64,000 nt of DNA, taken from the NCBI GenBank assembly GCA_002356455.1, contig AP017968.1, forward strand, positions 1,240,001-1,304,000, written 5' to 3'. Positions within the stretch are counted from its first letter, which is position 1, and each line of letters starts with the position of its first letter. Shown one piece after another: positions 1 through 64,000 of the stretch. The position numbers were made by a program, and so were the translations under genes. The stretch comes from Fusobacterium varium. Its GTDB lineage: Bacteria > Fusobacteriota > Fusobacteriia > Fusobacteriales > Fusobacteriaceae. A model generated the notes under the pieces. That model saw only the letters and a program-made list of their open reading frames with translations. It did not search any database and was not told where the DNA came from.

Positions 1-1
1 A

Positions 2-472
2 CATGCAGCAACAAGAGTTCTTAAATTAGTAAATAATAAAATAGAGAAAGACAGTTGCTGCTGTGTAGGATGTGGAGAGTGTGTGGAAGCATGTCCAGCT
101 TCAGCATGGGTAAGACCTACTAAAAAATTGTATAGAGTAATAGTTGGTGGAAGAACTGGAAAACAATATCCAAGAATGGGAAAAATGTTTTTAAACTGGG
201 TTACAGAAGATGTAGTAATAAAAGTAATTCAAAACTGGCAGAATTTCTCAGCAAATGTTCTTCATCATGAACCTGTATATATTCATGGAGGTCACCTTAT
301 TGACAGAGCAGGGTATTCAAAATTCAAAGATTTAATATTAAAAGATGTAGAATTAAATCCTGAAGCTTTAGTAGCTCAAAGAATTTTGTGGGCTGAAACT
401 GAATATAGAGCTAACATAAATTTAAGAGCTGTTGAAGATATTCCAAGTCCTGGAGAGGATTATACTAAATAA
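2..472 (+). CDS. asrC: Anaerobic sulfite reductase subunit C-like protein, 3' part
   Basis: The reading frame is open from the window edge to TAA at 470-472, so only the C-terminal 156 or so residues are present. A ferredoxin-type 4Fe-4S motif (C-x2-C-x2-C-x3-C-P, CVGCGECVEACP) is encoded at about 65-100. It is followed by a segment reading VGGRTGKQYPRMG and later GGHLIDRAGYSKFKD. This matches the C-terminal half of siroheme sulfite/nitrite reductases of the AsrC type, which reduce sulfite to sulfide in the cytoplasm with AsrA and AsrB. The ATG at 83 lies inside the iron-sulfur motif and cannot be the start. The asrA and asrB genes would lie to the left and are not visible. Another siroheme sulfite reductase subunit is the main alternative. 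Confidence 0.7.
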   Translation, partial: HAATRVLKLVNNKIEKDSCCCVGCGECVEACPASAWVRPTKKLYRVIVGGRTGKQYPRMGKMFLNWVTEDVVIKVIQNWQNFSANVLHHEPVYIHGGHLIDRAGYSKFKDLILKDVELNPEALVAQRILWAETEYRANINLRAVEDIPSPGEDYTK

Positions 473-480
473 ATAAAAAA

Positions 481-512
481 TAAAAAAAGAGGGTGATTTT
501 TTTATCACCCTC
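481..512 (-). terminator. Intrinsic terminator after the aminotransferase gene
   Basis: The 9-bp arms GAGGGTGAT (489-497) and ATCACCCTC (504-512) form a hairpin. On the minus strand it is followed by a run of seven T (482-488). It lies just beyond the minus-strand stop at 519 and probably also stops the converging plus-strand gene. Confidence 0.85.
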
Positions 513-518
513 AATATA

Positions 519-1712
519 TTATTTATCTTTATTATATTCTTCAAGAGCTCTTTTTAAAACTATCATAGCATTTTCAATATCATCTACATTAGTACAAAAA
601 GATAGTCTAACTTCTTGTTCTCCTTTACCCTCTGTCTGATAAAATCCAGGCCCTGGAGCAATAAGAAGAGTTTTATTTTCATAAGAATAATCTGTAAGAA
701 GCCATTTAGCAAATTTTTCAGCATTATCTACTGGAAGTTTAGCAAAAATATAAAAAGCTCCTTCTGGTTTAGAGCAAATAACACCAGGTATTCTAGTAAG
801 ATATCCATAAATAAGATCTCTTCTGCTCTTATATTTTAATTTTACATCTTCTAAATAATTATCCATAGTATTTATTAGATTAGCAGCTGCATGTTGTTCT
901 ATTGTAGATACACAAAGCCTTGCCTGACAGAACTTCAGAATGTAATTCATAAGAGCATGATTTTTACTTGCAATAAGTCCTATTCTAGCTCCACAAGCAC
1001 TGTAGTGTTTTGAGATACTGTCTACCAATACCACTCTGTCTTTAAGGTCATCTAAGTGCATAACAGATGTATATGGAGTATCATCATATACAAATTGCCT
1101 GTAAACTTCATCAGCTATGATATATAAATCATATTTTTTAGCTATTTCCCCAATCATTTTTATTTCTTTTTCTGTATATATAGTTCCAGTAGGATTTACA
1201 GGGTTAGAAAACATGATAGCTCTAGTAGTAGGAGTAATTAATGCTTCAATTTCCTCTCTAGAAGGCAAATGGAAATTATTTTCTATTGTAGTAGGTATAG
1301 GTTTTACCTTTGCACCTGAAAAAGTAGAAAAACTTGAGTAATTTGAATAAAAAGGTTCTGGAACTAAAACTTCATCTCCTTCATTACAAATTGACATAAG
1401 TATAAAAAGGATAGCTTCACTTCCACCTTGAGTGATAAGAATATCTTCTTTTTCAAGTTCTATACCACTAGCTTTATAACTTTTTACAAAACTTTCAATA
1501 AGTTGAGGAATTCCCCTTGAATCAGAATAAGTAACGATTTTTTCCTTGTAGCTATGAAGCCCTTCAAAGAAAGAATCAGGAGTAACTATATTAGGCTGAC
1601 CAATGTTAAGCTTATATACTTTAATTCCTTTTTTAGACGCTTCATCCGCAAGGGGAATCAACTTTCTTATTGGTGAAAAATTCATTTCTAAAGCTCTTGT
1701 TGATATATTCAT
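519..1712 (-). CDS. Class I PLP-dependent aminotransferase (aspartate/aromatic type)
   Basis: 397 residues, normal length for fold-type I aspartate aminotransferases, which move an amino group between an amino acid and a 2-oxo acid in the cytoplasm. Family landmarks are the NPVNPTG motif at 170-176, IIADEVY at 198-204 (Asp201 for the pyridine nitrogen, Tyr204), the Schiff-base lysine in DSISKHYSACGARIG (Lys235, with Arg243), and the substrate-carboxylate arginine in VRLSFC (Arg369). The ATG at 1712 has GGAGGGG 7 bases upstream. The gene stands alone between terminators. Substrate specificity (aspartate, aromatic, or alanine/valine) cannot be read from these motifs. Confidence 0.88.
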   Translation of the reverse strand: MNISTRALEMNFSPIRKLIPLADEASKKGIKVYKLNIGQPNIVTPDSFFEGLHSYKEKIVTYSDSRGIPQLIESFVKSYKASGIELEKEDILITQGGSEAILFILMSICNEGDEVLVPEPFYSNYSSFSTFSGAKVKPIPTTIENNFHLPSREEIEALITPTTRAIMFSNPVNPTGTIYTEKEIKMIGEIAKKYDLYIIADEVYRQFVYDDTPYTSVMHLDDLKDRVVLVDSISKHYSACGARIGLIASKNHALMNYILKFCQARLCVSTIEQHAAANLINTMDNYLEDVKLKYKSRRDLIYGYLTRIPGVICSKPEGAFYIFAKLPVDNAEKFAKWLLTDYSYENKTLLIAPGPGFYQTEGKGEQEVRLSFCTNVDDIENAMIVLKRALEEYNKDK

Positions 1713-1845
1713 ATTATCCCCTCCATCATATATATTTTTTATTTTAATTAACTTTTCTATTTTATCATATTTATGAAAAAAATACTATTAAAATTACTAA
1801 ATAGAAGAAATTTTTTTCAGAAACCTTGGAGAAATCTTTAATGAA

Positions 1846-1878
1846 TAAAAAAAATGACCAGTAAATTTACTGGTCATT
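1846..1878 (-). terminator. Intrinsic terminator after the symporter gene
   Basis: A perfect 26-base palindrome (1853-1878, arms AATGACCAGTAAA) is followed on the minus strand by a T run (complement of the A run 1847-1853). It lies 24 bases beyond the symporter stop codon. Confidence 0.9.
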
Positions 1879-1901
1879 AGGCATATATCAAATATATTTT
1901 A

Positions 1902-3071
1902 TTAAGCTTTTTGCTGTTCTTTTTTAAATACACCATTTAAAATTAAAGCAAGTGCTCCATCACCAACAACATTGCAGGCAGTACCAAAGCTATCCTGAAG
2001 AGCAAATATAGTAAGCATTAAAGCAACTCCATTTTCATCAAAACCTAATACAGAAATAATAATACCAAGAGAAGCCATAACAGTTCCACCAGGAACTCCA
2101 GGTGCACCCACAGCAAAAATTCCTAAAAGAACGATGAACAGAATCATTGTTCCAAATGCTGGAAGATGTCCATATAGTACTTGAGAAACTGTCATAACGA
2201 AGAAAACTTCTGTAAGAACTGAACCACATAAATGTACAGTAGCACCTAATGGAATAGCAAAGTCAGCTATATCTTCATCTAAAGCTCCAGATTTTTTAGC
2301 ACAGCTTAATGCCACTGGAAGAGTAGCAGCAGAAGACATAGTTCCCACTGCTGTTAAATAAGCAGGACCATAAAATTTTAAAAGATTAAATGGATTTTTT
2401 CCAGAAACAGCTCCTCCAATAGAATAAAGAACTGTAAGCCAGATAAAATGTCCAATAAGAACTATGATAACAACTTTTAAGAAAACAGGCAGTTGTTTAG
2501 TAATTCCACCTTCATATGCAAGTGTTGCAAATGTAGAAGCAATAAAAAATGGAAGTATAGGTATAATAATCATATAAACTATTTTAAGCATAATATTATT
2601 GAATTCATCTAAAAGTCTTTCAAAGTTTTCAGATTGTGTCCAAACAACAGCAAGACCTAAGAAAAGTGCAAGAACCAAGGCTGTCATAACTGTAAATGGA
2701 GGTGGAATCTCTACTTTAAAAATAAGTTCAGGAAGATGCTTAAGTCCTTCTACATTAGGAACTATATGCATTTTAGGTATAAGAATAAATCCTGCTACCA
2801 TTGAGAACAGTGCAGCTCCTACTGATGAAAAGTATGCAAGCATAAGCATAAGTCCAAGCATTTTACTTGCATTAGATTTCATTTTAGTTATAGCTGGGGC
2901 TATAAATCCTAAAATGATTAATGGAACTGTAAATGATATTAATTGTCCAAGTATAAATTTAATAGATTGAATTATTCCAATGACAGTTTCATTGCAGTAT
3001 AATCCAATTGCTAATCCAATCCCTACTCCAAGGATCAATTTTAAAATTAGACTATCTTTGATTTTTCCCAT
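1902..3071 (-). CDS. Dicarboxylate/amino acid:cation symporter (DAACS family)
   Basis: 389 residues, very hydrophobic, with about eight membrane helices and two re-entrant hairpins. Family signatures are the serine-rich hairpin 1 motif TMSSAATLP, then PLGATVHLCGS in helix 7, hairpin 2 with GAPGVPGG, and helix 8 with DSFGTACNVVGDGA. These belong to the glutamate/aspartate/C4-dicarboxylate/serine symporters (GltP, DctA, SstT), which couple uptake to Na+ or H+ in the inner membrane. In helix 8 the position after DSFGT that is often Arg in glutamate carriers appears changed (DSFGTACNV), so the substrate may be neutral (serine/threonine-like); this is inference. The ATG has AAAGGAG 6 bases upstream. 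Monocistronic. Confidence 0.88.
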   Translation of the reverse strand: MGKIKDSLILKLILGVGIGLAIGLYCNETVIGIIQSIKFILGQLISFTVPLIILGFIAPAITKMKSNASKMLGLMLMLAYFSSVGAALFSMVAGFILIPKMHIVPNVEGLKHLPELIFKVEIPPPFTVMTALVLALFLGLAVVWTQSENFERLLDEFNNIMLKIVYMIIIPILPFFIASTFATLAYEGGITKQLPVFLKVVIIVLIGHFIWLTVLYSIGGAVSGKNPFNLLKFYGPAYLTAVGTMSSAATLPVALSCAKKSGALDEDIADFAIPLGATVHLCGSVLTEVFFVMTVSQVLYGHLPAFGTMILFIVLLGIFAVGAPGVPGGTVMASLGIIISVLGFDENGVALMLTIFALQDSFGTACNVVGDGALALILNGVFKKEQQKA

Positions 3072-3150
3072 GATATTCTCCTTTAATATAATTTTATTAC
3101 AAAAACATCAATAAAAAGTATATATTGTATTGTTTTTGTTTGTCATAATT

Positions 3151-3179
3151 AAGATATCATATTTTATAGTAAAAATCAA
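3151..3179 (-). promoter_or_regulatory. Putative sigma-70-type promoter of the symporter gene
   Basis: On the minus strand TTGATT (3174-3179) and TATCTT (3151-3156) are spaced 17 bp apart, about 80 bases before the ATG at 3071. No operator is obvious. The rest of the 300-base gap holds only AT-rich sequence and the next gene's terminator. Confidence 0.45.
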
Positions 3180-3318
3180 ATATATTTTATTAAAAATATA
3201 CTTTAATTGGAACTATTTATAAAAAATGTATGTTATATTTATAATTTTTATTATTAAATTGTATTTTTAATTAGAATGACTTAAATTATAATATATTCAG
3301 TATATATCTTTAAATAAA

Positions 3319-3353
3319 AAAAGAGAGTCTGAAAAGTCTCAGATCTCTCTTTT
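3319..3353 (-). terminator. Intrinsic terminator after the P-type ATPase gene
   Basis: Arms AAAAGAGAG (3319-3327) and CTCTCTTTT (3345-3353) have an inner TCTGA/TCAGA pairing, giving a long hairpin that ends in T on the minus strand, 20 bases past the ATPase stop codon. Confidence 0.85.
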
Positions 3354-3373
3354 GAAAAAAGTTACAATTGTGA

Positions 3374-5968
3374 TTATTTTTTATATTTAATAAACTTAGA
3401 TATTTGAATAATTAAAGTTGGAATGAATGCTAATCCATATATGTATAATAAATCATTAATATCTAAAGGTGCTACTTGGAATATAGAATGGAAAACAGGG
3501 AAAATAAGTATTCCATTTAATAATATAAATCCTATAACGAAAGCTGCTATAGAAAACATGTTAGAAAATAATCCTAATCCTATTATAGAACTTCCACCTC
3601 TGCAGTTAAATCCATGGAATAGTCTAGCTAAGCATAGAACACTGAAAGCCATTGTACTTCCTTTTAAAGTATTTCCATCTTGGTATCCAATGTAGAAAGC
3701 AAGCATTACAAACACAGCAATTAATAAACCTTCAATAAGAATCTTTCCAGCAAGTTCTTTTGTAAGAATAGGTTCTTTTGGATCACGAGGTTTTTCAGTA
3801 AGTACATCTCCATGTGAAGGTTCCATTCCAATAGCAATAGCTGGCAAGCTGTCAGTCAACAGATTAATAAACAGCAGGTGTACTGGAGCAAAAATCACTG
3901 GAAGACCTGCAAGAGATGAATAAAGCACAGCAAGAATACCAGCAGTATTACCTGAAAGTAAAAATCTTATAGAATTTTTAATATTTGAATAAATATTTCT
4001 ACCAGTAGTTACAGCCTTTACTATTGTAGAGAAATTATCATCAGTAAGTATCATAGAAGCTGCATCCTTTGAAACTTCAGTTCCTGTAATACCCATAGCA
4101 ATACCTATATCAGCTCTTTTTAATGCTGGAGCATCGTTAACTCCATCACCAGTCATAGCACATATTTTACCTAGTGTCTGCCATGCAGTAACTATTCTTA
4201 TTTTGTGTTCAGGAGAAACTCTCGCATAAACAGAAGTAGAAGAAACTTTATTGATAAGTTCTTCATCACTCATTTTTTCAACTTCAATACCTTCAAGTAC
4301 ATTATCTCCATCTTGGTAAATTCCTATTTCTTTAGCAATAGTTGTAGCAGTAATTTTATGATCTCCTGTTATCATTACAGGTTTTATTCCAGCTGTAATA
4401 CATTTTTCAACAGCTGCTTTAGATTCTTCTCTAGGAGGATCAATCATTCCAACAAGACCAATAAATATAAATTTATCCTCATCTTCTCTGGTAATTTCTT
4501 TTCTTTCATCTAATACTTTATAGGCAAAAGTAAGAACTCTTAGACCAGTTTCAGCAAACATAGTGTTGATATTTTCAATGTTTTCAATATCAGATTTAGT
4601 AATTTCTCTTACTTCATTATGAACAAGAATATGAGTAGTTTTTGGAAGAACTGAGTCTAAAGCTCCTTTAGTAAGCATTAGTATCTCATTGTCAATTTCA
4701 TGAACTGTACTCATAAGTTTCCTGTCTGAATCGAATGGAATTTCAGAAATACGAGGATATTTTTCTTTTAATTCCTTACTGTTTATTTTATAATTTATTT
4801 CAGAAAGATTTATTAAAGCAATCTCTGTAGGATCACCTATTTCACTTGTAGCATCATTACAAAGAATACTTTCTTTTAAAATAAGAGATTCACCAGTATC
4901 TTTTATATCCAATCCTTTTTCATTGTATACTTTATTGTTGATATACACTTGTTTTACAGTCATTTTATTTTGTGTAAGCGTTCCAGTCTTATCAGAACAT
5001 ATTACAGAAACACAACCAAGAGATTCAACAGATTTAAGATTTTTTATGATAGCATTTTCTTTTGATAACTTTTGGGTACCAAGAGCAAGAACAATTGTAA
5101 CAATAGAACTTAGAGCTTCTGGTATAGCAGCAACTGCCAAAGCAACAGCAAACATAAGTGAATCAAGCATTTTTACACCATGGAATACATTTATTGCAAA
5201 TACAATTATACAAAGTATGATTATTCCAATTGAAAGTTTTTTACCAAAGTTATCAAGAGATACTTGAAGTGGAGTTGATTTTTCCTTTGTAGCTTCTAAA
5301 AGAGAAGCGATTTTTCCAAGTTCAGTATTCATTCCTGTAGAAGTAACTATGACAATACCTCTTCCATAACTTACCAGAGTTCCAGAAAAGACCATATTTT
5401 TTTGATCACCAAGAGCGAGTTCGCCATCAGCCATTATATTACTGATTTTTTCTACACTTTCTGATTCTCCAGTAAGAGAACTTTCATTTACAAGAAGGGA
5501 GAAACTTTCAATGATTCTTCCGTCTGCTGGAACTAAATCTCCTGCTTCAATAAAGACGATATCTCCAGGCACTAGATATTTAGATAATATTTCTACCTTT
5601 TCTCCATCTCTCAAAACTTTTGACTTTGGAGCCGATAAACTTTTCAAACTGCTTATAGATTCTTCAGCTTTTAAATGCTGCACTGTTCCAAGTATAGCAT
5701 TGATAATAATAACAACTAAAATAACAATAGTACTTTCTTCATTACCTGAAATAAGAGAAATAATAGAAGCTATAATAAGAATGATAACTAAAAAATCTTT
5801 GAACTGAGAAATAAATACAGTAAAAGTACTTAGTTTCTTTTCTTCATTAAGCTGATTATACCCGTATTTTTCGATAGAAGTTTCTACCTGACCAGTTGTA
5901 AGTCCCTTTTCATTTGAATTGAACTCTTTTAAGATTTCATCTTTCGATTTAGAAAAATAATTTTTCAT
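3374..5968 (-). CDS. P2A-type cation ATPase, probably Mn2+ (or Ca2+/Mn2+) export
   Basis: 864 residues, typical for bacterial P2A pumps. An N-terminal cation-ATPase domain is followed by the TGES actuator loop (166-169), helix 4 motif PEAL (283-286, where Ca2+ pumps usually have PEGL), the phosphorylation site SDKTGTLT (Asp326), MITGDH, and the hinge GDGVNDAPAL. About ten membrane helices are visible, the last six after the hinge. By family it is a Ca2+-type pump. However, a yybP-ykoY manganese riboswitch with its own promoter precedes it, and that RNA class is known to control Mn2+ exporters, including P-type ATPases. I therefore infer Mn2+ efflux as a main role. The ATG at 5968 has GGAGG (tatggaggtatc) upstream. 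It stands alone between its riboswitch and terminator. Confidence 0.9.
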   Translation of the reverse strand: MKNYFSKSKDEILKEFNSNEKGLTTGQVETSIEKYGYNQLNEEKKLSTFTVFISQFKDFLVIILIIASIISLISGNEESTIVILVVIIINAILGTVQHLKAEESISSLKSLSAPKSKVLRDGEKVEILSKYLVPGDIVFIEAGDLVPADGRIIESFSLLVNESSLTGESESVEKISNIMADGELALGDQKNMVFSGTLVSYGRGIVIVTSTGMNTELGKIASLLEATKEKSTPLQVSLDNFGKKLSIGIIILCIIVFAINVFHGVKMLDSLMFAVALAVAAIPEALSSIVTIVLALGTQKLSKENAIIKNLKSVESLGCVSVICSDKTGTLTQNKMTVKQVYINNKVYNEKGLDIKDTGESLILKESILCNDATSEIGDPTEIALINLSEINYKINSKELKEKYPRISEIPFDSDRKLMSTVHEIDNEILMLTKGALDSVLPKTTHILVHNEVREITKSDIENIENINTMFAETGLRVLTFAYKVLDERKEITREDEDKFIFIGLVGMIDPPREESKAAVEKCITAGIKPVMITGDHKITATTIAKEIGIYQDGDNVLEGIEVEKMSDEELINKVSSTSVYARVSPEHKIRIVTAWQTLGKICAMTGDGVNDAPALKRADIGIAMGITGTEVSKDAASMILTDDNFSTIVKAVTTGRNIYSNIKNSIRFLLSGNTAGILAVLYSSLAGLPVIFAPVHLLFINLLTDSLPAIAIGMEPSHGDVLTEKPRDPKEPILTKELAGKILIEGLLIAVFVMLAFYIGYQDGNTLKGSTMAFSVLCLARLFHGFNCRGGSSIIGLGLFSNMFSIAAFVIGFILLNGILIFPVFHSIFQVAPLDINDLLYIYGLAFIPTLIIQISKFIKYKK

Positions 5969-6031
5969 GATACCTCCATAAGACTATATAATAATATTCC
6001 TTAAATTATTATCAATTCCTGTTTTTTTCAT

Positions 6032-6090
6032 AAAAAAAAGACTTCCAATACAGAGAATTGATAATCAATAACCTCTGTATTAAAAGTCTT
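6032..6090 (-). terminator. Riboswitch-controlled intrinsic terminator
   Basis: A long imperfect hairpin (arms 6038-6055 and 6073-6090, core AATACAGAG/CTCTGTATT) is followed by eight T on the minus strand (6032-6039). Its 5' arm overlaps the 3' strand of aptamer helix P1, the usual design of a riboswitch acting by transcription termination. Confidence 0.85.
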
Positions 6091-6180
6091 GTTACCTTCA
6101 AGATAGGTATATAGTACCAGATAGTCTCATAGACTTCGTGATGTTGATACTATAATTTTCAACTACTCCCTTTTAATACT
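6032..6180 (-). promoter_or_regulatory. yybP-ykoY (Mn2+) riboswitch with terminator expression platform
   Basis: Read on the minus strand, a GGGAGUAG element follows an A-rich P1 5' strand (6170-6180). Next come AUCAACAUCACGA, CUGGUAC, UGAAGGUAAC and the P1 3' strand (6077-6086). This is the layout of the yybP-ykoY aptamer, which binds Mn2+. P1 pairs 6170-6180 with 6077-6086. The P1 3' strand also forms the start of a terminator hairpin (6038-6090), so the two folds exclude each other. Mn2+ binding is expected to prevent termination and switch on the downstream ATPase gene. The aptamer begins just after the predicted transcription start. Confidence 0.85.
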
Positions 6181-6189
6181 TATATACAA

Positions 6190-6218
6190 ATCATATACTA
6201 AAAAAATACTTTTGTCAA
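6190..6218 (-). promoter_or_regulatory. Promoter of the Mn2+ riboswitch/ATPase transcript
   Basis: A perfect -35 TTGACA (6213-6218) and a -10 TATGAT (6190-6195) are separated by 17 bp on the minus strand. The start is expected near 6183, a few bases before aptamer helix P1. It lies directly after the pyrE stop codon, so the ATPase has its own promoter separate from the pyr operon. Confidence 0.8.
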
Positions 6219-6236
6219 TAGAGAAAGAAATAATAA

Positions 6237-6860
6237 TTATCTTCCCCAAGTATCAGTATTTTTATTCCATGATGAAGCTATTTCTGCTTCTTCTTCAGTA
6301 AGATATTTTTCTTCTCTAGCTAATTCAAGAAGAGCAGAGAAGTTTGATAATGATTCCCAAGGGATATTATTATCAGCAAAATTTTTAAAAGCTTTATCAA
6401 ACTCATAAGAGAATATAGAAACAACTTCAACAGAAGCAGCTCCTTCACTTCTTGCAGCTTCCACAGCTTTAATAGAACTTCCTCCAGTAGAAATAAGATC
6501 TTCAATAACTATTACTTTTTTACCAGCAAAGTCAGCACCTTCAATTTGTCTTCCAGCACCATGTGCTTTCTTTTCTCCTCTGATATAACTCATAGGTTTA
6601 TTCATTTCCCAAGCTATAAATGCAGCCCAAGGAATACCAGCAGTAGCAGTACCAGCTACTACATCAAAATCTTTTTCAGATAATTTTTTTACAAATTCAT
6701 CAACTACTACTTTTCTTTCAGCAGGATATCCAATCATTTTTCTATTGTCACAGTATATAGGGCTTTTAATACCTGATACAAATGTGAAAGGTTCTTTTAC
6801 ATTTAGTTTTACTGCTCCTGTTTTTAATAATGATTTAGCTACTTCTTTTGCTCTACTCAT
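6237..6860 (-). CDS. pyrE: Orotate phosphoribosyltransferase
   Basis: 207 residues. It converts orotate and PRPP to orotidine 5'-phosphate, the fifth step of de novo UMP synthesis, in the cytoplasm. The PRPP-binding motif VIVIEDLISTGGSS occupies about 116-129, and the flexible-loop motif RGEKKAHGAGRQIEG about 94-108. It is the last gene of the pyr operon, and its start overlaps the end of pyrC by 8 bases, suggesting translational coupling. No separate terminator is seen after it; the riboswitch terminator downstream could stop readthrough. Confidence 0.95.
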   Translation of the reverse strand: MSRAKEVAKSLLKTGAVKLNVKEPFTFVSGIKSPIYCDNRKMIGYPAERKVVVDEFVKKLSEKDFDVVAGTATAGIPWAAFIAWEMNKPMSYIRGEKKAHGAGRQIEGADFAGKKVIVIEDLISTGGSSIKAVEAARSEGAASVEVVSIFSYEFDKAFKNFADNNIPWESLSNFSALLELAREEKYLTEEEAEIASSWNKNTDTWGR

Positions 6861-8070
6861 AATATTTTACTTCCCTCCCATGTAATCCATTAAATTTACC
6901 ATTTGAATAAACTATTTGACCTCTTAATATAGTTGTTAAAACTTTTCCGCCTTTATTACAATTTTCATATGGAGTCCATCCTGCTTTTGTTATTACTTTG
7001 TCATCCTTTACAGGAGAATTATCAGTTATATCTATAATTACAAGATCTCCATCATAACCAACAGCTATTTTACCTTTATTTTTTATTTTAAAAATATCAG
7101 CTGGTTTATTGCACATTACTTCTATAAGTCTTTTTAAAGTTATTTTTCCATTTTTTACTCCATTGAGCATTATTTCAAGAGAATTTTCTACACTTGGAAC
7201 TCCAAAAGTGAGTTTTGCAAGCTTTTCTTCAATAAGATGTGGAGCATGATCTGTACCAATAGTATCAAGAGTACCATCAGCTAAAGCTGACCATAGAACA
7301 TCATTATCATGTTTTTCTTTTAATTCAGGTTTCATTCTAAGTAAAAGCTGGCTTCTTTCTGTTTTATTTACATCATCTGTATTTAAGAAAAGATGATGAG
7401 GAGTAACTTCACCAAATACTTTTATTCCTCTTGCTTTTGCAGCTTTTAAAAGTTCTATTTCAGTAGCTTTAGATAAATGGCAAAGATAAAGTTCTTTGTT
7501 GTATTTTTCACAAAATTCAATAGCTTTTGCTACCATTTCCTCTTCTGCATGTACAGATATTATTTTTGATTCTCTAAATATATTTTCTATAATTTTTTCA
7601 TCATCTATAAGCATATCTCCAGTAGACATATTAAGAAATATTTTAGTAGATGCTGTTTCATTTGTTATATCTTTAATTTCACTGCTGTTATCTTTTTTAC
7701 TTCCTCCAAAATGGAATCCATAATCAACATATGCTCTTCCATTCATGAGAGCTTTTTTATCAGCAAGAACCTCTTTTGTAACAGTTACTGGGATAGTATT
7801 AGGCATGTCTATGAATGTGGTTACTCCGCCTCTGGCACAGGCCATACTTCCAGTAGTAAAATCTTCTTTTTGAGTAAGACCAGGATCTCTCATATGAGTA
7901 TGAACATCTACTATACCAGGAAGGACATATTTTTCTTCTGCATCTATTATTTCTTCTGCATCAGTCAAAATATTTTTTTCTATTTTAGTAATAGTTCCAT
8001 TTTGAATTAATATATCAGTAATGATATCCTTTCCATCTTTATCAATGATTTTACAGTTCTTGACTAGCAT
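6853..8070 (-). CDS. pyrC: Dihydroorotase (class I)
   Basis: 405 residues, amidohydrolase fold. It cyclises carbamoyl-aspartate to dihydroorotate, step 3 of UMP synthesis. The first metal motif is DVHTHMRDPG (His57, His59, with Arg61 for substrate). Later motifs are EVTPHHLFL and GTDHAPH, all typical of class I bacterial dihydroorotases of 400-430 residues. It overlaps pyrF upstream by 7 bases and pyrE downstream by 8, so the three genes are tightly coupled. Confidence 0.95.
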   Translation of the reverse strand: MLVKNCKIIDKDGKDIITDILIQNGTITKIEKNILTDAEEIIDAEEKYVLPGIVDVHTHMRDPGLTQKEDFTTGSMACARGGVTTFIDMPNTIPVTVTKEVLADKKALMNGRAYVDYGFHFGGSKKDNSSEIKDITNETASTKIFLNMSTGDMLIDDEKIIENIFRESKIISVHAEEEMVAKAIEFCEKYNKELYLCHLSKATEIELLKAAKARGIKVFGEVTPHHLFLNTDDVNKTERSQLLLRMKPELKEKHDNDVLWSALADGTLDTIGTDHAPHLIEEKLAKLTFGVPSVENSLEIMLNGVKNGKITLKRLIEVMCNKPADIFKIKNKGKIAVGYDGDLVIIDITDNSPVKDDKVITKAGWTPYENCNKGGKVLTTILRGQIVYSNGKFNGLHGREVKYYE

Positions 8071-8789
8071 AGTCCAGCCTCTTTCATTCCTTCTTCAATT
8101 TCAGCAGCTACCATCTTGGCAGCATTTGCAGGATCTTCATTTTTAGTTATAGGTCTTCCAATAACCAAGAAGTCACAGCCATTTATTATTGCATCTTTCG
8201 GAGTCATTATTCTTTCCTGATCATTTGTTGCTGACCATCTAGGTCTTACACCTGGGCATACAGTTTTGAAATCATTTCCGCAAGCTTCTTTAATAAGTTT
8301 AGCTTCCCAAGGAGAACATACTACTCCATCAAGTCCAGCAGTTTTACCTAATTTAGCCCAATTTAATGCTAATTCTGCCAGAGATAATTTAGAGTGGAAA
8401 GTTTCTTCTACATCTTCAGCAGAAAGACTTGTAAGAACAGTAACTCCAATAACTATATTATCAGGATTTACAGATTTTACTTCTTCAACAACTTTTGACA
8501 TCATTTTTCTTCCGCCACTTGCATGTACATTGAACATAAATACATTTTGTTTAGCAGCAAAAACTGAAGCCATTGCTGTTGTATTTGGAATGTCATGGAA
8601 TTTAAGATCAAGGAATATTTTTTTACCTTTAGAAGCAAGATAATCTATCATTTCACCTTTTGAGTTTAAGAAAAGTTCAAGACCTACTTTATAGAAAGTA
8701 GCTCCATCACCAATTTTTTCAACTAAATTTTTAGCAGCTTCCATAGTAGGAAAGTCAAGTGCTATTATCATTCTATCTTTTGCGTTCAT
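8064..8789 (-). CDS. pyrF: Orotidine 5'-phosphate decarboxylase
   Basis: 241 residues, TIM barrel. It removes CO2 from orotidine monophosphate to give UMP, the last step of the pathway. The catalytic motif FLDLKFHDIPNT (Asp61, Lys63, Asp66) and the phosphate-binding end GVRPRW...ViGRPIT are present. The start has GGAGGG 6-7 bases upstream. It lies 26 bases after pyrD and overlaps the start of pyrC. Confidence 0.95.
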   Translation of the reverse strand: MNAKDRMIIALDFPTMEAAKNLVEKIGDGATFYKVGLELFLNSKGEMIDYLASKGKKIFLDLKFHDIPNTTAMASVFAAKQNVFMFNVHASGGRKMMSKVVEEVKSVNPDNIVIGVTVLTSLSAEDVEETFHSKLSLAELALNWAKLGKTAGLDGVVCSPWEAKLIKEACGNDFKTVCPGVRPRWSATNDQERIMTPKDAIINGCDFLVIGRPITKNEDPANAAKMVAAEIEEGMKEAGLC

Positions 8790-8815
8790 TTTTCCCTCCA
8801 GAATTTTTGTTTTTA

Positions 8816-9733
8816 TTATCTGTGTGCTATACCAACTAATTCATTTATATTTTCAATATTATTTTCTTCACAATATTCTTGTAACCCTTCAGCTACTTCC
8901 ACTGGAAGAACAGGATTAAAGAAAATACCTGTTCCAAGTGATACCATAGAAGCTCCAGCCATTATAAATTCAAGAGCATCTTCTGTACTTGAAATTCCCC
9001 CCATACCGACTATTGGAATATTTACAGCTTTATATACTTGATATACCATTCTTAAAGCTACAGGCTTAACTGCAGGCCCTGAAAATCCACCAAAAGTATT
9101 TCCCAGCAAAGGTTTTTTAGTTTTCAAATCAATAGCCATTCCTAAAAGAGTATTGATAAGAGATACAGCATCTGCTCCATTTTCCTCTACAACTTTAGCT
9201 ATATATGCAATATCAGTAACATTAGGAGATAATTTTACTACAAGAGGTTTAGTAGTTACTTTTCTTACTTCTCTTGTAACTCTTCCTGCAACTTCTGGAT
9301 TAGCTCCAAAAGCCATTCCCCCATCTTTTACATTTGGACAAGATATATTCAGTTCTATTATATCCACTTCTTTTATTTTTTCTACTCTTTTAGCTATTTC
9401 TATGTATTCTTCAACAGTCTTTCCATTGATATTTGCTATTATATTAGTAGTGATACCAGCTTCTTTCATATCTTTTAAAATATGAGTTTCAAAATAATCA
9501 ATTCCGGGATTTTCAAGACCAACACAATTGAGCATTCCACCAGGAGTTTCTGCTATTCTTGTTCCATAATTACCATCTCTAGGCTCCATAGTAAGCCCTT
9601 TTACAACTATTCCTCCAAGTACATTTGGATCAAAATAATCTCTATATTCAAGTCCGAATCCAAAGCATCCAGATGATGTAACAATAGGATTCTTAAAATC
9701 GACACCTAAAAATTTACTCTGCAGTCTATTCAT
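8816..9733 (-). CDS. pyrD: Dihydroorotate dehydrogenase, class 1B catalytic subunit
   Basis: 305 residues. The FMN enzyme oxidises dihydroorotate to orotate (step 4) and in class 1B works with the iron-sulfur/FAD subunit PyrK, which is encoded next to it. The catalytic cysteine of class 1 enzymes lies in ELNISCPNV (Cys132), with the FMN barrel motif GMGGISSTEDALEF near the C-terminus. The start is the ATG at 9733, which has TTGGAGG 6 bases upstream. A TTG four codons earlier (9745) is part of that ribosome site and is rejected. The NAD-linked class fits an anaerobe. Confidence 0.95.
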   Translation of the reverse strand: MNRLQSKFLGVDFKNPIVTSSGCFGFGLEYRDYFDPNVLGGIVVKGLTMEPRDGNYGTRIAETPGGMLNCVGLENPGIDYFETHILKDMKEAGITTNIIANINGKTVEEYIEIAKRVEKIKEVDIIELNISCPNVKDGGMAFGANPEVAGRVTREVRKVTTKPLVVKLSPNVTDIAYIAKVVEENGADAVSLINTLLGMAIDLKTKKPLLGNTFGGFSGPAVKPVALRMVYQVYKAVNIPIVGMGGISSTEDALEFIMAGASMVSLGTGIFFNPVLPVEVAEGLQEYCEENNIENINELVGIAHR

Positions 9734-9753
9734 TTTTTCCTCCAAGTTAAATA

Positions 9754-10557
9754 TTAATTACCACAACAAGTTTCTGTTTTTTCAGCAGGTTCAAGATCTA
9801 CAATAGTTTCAGATTTGAAAACAGGACCATCATGACATACTTTTTTCATTCCTTCTTTAGTTTTGATAGAACATCCCACACAAGCTTTTACTCCGCAAGC
9901 CATTCTTTCTTCTAAAGATATTTCACATTCTGTATTATATTTTGATGAAGTTTTTGCCACTGCTTCCATCATTTTATGAGGACCGCAAGTAAAAACCATA
10001 TCGAATTTTTTACTGTTCATAAGTTCTTCCATTTTAACTATAACAGTTCCTTTAGTACCAGCTGAACCATCATCAGTAGTTACATGAAGATCTGCATTAT
10101 CAAAGTTGAAATTAGAAAGAATTTCAACAGCTTCAGCATTTCTGCCTCCAGCTATAAAAGTAACTTCATTGTTTTTCTTTAATATTTCTACCAGAAGTTT
10201 CATAGGAGCCATTCCCATTCCACCACCAACTACTAAAAGTTTTTTACCTGTCATATCAGTAGAAAATCCATGTCCAAGAGGACCTTGAATATTTATAGTT
10301 TCTCCAGCTTTCATTTCAGAAAATTCTTTTGTTCCTCCACCTTTTACTTCATAGTAAAATTCAAGTTCCATTTTATTTTTATCTACATAGTGCAGACTTA
10401 TTGGTCTTCTCAGTATATGAAGTTTATTTTTGCATTGAATCATAAAGAATTGCCCAGCTTTTGATACTGGTATGCTTTTTTCAGCTTTTAATCTCATAAG
10501 ATAATTTTGTCCTGCAATATTTTTATTTTCTAAAATCAGACAATCTTCTAAAAACAT
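9754..10557 (-). CDS. pyrK: Dihydroorotate dehydrogenase electron-transfer subunit
   Basis: 267 residues. It carries electrons from PyrD to NAD+ through FAD and a 2Fe-2S cluster. The FAD-binding motif ILRRPISLH is at about 48-56, a glycine-rich nucleotide-binding motif VVGGGMGMAP is near 110, and the cluster ligands are in CGVKACVGCSIKT...KVCHDGPVF. The last residues (ETCCGN) are cysteine-rich in an unusual way. It lies 29 bases after pyrB and 20 before pyrD. The ATG has GTAGGAGG upstream. Confidence 0.93.
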   Translation of the reverse strand: MFLEDCLILENKNIAGQNYLMRLKAEKSIPVSKAGQFFMIQCKNKLHILRRPISLHYVDKNKMELEFYYEVKGGGTKEFSEMKAGETINIQGPLGHGFSTDMTGKKLLVVGGGMGMAPMKLLVEILKKNNEVTFIAGGRNAEAVEILSNFNFDNADLHVTTDDGSAGTKGTVIVKMEELMNSKKFDMVFTCGPHKMMEAVAKTSSKYNTECEISLEERMACGVKACVGCSIKTKEGMKKVCHDGPVFKSETIVDLEPAEKTETCCGN

Positions 10558-10586
10558 TTTTCCTCCTACAAATCATATATATTAAA

Positions 10587-11651
10587 TTATTTTATTTCCT
10601 TACCACAATAGTAGCAGAATTTACCATAATCCTTTACTACTACTTTATTTGGTGTTTCTTCAAAATGAGTTACACATTTATGATTAGAACATACAATTTT
10701 ATCATTTGCTACTACATTTTTTTCTTCTTTAACAGGGGCAGTAGATTTTTTTACTCCCAGTGCAAGAGCAAACATAGCTTCTCTCACAGGAACTCCATTG
10801 GCAGCCTGTTTAAAATATAGAGCATGTTTTGTATCATCTAAGTCTACACTTATCTCATCAACTCTAGGTAAAGGATGCATAACTATCATATGATCCTGAC
10901 ATTTTCCAAGTATTGTTTCCTTGGATATTTTATATACTCCGCTGACTTTATTAAATTCCTCAATATTTTCAAATCTTTCTTTTTGTATTCTTGTCATATA
11001 CAGAACATCTATTTCAGAAAGAATAGGCTCATATTCAGAACAAATATGATATTTCATTCCTTTTTCATCAAGTTCTTTTGTAATATATTCAGGTATCTGA
11101 ATAGAATCTGGAGCTACAAAATAAAATTCTGCATCAAACATTTCCAAAGCTTTAGTAAGTGAATGGACTGTTCTTCCATATTTAAGATCTCCAACAAAAG
11201 CTATTTTTACACCTTCTATTTTCCCTAATTCTTTTTTTATTGTAAAAAGATCTAAGAGTGTCTGGCTTGGGTGTTCATTAGAACCATCACCAGCATTAAT
11301 TACAGGATTTTTAGAAACTTCAGAAGCAAACTTAGGACCACCTTCTATGTTATGTCTCATAACAATAATATCAGAATATGCTTCTACCATTTTTACTGTA
11401 TCTCTCAGAGATTCTCCTTTTTTTACAGAAGTAGCATCTGGAGAGTCAAAACCTAGAACTTTTCCACCAATTCTATATGCAGCAGATGTAAAAGATAATC
11501 TTGTTCTAGTAGATGGTTCAAAGAAAAGACTTCCTACTATTTTTCTATCTATTAAATTAGGTTCTGGTTTTTCAGATAATTCAAGAGCTAAATCTAGAAC
11601 TTCTAAAACTTCCTCTTTTGTCAAATCTTTTATTGAGATAAAATCTTTCAT
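10587..11651 (-). CDS. pyrB: Aspartate carbamoyltransferase with a C-terminal PyrI-type zinc domain
   Basis: 354 residues from the ATG at 11651, which has GGGAGGG 8 bases upstream; an in-frame ATG 24 codons earlier lies across the leader terminator and is rejected. It joins aspartate and carbamoyl phosphate, the committed step of UMP synthesis. The carbamoyl-phosphate motif FFEPSTRTR (43-51), HPSQTLLD and HPLPRVDEI identify the catalytic chain. Unlike a plain PyrB of about 305 residues, it carries an extra 45 residues with C-x4-C (321, 326) and C-x2-C (346, 349). This resembles the zinc-binding domain of the regulatory chain PyrI, without PyrI's nucleotide-binding half. First gene of the operon. 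Confidence 0.93.
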   Translation of the reverse strand: MKDFISIKDLTKEEVLEVLDLALELSEKPEPNLIDRKIVGSLFFEPSTRTRLSFTSAAYRIGGKVLGFDSPDATSVKKGESLRDTVKMVEAYSDIIVMRHNIEGGPKFASEVSKNPVINAGDGSNEHPSQTLLDLFTIKKELGKIEGVKIAFVGDLKYGRTVHSLTKALEMFDAEFYFVAPDSIQIPEYITKELDEKGMKYHICSEYEPILSEIDVLYMTRIQKERFENIEEFNKVSGVYKISKETILGKCQDHMIVMHPLPRVDEISVDLDDTKHALYFKQAANGVPVREAMFALALGVKKSTAPVKEEKNVVANDKIVCSNHKCVTHFEETPNKVVVKDYGKFCYYCGKEIK

Positions 11652-11683
11652 ATTACCTACCCTCCCATGAATATAAATAACAT

Positions 11684-11728
11684 AAAAAAGGGAACGAAAA
11701 TCACAAAATGATGTGAGTTCCATTCCCT
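11684..11728 (-). terminator. pyr leader attenuator (intrinsic terminator)
   Basis: On the minus strand AGGGAATG (11721-11728) pairs with CGTTCCCT (11689-11696), with an inner TCACA/TGTGA pairing. T runs on for 6 bases (11684-11689). It sits between the pyr promoter and pyrB, and the leader ORF stops inside the hairpin (TGA at 11701-11703). Transcription of the operon must pass it, so it acts as an attenuator. Confidence 0.85.
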
Positions 11729-11829
11729 ATAATAAAAATGTTTTTTAAAATATTTAAAAATAGAAAAATAAAATAAATGAATCCTAAGATAGAAATTGGT
11801 ATATTCAATTTATCATCAAATATCTTCAT
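11701..11829 (-). CDS. pyr operon leader peptide (PyrL-like, 42 residues)
   Basis: A short ORF starts at ATG 11829, with AAGGAGG 9-10 bases upstream, and ends with TGA at 11701. It encodes MKIFDDKLNIPISILG followed by a strongly hydrophobic stretch rich in Phe, Ile and Leu, ending NGTHIIL. The mRNA for its second half (11728-11781) is 33 of 54 bases U. The ORF runs into the attenuator hairpin. This is the design of E. coli pyrL (44 codons), where low UTP slows RNA polymerase in the U-rich leader, the ribosome catches up, and the terminator cannot form. The peptide itself probably has no function. Homology to pyrL is not claimed, only the same architecture. Confidence 0.7.
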   Translation of the reverse strand: MKIFDDKLNIPISILGFIYFIFLFLNILKNIFIIGNGTHIIL

Positions 11830-11867
11830 ATATCTATATCCTCCTTGTATTTTTCTATATCTTGATT

Positions 11868-11896
11868 ATGATATCACACTTTTTAGAAAAATTCAA
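11868..11896 (-). promoter_or_regulatory. pyr operon promoter
   Basis: On the minus strand TTGAAT (11891-11896) and TATCAT (11868-11873) are spaced 17 bp apart. The expected start near 11861 gives a leader of about 30 bases before the leader ORF. It begins 14 bases after the thiB stop codon. Confidence 0.7.
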
Positions 11897-11909
11897 GTGG
11901 AAATTCATA

Positions 11910-12884
11910 TTATTTTTTTAAAATTTCTATTAACTCTGATTTATACTTATCAAGATTTTTAACAAGATCTTTTACCTGTTCATCACTAAGTTTTACAGTT
12001 TTTTCAGTAACAGGAACAAATTTGAATTCTTCAGTAAGAGAAGTTTCAATAACTGGAAACATATAATTTTTTTTAGGAACTAGATTTTGAAAATCTTCAT
12101 TGAGAATATATTCCATAAATTTTTTAGCTCCTTCTTTTGTTTCTTTTTTATTTACTAAAGATGCACCTTCTAAATACATAAAAGTTCCATCCTCTAAAAG
12201 AAAGCTGCTGAATCTGCTTTGTTCTTCATCCTGTGAAAAGAAAAGATTGCTTGTAGCATATCCAACCATCATAGGAGCTTCTCCAGCAGTAAACTTAGCA
12301 AATGCTTCACTCCAACCTGGTTCAGCAGTATATATGGCAGGCTTTAAAATATTCCAGAAATTTTTCCAGTTTTTTCCATATAAAGCTATGCTCCATAAAA
12401 GAGCTTCTTCACCAGTAGAAGAAGTAGCAGGATTTTCAACTAAAAGCTGTTTTTCTAATTTACCAAGTTCTGCCAGATTTTTTGGAGGAACAGGGATTTT
12501 TTTTGTATCATAATTAATAGCAAGAAGCCCATAGTCAAAAGGAGTTGCATATCCTTCTTTATCCATTATAAAATTACTGCTCTTTATATTGGAAATGTTT
12601 TTAGGAATATAAGGAATAATAAGATTTTCTTTTTTTGCTATCTCAGTACTTAAAGAAGTCAGTCCAATAACAATATCTGCTTTAGGATTTTTTTCTTCAA
12701 GTTTCAGTCTTGATACAAGACCATCAATAGATATGAATTTAATATCTACTCCAGTTTTTTCTTTAAATATTGGGGCAAAAGTTTTTCCTATCCACTTTGT
12801 AGAACTAGGGCCGTAAATTACTATTTCTTCTGAAAAAGAAGAAATAGACAGCAGTAAAAATAAAGATAAAATAAATTTTTTCAT
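11910..12884 (-). CDS. thiB: Thiamine ABC transporter substrate-binding protein
   Basis: 324 residues with a cleavable signal peptide (about 1-18, MKKFILSLFLLLSISSFS) and no lipobox, so periplasmic. It has the extracellular solute-binding type 1 fold with the ThiB/TbpA-like ligand motif NPATSSTGEEALLWS and a C-terminal GWSEAFAKFTAGEAPMM segment. It delivers thiamine or its phosphates to an inner-membrane importer. A TPP riboswitch directly upstream confirms the vitamin link. No permease or ATPase gene follows; the pyr promoter does, so the rest of the importer must be encoded elsewhere. The ATG has AGGAGGA upstream. Confidence 0.9.
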   Translation of the reverse strand: MKKFILSLFLLLSISSFSEEIVIYGPSSTKWIGKTFAPIFKEKTGVDIKFISIDGLVSRLKLEEKNPKADIVIGLTSLSTEIAKKENLIIPYIPKNISNIKSSNFIMDKEGYATPFDYGLLAINYDTKKIPVPPKNLAELGKLEKQLLVENPATSSTGEEALLWSIALYGKNWKNFWNILKPAIYTAEPGWSEAFAKFTAGEAPMMVGYATSNLFFSQDEEQSRFSSFLLEDGTFMYLEGASLVNKKETKEGAKKFMEYILNEDFQNLVPKKNYMFPVIETSLTEEFKFVPVTEKTVKLSDEQVKDLVKNLDKYKSELIEILKK

Positions 12885-12913
12885 AACATCCTCCTAAAAA
12901 TTTTGAGAGCAAT

Positions 12914-12947
12914 AAAAAAAGCTGTCTGAAATAGATAAATAGACAAC
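12914..12947 (-). terminator. TPP riboswitch terminator
   Basis: On the minus strand GTTGTCT (12941-12947) pairs with AGACAGC (12921-12927), followed by seven T (12914-12920). It lies between the TPP aptamer and the thiB ribosome site, as expected for ligand-induced termination. Confidence 0.85.
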
Positions 12948-12949
12948 TT

Positions 12950-13043
12950 AAAACATTTCCTACGTTGGCATTATCCAAATCAGGTTTAACGGTCGAAATA
13001 AAATTTCCTCTCAGCTTTTTTAGCTCCCGCATGATAATATTTT
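12950..13043 (-). promoter_or_regulatory. TPP riboswitch (THI element)
   Basis: On the minus strand the conserved aptamer parts appear in order: GCGGGAGC, GCTGAGAGG, GACCGTTAAACCTGATTTGG, ATAATGCCAACGTAGGAAA. P1 pairs 13036-13043 with 12950-12957 over 8 bp including one G-U. The aptamer binds thiamine pyrophosphate, and binding should favour the terminator just downstream and shut off thiB. Confidence 0.96.
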
Positions 13044-13061
13044 CTTAATATATATAAACTA

Positions 13062-13090
13062 AAGATACATTTGAATATAAAGTTTGTCAA
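13062..13090 (-). promoter_or_regulatory. Promoter of the TPP riboswitch/thiB transcript
   Basis: A perfect TTGACA (13085-13090) and TATCTT (13062-13067) are separated by 17 bp on the minus strand, starting transcription about 10 bases before the aptamer. Confidence 0.7.
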
Positions 13091-13121
13091 ATAACTGCTT
13101 TATATTTTTTAACCTTTGATG

Positions 13122-13127
13122 TATAAT
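13122..13127 (+). promoter_or_regulatory. Putative -10 box for the outer-membrane protein gene
   Basis: TATAAT lies 51 bases before the ATG at 13178. The -35 region at 17 bp (TTTATA) is weak. It is divergent from the thiB promoter. Confidence 0.4.
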
Positions 13128-13177
13128 CTAATATATCATATAAAAAATAAAAAGTAAAAGAATTTAAGGAGGATTTT

Positions 13178-13681
13178 ATGAAAAAAATACTACTAATGAT
13201 ATTTTTTGCTGTTTCAATGTCAGCTTTTGCTGTAGATGGATATTTAAGAGTGGGGGCAATAACTGAAACTAATTCTTATAATCATGAAAGCGGATCTTTT
13301 GAAAATTATGCACCAACTTTTGGTTTTGAAGCAACTCAAGATTTTCTTCTTGCAGATTTAGGAGCAGGGATAGCATATAATGGAAAAACTGGAGGGACTG
13401 ATATAGGAACAGTTCCAGTATATCTTGTAGCAAGATGGAATCTTCTTCCAGTATTTTTTGAACCATATATTGTTTTAAAAGCAGGAAGAGTTCTTATGAC
13501 AAATGAAAGTGTAAGAAATTCAAGCCCTGATGGAAAAGGTTATATAGCTGGAGGATTTGGAGTAGATTTTATGCCATTCCAAGCAGAACTGCTTTATTCA
13601 GAAACAAAAATAGATGGAGATAGAAGAGGCTCAGATAGATTAAAACAGTTATCTTTAGTTTTTGGATATAGAATATTCTAA
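13178..13681 (+). CDS. Small outer-membrane beta-barrel protein
   Basis: 167 residues with a signal peptide (MKKILLMIFFAVSMSAFA, cleaved near 18). The mature part alternates polar and hydrophobic residues in short strands rich in Gly, Tyr and Phe, and ends in aromatic FGYRIF, the C-terminal phenylalanine signature of outer-membrane barrels. The size fits an 8-strand barrel. No specific family is recognised and the function is unknown. A strong AAGGAGG lies upstream. The stop is 13 bases before the next start, so the two genes are probably co-transcribed. Confidence 0.75.
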   Translation: MKKILLMIFFAVSMSAFAVDGYLRVGAITETNSYNHESGSFENYAPTFGFEATQDFLLADLGAGIAYNGKTGGTDIGTVPVYLVARWNLLPVFFEPYIVLKAGRVLMTNESVRNSSPDGKGYIAGGFGVDFMPFQAELLYSETKIDGDRRGSDRLKQLSLVFGYRIF

Positions 13682-13694
13682 TCTGGAGGAAATA

Positions 13695-14282
13695 ATGTAT
13701 AGAACAGAGGTAAAACTGAAAAAGATACCTATGGATGAATTAAAAAAAGATTATTGTGACAGAGAGAAATTTGAAAAATTTTGTAAAGAGTGCAGAAATT
13801 ATGGAACTACCTGGTCATGTCCACCATATAGTTTTGCTGTGGAAGATTATCTAAAAGATTATAAAGACATATATCTTATAGGTGTTAAAATTATTTTTGA
13901 TGAAGAAACTTTGAAGAAAGTAAATACAAAAGAAAAAATAAATGAATATACTACAGAAACTCTTAAATATATGAAAGATAAAATAATGATGGAACTTTTA
14001 AGAGTGGAGAAAAGGTATAAAGGAAGTAAAAGTCTCTCTGCTGGTGGCTGTAAAATATGTGATGACTGTTCCAGAAAAAATAATATTCAGTGTCAGCATC
14101 CAGATATGATGAGATATTCTCTGGAATCAATGGGATTTGATGTAGGAGGTATATCAAGCAGATTATTAAATTATGAATTGAAATGGGCAACAGAAACATC
14201 TCTGCCTGAATATTTTTCTCTTGTTACAGGACTTATGACTAAAACAGAAATAAAAGGATTTGAAAAAGAATTAAATATATAA
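13695..14282 (+). CDS. DUF2284 cysteine-rich metal-binding-like protein
   Basis: 195 residues from the ATG at 13695, preceded by GGAGG (13685-13689); an in-frame ATG at 13662 overlaps the previous gene and lacks a ribosome site. Cysteines occur as CDREKFEKFCKECRNYGTTWSCPP and later GGCKICDDCSRKNNIQCQHP, the pattern of DUF2284 proteins annotated as predicted metal-binding proteins. The C-terminal half reads HPDMMRYSLESMGFDV, another conserved block. Cytoplasmic, no signal peptide. The biochemical role of the family is not established; iron-sulfur or zinc binding is the likely use of the cysteines. Confidence 0.8.
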   Translation: MYRTEVKLKKIPMDELKKDYCDREKFEKFCKECRNYGTTWSCPPYSFAVEDYLKDYKDIYLIGVKIIFDEETLKKVNTKEKINEYTTETLKYMKDKIMMELLRVEKRYKGSKSLSAGGCKICDDCSRKNNIQCQHPDMMRYSLESMGFDVGGISSRLLNYELKWATETSLPEYFSLVTGLMTKTEIKGFEKELNI

Positions 14283-14306
14283 CTGAAAAGTATTAAAAGA
14301 TTTTGA

Positions 14307-14354
14307 GTTCATGAAATATTTAGAAAGAAAAATTCTAAATTCATGAACTTTTTT
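14307..14354 (+). terminator. Intrinsic terminator
   Basis: Arms GTTCATGAA (14307-14315) and TTCATGAAC (14340-14348) have an inner TTTAGAA/TTCTAAA pairing and a following run of six T. It ends the preceding plus-strand pair of genes. Confidence 0.88.
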
Positions 14355-14463
14355 ATTAATAAAATATTGATTTAAAAAATATGAAATAAATATTGGTAAA
14401 ATAAGATAATTAAAAAGTTTAAAAATTATGTGACAATCATAATTTGAATTCAAAAAAAGAAAT

Positions 14464-14527
14464 TAAAGAAAAGCTGTCAACTGCAGGGAACTTAAGTTCA
14501 CCAAAGATAGACAGCTTTTTTCTTTAA
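14464..14527. terminator. Bidirectional terminator before the PepSY gene
   Basis: AAAAGCTGTC (about 14469-14478) pairs with GACAGCTTTT (14510-14519), with T-rich tails on both strands (TTTTTTCTTTAA to the right, TTTTCTTTAA on the minus strand). It mainly serves the minus-strand operon ending at 14560. The 100 bases to its left hold only AT-rich sequence. Confidence 0.8.
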
Positions 14528-14559
14528 TTTTAGATTGACTTTATAATTTTAGGTTGATT

Positions 14560-14985
14560 TTAATCAAACCATGAATCTACATCAGATTTAAGGATTTTTT
14601 TATTTGCTGCATCAATATCAAATTCATATTCTAATCCATCATGTACAAATTCTACCTCATAAACGTATAAAGCAGGTCTATAGTCATCTTCTTGATCTAA
14701 TTTAATTTTAAAGTATTTTACCTCACTTTCTTTGATTCCAACTGCTGAAAGTGCTGCTTGCTTTGCTTCTTCTGGACTTATTAATTTTATTCCATTACTG
14801 ATAGCCTGTTTCTGAATAAGGTTTATTTCAGCCTCTCTGGCTCTTTTCTTGTGTAATGAATCACCTGCAAAAACACCTGTTCCAACTAACATCATAAGTA
14901 CAGCTGTAGATAATAATAAGGTTTTAATTCCTTTTTTTCCTTGTTTTAAATTTTCTTTTAAAATATTCACATTTAGTTTTTTCAT
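14560..14985 (-). CDS. PepSY-domain exported or membrane-anchored protein
   Basis: 141 residues. The N-terminus carries basic residues and then a hydrophobic segment (about 22-40, LLLSTAVLMMLVGTGVFAG) acting as a signal or anchor. Residues about 68-140 form one PepSY domain (ISPEEAKQAALSAVG...LYVYEVEFVHDGLEYEFDIDAANKKILKSDVD). PepSY domains often modulate proteases or bind ligands outside the cytoplasm. It lies 81 bases after the histidine kinase gene on the same strand, so it is probably an output or modulator of this two-component system. Confidence 0.82.
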   Translation of the reverse strand: MKKLNVNILKENLKQGKKGIKTLLLSTAVLMMLVGTGVFAGDSLHKKRAREAEINLIQKQAISNGIKLISPEEAKQAALSAVGIKESEVKYFKIKLDQEDDYRPALYVYEVEFVHDGLEYEFDIDAANKKILKSDVDSWFD

Positions 14986-15066
14986 ATTTTTCTCCTTTCA
15001 CCTATTTGATTTATATTTTGATTATATAGTTCAATTATGAAAGGAACATTAAAATTAAAATTTTTT

Positions 15067-16410
15067 TTATATTTTTATTGGAAAAAATAAAGTGAATATA
15101 CTTCCAACACCAAGAGTGCTTTCAACTTCTGTATAGCCTTTATGTTTTTCAATAATCCACTTAACCATTGATAATCCCAATCCCATACTTCCATTTTCCT
15201 GATTTGTTCTTGATTGATCTACCTGATAGAATCTATCCCATATTTTATTTAAGTTTTCTTTACTTATTCCAATTCCATTATCTTTTATTTTTATGGCAAT
15301 ATAACTATTTTTTTCATAAATTTCTATAGAAACACAACCATTTTCTTTTCCATATATAATGGCATTTTGTATGACATTTTGAACAGCACGACTGAAAAGC
15401 ATTTTATCTACATAATATTCATGTACAGTTAGTTTATTTATAATATTTACAGCAATTTTTTTTGATTCAGCTGTAAATTTAATATCTTTTATAATTTCAT
15501 CCATCAATTGCAGAATATCTGTTTTTTCATAGTTTAGTTGAATTTTTCCTTGCTCTGCTCTTGAGAAAAATAGAAGCTGATTAATAAGAACAGACATTTT
15601 ATTTACTTGATAATTTATACTTTCTATAGATTCTATTGCTTCTTCAAATGAAGTTCCATGTTGAAGAACATATTCACTTTCAGCCATGATAACAGCAATA
15701 GGGGTTCTCAGCTCATGAGAAACATCTGATGTAAACTGTTTTTCTTTTTCAAAACTTTTTTCCAGTTTTTCAAGCATATTGTCTACAGTTTTTCCCAGCA
15801 TTGATATTTCATCTTTTCCATCAGGCAGACCTATTCTCAGATAAAGTTTGTTGCCCTCACTTATTTTCTGAGCAGTTTCTTGGATTTTTTTTACTGGGAG
15901 GAAAGCTTTTTTAGTAATAAAATATCCTATAAGACTTGATAAAATTACTAATACAGGGAGCAAAACAAAAGCTGCTCCAATAATGATTTTACCAAGCTGC
16001 ATTATTTGGATATTGGGAACAACACCTCTTATCCAGAAAATATTATCGTGTTCATCTTTAATTTTTTTATCATATATATAAAATATTTCTCCATCTTTTT
16101 TCATTGATTGGACACGTCCTGACTCCAGTGGAAAAGAAATAGGAAATTTATCTGGGATGCTTCCTTCAATATATTCCAATTGGATATTATATTTTAAAAG
16201 ATAAACTCCATCATCATAAAAGTCAAAATCATCGCCTTCTTCAATATCTTCAGCAGCATCTTCAACTACTTTTACAAGTTCATGTTTTTGATTATTAAGA
16301 ATAGACATATCAGTAAATTCAACTATTATTCCAAGTATAGCTGTTACAAGTCCTATCATAAATAAAGTGTACCATAATGTAATTTTGGCACGAATAGTCA
16401 GAAGTTTCAT
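15067..16410 (-). CDS. Sensor histidine kinase (HAMP-HisKA-HATPase)
   Basis: 447 residues. Two membrane helices (about 11-33 and 142-165) enclose a periplasmic sensor loop rich in Asp and Glu (EDIEEGDDFDFYDD). A HAMP linker follows, then the H-box VSHELRTP (His232), the N-box VIQNAIIYGKENG, and the G-boxes DNGIGI and GMGLGLSMVKWI. It phosphorylates the partner regulator encoded immediately upstream, with which it overlaps by 4 bases. The acidic sensor loop could bind cations or cationic peptides; this is inference. Confidence 0.93.
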   Translation of the reverse strand: MKLLTIRAKITLWYTLFMIGLVTAILGIIVEFTDMSILNNQKHELVKVVEDAAEDIEEGDDFDFYDDGVYLLKYNIQLEYIEGSIPDKFPISFPLESGRVQSMKKDGEIFYIYDKKIKDEHDNIFWIRGVVPNIQIMQLGKIIIGAAFVLLPVLVILSSLIGYFITKKAFLPVKKIQETAQKISEGNKLYLRIGLPDGKDEISMLGKTVDNMLEKLEKSFEKEKQFTSDVSHELRTPIAVIMAESEYVLQHGTSFEEAIESIESINYQVNKMSVLINQLLFFSRAEQGKIQLNYEKTDILQLMDEIIKDIKFTAESKKIAVNIINKLTVHEYYVDKMLFSRAVQNVIQNAIIYGKENGCVSIEIYEKNSYIAIKIKDNGIGISKENLNKIWDRFYQVDQSRTNQENGSMGLGLSMVKWIIEKHKGYTEVESTLGVGSIFTLFFPIKI

Positions 16411-17090
16411 AGATTTTTCTCCTTGTCTTTAATCATATATCCTACTCCTCTTACTGTATGAATTAATTTGTGTTTATAATCTTTATCAATTTTAATTCTG
16501 AGATAACGAATATAAACATCAATCATATTAGAAGCTCCTTGATAGTCATAGTTCCATATATGAGTTTCTAGTTTTTCTCGAGATAGAACAATTCCAGCAT
16601 TTTGCATCATGTATTCTAAAATAGCAAATTCTTTCGCTGACAATTCGATAAAATTATTATTTCGTTTAACTATATGTGCATTAATATCAAGAATTAAATC
16701 AGCAATCTGCAGTTGATTGCTGACTTTGCCATGACTTCTTCGAATCATTACTCTAATCCGTGCCATAAGTTCTTCAAAATGAAAAGGTTTTACAAGATAA
16801 TCATCAGCACCAAGGTCTAATCCTTTTACTCTGTCTTCTAAAGCATCTTTAGCTGTAAGAAACAGGACAGGAACTGAATTTCCTTCATGACGAATTTCTT
16901 TAAGAACTTCATATCCATTTTTCTGAGGCATCATAATATCCATAATAATAATATCATATGAAGTTGATTTTATATAATTCAGTGCTTCTTCTCCATCATA
17001 ACATGAATCTACACTATATCCTTCAACTTTAAGTTTTTTACTGATAATACGATTCATGTATTTCTCATCTTCAACAACTAGTACTCTCAT
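16407..17090 (-). CDS. OmpR/PhoB-family response regulator
   Basis: 227 residues. The receiver domain has the acidic pair (Glu7, Asp8), phospho-acceptor Asp51 (IIIMDIMMP), Thr in VLFLTAKD and Lys in YLVKPF. The C-terminal winged helix (about 130-225) ends in IHTVRGVGYMI, typical of the OmpR type. It is a DNA-binding transcription regulator paired with the kinase encoded next. First gene of the three-gene minus-strand unit with kinase and PepSY protein. The ATG has AAAGGAG upstream. Confidence 0.94.
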   Translation of the reverse strand: MRVLVVEDEKYMNRIISKKLKVEGYSVDSCYDGEEALNYIKSTSYDIIIMDIMMPQKNGYEVLKEIRHEGNSVPVLFLTAKDALEDRVKGLDLGADDYLVKPFHFEELMARIRVMIRRSHGKVSNQLQIADLILDINAHIVKRNNNFIELSAKEFAILEYMMQNAGIVLSREKLETHIWNYDYQGASNMIDVYIRYLRIKIDKDYKHKLIHTVRGVGYMIKDKEKNL

Positions 17091-17578
17091 AATTTTCTCC
17101 TTTTCAGTATCAATACATTTTTTAATAGTATACAGTAAAAAAATGAAAAATACATTAAAATATACTTTTTATAAATAAAAAATATAGCTAAAATAATTAT
17201 AGATAGAAATTTTTAATGTGTAATAAAATTTTTTGATAAATAATTTTAGAAATATTAAAAATAAATTTATAAAATGGTATAATTAAATTAATATAGTTAA
17301 AAATTAAAGAAAATTTGTTATAATTTTTTAGAAAAAAGATAGGTATACTTATAGGAAGAAGTAAATGAAGTGCAGTAATTGGATTAATAATTGGTCTTGT
17401 AGCAGTATTATTAAATAATAGATTTTGATATAAGAAAACACAGCAAAAGGAAAATAATAATAAAAATATTTTCTTATTTGCAATTAAAATAAGATAATCT
17501 TTAAAATTTAGAATTTTATAATATTATTTTGATTGAATTTTTAGAAAAAGATTAATAAAAAATTAGGAGGAGGGTTTT
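17091..17578. other. AT-rich intergenic region with a possible decayed membrane-peptide fragment
   Basis: No intact gene is seen. At about 17368-17430 the plus strand reads SAVIGLIIGLVAVLLNNRF before a stop, a single membrane-helix stretch preceded by a stop codon and lacking a start. It may be a remnant of a small membrane-protein gene. The rest is low-complexity A/T. Confidence 0.3.
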
Positions 17579-17959
17579 TTGAAAAAAATATTATGTGTTT
17601 TAATAGTAAGTCTAGGAATTTTATTATACCAGTTTCCAATATATAGAGATAAAACAAATTTAAAAGCAAAAAATCAGGTAAGAGTAAAATATAATGATAA
17701 GATTATTCTGATATCAGAAAATGATTCTAAAGAGTTGCTGGAACTTTTGAATAATAAACCATTGTATTTTGATAGTCCCAGCTGCGGTTTTTATGAAGAT
17801 TTTGAATTGATTTTTTCTTGGGGAGAAAGAGTTATACCTGCATTTGATGGTTGTGATTTACTTAAAGATAAAAAATCAAAAAAATATTTTTCACTTGAAG
17901 GAAACAGGGAAAAATTTATCGAAATTTTAGAAAAATATGAGATTATAGTCAGACATTAA
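17579..17959 (+). CDS. Hypothetical exported or membrane-anchored protein
   Basis: 126 residues from a TTG start at 17579; the strong GGAGGAGGG just upstream supports it. The N-terminus MKKILCVLIVSLGILLYQ is a signal peptide or anchor. The mature part is charged and soluble-looking, with two cysteines (SPSCGFYEDF and FDGCDLL) that could form a disulfide. No family is recognised. The next small membrane-protein gene follows 88 bases later. Confidence 0.65.
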   Translation: MKKILCVLIVSLGILLYQFPIYRDKTNLKAKNQVRVKYNDKIILISENDSKELLELLNNKPLYFDSPSCGFYEDFELIFSWGERVIPAFDGCDLLKDKKSKKYFSLEGNREKFIEILEKYEIIVRH

Positions 17960-18047
17960 TTGAATTATAATCCTATGATTTGTATAGATACTCAAGGAAA
18001 AGTAAATAGAGAAAGCCTTTTTAAAATAGGAAAGGAGGAACAGAAAA

Positions 18048-18251
18048 ATGTTCAAAGCAGTGCTGATAACTTATATTATAATTTTACTGATAGCATTAAT
18101 AGGTTTAATTTTATCTTTTATTTTTGGAATAAAAACTAAGGATAAAAATGTGAGAACAATAATGTTAATAAACTTAAGTTTATTTTTACTAATATTAGGT
18201 TTAGGTCTTTGGATATTTTTTTATGTCTTGTCAGGAGCTAAAAAATATTAA
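18048..18251 (+). CDS. Small two-helix membrane protein
   Basis: 67 residues with two predicted membrane helices (about 5-28 and 38-62) joined by a short basic loop (GIKTKDKNVRT). AAAGGAGG precedes the ATG. No family is recognised. It ends shortly before the IS1182-type element. Confidence 0.65.
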   Translation: MFKAVLITYIIILLIALIGLILSFIFGIKTKDKNVRTIMLINLSLFLLILGLGLWIFFYVLSGAKKY

Positions 18252-18375
18252 AATTACATAATAAAACAGCAAAAATATTTGATTGTTTTACTAAATATTT
18301 AAAAATAAAAAAGCTTTAATAGAATAATATTATAAATAAAGGGGCTGTTGCAAATTTAAAACAGCCCAATTATCA

Positions 18376-18413
18376 AAAAAGCTGACTTGAAGTTTTCTTC
18401 TTGTCAGCTTTTT
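18376..18413 (+). terminator. Terminator inside the left end of the IS
   Basis: Arms AAAAAGCTGAC (18376-18386) and GTCAGCTTTTT (18403-18413) extend inward with a few mismatches and are followed by a T-rich run. It probably shields the transposase from outside transcription. Confidence 0.75.
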
Positions 18414-18477
18414 CTTTTTAAATAAAAAAAGGTATAAAATACTAAAAATTTTTTCAAATTTCTAATATAATATACCT

Positions 18478-19956
18478 ATGCAAAAACCAATTAATAATAA
18501 CATTTTTTTTCAATTAAATCAACCCAAACTTTTTAATTTTTTACAATATGAAATTTCTGATGATGATCCTGTAAGAAAACTTAGCTCAATATTGGAGGGA
18601 TTAGATTTTAGTAGTTTAATGCAAGCATTTTCTTACAAAACAAAGGTACATCCTATCAGAATGTTTTCTATCATTGTTTATGCCTATTCGCGCAATTTAA
18701 CTTCTACTAGAGATATAGAAATGGCTTGCCATGAAAATATTAAATTTAGGTTTCTTTTACAAGATTCTAAAATTCCTGATCACTCTACTATTTCTAGATT
18801 CTTAGTAAAAACTGAAGATATTCTTCCAGATCTATTTGAACAATTCGTTGAAAAAATTTTTGAAATGGAAAATATTTCCACTGAAACAATATATATTGAT
18901 GGCACTAAAATTGAAGCATATGCTAATAAATATACATTTGTTTGGAAAAAATCTATTGAGAAATATAGAACTAGATTAGATGAAAAAATTCTTGAATTAA
19001 TTTCAAATTTTAATGATGATTTCAACTTACAATATGACAACTTCCTTGAAATATATTCATATCTTTCTAATTTGAATTTTCAAATAGTCAAAGGTAGAGG
19101 AAAGAGAAAATCTAAAGAGCAAAAGTATTTAGAATTATGCGCAGAATACTTAGAAAAGTATCAAAAATATTCTAATCATTTTAAAAATCTTAATGGTAGA
19201 AATAGCTATTCAAAAACTGATATAGATGCTACTTTTATGAGAATGAAAGATGACCATATGAGAAATGGTCAATTAAAACCTGGATATAATCTACAAATAG
19301 GAGTGATTAGTGAATATATTTCTTCATATGAAATTTTTTCTAACCCTTCTGATTCTAAAACTTTGATTCCATTTTTAGAGAAAATTTCATCTCAAAATTT
19401 AGAAATTAAAAATATTGTAGCTGATGCAGGATATGAAAGTATTTCAAATTATGAATATTTGGAAAAAATGGACTATACTTCATACATAAAACCAATATAT
19501 TTTGAAAAATCTAAAATCAGAAAGTTTAAAAATGATTTAAACAGAGTAGAAAATTTAATATATAATAATTCTGAAAATAAGCTATTTAGAAAAGATGGAT
19601 TAGAATTAGAATTTCTATACTCTAACAAAAATAATACAGTTCAATATTTTTGGAATCCTGAAACTAACAAAAAAATTAAGTACAATGCGAGATTTAGAAT
19701 TTTATCAAATAAATCAAAAGAGAATGTATCAAGCAATTATGGAAAACAATTAAGAATGAACAGAAGTATTCAAGTAGAAGGTGCTTTTGCAGTTTTGAAA
19801 GAAGATATGAAATTGCGAAAATTAAAAGTTCGAAGTAAAAAAAGTGTTTTAAGAGAAATATGTTTGTTTTGTATCGCTTACAACTTCAACAGATATCTAA
19901 GCAGAAATATAAATAATCGCTTAGGAACAACACTTCACTCATTAAAAGTAGCTTAG
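18478..19956 (+). CDS. IS1182-family transposase
   Basis: 492 residues, complete. An N-terminal DUF772-type region (DDPVRKLSSILEGLDFSS...HPIRMFSIIVYAYSRNLTSTRDIEMACHENIKFRFL) is followed by a DDE core: first Asp in ETIYIDGTKIEAYANKYTFVWKKS, second in NIVADAGYESISNYEYL, and Glu in QVEGAFAVLKEDM near the C-terminus. It ends in LREICLFCIAYNFNRYL, usual for the family. The ribosome site is weak, as is common for transposases. No frameshift or stop is seen, so the element may still move. Confidence 0.92.
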   Translation: MQKPINNNIFFQLNQPKLFNFLQYEISDDDPVRKLSSILEGLDFSSLMQAFSYKTKVHPIRMFSIIVYAYSRNLTSTRDIEMACHENIKFRFLLQDSKIPDHSTISRFLVKTEDILPDLFEQFVEKIFEMENISTETIYIDGTKIEAYANKYTFVWKKSIEKYRTRLDEKILELISNFNDDFNLQYDNFLEIYSYLSNLNFQIVKGRGKRKSKEQKYLELCAEYLEKYQKYSNHFKNLNGRNSYSKTDIDATFMRMKDDHMRNGQLKPGYNLQIGVISEYISSYEIFSNPSDSKTLIPFLEKISSQNLEIKNIVADAGYESISNYEYLEKMDYTSYIKPIYFEKSKIRKFKNDLNRVENLIYNNSENKLFRKDGLELEFLYSNKNNTVQYFWNPETNKKIKYNARFRILSNKSKENVSSNYGKQLRMNRSIQVEGAFAVLKEDMKLRKLKVRSKKSVLREICLFCIAYNFNRYLSRNINNRLGTTLHSLKVA

Positions 19957-20129
19957 ATAAATAAAAAATCATCTACTTCTTTTTTTGATACTTAAAAATA
20001 AATATAAAAATATAAATTAGCAGAAATCTATAAAATAGATTTCTATTTTTTTATGTAAAATAAGAGAGGCTGCACAAATTAGTTTATCAATCACTAATTT
20101 GCAACAGCCCCTTTATTATTTTACAATTT

Positions 20130-20303
20130 TTAATTTTTTTTATTGTATTTTTTGAATAATTCTAAAAGTATTACACTATTTGATATATCATACTCTTTTT
20201 TTAGTTTATTCAACTTTCGAATAATGTATTTAAAGTCTTTTTCATTAAAACGACATCCAAATAATCGATAAGTTTCTTCTTTATTTTTATTATTTTTTTC
20301 CAT
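20130..20303 (-). CDS. Small ribbon-helix-helix-like protein, cassette A
   Basis: 57 residues (starts MEKNNKNKEETYRLFGCRFN, ends LLELFKKYNKKN). It matches the core of three other small proteins here (at 21086-21352, 48983-49336 and 50153-50335): a short strand (FGCRF), a helix (EKDFKYIIRKLNKLKKEY), a turn and a second helix (NSVILLELFKKY). This order suggests a ribbon-helix-helix DNA-binding fold; that is inference. It is the counterpart of 50153-50335 in cassette B, following the FadA-family gene by 12 bases. The IS element lies immediately downstream. Confidence 0.7.
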   Translation of the reverse strand: MEKNNKNKEETYRLFGCRFNEKDFKYIIRKLNKLKKEYDISNSVILLELFKKYNKKN

Positions 20304-20315
20304 AAAATCACTTAC

Positions 20316-20678
20316 CTATTTTATTGCTTCAAATATATTAATTATTTCCTGTTGTTTTGCCATATCTGATTCCAATTCCTTTTTAGCAGCACCATATTTT
20401 TTTGCTAATTCCTGATATTGTGCTTTGTAAAACTTATTATCTTTTACACCTAATATTCTTTTTTCTTTTTCTGATATTTCTGCATACATCTTTCTTTGAG
20501 CTGCTAATGTTCTTTCAGCTTCTTCTGCTTCAGCTTTTCTTTGATTGTACATTGCTCTTTCTTCTGCTTCCAGCTGTTGAAGATTAAGTTCAAGCTGTTC
20601 AAGTGTTGACATTACATCTGTTGCTGAATATGATACTGCTGATAATGCTAAAATACATCCTATTAATATTTTTTTCAT
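20316..20678 (-). CDS. FadA-family adhesin, cassette A
   Basis: 120 residues: signal peptide (MKKILIGCILALSAVSYSA, about 1-19) and then a mature part predicted as a long helical hairpin. The FadA signature FYKAQYQELAKKY is at 83-95, with heptad repeats on both arms. FadA proteins form filaments on the fusobacterial surface and bind host cells; the mature helices pack by leucine interactions. It follows the SurA-N-like gene by 19 bases and precedes the small ribbon-helix-helix gene. Its mature N-terminus (DVMSTLEQLELNLQQLEAEE) resembles that of the cassette B copy. Which target it binds is unknown. Confidence 0.9.
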   Translation of the reverse strand: MKKILIGCILALSAVSYSATDVMSTLEQLELNLQQLEAEERAMYNQRKAEAEEAERTLAAQRKMYAEISEKEKRILGVKDNKFYKAQYQELAKKYGAAKKELESDMAKQQEIINIFEAIK

Positions 20679-20697
20679 TTTCTTTCCCCCTCATTTT

Positions 20698-21129
20698 TTA
20701 TTTGCTTTTCTCTTCTTTTTCCTTTGGTTCCTCTACCTTTATATACTCTTTTAATACATCATTTATTTTATATTTTTCTACCAGTTCATTTATTACTTTT
20801 ACTTTTTCTTCACCCAGCTTTTGGTTGAATAAAGCCTGTTGAAGCTGCGGATACACTTCCACTGTATTTTTATCTTTTAGTAGTTCAGCATTACTTTTAT
20901 ATACTTCTAACAGTTCATAATCAAATATTTGAACTGTTTTCTGTGCTATTGAATTAAGATAGAATTCTATCTCCATATTAAGTTTCATTTCCTCAAGATA
21001 CTTTTTTTCTTCTTCTGTATATTTTTTCTTTTCCATCTCTGCAAGAATCGCTTTTCTTACCAATAATTGTGCTATTCCATCTTTATTATCTTTCAATAGT
21101 TCCAATTCCGTTTTTGTTAATTTTATCAT
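20698..21129 (-). CDS. SurA-N-like small helical protein, cassette A
   Basis: 143 residues from the ATG at 21129, which has GGAGG 9 bases upstream; longer in-frame starts lie within the previous gene. No signal peptide, so cytoplasmic as it stands. The sequence IAQLLVRKAILAEMEKKKYTEEE...YLNSIAQKTVQIFDYELLEVYKSNAELL...PQLQQALFNQKLGEEKVKVINELVEKYKI follows the pattern of the N-terminal chaperone part of SurA/PrsA-type foldases (helical, tyrosine-rich, with a final long helix), but no PPIase domain is present. A lipoprotein version exists at 62334-62876. It overlaps the preceding DNA-binding-protein gene by 44 bases. The chaperone role is inference. Confidence 0.75.
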   Translation of the reverse strand: MIKLTKTELELLKDNKDGIAQLLVRKAILAEMEKKKYTEEEKKYLEEMKLNMEIEFYLNSIAQKTVQIFDYELLEVYKSNAELLKDKNTVEVYPQLQQALFNQKLGEEKVKVINELVEKYKINDVLKEYIKVEEPKEKEEKSK

Positions 21130-21352
21130 TATATTTTTCCTCCAAAATAGTATATATTTCTTTATTTTTAAGAATACTTCCATATTTTTTAAAAAGATTT
21201 AAAATTATTTTATTATTTGATCCGTATTCTTCTTTTAATTTTTTTAAACTTTCTTGAATTAATAAATATTCTTTTTCAGTAAATCGACACCCAAGAGCGC
21301 AGTAATTCTTTACTCCGCTTCCTAAAGGGCGACCTCTTTTCTTTTTTTCCAT
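21086..21352 (-). CDS. AT-hook plus ribbon-helix-helix-like protein, cassette A
   Basis: 88 residues. The N-terminus MEKKKRGRPLGSG contains an AT-hook-type core (RGRP with flanking basic residues), which binds the minor groove of A/T DNA. It continues with GCRFTEKEYLLIQESLKKLKEEY and NNKIILNLFKKYG, the shared strand-helix-helix core described for the other members. Probably a transcription or nucleoid regulator of the cassette. It starts about 35 bases after the autotransporter terminator hairpin with AAAGGAG upstream, and its end overlaps the next gene. Confidence 0.72.
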   Translation of the reverse strand: MEKKKRGRPLGSGVKNYCALGCRFTEKEYLLIQESLKKLKEEYGSNNKIILNLFKKYGSILKNKEIYTILEEKYNDKINKNGIGTIER

Positions 21353-21387
21353 ATCGCTCCTTTAATATATATAATTGTAATATATAT

Positions 21388-21415
21388 AACTGTCCTCTTT
21401 TTAAAGAGGACAGTT
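21388..21415 (-). terminator. Terminator hairpin after autotransporter A
   Basis: AACTGTCCTCTTT (21388-21400) pairs with AAAGAGGACAGTT (21403-21415), a strong hairpin directly after the autotransporter stop codon. The following minus-strand sequence is only moderately T-rich, so it may lower rather than stop transcription into the small genes. Cassette B has a hairpin at the same place. Confidence 0.75.
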
Positions 21416-21429
21416 ATTAAAAATTTAAG

Positions 21430-24400
21430 TTAGAACTTATAGTTAAATTTAACTGCATATTTTATACTTGTATCCTTTTTATGGCTTTCATCTGCTGCTG
21501 ACACTTCAAATGTCACACCCATATGGTTTGCTTTTTCTACTGTAAGTCCTATTGTTCCTACTACTTTTCCTTCTCTTTCTTCTGGTTTGATTAAACTGTA
21601 ATATCCTTCATCTCCATTTTTAAGCCTTGCCTTATTTCTGTCATAATTTTCTCCAAGCTCATACAGATATTTTGCATCTGCTGTTGCTTTTACAGATATA
21701 TCATTTCCTGCATAGATTCTTTGTGATGCTTTTACTCCTGCTCCTACCTGTGCACTGAAATAGTCATTATCCTTAATCTGTACTTCAAGTCCACCTTTGC
21801 TTCCAGCGCTCTCTTTAAAGTCATCTATTTTTCCATACTCAAGATCTAGGATTCCATATACATCCAATTCTCTTGATAAATCTGTATAAAGTGTTTTTAT
21901 AAGTCTGTTGTCCAAACTTACAGAGTAAGTATTATACTCTCCCTTATTTTCATATGTTTCCTGAAGATTAAGTTTTCTCTTAGCTATATGTCTGTTGTAT
22001 CCTAAATCCAGTCTAGTCAGCCAAGAAAGTTTGTTTTCATCGCTTAATCTCTTAACTCTGTGTACTCCAACTCTTAATGAGTATACATCCTCTTTTGAAC
22101 CGCCATCATCAAAGTCAAACTTCGATCCGGCAAATCCTAATGTATATCCATATTTAGTTCCATATTCTGCCCCTTCTTTTTCTTTCATATACAAAAGTCC
22201 CATTACCTTGTAATCATAGTCATCTATTCCTAAAGTATTATCCTTGTATTTTCCATCAGTATAGATAACACTGTATTTACTGCTGTCTTTAGTCAGATTG
22301 TATGATGATTCAAGTTCATAGAAAGAGTTAGTAAATGCCTGGTTGATATCCTGCATTCTTCCCTGAATAGTTGCATAAATATCCCCTCTGAATTCTGCCA
22401 GTTTTTTTGAAGTTTCGCTTTCAAACTGATCTGCTGGCAGTCCATCTAAATATTCATTCAACCCTTTTAATATATCTGCATCTTTACCATAACCACCACT
22501 GTTCTTTAATATATTATCCAGCCCTTTGTCCATAGCCTCAAACTGTTCTCCTATTGTTAAATCAGCATATGGTCTTTTAGCTATTACCAGACTTCCTGTA
22601 TTTGTAACTTTTGCAATAAATAAAGGTGATGTAACAGGAGTAAGTTTAGTTCCTGTTATTGTTCCCATTGCTGTATTTACAAAGCCATCTATCTCATAAG
22701 AGATACCATTTCCTGTTGATGCAAAATTAGACAGCAGTTTTACTTCTCCGCTCACACTATGCGCATTAAATAGCGGTGTTCCAGTTGTTACATCTACATA
22801 TGCTCCATCCACTATTATTGCTCCAGCTGTTGTAAGTGTTCCTCCAATTGAAGTATAGTTTCCATTGATTTTAATAGTACCATCTGGTTTGATTTCTACA
22901 GCTCCTACTTGTGCTGTTGCAAGTCCTGTTGCTCCTACAGCAGTTCCAGTACCTGTTACAACTATATTTCCTGTATTTACAACTCCTCCTGGTCCTTCAA
23001 TACCTATTCCATTATTTACAAATATTGTTCCTGTATTTGTAAATGTTGATCCTACTCCTATAAGCATTCCAACACCTTCATTGACAGTTATTGTTCCAGC
23101 ATTTTCTATTCTTGCTCCTGAATAAGCTGCCATACCTACTGTTGTTGCTCCACATGTAGCAAGAGTTCCTCCAAGATTAATGTTAGCTCCTGCTGCATTG
23201 ACAGCTACTGCTCCATCTCTTACAAGTATTCCCACTGCTCCATTATCTATATTTATTGTTCCAGTATTTGTAAATCTAGTTCCTGTTCCTTCTCCATATA
23301 CTCCTACTGAGTGATCATGATTTACTGTTATTGTTCCAGAACTTGTTGCTGTTGTTCCTCCCAGCAAATACATTCCTATAGAATTTAAATGCTCATCAGC
23401 TTTATTGTGATTTAATGATGGACCTAAGTCAGTAGCTCCTACAATTATATTTCCAGTATTTGTTACTGTATTTGCTCCATTTGAATAGATTCCTACTGAT
23501 GATGTTCCCAGTGTCATATCAGCATTGTTGATAACTGCAGCAGAATTAGAAGTCATAGTTGATGAAACTATATCTCCAGCTGCATTTCTAGTAATTATAG
23601 CCTGCTGCAGGTAAATTCCATATCCACTATCACCAATATTCCAATTTCCAGATGATGTTGTTATTATTCCATTACCAAGGATTTTGTAGATTCCTACTGA
23701 TGCTGCAGAAACTTTATTATCTATTGTCATGGCTCCTGTATATGTCACATTTCCATCACCTTCACTCACAATACCTATACTTGTATTAGCGCCAATACCC
23801 ATGTTTCCTGTTACTATTGAGTCCATTCCTTTAGCATATACTCCTATTGCATTGTCTGTTCCCACTATGATGTTTGACATATCAGCAGTTATTGTTCCTC
23901 CAGTTCCTTCACCATAGATTCCAAGACCATCTTTTCCAACAGTCATTGTTTGAGTTCCAGTTCCCTGTTTAATTACACTTCCAGCCGTCATTCCCTTTCC
24001 AAAGACACCTATACTGTAATCTCCTGCTGTAATATTTCCAGTTCCTACATATGAGCCTCCATTTAAAGAAACTCCTATTGATGATGTTGACTTATTTACA
24101 CATGATGAAGAATCTCCAACTGCTACATTTCCATTTATTGTAACTATACTGTCTTCCCCATATACACCAATATTGTTATCTCCTCCGCTTATAGACACAG
24201 TACCTGCTACAGTTAAATTAGAATTTCCTTTTGCCATTATTCCTACCTGGTTATTTTCAGTAGAACTTCCAATAGAAATTCCTCCAGCTGTAGTTCCTGT
24301 TGAATTGTTTAATACCATACCAATAGTATAGCTTCCTGTCTGAGTTATTACTGGAGCAGTTCCGAGTGCTGCCACTCCATCATAGTAAACTCCCATAGAA

Positions 24401-27400
24401 TATTTAGATGATGTTCCTGCCTGTACTGCTATTGTTGTTGTTCCAAATGCTGGAGCAGCTCCTTTTACATATGCTCCTATTCCACCATTTTGAACTGTTA
24501 TAGTTGATGCTCCTATAGCATTAATAGTTCCACCATCAGCTACTATTCCTATTTGATCATTAGCTGTGATATTTCCACTAAAATTCAATGCAGCATTGTT
24601 AGAATACATATATATTCCCTCTGTCCCAACTGTAATATTAGCTGTATTTGAAACTGTTACTGTTGTTCCTGCTCCTTGAGCATATACTCCTATACCATTA
24701 GCTCCTGTTGATATTGTGGCTGTTCCTGCAAGAGTCATATTAGCTCCATTTTCAGCTACAACTCCTATTGCACTCTTAGATGAACTTCCATTACCTGTTG
24801 TTATTGTTCCATCTATTGTTGAAGCTGCAGTTCCTGTTACAAATACTCCTACACTTTCATTCCCTAAAGCAATTGTTCCCACATTAACAGTTCCTGCTAC
24901 TCCCTCAAGAACTACCCCTGTATTTCTTGAACCTGTTGAAGCTATATTATTTGCAGTAAGTCCACTTGTTGCTCCTTTAATATATACACCTATTCCCTCT
25001 GTTCCTGTCATAGTCATATTATTATTTTGTACAGAAGTAAGTATTCCATTATTAGCTGAGTATATTCCTATTCCTTTGCTTCCTACATTAATATTTCCTG
25101 TATTTACAACATCTGCAATATCTGTGTAGATTCCTATTGATGGTGTATTTGCAGTTGATACACCAGATGCATTGATAGTTCCAGTACTATTTATTGTTAC
25201 TGGGAATGTAGGATTAGTTGTTCCTTTTACTGCTGCAAGGCCTATTCCTCCTGATGCAGCTGTTATTGTTCCAGCATTATTTACACTGTGCGCTGCAGTA
25301 AGACCAGCATCATATAACCCCATAAGTCCTGTTGCGCCTTCTCCTATACTTAGGTTTCCAGAAGAACTTAGACTTCCATTTGTTGTAGCTGCCAGTGAAC
25401 CTGATCCTGTTACATTTATATTTGCTCCAAGATTCATTGTACCACCATTATTGAAAACTCCTATTCCACCTCCAGACAGGAAGTTAAATGTCAGACTTCC
25501 ACCTGTTCCAAGATTAGCAGTTCCTCCAGCTACATACACTCCTGTACCGCCATTTATATTAAGTACACTTGTACCTGTTGTAAGAGTAGTTCCATTGTCT
25601 ACATAGATACCTATTCCTCCAACTGTATTTACAGTTCCACTATGAGTAAGATTTATTCCTGGTGTAGTTCCATCTAAATAGATTCCTACTCCATTTTGAG
25701 CGCTTACAGTTACATTACTCATTGTATATGTTCCTACTGCGCTGTTTAAAAGAATTCCTATTGAACTATTTACAGAATTTGTACCTGTTGTTATATTAGC
25801 CCCATTGAATGAAACACTATTGTCAAGAACATAAACTCCAACAGAATCCTGTCCTGTTGCTATATTTCCAGAAATTACTGAAGTTCCCTTAGCTGCAACT
25901 CCAACAGCTCCAGTTCCAGCAACATTTACTGCAAAATCAATATCTGCATTTTCACCAAATACTCCAACTCCTCCTGAAGCTATATTTAAAGTTCCTGCTG
26001 TTACTTTATTTGCTCCAGTATTTTTAAGGTATATTCCAACTGCATTTGAATTAATAGTTCCTCCAGTTCCATTGAAACTGTTTGCAGCACCATCTATATA
26101 TACCCCTGTTCCAGTAGTAGTTGTTATTGTTCCAGCATTTGTACCAGAGCTTATTCCAGCTCCTCCTATATACATTCCAAGATTAGCACCTGCTGATATA
26201 GTTCCACCAGCAGCATTTTCTGCAGCAGCAGTTTTTCCTGCTTTAGCTTCAGCAACCATACCTACAACTGATTTAGTTGGCACACTTGGTGTTCCATTCA
26301 TCAGAATAGTTCCTGAGTTGATTCCCTTACCTTCTTCTGCATATATTCCTATACTGTCATTGTCATTCATTGTAATAGTTCCTGTTGAAGTCAGCTGAGA
26401 ACCTCCTCCCACATATGAAGCTATACTGTCACTTTGTCCAAGTGTTGATGTTATGTTGGCACTGTTTACTAAAGTTATTCCATCAGCGGCATATATTCCT
26501 ATACTTTCACTTCCAATAAGAGAAATAGCTGAACTATTTGTTACAGTACCTGATGCAGTTCCCTTACTGTAGTAAACTCCTATATTTTTAGTTCCAGCTG
26601 CTGTGTTATTTACAGTTATTGTTCCCCCAGCTGCAGAGGCACCATCAGTAAGATACATTCCTGTTCCTCTTCCTGTATCTGTATTAAGAGCAAGACCGCC
26701 TGCATCTATAGTTACAATTCCGCCACTTCCATATACTCCAACTGCTCCTGCTGAAGAAGTTCCTTTTGCAGTCACAGTTCCAGATATAGTTGATGCTCCA
26801 TCTATGAATACTCCTGTTGTTTTATCTCCAGTTGCTGTAACATTAACATTTAAAGTATTATTTCCTTTAGAGTAAATCCCCACTGCTTCCTTTATAACAG
26901 CAAGCTGTCCTGTAGTTCCATTAAATATACTTGCAGTACCAGCATTTTCAAGATAGATTCCTACTGTTTTATTTCCAGGAGTTACTGCTGCTGCCACCCC
27001 ATCTACAGTTACTATTTTACCTAAATCTATTCCTACAGTGGCCCCTTTACCATAAACATAAATATTCTTATTTTCATTTGTACTTGAAAGAGTAAGACTA
27101 TCTTTGAAATCAACAGATGAATTTTCTGCAAAAACTCCCACACTTGATTTACCATTGAATACTATAGTGTTTCCAATATCAAGTTCAGTTACAGCGCCAG
27201 ATTTAACATATATTCCTGTAGTACCATCTACATTTAGATTAATTGTTCCTTTGTTTATTGCTTTAACATTAGTTCCTTCTGCATACATACCTATCTGTGT
27301 AGAATCATTGACATCAATTACTCCTGTTCCAGTATCATTAAGGATATTAGCAGTTTTCGTATACATTCCAACAGCACCTGTTTTACCAGTTCCTAAAGTT

Positions 27401-30400
27401 ATAGTTCCTTTATTAGTACCAGTATTAGCAGTACTTCCTTTAACATATATTCCAATTCCAGAAGTTCCAATATTTAAAGCTCCTGATGAAACAATACTGA
27501 TATCTTCAGCGTATACAGCAGTTCCTTTATCTAAAGCAGAAGCATTTACAGTTGTATTGATATTTCTAGTTCCTGTTCCACTTCCTTTAAAGAAGATTAC
27601 TGTTTTTCCAAGAGTTCCAGTATTATTTGAAGTTACAGTAACAGCAGTTGCTGTAAGATCTGATGTTTCATCAAGCATAACTCCAATAGCATCTGCTCCA
27701 AGGTCAAGAGTTCCAAGATTTGTAACTTTAGTTCCATTTTTAGCATAGATGGCAACTCCGCCATCACCTACAGATACTTTTCCCTGATTAGAAATAGTAG
27801 CTTTATCCCCATAGATACCAATAGCAGCATTAGCTCCACTGGAATGTCCAACTTTTATTTCTCCAGCTGCTGTATTTGTTACAGTGACATCAGCTTCTGT
27901 TCCTAAAGCATTGTTGTTATATGCATAAATACCTACAGCTCCTGTACCATCAAGAGTTATTTTATTAGTATTAGTAATATCAGCTTTTCCCTGACCTGCT
28001 GCTAATGAACCAAATTCATCAACAATTGGTGTATTTGAAGAATCTTCTCTGTATGCCATTCCTAAAATACCTATAGATAAATCTCCACCAACTTTTATAT
28101 CTCCAGCATTCGATACTGTACTTCCATTTACTGCATAAACTCCTACTGCTTGATTATTTGCAGTATTACTTTCTTTTTCAACTTTTATTGAACTTGTTCC
28201 ATCTACTGTTACAACTCCATAGTTTATAAAAGCTCCTATTGCTCCTAATCCACTGCCATCTCTGTCAGCAGTAATAGTTGAACCAACTAAATTTATTCCA
28301 GCCTCATTATTAGAAACAGCTGATTTACTTGAGTTCATTTCCAATCCAACTACCTGATTATTAAATTTTAAAGCCTGTGTATCATTAAGAACTGCCGAAA
28401 CTGTACTGTTTGTAGCTGTTGCAACAAGTCTTTGTCCTAGGAATCTGTTGTAGTAAAAGTTTCCATCTTTCTGTGCCTGAGTATCACTCAATGCACCTGT
28501 TCCTGTTTTATCCAGATTTCCAATAGCAATCGTTCCTCCATCAACAGCTGCTATTTTATATTTGTCAATACCTCCACCAGCAACTATGAGGTTTGAAAGA
28601 TTTGCTCCTCCAAGAGCTGTTCCCAGTGCTGTAGTTATACTGGCTTCCAATCCGTTTGTACTTAGTCCAGTTGCATTTTTTAGATTAAATACAACAACAT
28701 CATTAGAATCTACATGGATTCTTGAGTTTGCATCTAATGTTACAGGTGGTGTTCCTGCCAGCATATCTACATCAAATGCAGTTGCTTTTCCTTTAAGTAT
28801 CATTTTAGAATTACTTAAATTTATTTTTCCTACTCCATCTGAATAGACAGCATATCCTGAACCATCAAATTCTACAGTTCCTCCTGAAAGGTCTACATTA
28901 GAATTTGTACCAATAGATGCTGCTGCTGTTGAACCATTAGTCACTTTTATATAGTTATTTTTAGCATTGACAACTCCACCGCCTGTTGCCATAACACCAA
29001 ATCCAACATATCTGTCTGCATCATCTAATTTTGATCCAGTTATGTCTATATTAGCAGCTGCAGGAGTTGTTGCTCTGTTAAAAGTGATAACAGTATTAGC
29101 ACCTGAAGCAAAAGCAGCTCCAGTATCTTTTTTATTTGCAATTGTAGGATTAGCTCCTACTTTTGAAACTACATTTAATTCATTTGCTGTAATTTTAGCT
29201 CCATTAGCACCATATACAACTACTGAATCTTCTATATTTGTGGTATTTATTTTATTTACTTGAATAGTTTTTCCAGCTGCTGTAGAATAAACAGCCATAT
29301 TACCTACACCACCTGACAATGTTATATCTCCAGACGATGTTACATCTCCCTTATCAGTATATATTCCTATGTTGCTCTGTCCACCATATATTGTAATATT
29401 TCCTGTTCCAAGAGAAAAAGTTCCAGTTGTGTGTCCACCATAAAATCCAATATTAGATTTAGTTTGTGTTCCTATTTTTATTTCATGATTTTTTAATGAT
29501 TTTGCAAATTTAGAAGAAATTCCAACATTTCCTTCTATTAAAGTAGGATTTTGCCCAGATACAGTATCATTTCCTGTCCCTAATGTACTTTGAGCAATAT
29601 TTGTAACATTTGCATCATTTACTCCAATATTGATTTTTAAATCACTATTAGTTCCATTAAGATTAAATCCAGCTGTAAGAAAATAAGCTCCTATATTATT
29701 ATCACCATATATTTCCAAAGGTTTGTCCATAAATAAAGTTGAACCACCATCAGAAGATCCACTAATATATAATCCTACATTATTTCCACCATTAATTACT
29801 AACTTTCCATAATTCAAAAAGTTTATTTCATGATTTGTTCCTGATCTGTTAGGAGCAAATATAGCACTTGTTTTTCCATTGATAGTCATAGTTCCCGAAT
29901 TTACACTTGTAAATGTACGATAACCACTATTTTCAGCTCCATAAGCTAGTAAAGCAATTCTCGAGCTATTAGCTAATGTTTGAATTGTTCCATAGTTATG
30001 AAAAACTGTAGCACGATTAGTAGAAGAGTCATTATGTCCATCAGCTTCATAACCATTGATATAATCTCCTGACAAATTCCATGTTCCATAATTAGCTCCA
30101 TACATGATTCTAGTTGCTGTAAGAGAACCATTACCATCAGTGTTGCCTGTATTAGTATGGTTATGGTATGGATAAATTTTACTTGCAATATAATTATATT
30201 CTGCAGATGTTATTGTTTCTGCCGAAGTTCCTGACAGTAAAGTACTCAATACTGTTGCCTGATTTCCATGAACGTCATTTTTTAATAAAGCTCTTCTGTT
30301 TGTACCAGCTCCTTCCCAGTTTATAGTGACAGCACTGCCCATTCTTATAATAGGTGCTCCACACCATTTATAGAATCCTACACTTGAAGTTGCTGTTCCA

Positions 30401-31518
30401 TTATTTACATCTGCCGTACTTCCTTCACTTGAAGCGTAGTTTGCTGTTCCATTAGTAGTTGTTGGTGCTCCTGTATAATTAGTGATATAAATACTATCTA
30501 TAGAAGAAGCACTTCTTGCAGAAAATGTTCCTCCTGTCAGGTTAATTTGATTGATTGGTCCTAAATCTCCATTAGCTTTCCAATACCATGCATTATCTCC
30601 AGTTCCAGTTGTGTTTGCTCCTATACTCATATCAGGAATATTAGGCATTATCACAGTTGGAGTTTCTGGAGCTGTTGGTGCTGTTACTGTAGTTGGTTCG
30701 AATCCAGCTGGTGTAGCTGGAGCGTTTACAGTTATATTTTTGTCACTTGGAGCTGTTGGTACTGATACCACTGGTGCTGTTACTGTTATTTTTTCTACTG
30801 CACTAGGTGTCGTTACTGTTACTGATACACCTGCTGGAGCTGTTGGAGTTACTACAACAGGAGCTGTTATTGTGGGGATTCCAACTATTGTTGGTGTTAC
30901 TGTTCCCGGAAGTGCTCCTAAATTAACTGTAGGTGCTGATACTGTCACTGATATATTTGGATTTACTACTGGTAAATCTGGCTATATCGGTTTTATATTT
31001 GCTCCTACTTCAATTTCTTCTCTGAATACTTCATTATCTACTGCTACTCCATTTCCTTCAAGTATTTTGTCAACACCAATATTGCCGCTTGATTTAAGCA
31101 GACTTCTTCCACTCTTTGTTCCATAATGCTTGTTTATTGCATCAATTGTTTCTGAAAATTCGCTTATAGTTTTATTTTTCATAGTTCCATTATCTAAATG
31201 CTGATATGAAAAAAATACTTGTGTACTATTGAATGTTGGCTTAGAGTAAAAATCTCCCTTTCTTATAAGTTCCACAAAATCTGAGTTGTATTCTTTTATC
31301 AATCTTTCATTTTCTTCTATTTTTCTTCTTATTTCTTCGCGCTCTGTCTGAATTCTAGTTAAAAGATCGCTTTTAGTTTCCTGTATTTCCTCTGCTGTTA
31401 TTCCTGCACCTAAAGATATTCCTCCTGTTATCATGAAGGCTATCAAAAGCGAAAGAGAATAACTGACTTTTCTCTTCAAAAATCTCTTTAAAGATTTTTC
31501 AATGTCATTTTTTCTCAT
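21430..31518 (-). pseudogene. Giant type V autotransporter adhesin A, interrupted by an in-frame TAG
   Basis: One continuous frame of 3,362 codons, broken only by TAG at 30982-30984 (codon 179). Its intact paralogue at 38508-48554 has GCC at the aligned position. Layout: extended signal peptide (about 1-40), helical coil, Pro/Val/Thr-rich linker, a huge beta-helical passenger of repeats of the type VGIY-x-G and TNxGxIxxG, and a C-terminal beta-barrel of about 300 residues ending FNYKF. Such RadD-like proteins export their passenger through the barrel and act as surface adhesins. The 3,177 codons after the TAG stay open, so the stop is recent, suppressed, or repaired by exchange with copy B. 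A GTG at 30948 could restart translation, but without a signal peptide. Confidence 0.88.
30982..31518 (-). CDS. N-terminal fragment of autotransporter A (178 residues)
   Basis: If the TAG at codon 179 is read as stop, the product is this fragment: basic n-region plus hydrophobic signal (MRKNDIEKSLKRFLKRKVSY, then LSLLIAFMITGGISLGA), a charged coiled coil (TAEEIQETKSDLLTRIQ through NERLIKEYNSDF) and a short globular part ending VGANIKPI. The same N-terminal module opens the intact paralogue. Alone it would be an exported coil without membrane anchor. It lies 16 bases after the coiled-coil gene with a GGGGGAAG ribosome site. Confidence 0.85.
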   Translation of the reverse strand: MRKNDIEKSLKRFLKRKVSYSLSLLIAFMITGGISLGAGITAEEIQETKSDLLTRIQTEREEIRRKIEENERLIKEYNSDFVELIRKGDFYSKPTFNSTQVFFSYQHLDNGTMKNKTISEFSETIDAINKHYGTKSGRSLLKSSGNIGVDKILEGNGVAVDNEVFREEIEVGANIKPI

Positions 31519-31534
31519 AAAATCTTCCCCCTAT

Positions 31535-32116
31535 TTAATTTCCTGCTCTTACTTTCTGTTCCATCTTATCTAATCTGCTCAAGTATTCATTAAGCTTTTC
31601 ATTTTCAAGTAATAAAAGTTCAATTTCATTATTATTAGTTTTGAACTTGTCATATACTTCATCAAATTTCTGACTTAAAAATACTCTGTTTTCATCTGTT
31701 TCCATCCCCAAAACTTCTTCAAGTTTCATAATTTCTTCCTCTTCTATTTTCAGGAAAGCCATTCTTTCCCTTCCTATTTCAAAAGCTGCTCCTGCTGCTG
31801 CAATTCTTCCTTCAGGAGTATTTTCACTTCTGAATACTTTTTCCTCAAGAGATTCATTCATATCCCTTCTGATGTCTTCAATTATTTTCTTTCCTTTTTT
31901 CTCCTCTGCCTTTTCAGCAGCAATTCTTGCTTTTTCTTCAGCTTCTTTAGCTTTTTCAGCATCTTCGATAGCTTTCTGTTTAGCTTTTTCTTCAGCCTGT
32001 ATCTCTCTTCTTATCTGTTCAAGAACTTTTCTTCCCTCTTTTTCACTTACTTCCTGTGAATAAAGAGCTGTTGTTAAACAAGATAGTAAAAGAAATATCC
32101 CCAAAAGTTTTTTCAT
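31535..32116 (-). CDS. Exported coiled-coil protein of cassette A
   Basis: 193 residues with a signal peptide (MKKLLGIFLLLSCLTTALYS, cut near 20). The mature protein is almost all charged helix: an Ala/Glu/Lys-rich coil (AEEKAKQKAIEDAEKAKEA, about 37-75), a short basic linker, then IIEDIRRDMNESLEEKVF and a second coil (NNEIELLLLENEKLNEYLSRL). There is a Cys in the signal region but no clear lipobox. It is about 80% identical to 37914-38495. In both cassettes it lies directly before the giant autotransporter, in one transcript, so a role in autotransporter assembly or as a surface partner is likely. Its place resembles that of the small genes before radD in F. nucleatum. Confidence 0.8.
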   Translation of the reverse strand: MKKLLGIFLLLSCLTTALYSQEVSEKEGRKVLEQIRREIQAEEKAKQKAIEDAEKAKEAEEKARIAAEKAEEKKGKKIIEDIRRDMNESLEEKVFRSENTPEGRIAAAGAAFEIGRERMAFLKIEEEEIMKLEEVLGMETDENRVFLSQKFDEVYDKFKTNNNEIELLLLENEKLNEYLSRLDKMEQKVRAGN

Positions 32117-32298
32117 ATTTCCTTCCTCCTTAAATAATAAACTTCATTTTTTAACATTATGATTCTATAAATCTAATAATAAAATCCCCTCCTTTTTTTC
32201 TTGTTGACAAACAAATATTTTAAAACATAGATTTATAAAAGATAATTGTTGTAAAAAATGTTAATTTAATTAGTTTGTATAAAACATCATATATTCGA

Positions 32299-32326
32299 AT
32301 TATAACATATTTATATATACAAACAA
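32299..32326 (-). promoter_or_regulatory. Putative promoter of cassette A
   Basis: On the minus strand TTGTTT (32321-32326) and TATAAT (32299-32304) are spaced 16 bp apart. The leader to the ATG at 32116 would be about 175 bases, similar to the leader of cassette B. A spare GGAGGGG at about 32185-32192 on the minus strand has no ORF after it. Confidence 0.45.
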
Positions 32327-32355
32327 ATAAAAAAAATATATATAAATTAAAATGA

Positions 32356-32386
32356 TTGACAAACAATTAAAACATGTATATATAAT
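32356..32386 (+). promoter_or_regulatory. Possible plus-strand promoter toward the decayed genes
   Basis: TTGACA (32356-32361) with TATATA at 17 bp (TATAAT at 19 bp, 32381-32386). A similar TTGACAAACAA stretch occurs at about 32214. The 300 bases that follow are A/T-rich with no gene. Confidence 0.35.
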
Positions 32387-32697
32387 TGTATAAAGGCAAG
32401 AAATATTTTTTTGTAAAAATTAAAGATAATTATTAGTTTTTATAAAAAGTAATAAACTTTTATATTATATTTTTAAAAAGGCTAAAATAAATTTTTATAT
32501 GGAATAAATTTTTTTATAAAAATTAAAAATATAAAGAATTGATAAAGTAATTTAAATTAAATATAGAAATTAAAATACTTTTAAAAAAATTTTTAATAAA
32601 AGTTTAATATAATTTAAAGATAAGTATTTATAATTTTCTACACAAGGTTATATAGTGTATTCAGTAAAAAAAATTAAAAGAAAATATATATGTTAAC

Positions 32698-32852
32698 ATG
32701 AAAAAAGACAAGAGAAAAAACTTTGATAGATATAATCAGGAAAAGAAAAAATGCTGAAAGATTTTAGAGAAAAAAATAAGCATCTAAAAAATAAAGAGCA
32801 AGAAACAAAAAAGAATGAAGTTTTAGAAAGAAAATTTTTAACTATAATGTAA
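32698..32852 (+). pseudogene. Decayed coiled-coil-type gene fragment
   Basis: The plus strand starts MKKDKRKNFDRYNQEKKKC and stops. In another frame ATG at 32751 gives MLKDFREKNKHLKNKEQE and on to TAA at 32850 (33 residues). The mix of Lys/Glu/Asn helix in two frames without ribosome sites looks like a broken small exported coil gene, but it could be chance in A-rich DNA. Confidence 0.3.
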
Positions 32853-32909
32853 TAATTAAAAATAGGAGTGGTTTTATAGATTGATCTTTTGTGGACATAT
32901 TTTTTTAAT

Positions 32910-33230
32910 ATGAAAAAATATTTATTATTAGGAATTTTAGCTACTTCAGTTTTTTTTGCTTGAGGAGGATATATAACAATTATGGAACACATACATAGAA
33001 GTAGTTATTGTTTTTCTTATAACTTTCATATGAATCCAGATAGAGATAATATGAGGTTGACTTCACTACAGCAAAAAATAGTAATAATTACAGAATGATG
33101 AAAAAAATTTGAAATAAATAAAATTATAAATTCTAATAATGAAAATTGGAATGAGATTGAAAATTAAATAAAAAAATTGCAGAGATAAAGATAAAAGTAA
33201 GAACTGGCTTGATGAAAAATGAATATTCAG
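32910..33230 (+). pseudogene. Decayed exported-protein gene with its terminator
   Basis: The plus strand reads MKKYLLLGILATSVFFA (a signal peptide), then TGA, then in the same frame GGYITIMEHIHRSSYCFSYN, HMNPDRDNMRLTSLQQK and further, with more in-frame stops (TGA TGA, then TAA several times) up to about 33230. A clean terminator follows at 33242-33273. A signal peptide plus a composed, non-repetitive protein in one frame shows a real gene that has decayed by point mutations. I do not recognise the family with certainty. Confidence 0.5.
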
Positions 33231-33241
33231 CTTAATAAACA

Positions 33242-33277
33242 AAAAAGAGGATTTGTAAAATGATCCTCTTTTTATTT
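33242..33277 (+). terminator. Intrinsic terminator after the decayed gene
   Basis: AAAAAGAGGAT (33242-33252) pairs with ATCCTCTTTTT (33263-33273), with more T after. It is intact although the gene before it is not. Confidence 0.8.
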
Positions 33278-33547
33278 TTGGAAGTTAACTGAATATGAGC
33301 TACAATATATTTGTTAAATTTCAAAAAATATTAAGGAATAGAAAAAATATTTTTATAATAATTAATATAATCATAGATATTTAATGATTTATTTTGTTAT
33401 ATAAAAATAAAAAATAAATTATTATGATATATTTACTTGAAAAAATAGGTTATATAGCCAAAAATCATAAAATAAAAAAATAGTAGTTATTATGTTTTAA
33501 TAAATAAAAATAAAATTATAATTTATATACATATATTTATTTTTTAT

Positions 33548-33576
33548 TTGTATGTATATAATATTTATGATATAAT
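33548..33576 (+). promoter_or_regulatory. Putative promoter of the middle autotransporter
   Basis: TTGTAT (33548-33553) and TATAAT (33571-33576) are spaced 17 bp apart. It belongs to the same TTGTnT/TATAAT type seen before both cassettes, and gives a leader of about 300 bases to the ATG at 33890. Confidence 0.5.
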
Positions 33577-33721
33577 CTTAGCGATAATTTTAAAAAACAA
33601 ACTAATAATGTGATATATTATTTATATTTAAGAAACAATTTGAAATAAGTGTAATTAATAAGTGAAATAAAAATGATTGTTAATGCTCGTATTTTGATAA
33701 TTGTAAGGAGGTTAAACAATA

Positions 33722-33748
33722 ATGAAAGAATTTATTTTTTTATTTTAA
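33722..33748 (+). pseudogene. Remnant start of a coiled-coil-protein gene
   Basis: After AAGGAGG (33705-33711) a tiny ORF reads MKEFIFLF and stops. The start region of the cassette B coiled-coil gene (AAGGAGG at 37894-37900, then ...MKFIFLFCLTT) is closely similar in leader and signal-peptide codons. The rest of the gene is gone. This suggests the middle autotransporter once had the same upstream partner, or that its leader was copied from a cassette. Confidence 0.5.
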
Positions 33749-33889
33749 TTTAAAAATACATAGAAAAAATTTTAAACAAATAAATAAAGAAATTTTTGAA
33801 AAATGAAAAATTACAAATATTTATCTGAAAATTGTGTAATAAAGAAATTGGTAAAATATATTAACTTAATTTTTATACACGGAGGAATC

Positions 33890-36800
33890 ATGAAAGATAT
33901 TAAACTTATAAAAGGGAAATTAAAAAAACGAAGAAATATAACAATCTCAATTCTAGTTCTATTTTTAATAACTGGTAAAATAGGATATGGAGAGGAAAAT
34001 ATAAAGAATGAGATAATAGTAAATAATGGAGTAAAGATAACTCAAGAAGAAATAAATATAGATAATAAAGGAACAATTTTTTCAATAGGAGAAGAAGGGG
34101 TTGGAATATCTAAGAGATCTTCTAGTTATAGTCCAATTATTGAATCTATTAAAAATAGTGGGATTGTTTCAGTAACTTCAACAGGAAACTCTAAATATTC
34201 AGGAAATGGTATTTTAATTGAATTGTATAATTATACAGGAAAAACTAAATTGGGAACTACTGTAAATAGCGGAATTATTTCTGGAGTTTCTACAGGAAAT
34301 TCAAATGAGTCAGGAAATGGTATTTATGTAGGAGCTAGTTTAGCTAATCCACTAACAAGTACCATAGGAGATATTAAGAATAATGGAATTATTTCTGGGG
34401 TTTCTACAGGAAATTCAAGTGGTTCAGGAAATGGTATTATCAGTCGATTCGGAAGTAGTAATATTGGGGATATTTATAATAATGGAATTATTTCTGGAAT
34501 TTCAGCTCAAAGTAGTGTTTTTTCTGGAAGAGGAATTTATAGTAAAGCATTTTCAAATTCTAACTCTGTAGCTAGAATAGGTAGTATTTTAAATTATGGT
34601 GTTATTTTTGGAAATAGAAATGCAATTGAAGCTGATGCTCAAAATGAAAATGACTATATTGGAAAAATAATTAACAAAGGTCTTATAGTGGGTGGATTAG
34701 GAGACAATAATAATTCAGCCTCTGCTGGTTATGCAATTTTGGCTGACAATCTTGATGATATTCAAAATGATGGAATTATTTCGGGAGAAAATGTTGGAAT
34801 AGCTGGGGTAAGAAATATAAATAAAATTCTTAATAATGGAATCATAAAAGGCAAGCGTCTAATTTCTACTTCAGTTAGTAATATCCCTTTAACAAATAAT
34901 GGAATTTTAGCTGGAGAAAATTTATATATAAATGCTCCTTATATTCTTAGTAGTGGTATAATAATAAGGTATAATTCTAATGGAAATATAACTGATATTG
35001 TAAATGGTACAGGTGGAGAAATAACATTAGAAGATGGAAATAAAAAAGTAGTAATAAATAGTCAGAGATATGATGAAAATGGATATGAAACTTCTAATGA
35101 CTCTGATGCAAAGGATAGCTATGTTTCAGCAAATGGAACAAACTATGAAAATAATATAATAAATGGTGCAGGAATAAACAAAGGAGCTTTAGTTGTTCAA
35201 GCGGGAACTTCAATATCTGAAAGTATTGTCAATGGATATAATACAGCAGTGTATTTGGAAGATAACGCACAATTAACAGCAACAAATACTATTTTTAATG
35301 GTGGAGAATTAAAAAATGATATTGCAATTATCAAAGGTAGTATAGGAGATAATGTAGCAAGTATTTTGGGGACATCAATAATAAATGGAGCCATAAATTT
35401 AGGTGATGGAAATGATACTCTATCTATTGCTAATACAGTTCAAATAAATGGAGAACTAGATGGTGGGTCAGGAAATGACATTTTGAATTTAGGAGAAATG
35501 GCTGCTGGAAAAACGATGCCTAATTTAAATATCTTGCACAATATAAGTAATTTTGAAAATATAAATACAAATGGTAATATTACTTTATTTGAAACAGTTA
35601 AAATAACAGGAGTTAATGATATAACTTTAGAAAGTGGAAATTTAGTATTAAGAGTTGACCCTACTATTACATCAAATGGAAAAGTTACAGGACATGCTTT
35701 GTATGGAAATAATGGAATGTTAACAAGTAATGGTGGGAACTTGGTAATAGGATTAAATGGTTTAGGAGAGGGAGCTATAATATCAATGGGAAGAACTACA
35801 ATAACTCCTAACACAGATGATAGTTGGTGGAAAGATACAGATCATATAAAAACTAATTCATTAGTTTTAGATGGAAAACTATCAGCAGATGGAAAAGATA
35901 TAAATATAACAATTTTAGAATCAATACCATTAGCCCCATCAATTCCAACTCCGCCAATAAATCCACAACCACCAATTACTATTGATTCTTTATTATATGA
36001 AAAGTTAAATAAAATATATCAATCAATAGTAAGTGCAGAAGAAATTGGAAAACTTGCAAATACAACACTATTAGAAGATAAAACATATAGTGAATCATTG
36101 GGTGGATTATTAACAATACTTGATCAAATGTATGCAAATAATCCATATACATATACAGTTAAGTCATCAAGAGACAGTATAAAGCTATTTGAAGATAATA
36201 TGTCATACTTAACAATTAAACCAAAAAAAGATGAAATAATAGTTCAAGGTAAGGCTATTTATACTGGAGTTAAAAGTGATAATGGAGCTTATGGAAAGAA
36301 CTATTATGGTTTTGATACTGGACATAGAAATTACAAGACAACAACAAATACAGTTGGAGGATTAGCAACTTTTGAATATGGGTTAAGTGATAAAACATCT
36401 GTAGGGTTTGTTTTAGGTGGAAATAACCAAGACATTAATTTTAAAGGTTCAAGTAAAATAAAAGGTAATTCTTTATATTTAGGAGCATTTACTAAAACAG
36501 ATATTAATAGCTTTAAATTTATGGGAGGAGTTGGATATCAATATACATCAGCAGATGCAGATAGAAAGGTATCAAATAGATATGATTCATTCTCAACAGG
36601 AGATAAGTATGATATAAATTCATTAAATGCTTTTATGGAAGCTAAATATATTTATAGTGCTGAACAGGATTGGACAGTTGAGCCAAAAGTAAGATTAAGC
36701 TATTACTATATAGAACAAGATAAAGTAAATGAAGGATACACACCAGGACAGATTTCTATGAGAACAGATAAAATAAATAGCAATACAGCAGATGTAGAAG

Positions 36801-37111
36801 TTGGAGTAGATTTTATAAAGAGTTCATATCTAGATAATGGAAAGTTAAAAAATATTCTATCTTTAGGAGTGATAAATACAATTGGAGATAAATCAAAAGA
36901 ATTAAATGGTTATATACTAGGAAAAGAAAAAGATGGAAAGAAGTTTGATATTCAAGGAACAGAACTTCCTAAAACATCAGGAAAAGTATCATTAAATATT
37001 GAGTATGAAAAAACAAATGGATTAATATATACAGCAGGAGTAAGTTTAGAGTTCGCTAAAGATTACAATAGAAATATTAACGTAACTGTTGGAATAGGAT
37101 ACAGATTTTAA
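33890..37111 (+). CDS. Autotransporter adhesin (AidA-like), intact, 1,073 residues
   Basis: The start is ATG 33890 with GGAGG 4 bases before; a longer frame from 33803 lacks a ribosome site. Signal region about 1-35 (KLKKRRNITISILVLFLITGKIGYG). The passenger (about 40-680) consists of Gly/Asn/Ile repeats, including three near-identical copies of ISGVSTGNSxxSGNG around 100-200, as in beta-helical autotransporters. A proline linker (PLAPSIPTPPINPQPPIT) leads to a helical segment and a C-terminal barrel of about 280 residues ending GIGYRF. It secretes and anchors its own passenger at the outer membrane; the ligand is unknown. It belongs to another subfamily than the two giants, having a different N-terminus and barrel. 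Confidence 0.9.
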   Translation: MKDIKLIKGKLKKRRNITISILVLFLITGKIGYGEENIKNEIIVNNGVKITQEEINIDNKGTIFSIGEEGVGISKRSSSYSPIIESIKNSGIVSVTSTGNSKYSGNGILIELYNYTGKTKLGTTVNSGIISGVSTGNSNESGNGIYVGASLANPLTSTIGDIKNNGIISGVSTGNSSGSGNGIISRFGSSNIGDIYNNGIISGISAQSSVFSGRGIYSKAFSNSNSVARIGSILNYGVIFGNRNAIEADAQNENDYIGKIINKGLIVGGLGDNNNSASAGYAILADNLDDIQNDGIISGENVGIAGVRNINKILNNGIIKGKRLISTSVSNIPLTNNGILAGENLYINAPYILSSGIIIRYNSNGNITDIVNGTGGEITLEDGNKKVVINSQRYDENGYETSNDSDAKDSYVSANGTNYENNIINGAGINKGALVVQAGTSISESIVNGYNTAVYLEDNAQLTATNTIFNGGELKNDIAIIKGSIGDNVASILGTSIINGAINLGDGNDTLSIANTVQINGELDGGSGNDILNLGEMAAGKTMPNLNILHNISNFENINTNGNITLFETVKITGVNDITLESGNLVLRVDPTITSNGKVTGHALYGNNGMLTSNGGNLVIGLNGLGEGAIISMGRTTITPNTDDSWWKDTDHIKTNSLVLDGKLSADGKDINITILESIPLAPSIPTPPINPQPPITIDSLLYEKLNKIYQSIVSAEEIGKLANTTLLEDKTYSESLGGLLTILDQMYANNPYTYTVKSSRDSIKLFEDNMSYLTIKPKKDEIIVQGKAIYTGVKSDNGAYGKNYYGFDTGHRNYKTTTNTVGGLATFEYGLSDKTSVGFVLGGNNQDINFKGSSKIKGNSLYLGAFTKTDINSFKFMGGVGYQYTSADADRKVSNRYDSFSTGDKYDINSLNAFMEAKYIYSAEQDWTVEPKVRLSYYYIEQDKVNEGYTPGQISMRTDKINSNTADVEVGVDFIKSSYLDNGKLKNILSLGVINTIGDKSKELNGYILGKEKDGKKFDIQGTELPKTSGKVSLNIEYEKTNGLIYTAGVSLEFAKDYNRNINVTVGIGYRF

Positions 37112-37717
37112 GAAATATTTAATAAATTTGTCAGAATTAAATTCTTTTGATTTTACAATGAATATATTAAAAAAGTTACAGGAATACAAAATTTAAAAAA
37201 TACTGTTTAATCTTCATTTAAGAATAAAAATGAAAATAAAATTTTCAATTTATATTCTATAAGTTTTTTAAAGAAATGAAGAAGTAAAAAAATTTATATC
37301 TTTTTTTAAAAGTATAAAAAACAAATGATTGAAATAAGTAGTCCTCATTTTATATGAGGATTTTTTATTGTATAAAAACTGAAAGGCTATACTTTGAAAA
37401 TAAAATCATCTTTAATTAGAATTAATTAGTATGAAATTTTACTAAAAATGTAAAGGATAGAAAAATTTATAAAAATTTATTGTTGAATTTTAATAAAATT
37501 ATATTAAATAATTAAAAGGCTTATATTTATATATTATTTGAAATTATTTAAGTTTTGGAGAATATAATATAGTTGTTTGGAAATTATGATATTAGTATAT
37601 AATAAAATAATTTTTTATATATTATTAATTATATTCTATAATACTAAAAAAAATAACATTTAAATTTTACAAATAAAAGGAATAAGTTTTAAAAATAGAT
37701 TAGTAATCCTTTTTTTA
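37112..37717. other. Long AT-rich intergenic region before cassette B
   Basis: About 600 bases of A/T-rich sequence. Apart from the terminator at 37342-37366 I see no gene, RNA or repeat structure in it. Confidence 0.6.
37342..37366 (+). terminator. Intrinsic terminator
   Basis: TCCTCAT (37342-37348) and ATGAGGA (37354-37360) are followed by six T. It lies 230 bases after the middle autotransporter and probably ends its transcript. Confidence 0.8.
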
Positions 37718-37746
37718 TTGTGTGTCACAAAATGTTGTGATATAAT
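37718..37746 (+). promoter_or_regulatory. Putative promoter and operator of cassette B
   Basis: TTGTGT (37718-37723) and TATAAT (37741-37746) are spaced 17 bp apart. The spacer contains a perfect palindrome, TCACAA-AATG-TTGTGA (37725-37740), placed where a bound repressor would block RNA polymerase. The leader to the first gene is about 160 bases and ends in AAGGAGG. Confidence 0.55.
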
Positions 37747-37913
37747 TTTAATTGTATATATAAGAAATAAAAACAAATATTGTACCTATATAAACATTAT
37801 TGTATAATTATATCTATTTTTAAAATTAAATTTAATATTTTTATTTAAAAAAACATATTATAGGTGTTTGTTTATATTTTTTATAATTTTAGTAAGGAGG
37901 TTAACTAATATTA

Positions 37914-38495
37914 ATGAAAAAAAATATTATGAAATTTATTTTTTTATTTTGTTTAACTACAGCCCTTTATTCACAGGAAATAAGTGAAAAAGAAGGAATG
38001 AAAGTCCTTAAGCAAATAAGAAAAGAAATTCGTATGGAAGAAAAAGAAAAGGAAAGAACTGCTAAAGAAGCAGAAAAAATCAAAGCAGCAGAGGAAAAAG
38101 CCAGAATAGCTGCTGAAAAGGCAGAGGAGAAAAAAGGAAAGAAAATAATTGAAGATATCAGAAGGGATATGAATGAATCCCTTGAGGAAAAAGTATTCAG
38201 AAGTGAAAATAATCCTGAAGCAAGAATAGTAGCAGCAGGAGAAGCCTTTAAAATAGGAAGGGAAAGAATGGCTTTTTTGAAAATGGAAGAGGAAGAAATT
38301 ATAAAGCTTGAAGAAGTTTTGGGAATGGAAACAGATGAAAACAGAGTATTTTTAAGTCAGAAATTTGATGAAGTATATGATAAGTTCAAAACTAATAATA
38401 ATGAAATTGAACTTTTATTACTTGAAAATGAGAAACTTAATGAATACTTGAGTAGACTAGATAGAATGGAACAGAAAGTAAGAGCAGGAAACTAA
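37914..38495 (+). CDS. Exported coiled-coil protein of cassette B
   Basis: 193 residues, paralogue of 31535-32116. The signal peptide runs to about residue 20 (FIFLFCLTTALYS); the ATG at codon 6 is an alternative start. Lys/Glu/Ala-rich coil at about 35-75, then the block IIEDIRRDMNESLEEKVF identical to copy A, a central segment AGEAFKIGRERMAFLKMEEEE and a C-terminal coil ending EQKVRAGN, also as in copy A. The stop is 12 bases before the autotransporter start, so the two are translated together. Periplasmic or surface partner of the autotransporter by context. Confidence 0.82.
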   Translation: MKKNIMKFIFLFCLTTALYSQEISEKEGMKVLKQIRKEIRMEEKEKERTAKEAEKIKAAEEKARIAAEKAEEKKGKKIIEDIRRDMNESLEEKVFRSENNPEARIVAAGEAFKIGRERMAFLKMEEEEIIKLEEVLGMETDENRVFLSQKFDEVYDKFKTNNNEIELLLLENEKLNEYLSRLDRMEQKVRAGN

Positions 38496-38507
38496 GGGGG
38501 AAGATAC

Positions 38508-41500
38508 ATGAAAAAAATTGATATTGAAAAATCTTTGAAGAGATTTTTAAAGAAAAAAGTAAGTTATTCTTTATCACTTTTAATAGCTTTCATGATAACA
38601 GGAGGAATATCTTTAGGTGCAGGAATAACAGCAGAGGAGATACAGGAAACTAAAAATGAGCTTTTAACTAGAATTCAGACAGAGCGCGAAGAAATAAAAA
38701 GAAAAATAGCAGAAAATGAAAGATTAATAAAAGAATATAATTCGGACTTTGTGGAACTTGTAAGAAAGGGAGATTTTTACTCTAAGCCTTTGATGCCAAG
38801 TACACAAGTTTTTTTCAGTTATCAATATTTAGATAATGGAAAGATGAAAGATGTAACAGATAAGGAGTTTGCAAAAACTATTGATGCAGTTAATAAATAT
38901 TATGGAACATCAAATGGCGGCAGTTTACTGGAATCAAAAGATAAAGTGATAGCTGGAAATGGAGTGGCAATTAATAATGAAGTCTTTAGAGAGACAATAG
39001 AAGTGGGAGCCAATATAAAACCTATTGCCCCAGTATTACCAACTATTAATCCAAATGTGTCAGTAAATGTATCTGTACCTGTAGTAAATTTAGGAGTGTT
39101 GCCAGGAACAGTAAGACCAACAATACCAACAATAGCAACCATTACAGCACCTGTAGTTTCAATACCATCAACACCAAATGGAGTGAATGTATCTGTTGCA
39201 ACCCCAGGGGCTGTTGATAAGATAACAGTAACAGTACCAACAATGATAGCACCAACAGCACCAACAATAAATATAAGCCCAGTAACTGTTAATATATCAT
39301 TAAATGTAAAAACACCTGGTTCTATAACTTCTCCAACTCCTAAAGAACCAGACAGAGTTTTAAATATAGTAGACCCAGATGCAAGTCCATTTTCAGATTT
39401 TTCATGGGCATGGATGAGTGGTAATAATCCAGTAGCTAACACTAATTCATCAGGTTCCAGTGAGTACTCATTAGGAGATAATATTAATGTTACAGGGGGA
39501 ACATTTTGGTCAGGAGTTAAAACTGATGGAACAATAGCTAATACAGCAGGATATACAGGGGCTACACAAGAGCCATATAATGGACAGACTGCTTCAAACT
39601 TTGATGGAAATAGAACTTATGATAAAAGACACTTAAGTATAATTAATTCATATAATGGAAGATGGACTGGAAGGACAGGAAATAGGATAACTGGAGGAAC
39701 TTTCTATGTAGCAGGTGATGTTAATGGAATATCATATAGCCCCTATGCTACAGGAACAGAAGCATTTCATTTAGTTGCTGACGTTCATTTGGAAAATGTA
39801 ACTGCCAACTTATATGGTAAAGCTGCCTTTATAAATGCTGAAGCTTTTAGAGGTGGGCAAACTACAATGAAAAATGTAACAATCAATGTATTAAGAGATG
39901 AAAATACAGTTTTTCATTTGAAAGGAAGTAGACCAGGTCAAGAAGATACAAGTTTTGAAGGAAGTCAATTTGCTACAAAATTTGCTGGAAATGCAAATAT
40001 AACTATTGATACTAAGAAAAATAGCGTTTATGCAGTAAGAAATTTTGCTGGTGGATTAAAAATAGAAAATACAGGAAAGATTGTATTTAATGGAGCATCT
40101 AACATAGGAGTTTCATTTCTTACATGGGTTCCTGATAAATCTAAATATATTGGAAAACCAGGTGCAGGTACATTGGGAGAAGGATCAGTAGATGCTTATA
40201 TTCCTTATGTTAAATTAGCTTCTAACACACCTATGGAGATGTATGGAGATGAAAATGTTGGAATCTTTTTCAATAAAAAGATATCAGGGTATGATGTAGG
40301 AATTCATCAGGGATATTTTGATCTATATTTTAATATTGGAACAAAATTAAACTCATCTGGGGGAGCTACACAAACAACTGGAGGGCAGCTTGGAAAAGAT
40401 GGATATACAGCTGCAACTGTTGATGGAAATGTTGGGGTCTATGCTATCTCTGGACAAAGAAATGGAGTAGATGTTACTCAATTAGCATCTCAATCATATT
40501 TTATAAATGATCCTATTCATAACTTAATAATGGATAAATTTGATATAAAATTTGGAAAATATTCTAAAAATGGATTTATGTTTCTTGCTAAAAATGGAAC
40601 TGTTATAGACATACAAGGAATAAAAACTACTTCTTTTTCTGATGGAATAAATGGAACAAATACAGCAGAAGCTGATACAGGAATGGGAACTATTATTGCC
40701 TTTGCAGAAGGAAAATGGACAGCTGCAGGAACATCATTAGTTGGAAATGGTTTAGAAGGAAAACCTACTGAAATAATAGTGGACAAAAATCTCAATATGA
40801 TGAGTAAAGAGGGGATAGCATTTTTTGCAAAAGATGGGGGACTAATCACTGTAAAAAAAGGTGCTGAAGGATATGGATATGGCTCTATAATAGGCTATGC
40901 AGATAATGGAACTGTAAATATCAATGCAGATATAAAAGCTATAGATGGTGGAGTAGCTACTGAAAATAAAAAGTATAATAATATTGGAGGATATGCTATT
41001 GCAAATGGAACCATTACAGTTACAGGAAATGCTGAAATAAATGGATTGGGAGCTTTTGCAAATGGAGCAAATGCCAAAGTTTATTTAAGAGGAACAGGAA
41101 ATAAGATAAAAACAGGAGTCAGTGGTGGACTTGCAAGTCTTAAAGGAGGATATGTTGAATTTGGTGGAGGAATTATTGAACATAAGGATATTACACCAGG
41201 GGATCATAATCAGAAACTTCCTTTTTTTGCTGATGATATTTCAAAGATAAATTTTACAGGAGCAACTACAATAACAATGTATAATGGAGCAGTATTTTCT
41301 GGAGAGGCTAGTGATTATGTAGGGACAGTAGGAACTTCGGCTAAATACAATGGAATGGGAAATGTTACAATAAGTTTACAAGCAAATGGAATTAATCTAG
41401 GTGTATTTAAAAATCAAAATATAATATGGAATGGAGAAGCAGGATATCTAGCACATTTAGCAGGTATTCCTAAAGTTGCAGCTATTGAAGAAAATGGGCA

Positions 41501-44500
41501 TTGGTATAATAGTTATCTTGAAGGTGGAACAATGGCAATAAATAAAAATGTAGATTTAGATGCTAAATCTGATGGAAACACCAAAGGGGGAGACGCCTTT
41601 AATGATATTGGAATGGAAAGAGAAAAAATAACTATTAATTCTGGTATTAAAATAACTTCTACAGATGGTAATGGATTAGTGCTTGGGTCAAATGTGACTG
41701 CTAATACTAGTGGAAAAAATGCAGACTCTGGATATACAAATAATGGTGAAATAAAAATAAGTGGAGGAAATCAAGCAGGAGTATATGTAAGTTATGGACA
41801 TATAAAAAATAATGGTCTTATAGAAACTGATGGTGGAAGCGGAGCTGTAGGAGTAAATGGAAGTAAAATAGAAAATACAAGTACAGGAAAGGTTAATATT
41901 GGAACTGTTGCAACTGCAAATGGAGTAGGAATAGTTGGATTAGCAACAAAAATAAAAGCAGATGGAACTCCAGACACACCAGAATCTTATGGAACAGATG
42001 GAGGAGATACAACTACTAAAGTTTTAGAAATTTCTAACAAAGGAGCTATAACTGTAAATGGAATTTCAGGAATAGGTATTTATGCTGAAAATAATGTAGC
42101 TTCTGCTGGAAAAGAGAGGGCTTTTGTTGAAAATATAGGAAGTATAACAGTTGGAGGTTCAAAAACTTCGGCAGTAGCTATAGGTATGTATGGAAAGAAA
42201 ACTACAATCTCAAATACAGGAACAATTACAGTAGGAGCTGGAGGAGTAGCTATCTATGCAGAAAATGGAAGTAATATTACAAATCTTGGAACTTTAAAAC
42301 TTGGTTCTGATGCTATAGGAATTATGGCTGATGGAACTTCTACTATTACAGCTACCAATGTTACACTTGAAAGTAATACTGGAACAGATACTGATGGGAA
42401 AACTGCTGTTTACTATAAAGGTTCAACAAGTGGAACTGATGATAAAAGTATAAGTTTAAATATAGATGCTGAAAGTTTCGATAAGGGAACTGCTATATAT
42501 GCAGAAAATATGAATCTTGCTTCTTCAGGAGCATTGAAGGTGGGAACATCTGGAGTTGGAATATTTGTTAAGGGTACTGTAGCAAATACAGGAAAAAATA
42601 CTGGATCTATTGAGTTAGGAACAAAAGAAGGAGCAGTAGGTATGTATACTAAAACTTCTACTATTTCTAACGAAAGCAATATTAAAGTAGGTCATTCTTC
42701 ACAAATAGGAATGTATGCTGAAGGAACAGACAGTAAAGTTCTTAATACAGGAAATATTAATCTATCAACAGATAATGCTAAAGGTATCTATGTAAAATCT
42801 GGTGCAACAACTGAAATCAGCGGAGATAAGATAACTTTTGCTGGAAAATCAAGTATAGGTGTTTTTGCAGAAGATGGTGCAAAAGTAAAACTTACTGAAA
42901 ATCTGAATTTTGCAAATGATAATGCTAATAAAAATATCTATATTTATGGTAAAAATGGTTCTTCTGTAACATTAAATACAGGAAAATCAGTAGCTGTTAA
43001 TGGAATAGCTTCTAATTTTTCTGGAGAAAAAACTGTTGGAATATATCTTGAAAACAATGGAACTGCTAATAATTTCAGTGGTTCTGATGGAACTTTAAAT
43101 GTCCTAAATGAAGCAGTTGGTATCTATTCTAAAGGAAATAATATTTTAAATGTAAATATATCAGCTGAAGGGAAAAATACTACAGGAATATTTATTGATG
43201 GACCATCAACTCTTACAGGAATTGTAACGGCTAAAGGAACTGCAAGTACAGCAGGAACACCTGGAACAGGAGCAATTGGAGTATATGGAAGTGGAGGAGC
43301 TGTAACAATAGGTGCAGGAGGACTCACTCTTAATATGAACTCTGGAAAGGGAACTGGAATGTACCTTACAGACGGTGCCTTTGCAACTGGAGAAAAAATA
43401 ATTGTAAATAATACAACTGCAAATGAAAATAACATAGGACTATACTACAGTAAAGGAAATACTTCTGGAATTGTAAATAATGAAGTAGATATTGAACTTC
43501 AAGGCAACAGCAGTATTGGAATATATGCAGCTGACAGCATTAATCTTGGTAATGAAAAAAATATTGAATCAGCTGGAACGGAAAATATAGCTTCATTTGT
43601 AGGAGGAAGCTCAACTTTGACTTCAGGCGGAAATATAACTATGTCTGGAACTGATAACATTGGTATCTATACTGGTTCAGGAGTTGGAAAGAATACTGGA
43701 ATCATTGATATTACTGGAGCAGCAGGTACATCAGCAGGAATGGTTGCTAATACAACTGCTGATATTGCTTCTATTGAAAACTCTGGAGATATAAAAGCTG
43801 GAACTAATCTTGGAATGTATATTACAGGAACTGGAACAAGCTCAGGGAAAAATACTGGTAATATAACTGTTACTGGAAATGGAACTGGAGTATATGTTGA
43901 TGGTGCAAACAACAGTTTTAATGGAACTGGAGGAACTATCACATCAGAAAAAGTTGGAATTTATTTAAAAAATACAACTGCTGGAAAAATAACTACTGGA
44001 AATTTAACAATAGCACAAGGAGGAGTAGGAGTATTTGGAGAAAATTCTGTAGTTGACTTCTCAGTGGATACATCTTCTTCTACTGAAGCAATAGGGGTTG
44101 TAGCTAAAGGAACATCGCTAATTTCAGGAAATATTATTACTGGAGAAGGTTCAGTTGGTGTTTATGCTGTTGATAATAGTGTTGTATTTAATGGAGCTAA
44201 TATCATTACTGGAGCAAATACTACTGGCGCTGTGCCAAAAACATCTGTAGGTGTCCTTTTAAAAGCTGCTGGGACTTATACAATGGATAATGTTAGTGTT
44301 AATGCTAAAAATGGTGTTGGAATATATCTTGAAGATTCAACACAAGTAAAGACTTTAACATATAGTGGAAGTGTAACTACTGAAAATGGAATAGGTATAT
44401 ATGTAACAGATGGAAGTACTATTACAACAGAAACAGCTGCTATTAATATCAATGGAGGAACAGGAGTATATATTAATGGTGGTACAGCTAATCTTGGTAC

Positions 44501-47500
44501 TACATCTAATACTCTGGCAATAAACTTCCTAGAGAACGGTGGAATAGGAATATACAATAAAGGCGGAGTACTTAATCTTGGAAGTAATATAACTGTCACA
44601 GGAGCAGGTTCTCTGGCAGCTACTTTAAATGGTAGTCTAAATTCAGCTGGGAACATTACTGTTGGTGATGGGGGAGCTGGACTTTATGGAACATATGATT
44701 CTGGCACAACAACGACTCAAGAAGTTGCATCTTCTGGAACTATTACAGCTCAAAATGGTGGAATAGGTCTTGCAGCAACAAAAGGAGCAACAACTCCTAC
44801 TGGAACAGTAACAGTAAAAAATACTGGAACAATTAATGTAGCTGGAAAATCAAATGCTACTAACTCTCCTTCTGTTGCAATATATACAGATATAGCAAAT
44901 ATAGAAAATGCAGCAAATATAAATGTAGGAAATAATGGAATAGGTATATATTCTAAATATAATGGTGTAACTACATCTATCAAAAATGATAATATGACTA
45001 TTACAGGAAATGATGCAATAGGAATATATATCAATGGTGCTACAAATGGCATTACTGCAAATAATATAACATCTACTGGGGCAGGTAATACAGGAGTACT
45101 TCTTGAGAGAGCAACATCAATTTCAAATATAAATGTAGGAACTGTTGCTTTAGGTAATGCAAGTGTTGGAGTAATGGCAACAGCTAATACAATTTCTATA
45201 ATTGAAGGAACTATTAGTGTAGGTAAATCAAGTGATTCTAAGAGTGCAATAGGAATAGCAGCAAATGCTGGTTCTAATATAACTTTAGCAGGAACTGCAT
45301 CGATCACAACTGGAGAAAAAGGAATAGGAGTATATGCTGAGGGAGCTGGCACTATTATTGATGTTCAAGATGCTTCTATAATCAATGTAGGAGATAATGG
45401 AATATATCTATATTCTAAAGATGCTGCACTAAGTTTCAGTGGAAATATTACAGCTAACAACCAAATAGGAATAGTAGCTGAGGGTGGAACAGTAATTACT
45501 GCTGGGCCAGCAAGTATTACAGCTCAAAATGGTGGAATAGGGGTATATATAAAAAATGCTGTACCTACTTTGACTTCAGCAGCAATAACAGTAAAAGATG
45601 GTTCTACAAGCAATCATTCTATTGGAATTTACTATCAAAATGCAGTTTCAGTAGGAACAATTCCAGTAATTACTCAAATAGGAAACAAAACTATAGGAGT
45701 TGTACTGGATAATTCAGCTGGAAATACTCCTGCAAGTGGAATAAACCTTGCTAGTGCAAATGAACAGGTAGGGGTAATGGCAAAAAATAGTTCTACTCTT
45801 ACAGTAGCAGGGGGTATAAGTATCTCTGGAGGAAACAACAATGTTGGGGTATACGGAACTGATAACAGTACAGTTACACTTAGTGGAAATATGATTGTAG
45901 CTGCACCTGCTGTTATAGATTCAACTAATCCAATGAAGTATTCATCAGTTGGAGTATTCTTGAAAAATAGTGGATATACAGGAAATGGAGATATTTCTAT
46001 TAGAAACTATAGTATTGGAATCTATGGAAAAGAATTAAATGGTAAATCTATTTCACATACTGGAACTACTATGGCAGTAGGAAATCACGGAGTTGGAATC
46101 TATGGAACTGGTACTGGAGCAGAAAAAATAACACTAGCAATGACTTCTGGTATAATACTTGGAAAAGATAATTCTATTGGAGTATTTGCTGATGGAATGA
46201 ATTCAACAGTAATTGGGAACATAGCTATTGGGGCTAATACAAGTATAGGTATAGCAAGTAAAGGAACAGGAAATGTTGACTATACTGGAGATATGACTAT
46301 TGCAGATAAAGTTGATACAGGTTCAGTGGGAATATATAAGCTTGATGGTGCTGGAACAATTGCAACATCAGCTGGAAACTGGAATGTTGGAAATAGCGGT
46401 TATGGAATTTATGTAAAACAAACAACAGGAAAAGAAGCAGAAATCTATAATAGCGCTAATATGGTTCTTGGAATGTCAGCTGTAGGTATTTATTCGGAAG
46501 GAAAAAATAAAGTACTTAATACTGGAAACATAGAAGTAGGAGAAACTGACATAAAAGGAGATCATAATAAAATATCTGATCATCTAAACTCAGTAGGTAT
46601 ATATGCTACTAGAGGAAGTGAAGTGGAAAATGCTGTTGGAGCTACAATTAAAGTACATCATGATCATTCTGTAGGAGTATATGTTGATGGAGCAAATACA
46701 AGCTTTAAAAACTATGGAACAATAGATGTAGATTATGCTGGAGTAGGGGTCATTGTTAGAAATGGAGCAATAGCAGTGAATGAGGTAGGAGCAAATATAA
46801 TACTTGGAAGCAATATTGTTGCAGGATGTAATGCAGTTACAGTAGGAATGTCAGCATCAGGAACAGGAAGTAAAATAGTTAACAATGGGACAATAACAAT
46901 TAACGCAGGTGTGGGAATGAATATTAATGAATTTGCAACTGTAGTTAATACAGGTACATTAAATGTTAATAATGGTGTTGGTATAGAAGGAACTGGAACT
47001 GTAATCAATACAGGAACTATGAATGTAGCCCCTGGTGCAGTTGGAGAAAATGCAGGTGAGCGTCCTACTGCTAGTGTAGGAGCTGTTGTAATAAAACCAG
47101 ATGGAACAATATATATAAATGATCAATATACAGCTATTGGTGGAACTTTTGAAACTGCTGGAGATATTGTAGTAAATGGCGCACATGTAGATATTACAAC
47201 AGGAACACCTATGTTTAATGCAAACAGTGTATCTGGAGAAGTAAAAATACTTTCAAACTTTGCATCAACAGGAAATGGTATTTCATATAAAATAGAGAAT
47301 TTTGTAAATACAGCAATAGGAACAATAACAGGAAATAAACTTACTCCTGTTACATCACCATTGTTTGTAGCTAAAGTAACAAATTCAGGAGATCTTGTTA
47401 TTGTTAAAAGACCATATGCTGATTTGACAATAGGAGATCAGTTTGATGCATTAGATAAAGGTTTAGATAACATTCTTGTCAACAGTGGAGGAAGTGGAAA

Positions 47501-48554
47501 AGATGCTGAAATATTAAAAGGTTTGAATGAATATTTAGATGGACTTCCTTCAGATAAATTTGAAACAGAAACAGCTAGAACTTTAGCAGAAACAAGAGGG
47601 GATATCTATGCAACTATTCAAGGAAGAATGCAGGACATCAACAGAGCATTTGACAACTCTTTCTATGAACTTGAGTCTTCATATAATCTAACTAAAGACA
47701 GCAGTAAATACAGTGTAATTTATACTGATGGAAACTACAAAGATTCAACTTTAGGAATAGATGACTATGATTACAAGGTAATGGGACTTCTATACATGAA
47801 GGAAAAAGAAGGAACAGAATATGGAAGTAAATATGGATATACATTAGGATTTGCCGGATCGAAGTTTGACTTTGATGATGGTGGTTCAAAAGAAGATGTA
47901 TACTCATTGAGAGTAGGAGCACACAGAGTTAAAAATCTAAGTGAAGAGCATAAAGTATCTTGGTTATCAAGAATAGAACTTGGATACAACAGACACATTG
48001 CTAAGAGAAAACTTGAACTTGATAAAACTTATGAAAATAAGGGAGAGTACAATACTTACTCTGTAGCATTTGACAACAGACTTACTAAAGTTATGTATAC
48101 AGATCTTTCTAGACAATTAGAAGTATATGCTAGTTTAGATTTAGAATATGGAAAAGTAGATGACTTCAAAGAAAGCGCTGGAAGTAAAGGTGGACTTGAA
48201 GTACAGATTAAGGATAACGACTACTTAAGCGCACAGGCAGCAGCAGGAGCAAAAGCATCACAAAGAATCTATGCAGGAAATGATATATCTGTAAAAATAA
48301 CAGCAGATGTAAAATATGCATATGAATTCGGAGATAACTATGATGGAAACAAAGCAAGGCTTAAAAATGGAGGAGAAGGATATTATAGTTTAATCACTCC
48401 AGAAGAAAGAGAAGGTAAATTAAGTGGAAAAGTTGGACTTACAGTAGAAAAAGCCAACCACATGGGAGTAACATTTGAAGTAGAGGCAGCAGATGAAAGT
48501 AATAAAAAAGATTCATCAATTAAATATGGAGTAAGATTCAATTATAAATTCTAG
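38508..48554 (+). CDS. Giant type V autotransporter adhesin B (RadD-like), intact, 3,348 residues
   Basis: Complete paralogue of copy A. Extended signal peptide (about 1-40, with basic segment KSLKRFLKKKVSYS), coiled coil (about 42-85), globular start to about 175, a Pro/Val/Thr linker (about 175-270), then a passenger of about 2,700 residues made of repeats such as GIGVY, VGIYxKG and NTGTIxVG, expected to form a long beta helix. It ends with a linker (DLTIGDQFDALDKGLDNIL), a helix (MQDINRAFDNSFYELESSYN) and a beta-barrel closing in FNYKF. It inserts in the outer membrane and displays the passenger as a fibre, probably for binding other bacteria or host cells as RadD and Fap2 do. GGGGG ribosome site at 38496-38503. 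Followed by a strong hairpin. Confidence 0.93.
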   Translation: MKKIDIEKSLKRFLKKKVSYSLSLLIAFMITGGISLGAGITAEEIQETKNELLTRIQTEREEIKRKIAENERLIKEYNSDFVELVRKGDFYSKPLMPSTQVFFSYQYLDNGKMKDVTDKEFAKTIDAVNKYYGTSNGGSLLESKDKVIAGNGVAINNEVFRETIEVGANIKPIAPVLPTINPNVSVNVSVPVVNLGVLPGTVRPTIPTIATITAPVVSIPSTPNGVNVSVATPGAVDKITVTVPTMIAPTAPTINISPVTVNISLNVKTPGSITSPTPKEPDRVLNIVDPDASPFSDFSWAWMSGNNPVANTNSSGSSEYSLGDNINVTGGTFWSGVKTDGTIANTAGYTGATQEPYNGQTASNFDGNRTYDKRHLSIINSYNGRWTGRTGNRITGGTFYVAGDVNGISYSPYATGTEAFHLVADVHLENVTANLYGKAAFINAEAFRGGQTTMKNVTINVLRDENTVFHLKGSRPGQEDTSFEGSQFATKFAGNANITIDTKKNSVYAVRNFAGGLKIENTGKIVFNGASNIGVSFLTWVPDKSKYIGKPGAGTLGEGSVDAYIPYVKLASNTPMEMYGDENVGIFFNKKISGYDVGIHQGYFDLYFNIGTKLNSSGGATQTTGGQLGKDGYTAATVDGNVGVYAISGQRNGVDVTQLASQSYFINDPIHNLIMDKFDIKFGKYSKNGFMFLAKNGTVIDIQGIKTTSFSDGINGTNTAEADTGMGTIIAFAEGKWTAAGTSLVGNGLEGKPTEIIVDKNLNMMSKEGIAFFAKDGGLITVKKGAEGYGYGSIIGYADNGTVNINADIKAIDGGVATENKKYNNIGGYAIANGTITVTGNAEINGLGAFANGANAKVYLRGTGNKIKTGVSGGLASLKGGYVEFGGGIIEHKDITPGDHNQKLPFFADDISKINFTGATTITMYNGAVFSGEASDYVGTVGTSAKYNGMGNVTISLQANGINLGVFKNQNIIWNGEAGYLAHLAGIPKVAAIEENGHWYNSYLEGGTMAINKNVDLDAKSDGNTKGGDAFNDIGMEREKITINSGIKITSTDGNGLVLGSNVTANTSGKNADSGYTNNGEIKISGGNQAGVYVSYGHIKNNGLIETDGGSGAVGVNGSKIENTSTGKVNIGTVATANGVGIVGLATKIKADGTPDTPESYGTDGGDTTTKVLEISNKGAITVNGISGIGIYAENNVASAGKERAFVENIGSITVGGSKTSAVAIGMYGKKTTISNTGTITVGAGGVAIYAENGSNITNLGTLKLGSDAIGIMADGTSTITATNVTLESNTGTDTDGKTAVYYKGSTSGTDDKSISLNIDAESFDKGTAIYAENMNLASSGALKVGTSGVGIFVKGTVANTGKNTGSIELGTKEGAVGMYTKTSTISNESNIKVGHSSQIGMYAEGTDSKVLNTGNINLSTDNAKGIYVKSGATTEISGDKITFAGKSSIGVFAEDGAKVKLTENLNFANDNANKNIYIYGKNGSSVTLNTGKSVAVNGIASNFSGEKTVGIYLENNGTANNFSGSDGTLNVLNEAVGIYSKGNNILNVNISAEGKNTTGIFIDGPSTLTGIVTAKGTASTAGTPGTGAIGVYGSGGAVTIGAGGLTLNMNSGKGTGMYLTDGAFATGEKIIVNNTTANENNIGLYYSKGNTSGIVNNEVDIELQGNSSIGIYAADSINLGNEKNIESAGTENIASFVGGSSTLTSGGNITMSGTDNIGIYTGSGVGKNTGIIDITGAAGTSAGMVANTTADIASIENSGDIKAGTNLGMYITGTGTSSGKNTGNITVTGNGTGVYVDGANNSFNGTGGTITSEKVGIYLKNTTAGKITTGNLTIAQGGVGVFGENSVVDFSVDTSSSTEAIGVVAKGTSLISGNIITGEGSVGVYAVDNSVVFNGANIITGANTTGAVPKTSVGVLLKAAGTYTMDNVSVNAKNGVGIYLEDSTQVKTLTYSGSVTTENGIGIYVTDGSTITTETAAININGGTGVYINGGTANLGTTSNTLAINFLENGGIGIYNKGGVLNLGSNITVTGAGSLAATLNGSLNSAGNITVGDGGAGLYGTYDSGTTTTQEVASSGTITAQNGGIGLAATKGATTPTGTVTVKNTGTINVAGKSNATNSPSVAIYTDIANIENAANINVGNNGIGIYSKYNGVTTSIKNDNMTITGNDAIGIYINGATNGITANNITSTGAGNTGVLLERATSISNINVGTVALGNASVGVMATANTISIIEGTISVGKSSDSKSAIGIAANAGSNITLAGTASITTGEKGIGVYAEGAGTIIDVQDASIINVGDNGIYLYSKDAALSFSGNITANNQIGIVAEGGTVITAGPASITAQNGGIGVYIKNAVPTLTSAAITVKDGSTSNHSIGIYYQNAVSVGTIPVITQIGNKTIGVVLDNSAGNTPASGINLASANEQVGVMAKNSSTLTVAGGISISGGNNNVGVYGTDNSTVTLSGNMIVAAPAVIDSTNPMKYSSVGVFLKNSGYTGNGDISIRNYSIGIYGKELNGKSISHTGTTMAVGNHGVGIYGTGTGAEKITLAMTSGIILGKDNSIGVFADGMNSTVIGNIAIGANTSIGIASKGTGNVDYTGDMTIADKVDTGSVGIYKLDGAGTIATSAGNWNVGNSGYGIYVKQTTGKEAEIYNSANMVLGMSAVGIYSEGKNKVLNTGNIEVGETDIKGDHNKISDHLNSVGIYATRGSEVENAVGATIKVHHDHSVGVYVDGANTSFKNYGTIDVDYAGVGVIVRNGAIAVNEVGANIILGSNIVAGCNAVTVGMSASGTGSKIVNNGTITINAGVGMNINEFATVVNTGTLNVNNGVGIEGTGTVINTGTMNVAPGAVGENAGERPTASVGAVVIKPDGTIYINDQYTAIGGTFETAGDIVVNGAHVDITTGTPMFNANSVSGEVKILSNFASTGNGISYKIENFVNTAIGTITGNKLTPVTSPLFVAKVTNSGDLVIVKRPYADLTIGDQFDALDKGLDNILVNSGGSGKDAEILKGLNEYLDGLPSDKFETETARTLAETRGDIYATIQGRMQDINRAFDNSFYELESSYNLTKDSSKYSVIYTDGNYKDSTLGIDDYDYKVMGLLYMKEKEGTEYGSKYGYTLGFAGSKFDFDDGGSKEDVYSLRVGAHRVKNLSEEHKVSWLSRIELGYNRHIAKRKLELDKTYENKGEYNTYSVAFDNRLTKVMYTDLSRQLEVYASLDLEYGKVDDFKESAGSKGGLEVQIKDNDYLSAQAAAGAKASQRIYAGNDISVKITADVKYAYEFGDNYDGNKARLKNGGEGYYSLITPEEREGKLSGKVGLTVEKANHMGVTFEVEAADESNKKDSSIKYGVRFNYKF

Positions 48555-48566
48555 GAATAATTAAAA

Positions 48567-48604
48567 AATATTAGACTACCCTTGAATAAGGGTGGTCTAA
48601 TATT
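48567..48604 (+). terminator. Terminator hairpin after autotransporter B
   Basis: A 17-bp stem (48567-48583 with 48588-48604, core AGACTACCCTT/AAGGGTGGTCT), one of the strongest hairpins in the window, with only a short T-rich tail. It sits between the autotransporter and the small-gene part of the cassette, as in cassette A. Confidence 0.8.
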
Positions 48605-48633
48605 TCTAAAAGAAACTAAAGGAAAAAAAGATA

Positions 48634-48954
48634 ATGTATAAATTTAAAAATTATTTAAAAAATTTTATCTTATTTTGGATTATTGTAACAATATTCATAG
48701 GAAGCCACCATTATTGGAAAGCAAATGGAAGATACCATAAACCAGAATGGTACCAGGATTATGAAATTCTAGAATTAGATGGAAAGAAATATGCAGTAAT
48801 AAGTTATGATAAAAAAGATAATAAATTTTTAATAGTAGAGGCAACAATTCAAGATAATGAATTAATATTGGACATGAAAAAAAGTATTTTTAGCGATTTA
48901 ATAAATATTCCAATATGTTATAAAAAATTTAAAGCAGTAAAGGTCATAAAGTAA
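48634..48954 (+). CDS. Hypothetical single-helix membrane protein
   Basis: 106 residues with one N-terminal membrane helix (about 9-24, NFILFWIIVTIFIGS) and a soluble domain with repeated strands (YAVISYDKKDNKFLIVEATIQDNELILD). No family is recognised. It lies between the terminator of autotransporter B and the regulator gene; cassette A lacks it. Confidence 0.6.
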   Translation: MYKFKNYLKNFILFWIIVTIFIGSHHYWKANGRYHKPEWYQDYEILELDGKKYAVISYDKKDNKFLIVEATIQDNELILDMKKSIFSDLINIPICYKKFKAVKVIK

Positions 48955-48982
48955 CCTTGAGCTAATTTGGAAGGTGAAAAAT

Positions 48983-49336
48983 ATGAATGAAAAAATTAAA
49001 AGAAGAGGAAGACCATTAGGAAGTGGAAATAGAAATAAGACTATTTTAGGGATAAGGGTTACTGATGAAGAATTTGAAATAATTCAAAAAGGACTTAGAA
49101 AACTAAAAACTGAATTTAAAACAAACAGAGAAATAGTTATATATCTATTTAAAAAATACGATAATCTTGAAGTAAAAGACAATGTTGAAGATAATAATCC
49201 ACTTCTTGAATTAATAAGTGAAGAATTAAATAAAAATAGATATACAAAAGAAGAAAAAAGACAACTAAGAAAAATATATATAGAAATCCAAAACAAAGGG
49301 ATAACAAAAATCTTCAATATACAAAATAATAATTAA
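48983..49336 (+). CDS. AT-hook plus ribbon-helix-helix-like protein, cassette B
   Basis: 117 residues from the ATG at 48983 (GGAAGGTG upstream; the GTG at 48974 lies within that site). It begins MNEKIKRRGRPLGSG, with an AT-hook-type RGRP core, followed by the shared strand-helix-helix block (LGIRVTDEEFEIIQKGLRKL, then TNREIVIYLFKKY). Unlike copy A it has about 50 further residues rich in Asn, Glu and Lys (YTKEEKRQLRKIYIEIQNKG) that partly resemble the helical start of the next gene's product. Probably a DNA-binding regulator of the cassette. Confidence 0.72.
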   Translation: MNEKIKRRGRPLGSGNRNKTILGIRVTDEEFEIIQKGLRKLKTEFKTNREIVIYLFKKYDNLEVKDNVEDNNPLLELISEELNKNRYTKEEKRQLRKIYIEIQNKGITKIFNIQNNN

Positions 49337-49345
49337 GGAGAAGAA

Positions 49346-49771
49346 ATGGAAATAAAATTAACAAAGGAAGAATTAAAAAGATTAAATGGAAATAAAGATG
49401 GAATAGCACAGCTTCTAGTAAGAAAAGCTGTCCTTACAGAAATGGAAAATAAAGAATATACAGAGGAAGAAAAGAAGTATTTAGAAGAAATGAAGCTTAA
49501 TATGGAGATAGAATATTATCTTAATTCAATAGCACAAAAGACAGTTCAAATATATGATTATGAACTTTTAGAAGTATATAAGAATAATGCAGAATTACTA
49601 AAGGATAAAAATACAGCAGAGATATATCCACAGCTGCAGCAAGCCTTATTCAATCAAAAACTTGGAGAGGAAAAAGTAAAAGTAATAAATGAAATAATTG
49701 AGAAGTATAAGATAAATGATACATTAGAAGAATATATACCATTAGAAGAAGAAAAGAAAGAAAAAAAATAG
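49346..49771 (+). CDS. SurA-N-like small helical protein, cassette B
   Basis: 141 residues, no signal peptide, paralogue of 20698-21129 over the full length (shared IAQLLVRKA, EEKKYLEEMKLNMEIE, QLQQALFNQKLGEEKVKVIN). The pattern of helices fits the N-terminal chaperone core of SurA/PrsA foldases without the PPIase domain. Its neighbour codes for a FadA-type helical adhesin, so it may keep that or another partner soluble before export; this is inference, since the usual SurA works in the periplasm. AAGGAG upstream; 10 bases before the FadA-family start. Confidence 0.75.
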   Translation: MEIKLTKEELKRLNGNKDGIAQLLVRKAVLTEMENKEYTEEEKKYLEEMKLNMEIEYYLNSIAQKTVQIYDYELLEVYKNNAELLKDKNTAEIYPQLQQALFNQKLGEEKVKVINEIIEKYKINDTLEEYIPLEEEKKEKK

Positions 49772-49781
49772 AGGAGGAATT

Positions 49782-50144
49782 ATGAAAAAAATACTAGTAG
49801 GATGCATATTATTAATATCAACAGCGTCATATTCATCAGCAGATGTATTATCAACATTAGAGCAGCTTGAAGTTAATTTCAAGCAATTGGAAACAGAAGA
49901 AACGGCTATGTATAATCAAAGAAAAGCTGAAGCGGAAGAAGCAGAGAAAACGCTGATATCTTTAAGAGCAAAATATCAGAAACTGCTAGGAACAGAAAAA
50001 TATATAACTGAAGTGGAACCATATAGATATTACCAAAAAGACTATAAAGAATTATTGAAAAAATGCAGAGAAGAGAAAGAAGAAATGCGAAAAGAAATCG
50101 AAGAAAAAGAAGAGATAATAAATATTTATCAGGCAATTATGTAG
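49782..50144 (+). CDS. FadA-family adhesin, cassette B
   Basis: 120 residues, signal peptide to about 19 (MKKILVGCILLISTASYSS), mature start DVLSTLEQLEVNFKQLETEE matching the cassette A copy. The FadA signature is altered here: YYQKDYKELLKKCREEK (83-99) instead of FYKxQYxxLAxKY, and it has a cysteine (Cys95) in the second helix, which FadA proteins normally lack. It should still form a helical hairpin for filament assembly, possibly with disulfide links. GAGGAGG ribosome site. Confidence 0.83.
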   Translation: MKKILVGCILLISTASYSSADVLSTLEQLEVNFKQLETEETAMYNQRKAEAEEAEKTLISLRAKYQKLLGTEKYITEVEPYRYYQKDYKELLKKCREEKEEMRKEIEEKEEIINIYQAIM

Positions 50145-50152
50145 AGGAATGT

Positions 50153-50335
50153 ATGGAAAAAAGAGAAAAAGAGGCACAAAAATACCGTTTATATGGCTGT
50201 CACTTTACTAAAGAAGAATATACTTTTATACAAAAGAAAATAAAAAGATTAAGTAATATTAAAGGTCAAAGAAGGAACAATACTCAGATATTGCTAGAGT
50301 TATTTAAGCTTGCATTGAGAGGCAAAATGGAATGA
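50153..50335 (+). CDS. Small ribbon-helix-helix-like protein, cassette B
   Basis: 60 residues from ATG 50153, 8 bases after the FadA-family stop; a longer frame from 50063 lies inside that gene. It starts MEKREKEAQKYRLYGCHFTK and continues EEYTFIQKKIKRL, then NTQILLELFKLAL, the same strand-helix-helix core as in the three other members. It lacks the AT-hook. Counterpart of 20130-20303. Next to an HU-like gene. Confidence 0.68.
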   Translation: MEKREKEAQKYRLYGCHFTKEEYTFIQKKIKRLSNIKGQRRNNTQILLELFKLALRGKME

Positions 50336-50348
50336 AAGGATAGAAATT

Positions 50349-50660
50349 ATGAGAGAAACAGAATTTATAAGAGAATATAGAAGAGTTAGGGAATTAAAAA
50401 ATTTAAAGACAGCAAAAGAAAAAGTTGAGATTTTCTGGGAAACATTAGTAGATATTTTAAAAGAAGGAGAGAAAGTTACTTTTAAAGGCTGGGGGAGTTT
50501 TGAAGTAAAAAAAAGAAAGGCAAAAATATTTAATAATCCAAAAACAAAGAAAGCAGAAAGAATACCAGCATGTAAGAAAATAATATTCAAACAGGGAAAA
50601 CTTCTCAAGAAAAGATTTAATACAATAGGAGAAGAAGAAAATGATCTTTTATATAGATAA
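50349..50660 (+). CDS. HU/IHF-like DNA-binding protein, divergent
   Basis: 103 residues. The C-terminal two thirds follow the HU pattern: helix (AKEKVEIFWETLVDILKEG), then EKVTFKGWGSFEVKKRKAK, the arm with NPKTKKAERIPACKKIIFKQGKLLKKR. HU-family dimers bend DNA. It differs from the housekeeping HU at 57198-57476 (arm lacks the usual Arg-Asn-Pro order, contains Cys). It lies at the end of cassette B; similar divergent HU genes precede the third FadA locus at 61439 and 61771. Confidence 0.85.
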   Translation: MRETEFIREYRRVRELKNLKTAKEKVEIFWETLVDILKEGEKVTFKGWGSFEVKKRKAKIFNNPKTKKAERIPACKKIIFKQGKLLKKRFNTIGEEENDLLYR

Positions 50661-50799
50661 AGCAACTCAAAAAATTCATGAAGGAACTTGTAGATATGCA
50701 GATTCTCTAAGAAATTCAAATATTGTATTTCTTGGAGAATTTCCTTATAGCGAATATGCGCTTTCATTTGCTGAAACACAGGATTACAAGAAAGCATAA
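50641..50799 (+). CDS. Small protein, probably cut short by a nonsense codon
   Basis: 52 residues (MIFYIDKATQKIHEGTCRYA to QDYKKA). It overlaps the end of the HU-like gene by 20 bases and has GGAG upstream. In frame after the TAA at 50797 the DNA continues LCDECCGE and then stops (50826). With the HEGTC near the start, this would complete a metal-binding His/Cys set. The TAA probably replaced a lysine codon and removes the last ligands. Function unknown. Confidence 0.55.
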   Translation: MIFYIDKATQKIHEGTCRYADSLRNSNIVFLGEFPYSEYALSFAETQDYKKA

Positions 50800-50844
50800 T
50801 TATGTGATGAATGTTGTGGAGAATAATCTTAATTGGAGGATAAA

Positions 50845-51270
50845 ATGAAAAAAGAAGAGTTAAAGAATATGAAACAATATAATTGGATATTTAATTTATT
50901 TGAAAAAAATGATTTAACAGAAAAGTATTTCTTAGGTATAATTGCTGCTATTATAGGAATTTTCATAGCCATGTTTAATAATACTACACATATGAATCGT
51001 GTTTTTTTATTATTTGGACTTCTTTTTTTAGTTATATGTGGAACTACTATAATTATAAATATAGCAAGAAGAGCAGAGTTTAGATCTAAATTATATTTTG
51101 CAGCAGTAACAGATAAATTAGAAAGTATAAATTTAGAAGAAGAGAAAAAAAAGGAAGAATTTAGAGAAAAAAGATGGAAAACAGTTGCACTTATATGTTA
51201 TTTAGACTTATGTACTATGATAGGGGTTTTTATGGTGATGGGAAGTCAAGGAATAGCTTTATTAAAATAA
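50845..51270 (+). CDS. Hypothetical membrane protein with three helices
   Basis: 141 residues from ATG 50845 (GGAGG at 50835-50839; TTG at 50833 is part of that site). Two membrane helices (about 28-45 and 52-73), a charged cytoplasmic coil (LESINLEEEKKKEEFREKR) and a third helix (about 113-135). No family is recognised. It lies between the cassette B genes and mscS. Confidence 0.65.
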   Translation: MKKEELKNMKQYNWIFNLFEKNDLTEKYFLGIIAAIIGIFIAMFNNTTHMNRVFLLFGLLFLVICGTTIIINIARRAEFRSKLYFAAVTDKLESINLEEEKKKEEFREKRWKTVALICYLDLCTMIGVFMVMGSQGIALLK

Positions 51271-51303
51271 TAGAATAATATAAGGAGAAATATATTTACA
51301 AAT

Positions 51304-52128
51304 ATGAAAAGCAATATATTAAAGTTATTAGAATCATGGGGAGAAGAAATATTAAAAGTTCTTCCAGAAACAATATTGAGAATATTATGGGTTATATTCC
51401 TAGTTTCAATAATGAAATATGTAGTAAGAATAAGTACCCATGCCTTAAAAGTTTTAATGGAAAAAAGTAATGCAGATGAATTGTTAATATCTTTTATACT
51501 ATCTTTAACAAAAACATTAATATATATTGGATTTTTCTTTTTATTAATTGGAAGTTTAGGAGTTAGAGCAACTTCTTTACTAACAGTATTGGGAACAGCA
51601 GGGTTAGCAGTAGGCTTAGCTTTACAGGGAAGCTTATCTAATTTGGCAGGAGGGGTATTAATTCTTTTTTTTAAACCTTTTCTTAAAGGAGAATACATAA
51701 AGACATCTTCAGGAGATGGGACAGTTGATTGTATTCATATTTTATATACTGTTTTAACAACACCAGATAATTCAAAAATAATAATTCCAAACAGCCAATT
51801 GGCAAATTCAGCTGTAACAAACATATCAAGAAATCCAGAAAGAAGAGTTGATTTAGAAATTTCTGTTGCTTATGGAACTTCAGAAGAAAAAGTAAAAAAA
51901 GTATTGACTGAAATAGCAGATAAAAATCCAGAAATTCTTCATAACATGGGATATACAATAAGAATGAAGAAGCATAATTCCAGCTCATTAGATTATGTAT
52001 ATAGAGTATGGACTAAGAAAGAAACATACTGGGATGTATATTTTTCCTTAACAGAAGCTGTGGCAAAATGTTTTGAGGAAGAAGGAATAGAGATACCATA
52101 TCAAAAAATAGATATTTATAATAAATAA
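51304..52128 (+). CDS. mscS: Small-conductance mechanosensitive channel
   Basis: 274 residues, normal for MscS. Three membrane helices end in the pore helix with the Gly/Ala pattern GTAGLAVGLALQGSLSNLAGGVLILFF. The cytoplasmic beta domain follows (FLKGEYIKTSSGDGTVDCIHILYTVLTT, PNSQLANSAVTNISR) and a C-terminal alpha/beta domain. The heptameric inner-membrane channel opens on osmotic downshift. Ribosome site AAGGAG lies about 13 bases before the ATG, a little far. Followed by its own terminator. Confidence 0.93.
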   Translation: MKSNILKLLESWGEEILKVLPETILRILWVIFLVSIMKYVVRISTHALKVLMEKSNADELLISFILSLTKTLIYIGFFFLLIGSLGVRATSLLTVLGTAGLAVGLALQGSLSNLAGGVLILFFKPFLKGEYIKTSSGDGTVDCIHILYTVLTTPDNSKIIIPNSQLANSAVTNISRNPERRVDLEISVAYGTSEEKVKKVLTEIADKNPEILHNMGYTIRMKKHNSSSLDYVYRVWTKKETYWDVYFSLTEAVAKCFEEEGIEIPYQKIDIYNK

Positions 52129-52146
52129 TATTAATTTAAGTAGATT

Positions 52147-52182
52147 AATCCCCATTCAAATAAAATCATATGGGGATTTTTC
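52147..52182 (+). terminator. Terminator after mscS
   Basis: AATCCCCAT (52147-52155) pairs with ATGGGGATT (52170-52178), followed by T. It lies 19 bases after the mscS stop. Confidence 0.85.
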
Positions 52183-52220
52183 TTGTAATAAAGAAGTTTT
52201 TAAATAAAGGTAAGGTAACT

Positions 52221-53132
52221 ATGAAAATATTAACAGGAATATTTATATTAATTTTTTCTTTTATTTTTATTTATATTTTAAATGAAAAAAGGCATAAAGC
52301 ATTAAATGAAGTTTTAGAAGTAAAAGAGTTAATGATAAATAATAACAAAATATGGATAAGTGAGGAATTTATGAAAAAAAATATAAATAATTATGTAATA
52401 AAGGAAATATTTTACTCTAATGGAGCTACTTTCAGAAAAGAAATATTTAATAAAGAAACAGGAGAAGAAATTACTCAATATTTTTCAAAAACTGGAGAAT
52501 TTATTGTGGAAATAAAAAATAGCAGATTGAATAATGATGAGGTTGTTTATGATATATATTCACAGAAGTTTTTAGTCAAGAAAAATGGGAAATTTTATGA
52601 TAAAGAGTTCATTTATACTAAAAAAATCAAATATTATTATGATACTGGAAGTATAGAAGAGGAATTTGATGATCATGGAAGAATTCACGGAAGTAGAAAG
52701 GTATATGATATTGATGGAGATTTATATGAAGATAGTTTTTGGGAATATGGAAAACCAATTGGTATTAGCAAAACATATTATAAAAATGGAAAATTACGAA
52801 GCGAAGGATATCGAAAATATTATAATTATGAGGGAATATTCAAGTGGTATTATGAAAGTGGAGAATTACATATAGAAGAAAACTATAAAAATGGAGTTCT
52901 TCATGGTGAAAGAATTATTTATTCTAAAAATGGAAAAGTTATAGAAAAGTCAAAATATAAAAATGGAGAATTAAAAAAGGGAATACTAGAAAGAATAATA
53001 AAAAAACCTAAAATAGTTGAGGTAGTTGAGTTAAGGGAATTACTACGAAGAGCAGATGTTAGTATGACTGATAAAGAAATTGATGAATTAGAAGATTTTA
53101 TAATCAGACAACATGAAAAAAATAGCCAATAA
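52221..53132 (+). CDS. MORN_2 (YwqK-like) repeat protein with N-terminal anchor
   Basis: 303 residues from ATG 52221 (AAGGTAAGG upstream; earlier in-frame ATG 52170 lies in the mscS terminator). N-terminal hydrophobic segment (about 3-22, ILTGIFILIFSFIFIYIL) acts as signal or anchor. Residues about 150-270 carry MORN_2 repeats (YYDTGSIEEEFDDHGRIHGS, YYKNGKLRSEGYRKY, YYESGELHIEENYKNGVLHGE). The C-terminus is a charged helix (RELLRRADVSMTDKEIDEL). Annotations often call these YwqK antitoxins; in Fusobacterium the family is expanded and of unknown function. First of a run of such genes. Confidence 0.78.
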   Translation: MKILTGIFILIFSFIFIYILNEKRHKALNEVLEVKELMINNNKIWISEEFMKKNINNYVIKEIFYSNGATFRKEIFNKETGEEITQYFSKTGEFIVEIKNSRLNNDEVVYDIYSQKFLVKKNGKFYDKEFIYTKKIKYYYDTGSIEEEFDDHGRIHGSRKVYDIDGDLYEDSFWEYGKPIGISKTYYKNGKLRSEGYRKYYNYEGIFKWYYESGELHIEENYKNGVLHGERIIYSKNGKVIEKSKYKNGELKKGILERIIKKPKIVEVVELRELLRRADVSMTDKEIDELEDFIIRQHEKNSQ

Positions 53133-53214
53133 CTAAGTTAACAACTTAATTAAATGAAAATCTATTTACAGATTTTATAAAAAATTTAAAATAGGATAGA
53201 AAGGAAAAAATGAA

Positions 53215-54744
53215 ATGTTTAGGATTATTTTTATATTTTTATTATTAATAAATCTTTGTTTTAGTGAAGAGATAAAATTAAAATCATACACCAATTCCCC
53301 AATAATTGGAAAGATAAAGACAACTAAAAAGAGAAATGAAATTAAAATATATGTTGAAGGAATAGAAAAGATAGTGCAAAAAGTATGGAATGATAATTCT
53401 GAAGAAGAGTACTATGATTACTATGAAGAAGAAATCAGTATTTTAGTAGATAATATTTCAAAAAATTATTCAATTATAGACATATTTACTATTAATTTAA
53501 ATTTTGATGATAATGAAGAAATATGCTTAGTTTTAAAAAAAGATGGGAAAAATTATATAAAAATATATTATTATTCCTCTGAAGATGATAAATTTTATGA
53601 CTTCTTAAATGAGGAACAAAATCAAGAAATAAAAAGATTATTTTCAACTGATAAAAATTTTTCAATAGATAAATTAAAAAAATATTTAAATGACAAGTTA
53701 CCTTTTGTTGAGTTGGATACAAGAGAGTTTTTATATAATATTAAAAAGGAATTTGATAAAAATTTATTAAGTGAAAATTTAAAATTTTTACGTGTTAACT
53801 TAGGTAATGAATTAGTTTATACTGATAATAGTAAAAATTATTATGTTTTTTATTATTCAGGTACAAGAAATATTTATTCATTGTTTTCTTATTGTGAAGG
53901 AGAACTTGGGAAGAATTACTATCCTATAACTGGTATTGCTTATTATAAAAATTATGGAAACTCAGGAGATGGAGCTATTAGAAAAGTAGAATATAAAGAT
54001 AAAAAAATATTAAAGGAGAGTATTATTCAAAGTTTTGAGCCTAAAATATCACAAGATATATTTTATGATTTAAATACTTCAAGAGTTCAAAAAGAATATA
54101 TTTATAGAAATGGTATTTTATCTAAAAAAATATTGTACACATATTTAAGTAATGGAAAACAAGAAAAAGTTGTAGAAAATTATGATGATTTTAAGCAGAT
54201 ACAAAATTGGCAAAAAGACAAGAATGGAAAATTAAAAGAGAGATACAAGACAGAATTTCAAGAATTAGATGTTTCAAAAGGACAGCTTCTCTATGAAAGT
54301 TTAAGGACTAGATTATATACTCTCTATAACAATAAAACAGAAAAATGGTGTTATGTTTTAATGAAAAGGCATCCAAAAGAATGTGATTATTTTTATGTAA
54401 AAGAGATTTTTTATGGCACTGTATCTGATTTAAATTTAAAAAATGGAATTTCAGATATTCCTAAAGATGGATATACAGAAATATATGCTACAAATTATCC
54501 TGTTTTTCTAGATTCTTCGACTCAAATAATTGAAAAAGGATATTATAGAAAAAATAAAAAAGATGGAATGTGGATATTTAATTATGCTGGTCAAATTTAT
54601 TCAAAAGTATATTATATAAAAGGGATTCCAATATGTTATTGGGATTATGATGCAGATGATAGATTAACAGAATTCGGAATATATATAAACTCTAAAAGAG
54701 TAAAATTAAAGAGCAATAGATATTTCTATGGAATATCAGAGTAA
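53215..54744 (+). CDS. Exported protein with C-terminal MORN_2-like repeats
   Basis: 509 residues. Signal peptide MFRIIFIFLLLINLCFS. The first 300 residues hold an acidic domain (EEYYDYYEEEISILVDN, FDDNEEICLVLKKDGK) reminiscent of periplasmic integrin-like calcium sites (NxDDxEE), not assigned to a family. Near the C-terminus MORN_2-type units appear (GYYRKNKKDGMWIFNYAGQ, YYIKGIPICYWDYDADD). ATG 53210 gives only a 12-codon ORF and is rejected. It belongs to the MORN_2 gene run between 52221 and 56855. Confidence 0.65.
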   Translation: MFRIIFIFLLLINLCFSEEIKLKSYTNSPIIGKIKTTKKRNEIKIYVEGIEKIVQKVWNDNSEEEYYDYYEEEISILVDNISKNYSIIDIFTINLNFDDNEEICLVLKKDGKNYIKIYYYSSEDDKFYDFLNEEQNQEIKRLFSTDKNFSIDKLKKYLNDKLPFVELDTREFLYNIKKEFDKNLLSENLKFLRVNLGNELVYTDNSKNYYVFYYSGTRNIYSLFSYCEGELGKNYYPITGIAYYKNYGNSGDGAIRKVEYKDKKILKESIIQSFEPKISQDIFYDLNTSRVQKEYIYRNGILSKKILYTYLSNGKQEKVVENYDDFKQIQNWQKDKNGKLKERYKTEFQELDVSKGQLLYESLRTRLYTLYNNKTEKWCYVLMKRHPKECDYFYVKEIFYGTVSDLNLKNGISDIPKDGYTEIYATNYPVFLDSSTQIIEKGYYRKNKKDGMWIFNYAGQIYSKVYYIKGIPICYWDYDADDRLTEFGIYINSKRVKLKSNRYFYGISE

Positions 54745-54781
54745 ATTGTTGTAATGAAAAAACGAGATGAAGAGGAGTGTT

Positions 54782-55687
54782 ATGAAAAAAATATTTTTAC
54801 TGATTTTATTATTAAGTATTTTAATTTCATGTGGAGAAAGAGTAGTTAAATTGGATGAGATTGAAGAAAAAATTGAAGTTACCAAAACTTCAGAAGATGT
54901 AATAGATAGAATTTTATATAAAAAAGGGGAAGATAAGCCTTTTACTGGGAAAATAATTAAAGATTTTGATGAAGATAATGTTTCATTTGAGTTCTATGTC
55001 AAAGATGGTAAAAGAGAGGGAGCTTTTATCCAATATTATCAAAATGGAGAAATATATGTTAAAGAGTTTTATAAGAATAGCAAACTAAATGGAGAAAGAA
55101 CGGTTTATTATGAGAGTGGGAAAAGAAAAAATGAATCAGTTTATGAAAATGGCATTCCTGTAAACGAGGAAAAAGAGTATTATGAGAACGGAAAAGTAAA
55201 AGGAATTGTAGACTATAAAAACAAAACAACCAAAACATACTATAAAGATGGAGCTTTACACTCAGAAGTAAAATTTTTAGGTAATAACTCTCGAAATTTT
55301 GAAGGGGAATATAAGACATATTATCAAAATGGAGAAATATCTGCAATAGAGCAATTTAAAAACGGGCTTCTTAATGGCGAGAGTGTTTATTACTATAAAA
55401 ATGGTAATATTCGTGAAAAAGGTTATTATAAAAATGGGGCTAGAGAAGGAGAATATATTATTTATTATAAAAATGGAAATATGGAGGAGAAAATTTTTTA
55501 TCAAAGGGGATCATTAAGGAATGGACGAAGAATAACTTACTATGAGAATGGAAATATTTATTCAGAGTCTTTTCACGATGAACAGGGAGTATACCATGGG
55601 GAGAAGAAAAAATATTATGAAAATGGGAAGATTAAACTCATAGAAACTTATGAGCATGGAAATTTTGTTTCAAGGAAGGAGTTTTAA
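54782..55687 (+). CDS. MORN_2 repeat lipoprotein
   Basis: 301 residues from ATG 54782, with AGGAG 5-6 bases upstream; an in-frame ATG 15 bases earlier overlaps that site. Lipobox ILISC places a lipid-anchored Cys at about 17, so the protein sits in a membrane facing outward. Residues about 80-295 form at least eight MORN_2 repeats of about 22-25 residues, each near YYxNGxIxxxxxYKNGxLxGE. Such repeats build an extended beta sheet. The clearest member of the local MORN_2 group. Confidence 0.83.
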   Translation: MKKIFLLILLLSILISCGERVVKLDEIEEKIEVTKTSEDVIDRILYKKGEDKPFTGKIIKDFDEDNVSFEFYVKDGKREGAFIQYYQNGEIYVKEFYKNSKLNGERTVYYESGKRKNESVYENGIPVNEEKEYYENGKVKGIVDYKNKTTKTYYKDGALHSEVKFLGNNSRNFEGEYKTYYQNGEISAIEQFKNGLLNGESVYYYKNGNIREKGYYKNGAREGEYIIYYKNGNMEEKIFYQRGSLRNGRRITYYENGNIYSESFHDEQGVYHGEKKKYYENGKIKLIETYEHGNFVSRKEF

Positions 55688-55689
55688 AA

Positions 55690-56001
55690 TTGAATAAATG
55701 GCATCAAACAACAAAAGATAAAAATTTAATAATCTTAGCCAAAATACATGTTATAATTATGGTTTTAACTTTATGTGGTGGAATAGTAGGTAAAATTTTG
55801 AAGTTTGATTTATTTAGAATTATAGCTGGTTTCTATTTTGTATTTGGAAATGTATTATATACATTCATTTTTAATGTGTTAAGTGAAAAGAAAATAATTG
55901 TTACTAAAACTACTTTAGGATTTCACAATAAAGTATATTATTTTGCAAGTACAATAACATCACTAATTATAGTGTTGGTAATTATAAATTTTTTGCAATA
56001 A
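55690..56001 (+). CDS. Hypothetical membrane protein
   Basis: 103 residues from a TTG start at 55690, only two bases after the preceding stop codon and with AAGGAG upstream, so translation is coupled to the MORN_2 lipoprotein. Three predicted membrane helices (about 15-36, 42-64, 81-101). No family is recognised. Confidence 0.62.
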   Translation: MNKWHQTTKDKNLIILAKIHVIIMVLTLCGGIVGKILKFDLFRIIAGFYFVFGNVLYTFIFNVLSEKKIIVTKTTLGFHNKVYYFASTITSLIIVLVIINFLQ

Positions 56002-56016
56002 CAAAAGGAGAGTTAA

Positions 56017-56539
56017 ATGAAAAAATTACTTATAGCTTTTGTATATAGTATTGATTACATTTATAGGAATATTTTTATTACCAGTAGAAGATTATAAGCT
56101 TTATCACTGGAATGGGATAACATATAGAGAAATGATTATTCCATTTTCAAATAAAAAAATTAAAATAAAATTTACAGGAAAATCAGTAACTTATCATTCT
56201 GGAACTTTAACAGGAATGAGAAGAGAAACTTTTTATAAGTTTGGGAAAAAGCATGGAAAATCAACATTTTATAATAAATATCCCAATCCTATAGCCAGTA
56301 TAACTCCTTATAAGGATGGAAAAATAGATGGTATTGAAAGAGTTTACTATGCCGATGAAAGTCTAAAATATGAAATAGAATATAGAAATGGACGTCGTTG
56401 TGGTAACTGGAAAAAATATTATGGTGATAGAAAAACTGCTGCTGATAGTACAGTAGGTATACATTATATTTATGAAAATGATAAAAAAATTAAAATATTA
56501 AAACAGGATGTAGAGTTACTTGTGAGAGAATTTTTTTAA
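56017..56539 (+). pseudogene. MORN_2-type protein gene, frameshifted in its signal peptide
   Basis: AAAAGGAGAG followed by ATG 56017 gives MKKLLIAF, but this frame then runs into unrelated sequence. The proper frame continues from 56039 with YIVLITFIGIFLLPVEDYK and 160 further residues containing MORN_2-like units (GKKHGKSTFYNKYPNPI, YKDGKIDGIERVYYADES, RNGRRCGNWKKYYGDR). One T too few in the TTTT at 56037-56040 explains the break: with five T the N-terminus would be a good signal anchor. It could still start at TTG 56039 without a ribosome site. Confidence 0.6.
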
Positions 56540-56564
56540 TATTAATATGAGGTGATTATAAATT

Positions 56565-56855
56565 ATGATAAAAAAACTATTTTTCTATATACTAATGTCT
56601 TTTAGTATATTTGCAATAGATGAAGATTTATTAAGTATAAAAAATCATAAATATTACTATAAGGGAAAGCTTTATAATGGAGAGGTTGAAATATATTATA
56701 TTGATAAAGACAATTACAAGAAAACCAATAAAATCTACATGAAGGCTAAGGTTGTACAAGGAATTCTTAATGGTAAGTGTAAGGGTTACTTTGATAATGG
56801 AAAATTAATTTTATTAAAAGAATGGAAGTGCGAAATTTTCTCTATAAAATCATAG
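56565..56855 (+). CDS. Small exported MORN_2-like protein
   Basis: 96 residues. Signal peptide MIKKLFFYILMSFSIFA, then one or two MORN_2-like units (YYYKGKLYNGEVEIYY, VVQGILNGKCKGYFDNGK). Short for the family, possibly a truncated member. Weak ribosome site (GAGGTG). Last of the MORN_2 run. Confidence 0.62.
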   Translation: MIKKLFFYILMSFSIFAIDEDLLSIKNHKYYYKGKLYNGEVEIYYIDKDNYKKTNKIYMKAKVVQGILNGKCKGYFDNGKLILLKEWKCEIFSIKS

Positions 56856-57052
56856 TTTTCTATAATAAAAATTATTTAATTAAAATTTATTTATAAGTTA
56901 AAATGTGATAAATATTTTCTGATTAGACAATCTCTTTATTTAGTAAAAGTTCTGATTTCATGGGAGTCTAAGATATAAGTATATTTTTAATAAACTAACA
57001 TTAAATCTTTTAATGCTACTTTTCTATATTAACTTTCTTTGTTAAATATTAT

Positions 57053-57088
57053 AAAAAAACTCATGAGTTTAATTTCATGAGTTTTTTT
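57053..57088 (+). terminator. Terminator of the MORN_2 gene run
   Basis: AAACTCATGA and TCATGAGTTT arms (about 57057-57066 and 57075-57084) are flanked by A and T runs, so it could work in both directions. The rest of the 340-base gap between 56856 and 57197 shows nothing recognisable. Confidence 0.8.
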
Positions 57089-57197
57089 ATTTACAGTTTT
57101 ATTTAAAGAATTTTTATCAGTTTATAAATCTTAAAAAGTTAAAAAAATATTTTGAATTGCTAAATCAGAATAAATAATAATTTTTTATAACTTTAAA

Positions 57198-57476
57198 TTA
57201 CTTATTAACTTTTTCTGCTAATGTTTTTCCAGCTTTGAATTTGACTGCTTTTTTAGCAGGAACTTTCATCATTTTTCCCGTTTGTGGATTTCTAGTTTCT
57301 CTTTCTGCTCTGTTAACTACTTCAAATTTTCCAAAACCTAGAAATGATATTTCGTCTTTTTTTTCAAGAACTGTTTCTACAGCTATTAAAAATGCTTCTA
57401 ATTTTTCTTCAGCTTCTTTTTTTGTTTCAAATTTCCCTATTTCTTTATACAAATTGATAAAATCTTTTTTAGTCAT
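57198..57476 (-). CDS. hup: DNA-binding protein HU
   Basis: 92 residues, the standard HU length. Helical body (KKDFINLYKEIGKFETKKEAEEKLEAFL), then ISFLGFGKFEV and the DNA-gripping arm RAERETRNPQTGKMMKVPAKKAVKF with the Arg-Asn-Pro at its tip. The dimer bends DNA and organises the nucleoid. AAGGAGG precedes the ATG. It stands alone; its sequence is far closer to the HU consensus than the other HU-like genes of the window. Confidence 0.95.
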   Translation of the reverse strand: MTKKDFINLYKEIGKFETKKEAEEKLEAFLIAVETVLEKKDEISFLGFGKFEVVNRAERETRNPQTGKMMKVPAKKAVKFKAGKTLAEKVNK

Positions 57477-57492
57477 TGCAGACCTCCTTTAG

Positions 57493-58143
57493 TTTTTATA
57501 ATGAATCTATAAGATTATATACAGGTTTTAAGATTTTAGTCAATATTTTTGTTAGATATATTATTTTAATTAAAATAATTGAAAATTTCTATAAAAATAA
57601 AAAGATGTATCAAAGATACTCTAACATAGATAGGGCAGATATAGGTATTGTGAAATATCTGAAAGTAAAGGTATACATCAGCAAAATAATATTTAAAAAG
57701 AAAATATTATATCTTAACTTGAAAGAAAAAATCTTATTTTATAAGTAAACTATAAATATCTAAAGTTAAAAAAATAAGAATTTTTATAAAAAATAAATAA
57801 AATAGAGATTAACTAAAAATGAGGCTTGAAAGAAAGAATAGTTATTTTACGATAAAGATTAATTAAAAAAATATTAAAAAAAAAGAACATAATTATGGTA
57901 ATTTATAATTAAGAAAGAAACGATTAAAAGAAACATCAGAAGAAATTCTAGTGTTTTTTATTTACTGTTTTATTTTATTTATATTTCACTTTTTCAATTA
58001 TATCTATATAAAATTATAGAATAATGTGATAATATATCGTTACATAAAAAAAATTAATAATAATATTTAAAATTAGTTTATAAAGAGTATTAATAATTAA
58101 AAAATATAATTATATTATTATTAAAAAATTATAGGAGTGAAAA
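57493..58143. other. AT-rich intergenic region upstream of the phage-like module
   Basis: About 650 bases with very high A/T content. No convincing gene, RNA or repeat is seen. A frame at 57476-57748 begins inside the hup start region and has no fitting composition. Confidence 0.55.
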
Positions 58144-59013
58144 ATGATTTTATCAACAGAAAAAAATGAAAAAACAACAAATGAAATTAAAGTGAAAGGA
58201 GTATACAAGGAAGGATATGGATTTATAGCAAAAAAGACAATGAGAGACAGAAGTTTAAATGTTATATCTAAAGCTATTTATGCTTATATATGTAGTTATA
58301 CAGGAAAAGGGTATAATGCCTTTCCATCACAAAAATTGATATCTGCAGATCTAGGAATAAATAAAGGAACATTAGTAAAATATATCAAAGAATTGAAAGA
58401 CAATGGGTATATAACTGTAATACAGCATAAAGAAAAAGGGAAGTTTGCACAAAATCTATATACTATAAATATTTTGCCGCATATGGTCTTACCATATATG
58501 GTGGCAACCGATACGGAAACTGCCAGATATGGTCAAAAGGACACTAATAATAACAATATAAATAATAACATAAAGATAAATAATATATACCTAGAGAATC
58601 AAAATGAAATAATTGTAGAAGAAACAGAAGCTAAAAAAGAAAAAATGGATGATATATCTGTAGAAATACAGCAGATAATAAAAAAATATTGTGATTTAGG
58701 ACTGCCGAATTTTGACTACAGACCAGATAATTATATTTTACTTGAAGTATATAGAGAATTGGGAGCTGTAAAACTATTTGAAGCATTGACATTGATGTCT
58801 CAATCTGAATTTGTAAAAAATAATATGAGTGTGAATAGTATTTTTAAAGTGGAGAACCTTAAAAAAGCACTTAATGGAAATTTTAAGGATAAAGCAAATA
58901 AAGTAAAAAAAACTACTGTTGATACAAAAAAAGAATTTAAAAAGCCTGTATATAAGAACTTTACAGGAGATTTTATTGAGAAGCTGCTGAAAGATACAGC
59001 AGGAGGAAATTAA
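58144..59013 (+). CDS. Phage-type replication protein with N-terminal HTH domain
   Basis: 289 residues. Residues about 30-110 form a winged-helix HTH of the type found in plasmid/phage replication initiators (KAIYAYICSYTGKGYNAFPSQKLISADLGINKGTLVKYIKELKDNGYI). An Asn-rich linker follows and the C-terminal part (about 175-250, IQQIIKKYCDLGLPNFDYRP) may interact with the helicase loader. The next gene, two bases later, codes for a DnaC-like loader, the usual pairing in prophage replication modules. AGGAG upstream. Confidence 0.78.
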   Translation: MILSTEKNEKTTNEIKVKGVYKEGYGFIAKKTMRDRSLNVISKAIYAYICSYTGKGYNAFPSQKLISADLGINKGTLVKYIKELKDNGYITVIQHKEKGKFAQNLYTINILPHMVLPYMVATDTETARYGQKDTNNNNINNNIKINNIYLENQNEIIVEETEAKKEKMDDISVEIQQIIKKYCDLGLPNFDYRPDNYILLEVYRELGAVKLFEALTLMSQSEFVKNNMSVNSIFKVENLKKALNGNFKDKANKVKKTTVDTKKEFKKPVYKNFTGDFIEKLLKDTAGGN

Positions 59014-59014
59014 T

Positions 59015-59821
59015 ATGATGAAATGTCAATTTTGTGGGAAAGATTATATAAAAAATAAAAATAAATATTTTGAAATACTTCCAGAAAGAATAAAAAAAAA
59101 TTTAGAATATATTCCAACATGCAATTGCCTAGAAGAAAATAAAAAAAGGGAAATGGAGGAATTAGAAAGAAAAAGGATCCATAGTTGTATAAAAAATAGG
59201 ATAAAGAAATATAGAGATATTTCTATAATAGATAAAAAATTTTTGAACAGTAGATTTGAAAATTCTGAAATGGACAGTAATCATATGCAGTTGGCAAAAA
59301 GATATGTGGAGAATTTTATAAAAAAAGACAAGCAGATTGGATTATTGTTTTATGGAGGAGTAGGAACTGGTAAAACATTTGTTACAGCTTGTATAGCCAA
59401 TTATCTTATGGAAAGAGGGAAGACAGTTCTTGTAATAAATCTGGGACTTTATCTTAACAAATTGAGCAGAGAATGGGGAGATGCTGAAAAAATAGTTCTT
59501 GGACAGACAGAAAGCTGTGATTTGATAATTATTGATGATTTTGGTACTGAGAAAGGTTTGAATGAGAATCAAACTGGTTGGAGAGCAGAAAAAATATATA
59601 ACCTTATAGATACAAGGTATAGAAGTGAAAGACCATTGATTATATCAACAAATTTAAATTTTAATGAAAGAGAAGAAAAATGTGAGATAACTGAGAAGTT
59701 TTCAACACAAGGACATAACAGAATTAGAGATAGAATAGTAGATATGTGTTTTCCTGTACAGATAACAGGAAAAAGCAGAAGAGGAATGACACAAGAAAAA
59801 TTTAAAGAATTTATCACATAA
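59015..59821 (+). CDS. DnaC-like helicase loader ATPase
   Basis: 268 residues. An N-terminal cysteine region (CQFCGKDY, TCNCLEENKK) may bind zinc. The AAA+ domain has Walker A YGGVGTGKT (113-121), Walker B LIIIDDFG (Asp174-175) and a sensor IISTN. The C-terminus (HNRIRDRIVDMCFPVQITGKSRR) is typical for DnaC and phage loaders, which place the replicative helicase on DNA. IstB of IS21 elements is related, but no transposase is nearby. AGGAGG upstream. Confidence 0.88.
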   Translation: MMKCQFCGKDYIKNKNKYFEILPERIKKNLEYIPTCNCLEENKKREMEELERKRIHSCIKNRIKKYRDISIIDKKFLNSRFENSEMDSNHMQLAKRYVENFIKKDKQIGLLFYGGVGTGKTFVTACIANYLMERGKTVLVINLGLYLNKLSREWGDAEKIVLGQTESCDLIIIDDFGTEKGLNENQTGWRAEKIYNLIDTRYRSERPLIISTNLNFNEREEKCEITEKFSTQGHNRIRDRIVDMCFPVQITGKSRRGMTQEKFKEFIT

Positions 59822-59922
59822 AAAATTTAGGAGAAAAAAGAGAAAGAAGAATTTAAAGAATATAGCAGGAATAAAAATAGTTTTTTTGAAAACTGGGGAA
59901 ATACAGACAGGAGGAAATGTTG

Positions 59923-60162
59923 ATGGATAGAGAAGAGTATATTTACAGAAAACTCGAGGGGCTTTCATCTCTGAATAAAGCTCTTTCACAGGAAATGGTG
60001 GCATCTCTTGGGGAATGGGCAACAATTGAGGAAGTGGCAAAATATTTAAAAAGACATAAAAATACCATCTATGACAAAGTGGACGGAGGAGATCTTCTCT
60101 ACAGAAGAATAGGACCAAGTATTTTAATATATACCAGAAGTATAATTTTTCTGCTGGAATAA
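59923..60162 (+). CDS. Excisionase-like HTH protein
   Basis: 79 residues from ATG 59923, 8 bases after AGGAGG; the ATG at 59917 is too close to it. The C-terminal half reads WATIEEVAKYLKRHKNTIYDKVDGGDLLYRRIGPSILI, the MerR-like HTH of the excisionase/HTH_17 family. Such proteins bend DNA during prophage excision or act as small regulators. No integrase is visible nearby. Confidence 0.78.
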   Translation: MDREEYIYRKLEGLSSLNKALSQEMVASLGEWATIEEVAKYLKRHKNTIYDKVDGGDLLYRRIGPSILIYTRSIIFLLE

Positions 60163-60269
60163 TTTTGAACTTTCACAATCCATCACAAATCATAACATTG
60201 AATCACTGTTTAATCCTGTCTGAAAATAGTATCATGTATGTATGACAAAAATAAAACAGGAGGAACAAA

Positions 60270-60587
60270 ATGGCAGCAGAAGAAAATCAGGTAATTTTAA
60301 CAGTGGTACAAAAAGAAATTGTAAAGGTGGAAAATGCTATCAAGAGAGAGAAAGCTATATTGAAAAATATAGATGATATCACAGCAACTCTTGAGCATAT
60401 AGCAGAACAGGTGGAGGCAGGAACAGCATTTCCGGAAAATTCAGCATATGAATCATACCAAGAGTGGCAGACAAGCGCTGAAAAAGAAGTCAAATCTTAC
60501 AATACTTCATTGGAAACAATAGACAAGTACAGAAGTCTGCTGGGAGCATATGAATTTTATGTAAAAAATAATACACCAGAAGCTTAA
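60270..60587 (+). CDS. Hypothetical phage-type helical protein
   Basis: 105 residues, helical and charged (ILTVVQKEIVKVENAIKREK, ILKNIDDITATLEHIAEQVEAG), no signal peptide or cysteine. AGGAGGA precedes the ATG. Codon use and GC content are a little higher than in the neighbours. No family recognised; position suggests a prophage gene. Confidence 0.62.
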   Translation: MAAEENQVILTVVQKEIVKVENAIKREKAILKNIDDITATLEHIAEQVEAGTAFPENSAYESYQEWQTSAEKEVKSYNTSLETIDKYRSLLGAYEFYVKNNTPEA

Positions 60588-60597
60588 TCAGGGAAAA

Positions 60598-60628
60598 GGC
60601 TGTGGCAGAAGCTGCAGTCTTTTTTTTA
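60598..60628 (+). terminator. Terminator after the helical phage-type gene
   Basis: A 9-bp stem with wobble pairs (60598-60606 with 60611-60619) is followed by eight T (60620-60627), 11 bases past the stop codon. Confidence 0.75.
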
Positions 60629-60657
60629 CCCAAAAATAAAAAAATGGAGGAACACTT

Positions 60658-60837
60658 ATGAAAATAATAATAAATTTTTTAAAATACTTTATCAGCAAAT
60701 GGCTGGGAACAAAAGCTATAGAAAAGGTTTTGATAGTAGTTCTAAAAGAATTAGTGAAAAGAACAGAAAGTAAAATAGATGACAGAATATATGAGGCAGT
60801 ATTTGGAAAACTGGAGGGAGAGAAAAATGAACAGTAA
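60658..60837 (+). CDS. Small phage-type amphipathic protein
   Basis: 59 residues (starts MKIIINFLKYFISKWLGTKA, ends EGEKNEQ). GGAGG lies 7 bases upstream. It has an N-terminal amphipathic helix and a charged tail and overlaps the next ORF by 11 bases. Position and size resemble small ORFs of phage lysis regions. Not assigned. Confidence 0.55.
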   Translation: MKIIINFLKYFISKWLGTKAIEKVLIVVLKELVKRTESKIDDRIYEAVFGKLEGEKNEQ

Positions 60838-61106
60838 TACAGAACTGTTTTTCAAGATAATAACTACAACAGGAACTTTTTTATTGGCATATCACAAGTA
60901 TATACTTTCACTGTTTGATAAAAAAACTGGACAAGAGAGATTGTGAAAAAGAAAGACTGTATGCAGAAAAATTCAGAATAGAAAATATAAAAACACTAAC
61001 TGATGGAATAAAAAGAATTGAAAAAAGAATGATGAGAATAGAAATACAGCTAATGGAACAGTATAAAAATCGAAAAATAAAACTATATATATTTTTGATT
61101 GGATAA
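60827..61106 (+). pseudogene. Small phage-type membrane protein gene, frameshifted
   Basis: ATG 60827 encodes MNSNTELFFKIITTTGTFLL and on to a stop at 60946 (39 residues, one hydrophobic segment). At the A7 run (60920-60926) a shift of one base joins it to KKLDKRDCEKERLYAEKF and a charged coil up to 61106. The combined product of about 90 residues (membrane helix plus coil) looks like one gene broken by an extra A. Holin- or spanin-like by position only. Confidence 0.5.
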
Positions 61107-61129
61107 CATAAATTATAAAATTCCATATA

Positions 61130-61388
61130 GTTCTTCTTTATGTATAAATGCGAACTTTTTTAAGAAAAAATTTAGACTCACAATATTATCTATAATTACC
61201 TTAATACCTAAATAGTTTCGCATGGTTTTTCAGTAAATACAGTATATACTTCTTCTACCAATTATGTCAAGGAAGTTTTTTTGAAAAAACAGATATTTTT
61301 AAAAAAACTCTTAAAAATCAATTGTTTATTTTATATAAAATTACAAAAATATTTTTTTATGTGTTCGCATTTATACATAAAGAAGAAC
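61130..61388. repeat. 259-bp element with perfect 26-bp inverted ends (MITE-like)
   Basis: Bases 61130-61155 and 61363-61388 are exact inverted complements (outer ends GTTCTTCTTTATG..., inner ends ...AAATGCGAAC). The 207 bases between hold no ORF and are A/T-rich. No clear target duplication is seen. The form fits a miniature inverted-repeat element or the two ends left by an IS deletion; a very long-loop stem is less likely. Confidence 0.65.
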
Positions 61389-61438
61389 ACTTATAAAAAA
61401 TCGTATTGAAGAATGATATAAAAAACAGAGGTGGAAAG

Positions 61439-61771
61439 ATGAGGGAGAGAGATTTTTTAAAACTCTATATAGAATTATATAGAGCAAAAGGTGAAAAAAT
61501 AGCATCAGCAAAAGCAGCAAAATATAAAGTAGATTCCATATGGGAAACTCTTATAGAATGCCTTTTAAAAGAAAAAAAAGTAATTTTTAAAGGAATTGGA
61601 AAATTTGAATTAAGAGAAACTAATCCAAGAAGAGTTGTTCTTCCATTTAAAAAGAAAGGGGATAATGATTATACATTTGAAAGGAAAATAATACCTTCAA
61701 AAAAAATAATAAAATTTGTTGCAGGGGATAACTTTAAAAAGCTGCTTAACAAAAAGGAAGGTGAAAATTAA
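61439..61771 (+). CDS. HU-like DNA-binding protein, divergent (first)
   Basis: 110 residues from ATG 61439 with AGAGGTGG upstream (an earlier in-frame start at 61406 lacks one). HU-type pattern: DFLKLYIELYRAK, AAKYKVDSIWETLIECLLKEKK, then VIFKGIGKFELRETNPRRVV and a basic C-terminal part IIPSKKIIKFVAGDNFKKLL. The arm is longer than in HU (KKKGDNDYTFERK). Stop and next start overlap (TAATG), so the two HU-like proteins are made together and may form a heterodimer, like IHF. Confidence 0.8.
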   Translation: MRERDFLKLYIELYRAKGEKIASAKAAKYKVDSIWETLIECLLKEKKVIFKGIGKFELRETNPRRVVLPFKKKGDNDYTFERKIIPSKKIIKFVAGDNFKKLLNKKEGEN

Positions 61772-62070
61772 TGAATAAAAAAGCGTTTGTTAATGAATAT
61801 ATAAAGAAACTTGCACTTGATAAAGAAATAAAGAATTTTAAAGAAGCAGAAATGGAAGTAGAAGTTTTTTTAAAAGCTTTAAGAGTAGGAATATTAAAGG
61901 ATGGAGAAATAAAATTACAAAGTAAAGGGAAATTTATGGCACTGCAAAAGAAAGAAAGAGTAATAAGTAATCCTGCAACTAGAGAAAGAATGACAATAAC
62001 TCCACCTAAAACAATAAAATTTATTGTGTCTAAAAAAATATTAAAGAGAATAAATGAAATATCTAAATAA
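61771..62070 (+). CDS. HU-like DNA-binding protein, divergent (second)
   Basis: 99 residues, start overlapping the previous stop. HU pattern: KAFVNEYIKKLAL, FKEAEMEVEVFLKALRVGILKDGE, then IKLQSKGKFMALQKKERVISNPATRERMTITPPKTIKF, including the Asn-Pro at the arm tip. It heads, together with the first, the run of lipoprotein and FadA-family genes to the right. Confidence 0.83.
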   Translation: MNKKAFVNEYIKKLALDKEIKNFKEAEMEVEVFLKALRVGILKDGEIKLQSKGKFMALQKKERVISNPATRERMTITPPKTIKFIVSKKILKRINEISK

Positions 62071-62092
62071 TCTTAATTAAAGGAGAAAGAAT

Positions 62093-62302
62093 ATGAAGAA
62101 ATTTATTTTATCAGTTATACCATGCTGTATTTTTTTTGTAAGTTGTTCAAATCAAAATATAAATAAAGATGATCCTAGGTACATATTAGAACAGAGAAGA
62201 AAAGCCTATATGGAAGCAACTAAAGAAAAAGAAACTAAAACTATGACTTATCAAGAGAAAAATGAACAACTAATGAATGAAATAAGAGGAAAAATAAATT
62301 AA
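62093..62302 (+). CDS. Small lipoprotein
   Basis: 69 residues. Signal peptide with lipobox FFVSC (Cys at about 18), mature start CSNQNINKDDPRYILEQRRK, then charged helix. The CSNQN start is shared with the lipoprotein at 62895. AAAGGAG upstream. Function unknown. Confidence 0.72.
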   Translation: MKKFILSVIPCCIFFVSCSNQNINKDDPRYILEQRRKAYMEATKEKETKTMTYQEKNEQLMNEIRGKIN

Positions 62303-62333
62303 TAAGTTATTGCAGAAGGAGAAAAAATAAAAA

Positions 62334-62876
62334 ATGTCAATAAAATTACTTAAGAAAATTATTTTGGTTTTTGTACTTGGAGCAACAATGGTTGGGTGTG
62401 ATTCTGCTAAAGATGCCTCAGTAAAAAAAGAAGAGAAAATAACTTTAACTGATAAAGAAAAACAACTGAATAAAGATGAAATAGCAAAAGTTCTAGTGTA
62501 CAAGGCATTAGTAATAGAAGCAGATAATGCACACTATACACCAGAAGAAATAGAAAATATAAAAAAGACTCAGGAGTCTGTAAAAGTTAATTATTTTGTA
62601 GATAGAGAGTTAAAATCAAAAACTGCTGTAACAGATAAAGAAGTACAGGATTATTATGAGAAAAATAAAGCAAAATATAATGATAAAACTTTAGAGGAAA
62701 CACTTCCACTTTTGTACCAGAATTTAGCAAATGAAAAATTTACAAAAGCTCAGGTAGATTACTACAATTCTATAATTGAAAAATATAAACTCAATGATAT
62801 TCTAAAGACAGAAGGAATCATAAAAGACGAAAAAGCAAAAGATGAAAAAGTAAAAGAAGAAAATAAAAGTAATTAA
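62334..62876 (+). CDS. SurA-N-like lipoprotein
   Basis: 180 residues. Signal peptide with lipobox TMVGC (Cys about 22), so anchored on the periplasmic side of a membrane. The domain IAKVLVYKALVIEADNAHYTPEE...VNYFVDRELKSKTAVTDKEVQDYYEKNKAKYND...LLYQNLANEKFTKAQVDYYNSIIEKYKLNDIL shows the clear SurA/PrsA N-terminal pattern (TVTDKEVxxYYEKNKxKY) without a PPIase domain. It is related to the cytoplasmic cassette proteins at 20698 and 49346. Probably a chaperone for secreted adhesins. The C-terminus is a Lys/Glu repeat. Confidence 0.8.
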   Translation: MSIKLLKKIILVFVLGATMVGCDSAKDASVKKEEKITLTDKEKQLNKDEIAKVLVYKALVIEADNAHYTPEEIENIKKTQESVKVNYFVDRELKSKTAVTDKEVQDYYEKNKAKYNDKTLEETLPLLYQNLANEKFTKAQVDYYNSIIEKYKLNDILKTEGIIKDEKAKDEKVKEENKSN

Positions 62877-62894
62877 CAGATGGAGGAAATGTTT

Positions 62895-63389
62895 ATGAAA
62901 AAAACAGTGTTAGCTTCTTTATTACTTTCCTTAATATTGATAGGATGTTCAAATCAAAACAGCAGACCAGATACATATAATATGGATCAAAATAGAGAGA
63001 GATTACTAAATCTGGCAATGGAAAAGAATAAATTAAAAGAACAAGAGAAGTTAAGAGAACAAGAAAAAATAAAAGAGCAGGAAAGACTAAAAGCTCAAGA
63101 AAAAGCAAGGGAAGAAGAAAAGTTAAAGGAACAAGAAAAAATAAGGGCACAAGAGAAGCTAAAAGAGCAGGAGAAATTAAGGGAACAGGAAAGAATAAAA
63201 GAAGAAAAAAGATTGAGAGAAGAAGCGAAGCTGAAAGAGGAAGCAAGACTTAAAAAAATGACAAAAGAAGAATTGTTTGAAGAGTTGAATAAAATGAATA
63301 AAGAACTTGGAAATAAGAATATAGGAGAAGAGAGAAGAAAAGAAATAATAGAGAAATTAAATTTACTAGAAGAACTTAATAAAAAATAA
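62895..63389 (+). CDS. Coiled-coil lipoprotein with KEQE-type repeats
   Basis: 164 residues from ATG 62895 (GGAGG upstream; earlier in-frame ATG 62880 overlaps it). Lipobox LIGC (Cys about 18), then CSNQNSRPDTYNMDQNR. From about 45 to 130 the chain is a near-perfect charged repeat (KLKEQEKLREQEKIKEQE and variants), a single long coil. The repeat DNA could change length by slippage. Followed after 15 bases by a FadA-family gene. Compare the coiled-coil proteins before the giant autotransporters. Confidence 0.78.
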   Translation: MKKTVLASLLLSLILIGCSNQNSRPDTYNMDQNRERLLNLAMEKNKLKEQEKLREQEKIKEQERLKAQEKAREEEKLKEQEKIRAQEKLKEQEKLREQERIKEEKRLREEAKLKEEARLKKMTKEELFEELNKMNKELGNKNIGEERRKEIIEKLNLLEELNKK

Positions 63390-63404
63390 ACTTTGGAGGG
63401 ATTT

Positions 63405-63797
63405 ATGAAAAAATTATTAGTATTAGGAACAATTGTGTTATCAGCATCTTTAATGGGAGCAGAGGTAGATAATCTTGAAGCACGTTTTAAGGGATTGGAG
63501 CAAGAATATAATCTATTAATACAAAAAGAACAGGAAAAATTTGATACAGAGAAAAAGATAGCAGAAGCAGCACAATCAACTTTAGCTAAACAAAGAGAAT
63601 TATATAATCAATTATCAGAGAAAGTAGCAAAATTAAATCAAATAAAAGATGTGAAATTTTATAAAGAGCAATATGGAGAACTTGCATCAAAATATCAAGC
63701 TGCTTTAAAAGATTTAGAAGCACAAATGAAAGAACAAGAAAATATAATTAATAGATTTAGACAATTAGAAGCATTAAAAACAAATAAAAGTAAATAA
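63405..63797 (+). CDS. FadA-family adhesin, third locus
   Basis: 130 residues from ATG 63405 (GGAGGG upstream), nearly the length of F. nucleatum FadA (129). Signal peptide MKKLLVLGTIVLSASLMGA, mature helix 1 VDNLEARFKGLEQEYNLLIQ, hairpin, helix 2 with the signature KFYKEQYGELASKYQAALKD (84-103) and the ending NIINRFRQLEAL. Of the copies in this window it is closest to classical FadA. It should form a cross-linked helical filament on the outer membrane and bind host cadherins or other ligands. A further copy follows at 63829. Confidence 0.9.
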   Translation: MKKLLVLGTIVLSASLMGAEVDNLEARFKGLEQEYNLLIQKEQEKFDTEKKIAEAAQSTLAKQRELYNQLSEKVAKLNQIKDVKFYKEQYGELASKYQAALKDLEAQMKEQENIINRFRQLEALKTNKSK

Positions 63798-63828
63798 AAA
63801 AATATCTTAAATCAAAGGAGAAAGAATT

Positions 63829-64000
63829 ATGCAAATTAAAAAAAGTATATTATTGGGATTAGGTGCAATATTAATATCAACAAATCTAGCAGCAGCAGAT
63901 GTAACATTAGATAGTAAATTTTCACAACTTGAAGCAGAATTGAAGATGTTGGAGCAGAAAGAAAATGAGAGATTTAAGCAAGAAGAAATGATAGCAAAAA
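63829..64000 (+). CDS. FadA-family adhesin, 5' part at the window edge
   Basis: First 57 residues: signal peptide MQIKKSILLGLGAILISTNL then AADVTLDSKFSQLEAELKML, the FadA mature start with helix 1 (EQKENERFKQEEMIAK). AAAGGAG upstream. Tandem copy of the preceding gene; it runs past the window end. Confidence 0.82.
   Translation, partial: MQIKKSILLGLGAILISTNLAAADVTLDSKFSQLEAELKMLEQKENERFKQEEMIAK

Follow-up and report, generated by a model that had tools for sequence, protein, structure and literature searches.

What does the leader of an annotated Ca2+-type P-type ATPase in Fusobacterium varium respond to, and which ion does the pump behind it export? The window, that is, the whole stretch of 64,000 nucleotides that was analyzed (contig AP017968.1, positions 1,240,001 to 1,304,000, renumbered here from 1), had been given a sequence-only reading that named a promoter, a yybP-ykoY aptamer, and a terminator in the leader and a PEAL motif in the pump, and suggested an Mn2+ (or mixed) exporter. 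All four elements are present, on the minus strand. The leader is almost certainly an RNA switch of the manganese type, pared down to a form that escapes the Rfam model, and most likely, to judge from sequence and comparison, it would turn on the export of excess manganese, perhaps of calcium too. The locus is laid out as follows.

6237–6860: pyrE-like ORF, directly upstream of the leader, ending 18 nt before the promoter
6213–6218 (−): −35 promoter element TTGACA (from the sequence; a promoter-like pair is conserved across family loci)
6190–6195 (−): −10 promoter element TATGAT, after a 17-nt spacer; predicted transcription start at about 6183
6076–6182 (−): Mn2+ riboswitch aptamer of the yybP-ykoY kind, P2-less (scores of models R1, R2, and R3, described below, and covariation)
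5973–5977 (−): Shine-Dalgarno sequence GGAGG (from sequence reading)
3374–5968 (−): P-type ATPase of 864 amino acids, PMR1/SERCA-like, with site residues E284, N702, D706, and R782
3316–3350 (−): possible terminator 3' of the pump, AGAGAG...CTCTCT plus a T run (from sequence reading), at which a terminator scan gave no call

The promoter, described earlier as a perfect TTGACA promoter, bears inspection: it scores 11 of 12 positions and ranks at the top of 7 promoter-like sites within 1 kb (shuffled mean, 4.7), with 21 such sites over a wider region versus 20.6 in shuffles. Among 30 pump loci of the window's family, a promoter pair matching at least 9 of 12 positions lies no more than 70 nt before GGGAGTA in 29 (shuffles, 40%), and a pair matching at least 10 of 12 does so in 24 (shuffles, 6%); the narrower distance of 10 to 30 nt is kept in just 14 of the 30.

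Anatomy of the aptamer and its terminator

The isolated aptamer (6074 to 6184) folds as P1/P3/P3b/P4 at −23.7 kcal/mol (z = −2.3), with 3 of 200 shuffles equally good.

6170–6179 (−): P1 switch helix, 5' strand, GUAUUAAAAG (folding, covariation)
6161–6169 (−): 5' side of L1 and 5' strand of P1.2, GGAGUA-GUU (alignment); P1.2 pairs with 6091–6093
6155–6160 (−): linker GAAAAU, six nucleotides, replacing helix P2 (the R3 alignment deletes the whole of P2)
6145–6154 (−): P3, 5' strand, pairing with 6110–6119 (covariation)
6138–6144 (−): L3 metal-site loop ACAUCAC (comparison with the X. oryzae loop)
6120–6137 (−): P3b hairpin (folding, covariation)
6110–6119 (−): P3, 3' strand (covariation)
6094–6108 (−): P4 hairpin, ACC...GGU (folding; one-sided changes only)
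6087–6093 (−): 3' side of L1 and 3' strand of P1.2, AAC-AAGA (alignment, covariation)
6077–6086 (−): P1 switch helix, 3' strand, CUUUUAAUAC (folding, covariation), common to the terminator 5' arm
6040–6088 (−): intrinsic terminator hairpin (folding), its 5' arm containing the P1 3' strand
6032–6039 (−): terminator U tract, eight T (sequence)

The yybP-ykoY layout that the sequence-only reading had proposed is thus largely, though not entirely, in place. P1, L1, P1.2, P3 with L3, P3b, and P4 are shared with the class (RF00080; L. lactis yoaB, 4Y1I; X. oryzae, 6N2V), and both L1 (GGGAGUA / AAGAC) and an L3 with the Mn-sensing adenosine were found in the window. In contrast, the classic helix P2, on which P1.2 is described as stacking in solved Mn2+ riboswitch structures, is missing; with a six-nucleotide linker instead, the junction is three-way, not four-way. 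P2 is absent from all 30 family leaders and from many Bacillota leaders, including those of Tetragenococcus (L072) and Halolactibacillus (L065). We do not take its absence as disqualifying, because L065 and L072 combine it with the classic loop and L1, and because a three-way junction has been reported for S. pneumoniae mgtA. Automatic labels were relied on solely for the P2-lessness of the 30 family leaders, L065, and L072, as their UCA/ACA column misassigns leaders that read CGTCAACA, and their 31-nt limit misplaces some P2-bearing leaders (e.g., L013 and L034).

The metal-site loop is ordinary. Mn2+ in the X. oryzae and L. lactis riboswitches is reported to be held by L1 and L3 phosphates together with the N7 of a single invariable adenosine, in L3 loops reading ACA48UACU and UCA41AUUC, respectively (PMC6754395, PMC9190785); in X. 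oryzae this adenosine is the sole base ligand. The window's L3 region, C-A-ACA-UCAC, matches the Mn-bound X. oryzae loop, and A6142 is therefore the equivalent of the Mn-sensing adenosine (A41 in L. lactis, A48 in X. oryzae), which is constant in our alignments A1 (40 of 40 rows), A2 (21 of 21), and A3 (13 of 13). The RF00080 consensus shows the same loop, GUCAACAUAC. An initial reading of UCAACA as an L3 insertion or altered metal site was dropped, since X. oryzae carries the same ACA loop. The unusual feature of this leader is the replacement of P2 by six nucleotides, not the metal loop. Elsewhere, the Gemella cuniculi leader (L048:3790-3887) has GGGATTA, not GGGAGTA, as its L1, a loop that is otherwise nearly fixed.

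P1 and the terminator are mutually exclusive, as the 5' arm of the hairpin uses the P1 3' strand, which the sequence-only reading had recognized and which the window shares with the yybP-ykoY class along with the X. oryzae-type ACA loop. In the leader folded through the U tract the terminator wins (−41.8 kcal/mol, z = −4.1), and the best structure with P1 forced reaches −28.9 kcal/mol; in a growing transcript the lowest energy belongs to the P1 form at the tested lengths of 106 to 135 nt and to the full terminator at 147 and 155 nt. Among the matches listed, 74 of 77 leaders can be folded so that the P1 3' strand forms part of the 5' arm of a hairpin with a run of T behind it. The three exceptions are L106, whose hairpin lies beyond the region examined; L048, which has the hairpin but whose GGGATTA was missed by the search string; and L107. 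From this shared strand we infer an ON switch by anatomy. The mechanism given for the class, in which metal should hold P1 and permit read-through (PMC6754395), and the description of the L. lactis riboswitch as an ON switch (PMC9190785) agree with this direction, contrary to one review, in which Mn2+ riboswitches are termed OFF switches (PMC11477304).

Covariation, kinship with classic leaders, and the Rfam model

A search with the pump returned at least 80 named loci and also hit every one of the 61 genomes of the window's family (Fusobacteriaceae), from which 30 family pump loci were taken; in all 30, GGGAGTA occurs no more than 500 nt before the pump. Alignment A1 holds 40 P2-less leaders, 23 from those family loci and 17 from the named loci among the matches listed, selected by GGGAGTA and a CAACA-type loop (L037 was excluded for its UCA loop). 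Because the leaders were picked by GGGAGUA, the constancy of that string carries no weight, and the letters of the CAACA loop are partly constant by choice as well, but the constancy of the Mn-sensing adenosine is not.

Across the A1 structure, 90.3% of 1202 cells pair, versus 78.4% in shuffles and 34 to 48% with the partner slid, and two-sided changes occur at 20 of 31 pairs in 166 cells (shuffled, 14.8 pairs and 54.4 cells), comparisons to be read knowing that the shuffles ignore relatedness and that the slid control favors a structure drawn from the consensus. The firmest part of this covariation support is the two-sided changes in P3, found in 8 of its 10 pairs, with 98.8% of its cells paired. 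P1.2 pairs in 96.7% of cells and has two-sided changes at one of its three pairs, P1 and P3b pair in 86.3% and 75.7% of cells, respectively, and P4 has one-sided changes only. RNAalifold, unaided, recovers P1, P1.2, and P3.

Covariance models link these leaders to the classic ones. R1, built with the window leader included, scores the window at 99 bits (next match in its own genome, 21), which for that reason proves nothing alone. Two further models exclude the window's family. R2, made from the A2 set of 21 Bacillota leaders without P2 (L037 among them), scores the window at 79.6 bits and all 30 family loci at 69 to 84 bits, the next match reaching 17.4. R3, for which 13 Bacillota leaders with the classic type of loop were used (P2 is absent from L065 and L072 and much reduced in L043), scores it at 53 bits (E = 2.4e-11), the sole match up to an E value of 10 within the 64 kb, with P2 wholly deleted in the alignment. 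The leader is thus homologous to classic leaders in both sequence and structure, and together with covariation in 40 leaders the R2 and R3 scores uphold its assignment to the yybP-ykoY Mn2+ riboswitch kind.

The Rfam model itself, which had been named beforehand as the refuting test, is silent: RF00080 has no match in the window at its gathering score (45 bits) and none at E ≤ 10 in the leader or across the whole genome. This miss is weak evidence, because none of 16 genomes with related leaders, classic ones included, pass the cut-off, and just 2 of 14 control genomes pass it (9 of the 14 give a match at E ≤ 10). Even L072, a leader with the classic L1 and loop on which R3 was trained, scores 28.7 bits (E = 1.3e-6), below the 45-bit cut-off. 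Two P2-less leaders, that of L015 and the pump leader of L004, score 16.7 bits (E = 0.0047) and 18.1 bits (E = 0.011), respectively, and further sub-threshold matches fall on aptamers also found by our own models (L157, 36.4 bits; L162, 30.6; L168, 29); none falls on the pump leaders of three family genomes (G028, G023, and G009). When 12 loci bearing such leaders were searched in full at the gathering score, RF00080 appeared in none, and one of them, the streptococcal locus L077, gave RF02617 (SSRC10). A TPP riboswitch (RF00059, 69.6 bits) was found elsewhere in the window at 12940–13040 (−), before an ORF (11910–12884) that, we presume, resembles an ABC binding protein.

RF02617 is annotated as a Streptococcus small RNA, not a riboswitch, and it has P2 and no P4. 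It matches the streptococcal pump leader (L077:3851-3966) at 81.3 bits, and in S. pyogenes SSRC10 is reported just before a "putative calcium transporter" (PMC3675131); for these two reasons the "sRNA" is very probably a terminated riboswitch. S. pneumoniae mgtA, like the window's pump gene, encodes a type II cation ATPase and lies immediately behind a riboswitch, whose junction, too, is reported as three-way, formed with Ca2+ or Mn2+ (PMC9495176, citing Martin 2019). Unlike the window, the L077 leader keeps P2, has a UCA-type loop, and in the SSRC10 alignment shows no helix between P3 and the terminator; therefore, the streptococcal three-way junction is one without P4 and differs from that of the window, which keeps P4 and lacks P2.

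Coupling of leader and pump across genomes

Leader and pump go together. R1 at E ≤ 0.01 matches 39 of 98 genomes of the phylum, of which 37 belong to the window's family (61 genomes in all) and 2 to a different one. Leader and close pump co-occur in the 37, and neither occurs in the other 24: the leader-bearing genomes are those with a pump of at least 60% identity (36 whole; in G010, two frames of 59 and 72%), and in the remaining 24 the aptamer goes unmatched and pump identity does not exceed 49%. The aptamer and pump matches lie no more than about 350 nt apart in 36 of the 37 genomes and 537 nt apart in G044. In G010 the pump (G010:C25:35490-38079) is split over two frames with an internal stop, and the leader is kept.

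A quick midpoint-rooted tree was made from 101 of 110 pumps (named loci among the matches listed; nine close relatives dropped). Its 21 family rows form one group (SH-aLRT 100) beside Clostridium (90), and both sit inside a 75-row group (SH-aLRT 100) that also holds the streptococcal pump; the Listeria row falls in another (100). The leader label changes 14 times on this tree versus 28 in shuffles, with 0 of 500 as low. Pump and leader have probably traveled together.

Several loci vary this arrangement. In Clostridium senegalense, two tandem aptamer-terminator units (L001:3547-3673 and L001:3819-3923) precede the pump, an arrangement that could make the response sharper. A P2-less aptamer also stands before a P-type ATPase of another sort in two genomes from a different family of the order (L164:527-629 and L165); the L164 ATPase passes the cut-off for PMCA-type Ca2+ ATPases (TIGR01517). 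R3-positive aptamers with a CAACA loop in related genomes precede MntP (L156 and L168) and GDT1/UPF0016 (L151 and L161) genes, and another R3-positive aptamer (L169) precedes an Na/Ca exchanger gene. Other neighbors are less expected: family genome G044 carries a second P2-less aptamer (L163:326-422), also R3-positive, before an M48 (HtpX-like) membrane protease, an unusual target for an Mn2+ switch, and in Thermoanaerobacter wiegelii an aptamer (L162:1501-1618; R3, 66.2 bits) precedes the beta subunit of oxaloacetate decarboxylase (PF03977). The aptamer and terminator of Clostridium paraputrificum L159 (73.2 bits) have no same-strand ORF of at least 70 amino acids starting within 500 nt downstream, and we read this aptamer as a remnant or a free-standing RNA.

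Ligand and transported ion

Manganese riboswitch control of such pumps is already known. C. difficile CD2503 (predicted) and L. lactis YoaB are described in reviews as P-type ATPases placed behind an Mn2+ riboswitch (PMC11477304, PMC9495176), although these come from other lineages and are likened to the window by description, not by sequence. S. pneumoniae MgtA is a further precedent (PMC9331361; also PMC9936198 and PMC9495176) and is reported to export Ca2+ and Mn2+ under extreme Mn2+ toxicity (PMC9936198). The F. varium pump, a type II cation ATPase under an Mn2+-type riboswitch, is a candidate Mn2+ exporter of the MgtA/YoaB kind. What is new is the P2-less form missed by Rfam; among the matches listed in the open-licence literature, we found no description of a yybP-ykoY riboswitch in Fusobacterium or of a P2-less form.

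The pump itself is less telling. Its nearest NCBIfam models are those of PMR1-type (675 bits; cut-off, 798) and SERCA-type Ca2+ ATPases (650 bits; cut-off, 703), and it falls below both cut-offs. The best solved-structure relatives are entries of LMCA1 (lmo0841; 6ZHF), the Listeria Ca2+-ATPase. The sequence-only reading had taken PEAL as a mark of manganese transport; the motif is present, at E284, yet it also occurs in LMCA1, in 26 of 33 relatives that lack the leader, and in 71 of 77 that have it (among the matches listed), and we rejected it as an Mn2+ signature. When a residue signature for Mn2+ was sought in helices 4 and 6, the site residues of the pump proved equal to those reported for LMCA1 (PMC11977196), with E292, N716, D720, and R795 corresponding to E284, N702, D706, and R782; position 720 is Asn in print and Asp in the sequence.

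These residues favor an alternative in which the riboswitch senses Mn2+ but the pump is essentially a Ca2+ exporter, so that Mn2+ control would serve the Ca2+/Mn2+ balance and Mn2+ export would be minor. The S. pneumoniae precedent can be read the same way, its MgtA exporting both ions (PMC9936198) and its riboswitch being said to regulate Ca2+ efflux (PMC9495176). The genome of F. varium also has an MntP gene, before which no aptamer was found, and the pump therefore need not be the main Mn2+ exporter. Against this, the pump is closer to the riboswitch-controlled streptococcal pump (L077, 54% identity) than to the Listeria relative (L068, 47%), which lies in a separate tree group (SH-aLRT 100) and has no such leader within 500 nt. 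We regard a pump devoted essentially to calcium as unlikely, though deserving of serious attention. We also looked for complementarity of the pump with other Mn2+ exporters, and no displacement pattern emerged: MntP occurs in 41 of 61 family genomes, both with and without the pump, and GDT1 above its cut-off in 0 of 61.

A physiological ligand other than Mn2+, whether Ca2+ or another divalent ion, is improbable. The S. pneumoniae mgtA aptamer, with its three-way junction, is reported to bind Ca2+ more tightly than Mn2+ (PMC9495176), which makes the Mn2+ ligand less certain here, where P2 is absent, and Mn2+ riboswitches are described as binding Co2+, Cd2+, and Ni2+ too (PMC11477304). However, Mn2+ activates mgtA transcription more than Ca2+ does (PMC9495176), the window's loop is that of the Mn-bound X. 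oryzae riboswitch, and MntP and GDT1 genes also follow aptamers with this loop. That the leader is an unrelated attenuator, for example of a pyr operon ending 18 nt before the promoter, might be thought from the adjacent pyrE-like ORF and the RF00080 miss, but this is refuted in practice by independent covariance models that find the leader (R2, 79.6 bits; R3, 53 bits). Such a leader is also present in 30 of 30 family loci, while pyrE occurs in 10 of 110 loci within the flanks examined (named loci among the matches listed).

We therefore consider it likely that positions 6032 to 6218 of the minus strand form a transcriptional ON riboswitch of the yybP-ykoY kind with a P2-less three-way junction, through which high Mn2+ (perhaps Ca2+) would lead to synthesis of the pump and export of Mn2+, possibly Ca2+. 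At low metal, the terminator at 6040–6088 would capture the P1 3' strand and transcription would stop. At high cytosolic Mn2+, or perhaps Ca2+, the ion would dock L1 onto L3 via phosphates and N7 of A6142; docking would hold P1, the terminator would be unable to form, and the P-type ATPase would be made and would then export Mn2+, possibly Ca2+ also. Counted against this ON riboswitch are the RF00080 miss, the site residues shared with a Ca2+ pump, the absence of P2 as the stacking partner of P1.2, and the aptamers before an M48 protease (L163) and an oxaloacetate decarboxylase subunit (L162). "Mn2+ (or mixed)" appears to be the right wording for the predicted exporter and for the predicted sensing.

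More broadly, we tentatively suggest that type II cation ATPases in this family and in many Clostridia may have as their standard leader a P2-less (P1/P3/P4) Mn2+ riboswitch missed by Rfam, that it differs from the P4-less streptococcal form, and that sensing may not depend on the P1.2-P2 stack, the preference between Mn2+ and Ca2+ possibly being shifted. With its length of about 105 nt and no P2, the aptamer is well suited to testing which elements of the solved structures are required, and the Ca2+ response reported in the streptococcal case can be compared with it. Where Rfam, at its cut-off, is silent in the genomes tested, these leaders supply a probable Mn2+ (or Mn2+/Ca2+) trigger for annotated Ca2+ ATPases in 37 of the 61 genomes of the family.

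What the first reader, a model, noticed from the sequence alone, without database searches (positions are those of the whole stretch)
11684..11896. pyrL-like U-rich leader ORF overlapping a terminator ahead of pyrB: a UTP-sensing attenuator outside the proteobacteria
Between a clear promoter (11868-11896) and pyrB lies a 42-codon ORF with a strong ribosome site (start 11829). Its second half is 61% U (33 of 54 bases, 11728-11781), and it ends inside an intrinsic terminator (11684-11728). E. coli pyrBI uses the same order, with a 44-codon pyrL leader: low UTP stalls RNA polymerase in U-rich RNA, the ribosome catches up and stops the hairpin from forming. No PyrR-binding loop is visible. I know of no report of this mechanism in Fusobacterium. 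Similar architecture without shared protein sequence suggests convergence.
Basis: partly seen in the sequence, partly recalled or inferred. Interest (0 to 1): 0.82.

Follow-up and report, generated by a model that had tools for sequence, protein, structure and literature searches.

The report
U-rich leader attenuator of fusobacterial pyrimidine genes
In front of the pyrimidine-making genes of Fusobacterium and many of its relatives lies a short, uracil-rich reading frame that ends inside a stop-transcription hairpin, which looks like a switch that reads the cell's UTP level without any sensor protein, as in one E. coli operon but used here on several operons.

Summary
It is not chance. The same architecture lies before pyrB in 44 of 85 Fusobacteriota genomes examined (13 genera, three families), with unrelated peptides but an open frame, a U bias also at synonymous positions, and the stop inside the hairpin in 38 of 44. 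The element follows the pathway, not pyrB itself: it also heads carA (19 of 46 carA loci, both carAB operons of this genome) and, in two genomes of one genus, pyrK. In 864 kb of this genome only 4 of 622 terminators show the architecture with a U-rich tract; three are pyrB, carA and carA2. PyrR is absent except in one genus, which has PyrR, its RNA site and no such leader. No antiterminator and no conserved peptide were found. Best reading: a translation-coupled, UTP-sensing attenuator that works like E. coli pyrL, spread over a pyrimidine regulon in a phylum where my searches found no report of it. UTP dependence and leader translation are inferred, not shown. Convergence with E. coli is undecided.

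The parts
11868..11896 (-). sigma-70-type promoter, TTGAAT-17-TATCAT with extended -10 TG
   Evidence: same place and similar sequence in close relatives
11840..11846 (-). Shine-Dalgarno AAGGAGG of the leader ORF
11701..11829 (-). 42-codon leader ORF; stop TGA inside the terminator hairpin
11728..11781 (-). U-rich tract, 33 U of 54, 3 C, 0 G; proposed UTP-sensitive pause region
   Evidence: background
11689..11728 (-). intrinsic terminator hairpin (attenuator), -20.7 kcal/mol
11684..11688 (-). U tract of the terminator
10587..11651 (-). pyrB, aspartate carbamoyltransferase, first gene of the controlled operon
   Evidence: TIGR00670; start set by conservation
9754..10557 (-). pyrK-like electron transfer subunit
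   Evidence: best model NF000798 at 217 bits, just under its cutoff of 219
8816..9745 (-). pyrD
   Evidence: NF005574
8064..8789 (-). pyrF
   Evidence: NF001273
6853..8070 (-). pyrC
   Evidence: TIGR00857
6237..6860 (-). pyrE
   Evidence: TIGR00336

Best explanation
The region is a transcription attenuator of the pyrBKDFCE operon that reads UTP through the speed of RNA polymerase. With ample UTP, polymerase crosses the U-rich leader quickly and the hairpin at 11728-11689 forms, so transcription ends before pyrB. With little UTP, polymerase is held up in the U-rich stretch; a ribosome translating the 42-codon ORF closes up, reaches the stop codon inside the hairpin and occupies its 5' arm, so polymerase reads on into pyrB. 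The peptide does not matter; that the ORF is translated does. The same design stands before carAB operons and, in one genus, a pyrK operon, so it is a regulon. Shown: anatomy, conservation, frame, U bias at synonymous sites, position of the stop, link to pyrimidine genes, absence of PyrR, absence of an antiterminator. Inferred: leader translation, UTP-dependent pausing, blocking of the hairpin by the ribosome.
For: Architecture before pyrB in 44 of 85 genomes, 13 of 25 genera. Before carA in 19 of 46 carA loci, including both carA genes of this genome; in g7, g14 and two of the g25 genomes, where pyrB lies behind carAB, the leader sits before carA. Before pyrK in the two g14 genomes with long stretches. 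Genome baseline: 4 U-rich hits among 622 terminators in 864 kb, 3 of them pyrB, carA and carA2 (chance that three named heads are all among four hits about 1e-7). Frame: chance of the ORF staying open in dinucleotide shuffles 0.00-0.16 per genus over 13 genera. Synonymous U: T/(T+A) at codons with a choice 0.64 in the last 18 leader codons, 0.43 in pyrB; third-position U higher in 12 of 13 genera, Wilcoxon p 0.0005. Stop inside the hairpin 38 of 44, within 10 nt before it 3, beyond it 3; PMC4824070 passages report that a ribosome at a stop close to a hairpin represses termination, and no longer does so beyond about 27-30 nt. The 5' arm pairs upstream with probability at most 0.03 in 43 of 44. 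PyrR protein over cutoff in 3 of 98 genomes and RF00515 over cutoff in 2 of 98, only in g4, which has no leader.
Against: No expression, pausing or UTP data. 41 of 85 pyrB loci lack the leader by the rule (3 of these have one by eye, so 38 lack it). U excess is weak in g8 and g22 (20-23 of 54). The codon-position pattern of substitutions is weak, so the peptide is under little selection. One of two alignment settings gave 7 of 15 ORF gaps not divisible by 3, several of them end gaps from the hairpin boundary. SD spacing is 10 nt here and 14 nt in two g5 genomes. 9 of 28 carA loci in family f1 outside g4 lack it.
Confidence: 0.78

Rival explanations
1. Translation-coupled attenuator with another signal: the leader ORF and terminator work together, but the lagging ribosome reports general translation, ppGpp or another nucleotide rather than UTP.
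For: Coupling needs only the ORF and hairpin, which are the shown parts. A is the second commonest base in the tract (18 of 54).
Against: U is raised even at synonymous sites, C and G are nearly absent from the tract, and the element is almost confined to pyrimidine genes in the baseline scan, so UTP is the simplest signal.
Confidence: 0.1
2. Amino-acid attenuator of the trp/his/phe type, with Phe, Ile or Leu codons as control codons.
For: The leader is rich in UUU and AUU codons.
Against: No alternative antiterminator pairing; amino acid content differs between genera; stalling inside such a leader would favour termination here; the controlled genes make pyrimidines.
Confidence: 0.03
3. Terminator of the upstream thiB transcription unit with an accidental ORF.
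For: thiB lies directly upstream and the scan lists no terminator between its stop and the pyr promoter, so thi readthrough would also end here.
Against: Conserved with other upstream genes, and before carA and pyrK; absent in its U-rich form from 618 of 622 terminators.
Confidence: 0.03
4. Small functional membrane peptide encoded upstream of pyrB.
For: The peptide here is hydrophobic, best 19-residue mean hydropathy 2.41.
Against: The same value runs from -0.08 to 2.77 across leaders, with no shared peptide sequence between genera.
Confidence: 0.02
5. Unknown RNA-binding protein or riboswitch that controls the terminator.
For: The terminator hairpin sequence is similar across several Fusobacteriaceae genera.
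Against: No Rfam match at the site, no PyrR, no structured element recognisable upstream between genera by eye.
Confidence: 0.04

Closest known systems
Escherichia coli pyrBI attenuator with leader gene pyrL
   Same: Order promoter, SD, about 40-codon leader ORF, pyrimidine-rich stretch, intrinsic terminator overlapped by the ORF, pyrB; start-to-hairpin 88 nt in E. coli and 101 nt (median) here.
   Different: E. coli pyrL runs through the terminator and stops 3 nt before pyrB; here the stop is inside the hairpin in 38 of 44. E. coli has 16 U of 54 before the hairpin, here 20-37. E. coli pyrBI also uses slippage at its start (PMC6245113 passages); no T run is seen just after the promoter here. 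E. coli carAB uses transcription factors and slippage, and the passages name no attenuation for it; here carA has the leader.
PyrR attenuation (RF00515, Bacillus type)
   Same: Terminator control of pyr genes.
   Different: Needs PyrR and its RNA site; found only in g4 of this family, where pyrB is divergent and no U-rich leader occurs.
Amino-acid attenuators (trp, his, phe)
   Same: Leader ORF and intrinsic terminator.
   Different: No control-codon run common to genera, no antiterminator.
uORFC-13-1 motif upstream of aroF in Acholeplasma
   Same: Promoter, RBS, start codon, U run coding Phe, adjacent terminator (PMC8632094 passages).
   Different: Other gene, other phylum; proposed there to sense the speed of Phe incorporation.

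Membership tests
E. coli pyrL-type UTP-sensing attenuator | Leader ORF with ribosome site between promoter and pyrB | tested here: met
   44 of 85 genomes
E. coli pyrL-type UTP-sensing attenuator | ORF overlaps an intrinsic terminator so that a ribosome can block it | tested here: met
   stop inside hairpin 38, beyond 3, at most 10 nt before 3, of 44
E. coli pyrL-type UTP-sensing attenuator | U-rich transcript just before the hairpin | tested here: met
   weak in g8 and g22
E. coli pyrL-type UTP-sensing attenuator | No competing antiterminator | tested here: met
   one exception with probability 0.14 (L105)
E. coli pyrL-type UTP-sensing attenuator | Polymerase pausing and readthrough depend on UTP | not testable with these tools
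   needs transcription assays
E. coli pyrL-type UTP-sensing attenuator | Readthrough depends on leader translation | not testable with these tools
   needs a stop-codon or SD mutant reporter; frame conservation is indirect support only
E. coli pyrL-type UTP-sensing attenuator | Common descent with E. coli pyrL | tested here: inconclusive
   peptides share nothing visible, but neither do those of fusobacterial genera
PyrR attenuator | pyrR gene in the genome | tested here: not met
   best 29 bits in G000, cutoff 138
PyrR attenuator | PyrR-binding RNA RF00515 | tested here: not met
   none in the window or G000
Amino-acid attenuator | Antiterminator competing with the terminator | tested here: not met

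The most novel reading that the evidence does not exclude
Fusobacteriota run a pyrimidine regulon (pyrB, one or two carAB operons, pyrK) with no sensor protein and no aptamer: fast-evolving, sequence-unrelated U-rich minigenes, each placed on whatever gene heads the operon, read UTP through polymerase speed. The element is kept while gene order changes, and is missing where a PyrR-type operon is present.
Probability: 0.62. Interest if true: 0.8.

Novelty: new variant of a known kind. Interest (0 to 1): 0.72.

Why it matters
The E. coli pyrBI mechanism is a textbook case usually told as one enterobacterial operon (recalled). A phylum-wide regulon of the same design, with dozens of unrelated leader sequences, would show which features matter (frame, U at synonymous sites, stop in the hairpin) and which do not (peptide). 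It would also make it testable how tightly ribosome and polymerase are coupled in a phylum far from the usual models, and it offers a simple explanation of pyrimidine control in Fusobacterium.

Tried and rejected
PyrR control: rejected, no PyrR and no RNA site in this genome. Known RNA family: only the TPP riboswitch upstream of the thi gene was found in the window. Antiterminator: rejected. Membrane peptide: rejected, hydropathy not kept. Leaders on other pyrimidine-related genes: none accepted before the 30 NCS2-family permease loci or the 8 PyrG loci fetched from the same genus; two short TTG ORFs before NCS2 permeases (L225, 29 codons, U54 24; L226, 25 codons, U54 23) were set aside as weak. 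Non-fusobacterial or doubtful pyrB loci L036-L042: no leader before pyrB (7 of the 9 loci scanned there; the other two, L034 and L035, are Leptotrichiaceae). My first leader finder gave wrong picks for a few loci and was replaced by the rule. Three automatic hits (L099, L102, L103) are tails of an upstream gene with U54 14 and were dropped before the counts. 13 of 98 genomes were left out of the pyrB table: 6 with no match and 7 with only weak, OTC-like matches (27-29% identity). F. nucleatum transcriptome mapping (PMC11005410, passages only): nothing on pyr leaders in its main text.

Literature: no report of this element in Fusobacteria was seen in the searches (open-licence PubMed Central only; the primary Turnbough papers are recalled or known from citing passages). 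For the papers cited I saw search listings and found passages, never a whole text: PMC9291695, PMC5021804, PMC4824070, PMC3766115, PMC3219970, PMC11005410, PMC2965389, PMC4833913, PMC8632094, PMC6245113.

Full report
Where it is. The window is G000:C1:1240001-1304000 of a 4.12 Mb genome. Its genus in the tool's grouping (g1) also holds G022, whose pyrB contig has the same length (92,754) as that of Fusobacterium mortiferum An814, with a match of the same identity. On the minus strand thiB (11910-12884, behind a TPP riboswitch) is followed by the pyr promoter, the leader, and pyrB-pyrK-pyrD-pyrF-pyrC-pyrE.

The observation. All stated parts are there. The ORF is 42 codons, 11829-11701. Its stop TGA lies in the 3' inner arm of the hairpin 11728-11689. 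The tract 11781-11728 is 33 U, 18 A, 3 C, 0 G. Among 257 terminators in 360 kb of the same genome the 54 nt before the hairpin hold 19.0 +/- 4.5 U, maximum 32. The promoter hexamers alone prove little in this AT-rich DNA (93 sites found, 70 expected).

Conservation before pyrB. One search found a match to PyrB in 92 of 98 Fusobacteriota genomes; 85 with a usable PyrB locus were examined (7 with only weak OTC-like matches left out). A fixed rule (terminator near pyrB, SD of at least 4 bases, ORF of 20-75 codons whose stop is no more than 12 nt before the hairpin) gave 47 hits. Three are tails of an upstream gene and were dropped, leaving 44 in 13 of 25 genera and three families (f1, f4, f6). 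Three more are visible by eye: L044 and L045 with a distant SD (their ORFs are) and L046, whose ORF runs on to the pyrB start (read). Upstream genes differ between genera (read). Median start-to-hairpin distance is 101 nt (74-177); mean U54 is 29.1; the stop is inside the hairpin in 38, at most 10 nt before it in 3, beyond it in 3. Peptides are unrelated between genera.

Frame and U. In dinucleotide shuffles of each leader the same frame stays open with probability 0.00-0.16 per genus; the other two frames hold stops in nearly all leaders. In alignments within clades, internal ORF gaps were 27, 3, 3, 3, 3 and 20 (the last is 21 in net length), against 4 of 17 gaps divisible by 3 in the flanks. 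A second alignment setting, end gaps included, gave 8 of 15 ORF gaps divisible by 3. Variable sites by codon position in four clades (4/1/1, 14/6/15, 14/9/15, 6/8/9) show little constraint on the peptide. U at third positions is 0.61 (mean of genera) in the last 18 codons against 0.34 in pyrB, and where a codon can end in T or A, T is chosen in 143 of 222 leader codons against 2115 of 4958 in pyrB. So U in the RNA, rather than the peptide, appears to be what is kept.

The element follows the pathway. In genomes where pyrB lies behind carAB, I looked at the head of that operon. The same architecture stands before carA in g14, g7 and two of the g25 genomes. Among 46 carA loci scanned, 19 have it, all within the 28 loci of family f1 outside the PyrR genus g4; none of 18 loci from f2, f4 and g4. 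Both carA genes of G000 have it, each followed by carB. The two g14 genomes for which a long stretch was fetched have a further copy before pyrK. In G089 (g25) a leader nearly identical to the carA leader of G090 stands directly before pyrB, and no good carA match was found in that genome, as if carAB had been lost and the leader kept; G089 is a fragmented assembly, so this needs care. NCS2 permease and PyrG loci of the genus have no accepted leader of this kind.

Specificity. In the window (34 terminators) and 800 kb more of G000 (314 and 274), 4 of 622 terminators show the ORF-into-hairpin architecture with at least 24 U: pyrB, the two carA, and the end of a 53-codon membrane-peptide ORF (L167). 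The chance that three named heads are all among four hits is about 1e-7. The window was scanned at a hairpin threshold of -10 kcal/mol and the rest at -9.

Rivals. PyrR over its cutoff occurs in 3 of 98 genomes, all g4, with RF00515 over cutoff in two of them and just under it in the third; their pyrB is divergent (35-37% identity) and lacks the leader. A weak RF00515 match in G038 (38.8 bits) is likely chance. No antiterminator: the 5' arm pairs upstream with probability at most 0.03 in 43 of 44 leaders and 0.14 in one. Hydropathy of the peptides is not kept.

Mechanism. As in E. coli pyrBI, where coupling across pyrL is needed to prevent the terminator (PMC5021804 passages) and nucleotide-specific pausing in the leader is reported (title of Donahue and Turnbough 1994 in the reference list of PMC9291695), slow transcription of the U-rich tract at low UTP would let the ribosome reach the hairpin. 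The rule that a stop within a few nt of the hairpin represses it, while one 27-30 nt away does not (PMC4824070 passages, measured on another terminator in E. coli), fits the stop positions here. E. coli pyrL differs in ending 3 nt before pyrB, in holding 16 U of 54, and in start-site slippage.

Verdict. Anatomy, conservation and pathway link are shown; translation and UTP dependence are inferred. It works like pyrL; whether it is the same by descent cannot be decided. By rule and eye together 38 of 85 pyrB loci lack it, among them all 13 g21 genomes; in some of these the leader is on carA, in g4 PyrR is present, and for the rest the control of pyrB is unknown.

Noticed in passing
window 10587-10690, minus strand (PyrB C-terminus): PyrB carries a Cys-rich tail (CSNHKCVTHF...CYYCGKEIK) that recalls the zinc part of PyrI without the allosteric part; Pfam matches only the two OTCase domains, so the likeness is from memory.
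   Followed up: partly
L177 12571-13713 and L178 7317-8369 (G000): Two carAB operons about 15 kb apart in one genome; the CarA of the first reads GISLGAQ where the other reads ICLGHQ, so its glutaminase Cys and His seem lost (motif recalled).
   Followed up: no
window 12940-13040, minus strand: TPP riboswitch (69.6 bits) upstream of thiB.
   Followed up: no
G016-G018 (g4), L083-L089: One genus of the same family has a PyrR RNA site, pyrR and a divergent pyrB in that order, as if a Bacillus-type operon had replaced the leader type.
   Followed up: partly
L013-L025 (g3 leaders): A-rich Lys run (KKKK) directly before the U-rich tract in most leaders of this genus.
   Followed up: no
upstream of leaders in g1 and in g2, g3, g5: Short recurring strings just after the promoter (AAGATATA in g1; GTAAAAAA in g2, g3, g5), seen; role unknown.
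   Followed up: no
L069 (G089) against L111 (G090): Nearly identical leader before pyrB in one genome and before carA in the other; fits loss of carAB with the leader kept, or a misassembly.
   Followed up: partly
L036, L037: Contigs binned as Nanoarchaeota carry a bacterial-type pyrB 53% identical to the fusobacterial one; possibly wrong bins.
   Followed up: no

What the first reader, a model, noticed from the sequence alone, without database searches (positions are those of the whole stretch)
20130..50335. Inverted twin cassettes: giant autotransporter + coiled coil + FadA + foldase-like protein + two DNA-binding proteins
Cassette A (minus, 32116 to 20130) and cassette B (plus, 37914 to 50335) have the same six-gene order: exported coiled-coil protein, autotransporter of about 3,350 codons, hairpin, AT-hook/ribbon-helix-helix-like protein, SurA-N-like helical protein, FadA-family adhesin, small ribbon-helix-helix-like protein. 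FadA and RadD-like families are known to be expanded in invasive Fusobacterium, but a fixed module joining both adhesin types to their own DNA-binding proteins and a foldase-like protein is, to my knowledge, not described as a system. Conserved order after duplication suggests the parts work together, for example as a self-regulated surface fibre complex.
Basis: partly seen in the sequence, partly recalled or inferred. Interest (0 to 1): 0.82.

Follow-up and report, generated by a model that had tools for sequence, protein, structure and literature searches.

The report
Adhesin operons with private DNA-binding proteins
The two mirror-image gene sets are two members of a family of 18 giant surface-adhesin gene clusters in the gut bacterium Fusobacterium varium, built from two exchangeable halves, one of which adds a second adhesin, a helper protein and small DNA-binding proteins that probably switch these clusters on and off.

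Summary
The genome is F. varium Fv113-g1 (exact contig lengths). The six-gene order in both cassettes is real, with corrections: autotransporter (AT) A has an in-frame TAG at codon 179, and cassette B carries two further genes, one HU/IHF-like. A and B are not recent twins. They are mosaic members of 18 giant-AT loci on the chromosome and both plasmids.

The cassette is two reassorting blocks: front (coiled coil + AT) and back (AT-hook protein, SurA-N-like protein, FadA, small paralogue, often HU). A strong stem-loop follows 17 of the 18 giant ATs. The front pairing, and the SurA-N-like/FadA pairing, occur in other Fusobacteriota genera. The AT-hook family is essentially confined to four genomes of the varium/ulcerans type.

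AT-FadA proximity and co-induction are already published for this genome, as is the FadA-containing radD operon. What seems undescribed is the DNA-binding part: 47-58 HU-like genes per genome in those four genomes against 1-15 in the other 94 Fusobacteriota, about half of them directly downstream of ATs in the two genomes counted.

Best reading: adhesin operons with terminal regulator genes, working like MrpJ in fimbrial operons, plus a helper for FadA. Regulation is inferred, not shown.

The parts
32299..32326 (-). Cassette A promoter: TTGTTTGT at the -35 position (32326-32319) and TATAAT (32304-32299); further copies of the element at 32366-32359 and, in the leader, TTTGTTTGTC at 32215-32206
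   Evidence: motif counts
31535..32116 (-). CC: exported coiled-coil protein, 193 aa, front block, cassette A
   Evidence: alignment A3; dN/dS median 0.20
21430..31518 (-). Giant autotransporter A, interrupted by in-frame TAG at codon 179 (30982-30984)
   Evidence: PF03797 barrel at this place
21386..21417 (-). Stem-loop directly after the AT stop codon, no U-tract, before the next ribosome-binding site
21086..21352 (-). ATH: AT-hook motif (RGRPLGSG) plus beta-alpha-alpha domain, 88 aa; overlaps the start of SUR
20698..21129 (-). SUR: SurA-N-like all-helical protein, 143 aa, no signal peptide
   Evidence: model of the B copy
20316..20678 (-). FadA-family adhesin, 120 aa, with signal peptide
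20130..20303 (-). RHH: small paralogue of the ATH core domain, 57 aa
37718..37746 (+). Cassette B promoter: TTGTGTGT (37718-37725) and TATAAT (37741-37746)
37914..38495 (+). CC, cassette B, 193 aa
38508..48554 (+). Giant autotransporter B, 3,348 aa, open
   Evidence: barrel PF03797 83.5 bits
48567..48604 (+). Stem-loop after AT B, no U-tract
48634..48954 (+). X106: 106-aa protein with an N-terminal hydrophobic segment; only here and on plasmid C3 among the 18 giant-AT loci, 100% identical
48974..49336 (+). ATH, cassette B, 120 aa from the GTG start (ATG at 48983 also possible)
49346..49771 (+). SUR, cassette B, 141 aa, AlphaFold mean pLDDT 91.7
49782..50144 (+). FadA-family adhesin, cassette B
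   Evidence: PF09403 43 bits, cut-off 28.5
50153..50335 (+). RHH, cassette B, 60 aa
50349..50660 (+).
   Evidence: PF00216 64.5 bits
61439..63797 (+). Related divergent set: HU - HU - small lipoprotein - SUR lipoprotein - coiled-coil lipoprotein - FadA; a second FadA runs past the window end and is followed by CC and a giant AT (L019)

Best explanation
Each cassette is a composite adhesin operon of the F. varium/ulcerans group. The front block makes a giant type Va autotransporter and its dedicated exported coiled-coil partner. The back block makes a FadA adhesin, a SurA-N-fold helper that stays in the cytoplasm and probably chaperones FadA before export, and two or three DNA-binding proteins (ATH, RHH, often HU). 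The DNA-binding proteins, made last and probably in smaller amounts behind a stem-loop that separates them from the long AT message, are proposed to feed back on promoters carrying repeated TTGTNTGT elements, so that the operon regulates itself and the paralogous operons influence each other, as MrpJ does among fimbrial operons. Shown: anatomy, recurrence, two-block structure, purifying selection, stem-loop, repeated promoter elements. Supported by published RNA-seq: AT and FadA of two such modules rise together. Inferred: DNA binding by ATH/RHH, the operator, the feedback, and the chaperone role.
For: Recurrence of the order among 18 giant-AT loci and in three relatives. Two blocks by distance-matrix correlation: CC with the AT N-terminus r 0.83 (p 0.0006), ATH with RHH r 0.90 (p 0.0014), ATH with FadA r 0.71; near zero across blocks for CC-RHH and AT barrel-FadA. 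AT A and the AT at 2.52 Mb are 98.8% identical over 6.7 kb up to exactly the AT stop codon, and differ downstream. Median dN/dS 0.11 SUR, 0.20 CC, 0.25 FadA, 0.32 RHH, 0.31 HU, 0.52 ATH. FadA next to an ATH/RHH gene away from giant ATs in all four genomes. SUR beside FadA in three further genera. Stem-loops after 17 of 18 giant ATs, without a U-tract where the module follows. Promoter element with -10 box in 13 of 21 CC upstream regions against 1 of 204 control genes. HU genes follow ATs in the two genomes counted: 28/58 and 25/55, shifted means 1.4 and 0.9, 0 of 2,000 shifts. Published co-induction of AT/FadA pairs. MrpJ precedent: 10 of 17 fimbrial operons.
Against: No DNA-binding family matches ATH/RHH by sequence or fold search, and the AT-hook is a short motif. 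The TTGTNTGT promoter also precedes loci without ATH (L018, L098, L099) and is missing before some full modules (L015, L016), so motif and protein do not track each other well. SUR resembles SurA only weakly (Foldseek E 1.1). About half of the AT loci have no regulator gene. Genus g6 genome G038 carries 25 ATs with only 3 HU genes, so ATs do not need them. Co-transcription across the stem-loop has not been shown.
Confidence: 0.45

Rival explanations
1. The small genes are passengers. The back block is a separate FadA transcription unit that happens to insert behind giant ATs (or travels with them by recombination), and its DNA-binding proteins regulate only FadA or nothing near by.
For: The two blocks reassort with a breakpoint at the AT stop codon. 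FadA + ATH/RHH exists away from giant ATs in four genomes. Eight of 18 giant ATs have neither ATH/RHH nor HU downstream. A stem-loop separates the blocks.
Against: Published RNA-seq shows AT and FadA of two modules induced together. The back block is repeatedly behind an AT on the same strand, far above chance. HU genes also sit behind unrelated shorter ATs.
Confidence: 0.3
2. Expression of the whole family is set by a global regulator (for example a CarSR-like two-component system, as for radABCD); the local DNA-binding proteins fine-tune nucleoid structure at AT-rich loci, like xenogeneic silencers, rather than acting as specific regulators.
For: CarR binds the radABCD promoter directly in F. 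nucleatum. HU-like genes also end polysaccharide and other loci. AT-hook and HU proteins usually have low sequence specificity (established knowledge).
Against: The published CarR sites seen in the paper's table are nearly pure A/T 17-mers, unlike the TTGTNTGT element found here, so the repeated element is not an evident CarR box.
Confidence: 0.2
3. HU/IHF-like and AT-hook proteins assist recombination among the repetitive AT genes (gene conversion, cassette shuffling), generating surface variation, rather than controlling transcription.
For: Clear mosaicism between cassettes; IHF and HU assist site-specific recombination in other bacteria (established knowledge).
Against: No recombinase gene is part of the module and no common breakpoint site was identified; mosaicism is expected from long homologous repeats alone.
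Confidence: 0.05

Closest known systems
radD operon of Fusobacterium nucleatum (rapA/fadA2 - rapB - fad-I - radD; also called radABCD)
   Same: One operon joins a FadA-family protein, small exported proteins and a giant autotransporter; a small operon member (FAD-I) lowers radD expression
   Different: FadA is upstream of the AT there, and no AT-hook, HU or SurA-N-like gene is described in that four-gene operon; here the regulators and FadA are downstream and the module is multi-copy
FadA paralogues adjacent to T5SS in F. varium Fv113-g1 (Sekizuka et al. 2017, PMC5720691)
   Same: The same genome and loci; adjacency and co-induction of two AT/FadA pairs reported
   Different: In the text read, CC, ATH, SUR, RHH and HU, the two-block structure and the HU expansion are not mentioned
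MrpJ-type regulators at the end of fimbrial operons (Proteus mirabilis, E. coli PapX)
   Same: A regulator gene at the 3' end of many, not all, paralogous adhesin operons (10 of 17 fimbrial operons; here 10 of 18 giant ATs carry an ATH/RHH or HU gene)
   Different: Different protein families; regulation is demonstrated for MrpJ and only inferred here
IHF alpha/beta and HU (PF00216)
   Same: PF00216 domain; the B protein keeps an NP(K)TK arm motif and FKxGK (sequence)
   Different: Divergent (30-75 bits against 85-101 for the genome's canonical copies), often in tandem pairs, and linked to surface loci
SurA N-terminal domain
   Same: Best PDB fold match is SurA, with other SurA-type isomerases next
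   Different: Weak score (E 1.1), no parvulin domain, no signal peptide in the cassettes, though lipoprotein relatives exist

Membership tests
Type Va autotransporter | C-terminal PF03797 beta-barrel above cut-off | tested here: met
   83.5 bits for B; both cassettes
Type Va autotransporter | Intact reading frame from signal sequence to barrel | tested here: not met
   Cassette A only: TAG at codon 179; cassette B is intact
FadA adhesin family | PF09403 above cut-off and a signal peptide | tested here: met
   43.2 bits, cut-off 28.5; A and B copies; hydrophobic N-terminus in sequence
radD operon | FadA-like, RapB, FAD-I and RadD in that order | tested here: not met
   Cassettes have FadA downstream of the AT and no small lipoprotein before it; the set at 61439-64000 plus L019 is nearer
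radD operon | Function in coaggregation | not testable with these tools
   Needs mutants
SurA / parvulin foldase | Parvulin (rotamase) domain | tested here: not met
   141-143 aa, no Pfam match
SurA / parvulin foldase | Periplasmic location | tested here: not met
   No signal peptide in A, B or the other cassette copies; relatives at 62334 and in L025 are lipoproteins
SurA / parvulin foldase | SurA N-domain fold | tested here: inconclusive
   All-helical model at pLDDT 91.7; top PDB match SurA, TM 0.44, E 1.1
Ribbon-helix-helix DNA-binding proteins (ATH, RHH) | Sequence or fold match to a known RHH family | tested here: not met
   No significant match; only E-H-H topology
Ribbon-helix-helix DNA-binding proteins (ATH, RHH) | DNA binding | not testable with these tools
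   An AT-hook motif RGRPLGSG is present in ATH, not in the cassette RHH copies
HU/IHF family | PF00216 above cut-off | tested here: met
   64.5 bits for the cassette B protein; 58 genes in the genome
MrpJ-like operon-terminal regulators | Regulator gene at the end of several paralogous adhesin operons | tested here: met
   As a pattern only: 10 of 18 giant ATs
MrpJ-like operon-terminal regulators | Homology to MrpJ and demonstrated regulation | not tested
   ATH/RHH/HU were not compared with MrpJ directly; Pfam and NCBIfam gave no helix-turn-helix match

The most novel reading that the evidence does not exclude
The F. varium/ulcerans group evolved a distributed nucleoid-protein control layer: about 50 divergent HU/IHF-like genes, many as tandem (heterodimer-like) pairs, plus AT-hook proteins, many of them encoded at the end of a surface-structure locus and acting on it or on its paralogues to give selective, perhaps mutually exclusive, expression of one among dozens of surface adhesins.
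Probability: 0.25. Interest if true: 0.82.

Novelty: new variant of a known kind. Interest (0 to 1): 0.6.

Why it matters
F. varium has been linked to ulcerative colitis and carries very large adhesin repertoires. How such a cell chooses among about 18 giant and 29 shorter autotransporters is an open question. Operon-borne DNA-binding proteins and a lineage-specific burst of HU/IHF-like genes at surface loci give a concrete candidate for that choice, testable with gene deletions and DNA-binding assays. The SUR family, found in several fusobacterial genera and unclassified in Pfam and NCBIfam, is also a candidate FadA helper.

Tried and rejected
Recent inverted duplication as the origin of A and B: rejected by synonymous divergence and closer relatives elsewhere. 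Terminator between AT and back block: the stem-loops in front of module genes lack a U-tract, and the pattern scan listed none there. CarR box as identity of the TTGTNTGT element: published sites are nearly pure A/T. Clean operator-regulator match: motif presence does not track ATH presence. The strict full-promoter pattern with a TTTGT core found only 3 sites; the looser form was used afterwards, so the counts were made on a pattern written after seeing these promoters. PHROGs, Pfam, NCBIfam and PDB sequence searches for SUR and ATH gave nothing useful. The named-genome scan returned one locus. An apparent lack of PF03797 in the full-length AT was an effect of searching a very long protein: the C-terminal part scores 83.5 bits.
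Full report
WHAT THE WINDOW IS. The window is G000:C1:1240001-1304000 of a genome whose contigs are 3,965,155, 89,623 and 68,063 bases. [quoted passage not shown] The genome has 47 PF03797 barrels, 18 of them in giant autotransporters (ATs) of about 3,140-3,640 codons.

OBSERVATION. Both cassettes carry, in mirror orientation, CC - AT - stem-loop - ATH - SUR - FadA - RHH. Three corrections matter. AT A has an in-frame TAG at codon 179, so cassette A may not make a full-length AT, while the 98.8% identical AT at 2.52 Mb is open; the genome paper lists two chromosomal pseudo-ATs, and I could not check that this is one of them. Cassette B has two more genes, X106 and an HU/IHF-like gene. ATH and RHH are paralogues of each other.

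NOT TWINS BUT MEMBERS OF A FAMILY. The full or nearly full order recurs at 3.68, 1.79 and 3.14 Mb and on both plasmids; partial versions occur at 0.31, 0.09, 1.33, 1.76 and 2.52 Mb; others are CC+AT or AT alone. Synonymous divergence between A and B is about 1.0-1.2 for SUR, FadA and ATH. The back half of B is closest to plasmid C3 (HU 98%, SUR 95%, FadA 94%), whereas its AT barrel is closest to those of 1.76 and 3.68 Mb. AT A shares 6.7 kb at 98.8% with the AT at 2.52 Mb, ending exactly at the AT stop codon, after which the two loci differ.

TWO BLOCKS. Distance matrices across cassettes show CC varying with the AT N-terminus (r 0.83, p 0.0006) and ATH with RHH (0.90), SUR (0.61) and FadA (0.71). 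Across the blocks it is weak or absent for CC-FadA (0.13), CC-RHH (-0.04) and AT barrel-FadA (0.02), though SUR and ATH show moderate correlation with the front block. These are 6-15 loci per comparison and many pairs were tested, so single p-values should be read loosely. SUR is under strong purifying selection (median dN/dS 0.11); the other families range from 0.20 to 0.52.

HOW FAR THE MODULE REACHES. In the three other genomes of the same type (G026-G028), 27 of 28 CC genes precede a giant AT, and 23 of 32 ATH/RHH and 13 of 24 SUR follow one. ATH/RHH is essentially absent elsewhere: 8 of 98 genomes have any match, four of those weak. A FadA followed by an ATH/RHH gene, away from any giant AT, is present in all four genomes, so this family belongs to FadA at least as much as to the AT.

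HU-LIKE GENES. PF00216 finds 58 genes here and 55 in G026. In G000, 28 of 58 lie within 3.5 kb downstream of an AT on the same strand (circular-shift mean 1.4, 0 of 2,000 shifts as high); in G026, 25 of 55 (mean 0.9). Many are tandem pairs (18 in G000). Several copies behind short ATs have identical spacings, so these are partly products of duplication and not all independent. HU genes also end sialic-acid/polysaccharide clusters and FadA-lipoprotein sets. G038 has 25 ATs and 3 HU genes, so the link is a lineage trait and not a need of ATs.

STEM-LOOPS AND PROMOTERS. In 17 of 18 giant-AT loci the AT stop codon is followed by a strong local stem-loop (-16 to -29 kcal/mol in the scanned windows); the exception is 2.52 Mb, where only a weak one was found by that scan. 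Stem sequences differ between loci, and before module genes there is no U-tract but a ribosome-binding site close behind. This suggests processing or stabilisation of the AT message and lower output of downstream genes, rather than termination (inference). Upstream of CC, a TTGTNTGT element at the -35 position with TATAAT 12-18 nt on, often with a second copy about 112 nt downstream and sometimes a third upstream, recurs in 13 of 21 regions from four genomes (both elements in 9), against 1 (and 0) of 204 control genes. The pattern was written after inspecting these promoters, which are partly related by descent, so the contrast is inflated. It also occurs where ATH is absent and is missing before some full modules, so assigning it to ATH/RHH is only a lead.

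PROTEINS. SUR folds as an all-helical protein with high confidence (pLDDT 91.7); its nearest PDB matches are SurA and related isomerases, weakly (E 1.1). It lacks the parvulin domain and, in the cassettes, any export signal; lipoprotein relatives exist at 62334-62876 and in other genera. ATH has an AT-hook motif and a beta-alpha-alpha core (pLDDT near 90 in the core, mean 72), but no database match supports an RHH fold.

WHAT IS ALREADY KNOWN. The paper on this genome states that FadA paralogues lie close to ATs and that two AT/FadA pairs (FV113-G1_15670/15700 and 32990/32960) rise together in D-MEM. By tag order and position these should be the 1.79 and 3.68 Mb modules (my inference). In F. 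nucleatum, radD is in an operon with a FadA homologue and two lipoproteins, one of which lowers radD expression, and CarR controls it. I found no report of the AT-hook, SUR or HU parts in the searches made, which cover only open-licence papers; the 2014 comparative paper on Fusobacterium invasion was not held.

INTERPRETATION. The best-supported mechanism is a composite adhesin operon whose downstream block supplies FadA, a cytoplasmic helper and feedback regulators, working like MrpJ in fimbrial operons (10 of 17 operons there; 10 of 18 giant ATs here). Anatomy and recurrence are shown; regulation, operator and chaperone roles are inferred. I put the full mechanism at 0.45.

Noticed in passing
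Whole genome; window 50349-50660, 57198-57476, 61439-62070: Lineage-specific burst of HU/IHF-like genes: 58 here and at least 47 in three related genomes, against 1-15 in 94 other Fusobacteriota, often in tandem pairs behind autotransporters or polysaccharide clusters.
   Followed up: partly
window 30982-30984: In-frame TAG at codon 179 of autotransporter A; a near-identical open copy exists at 2.52 Mb.
   Followed up: yes
window 61439-64000 and L019: A divergent related set (HU, HU, lipoprotein, SUR lipoprotein, coiled-coil lipoprotein, FadA, FadA) followed by CC and a run of giant autotransporters; a similar set without a giant AT nearby is in L025.
   Followed up: partly
L117 3394-3984: Solitary FadA followed by an AT-hook protein, with counterparts in G026, G027 and G028 that are not downstream of a giant autotransporter.
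   Followed up: partly
L109, L111, L112: HU-like gene pairs lie next to sialic-acid and other polysaccharide synthesis genes.
   Followed up: no
L110 4931-9187: A 1,228-aa autotransporter-like protein without a PF03797 match, followed by two HU-like genes.
   Followed up: no
window 18478-19956: Transposase of 492 aa beside cassette A, also found in L025, L114 and L117; probably the ISFv2 element (IS5/IS1182 type) reported for this genome.
   Followed up: no
window 33803-37111: A third, shorter autotransporter (1,102 aa, PF03797 102.7 bits) lies between the two cassettes.
   Followed up: no
L123, L125, L127: In genus g12 the SUR domain is fused to a long low-complexity C-terminal extension (322-430 aa in total); in Sebaldella-like and Leptotrichia-like genomes it is doubled.
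   Followed up: no
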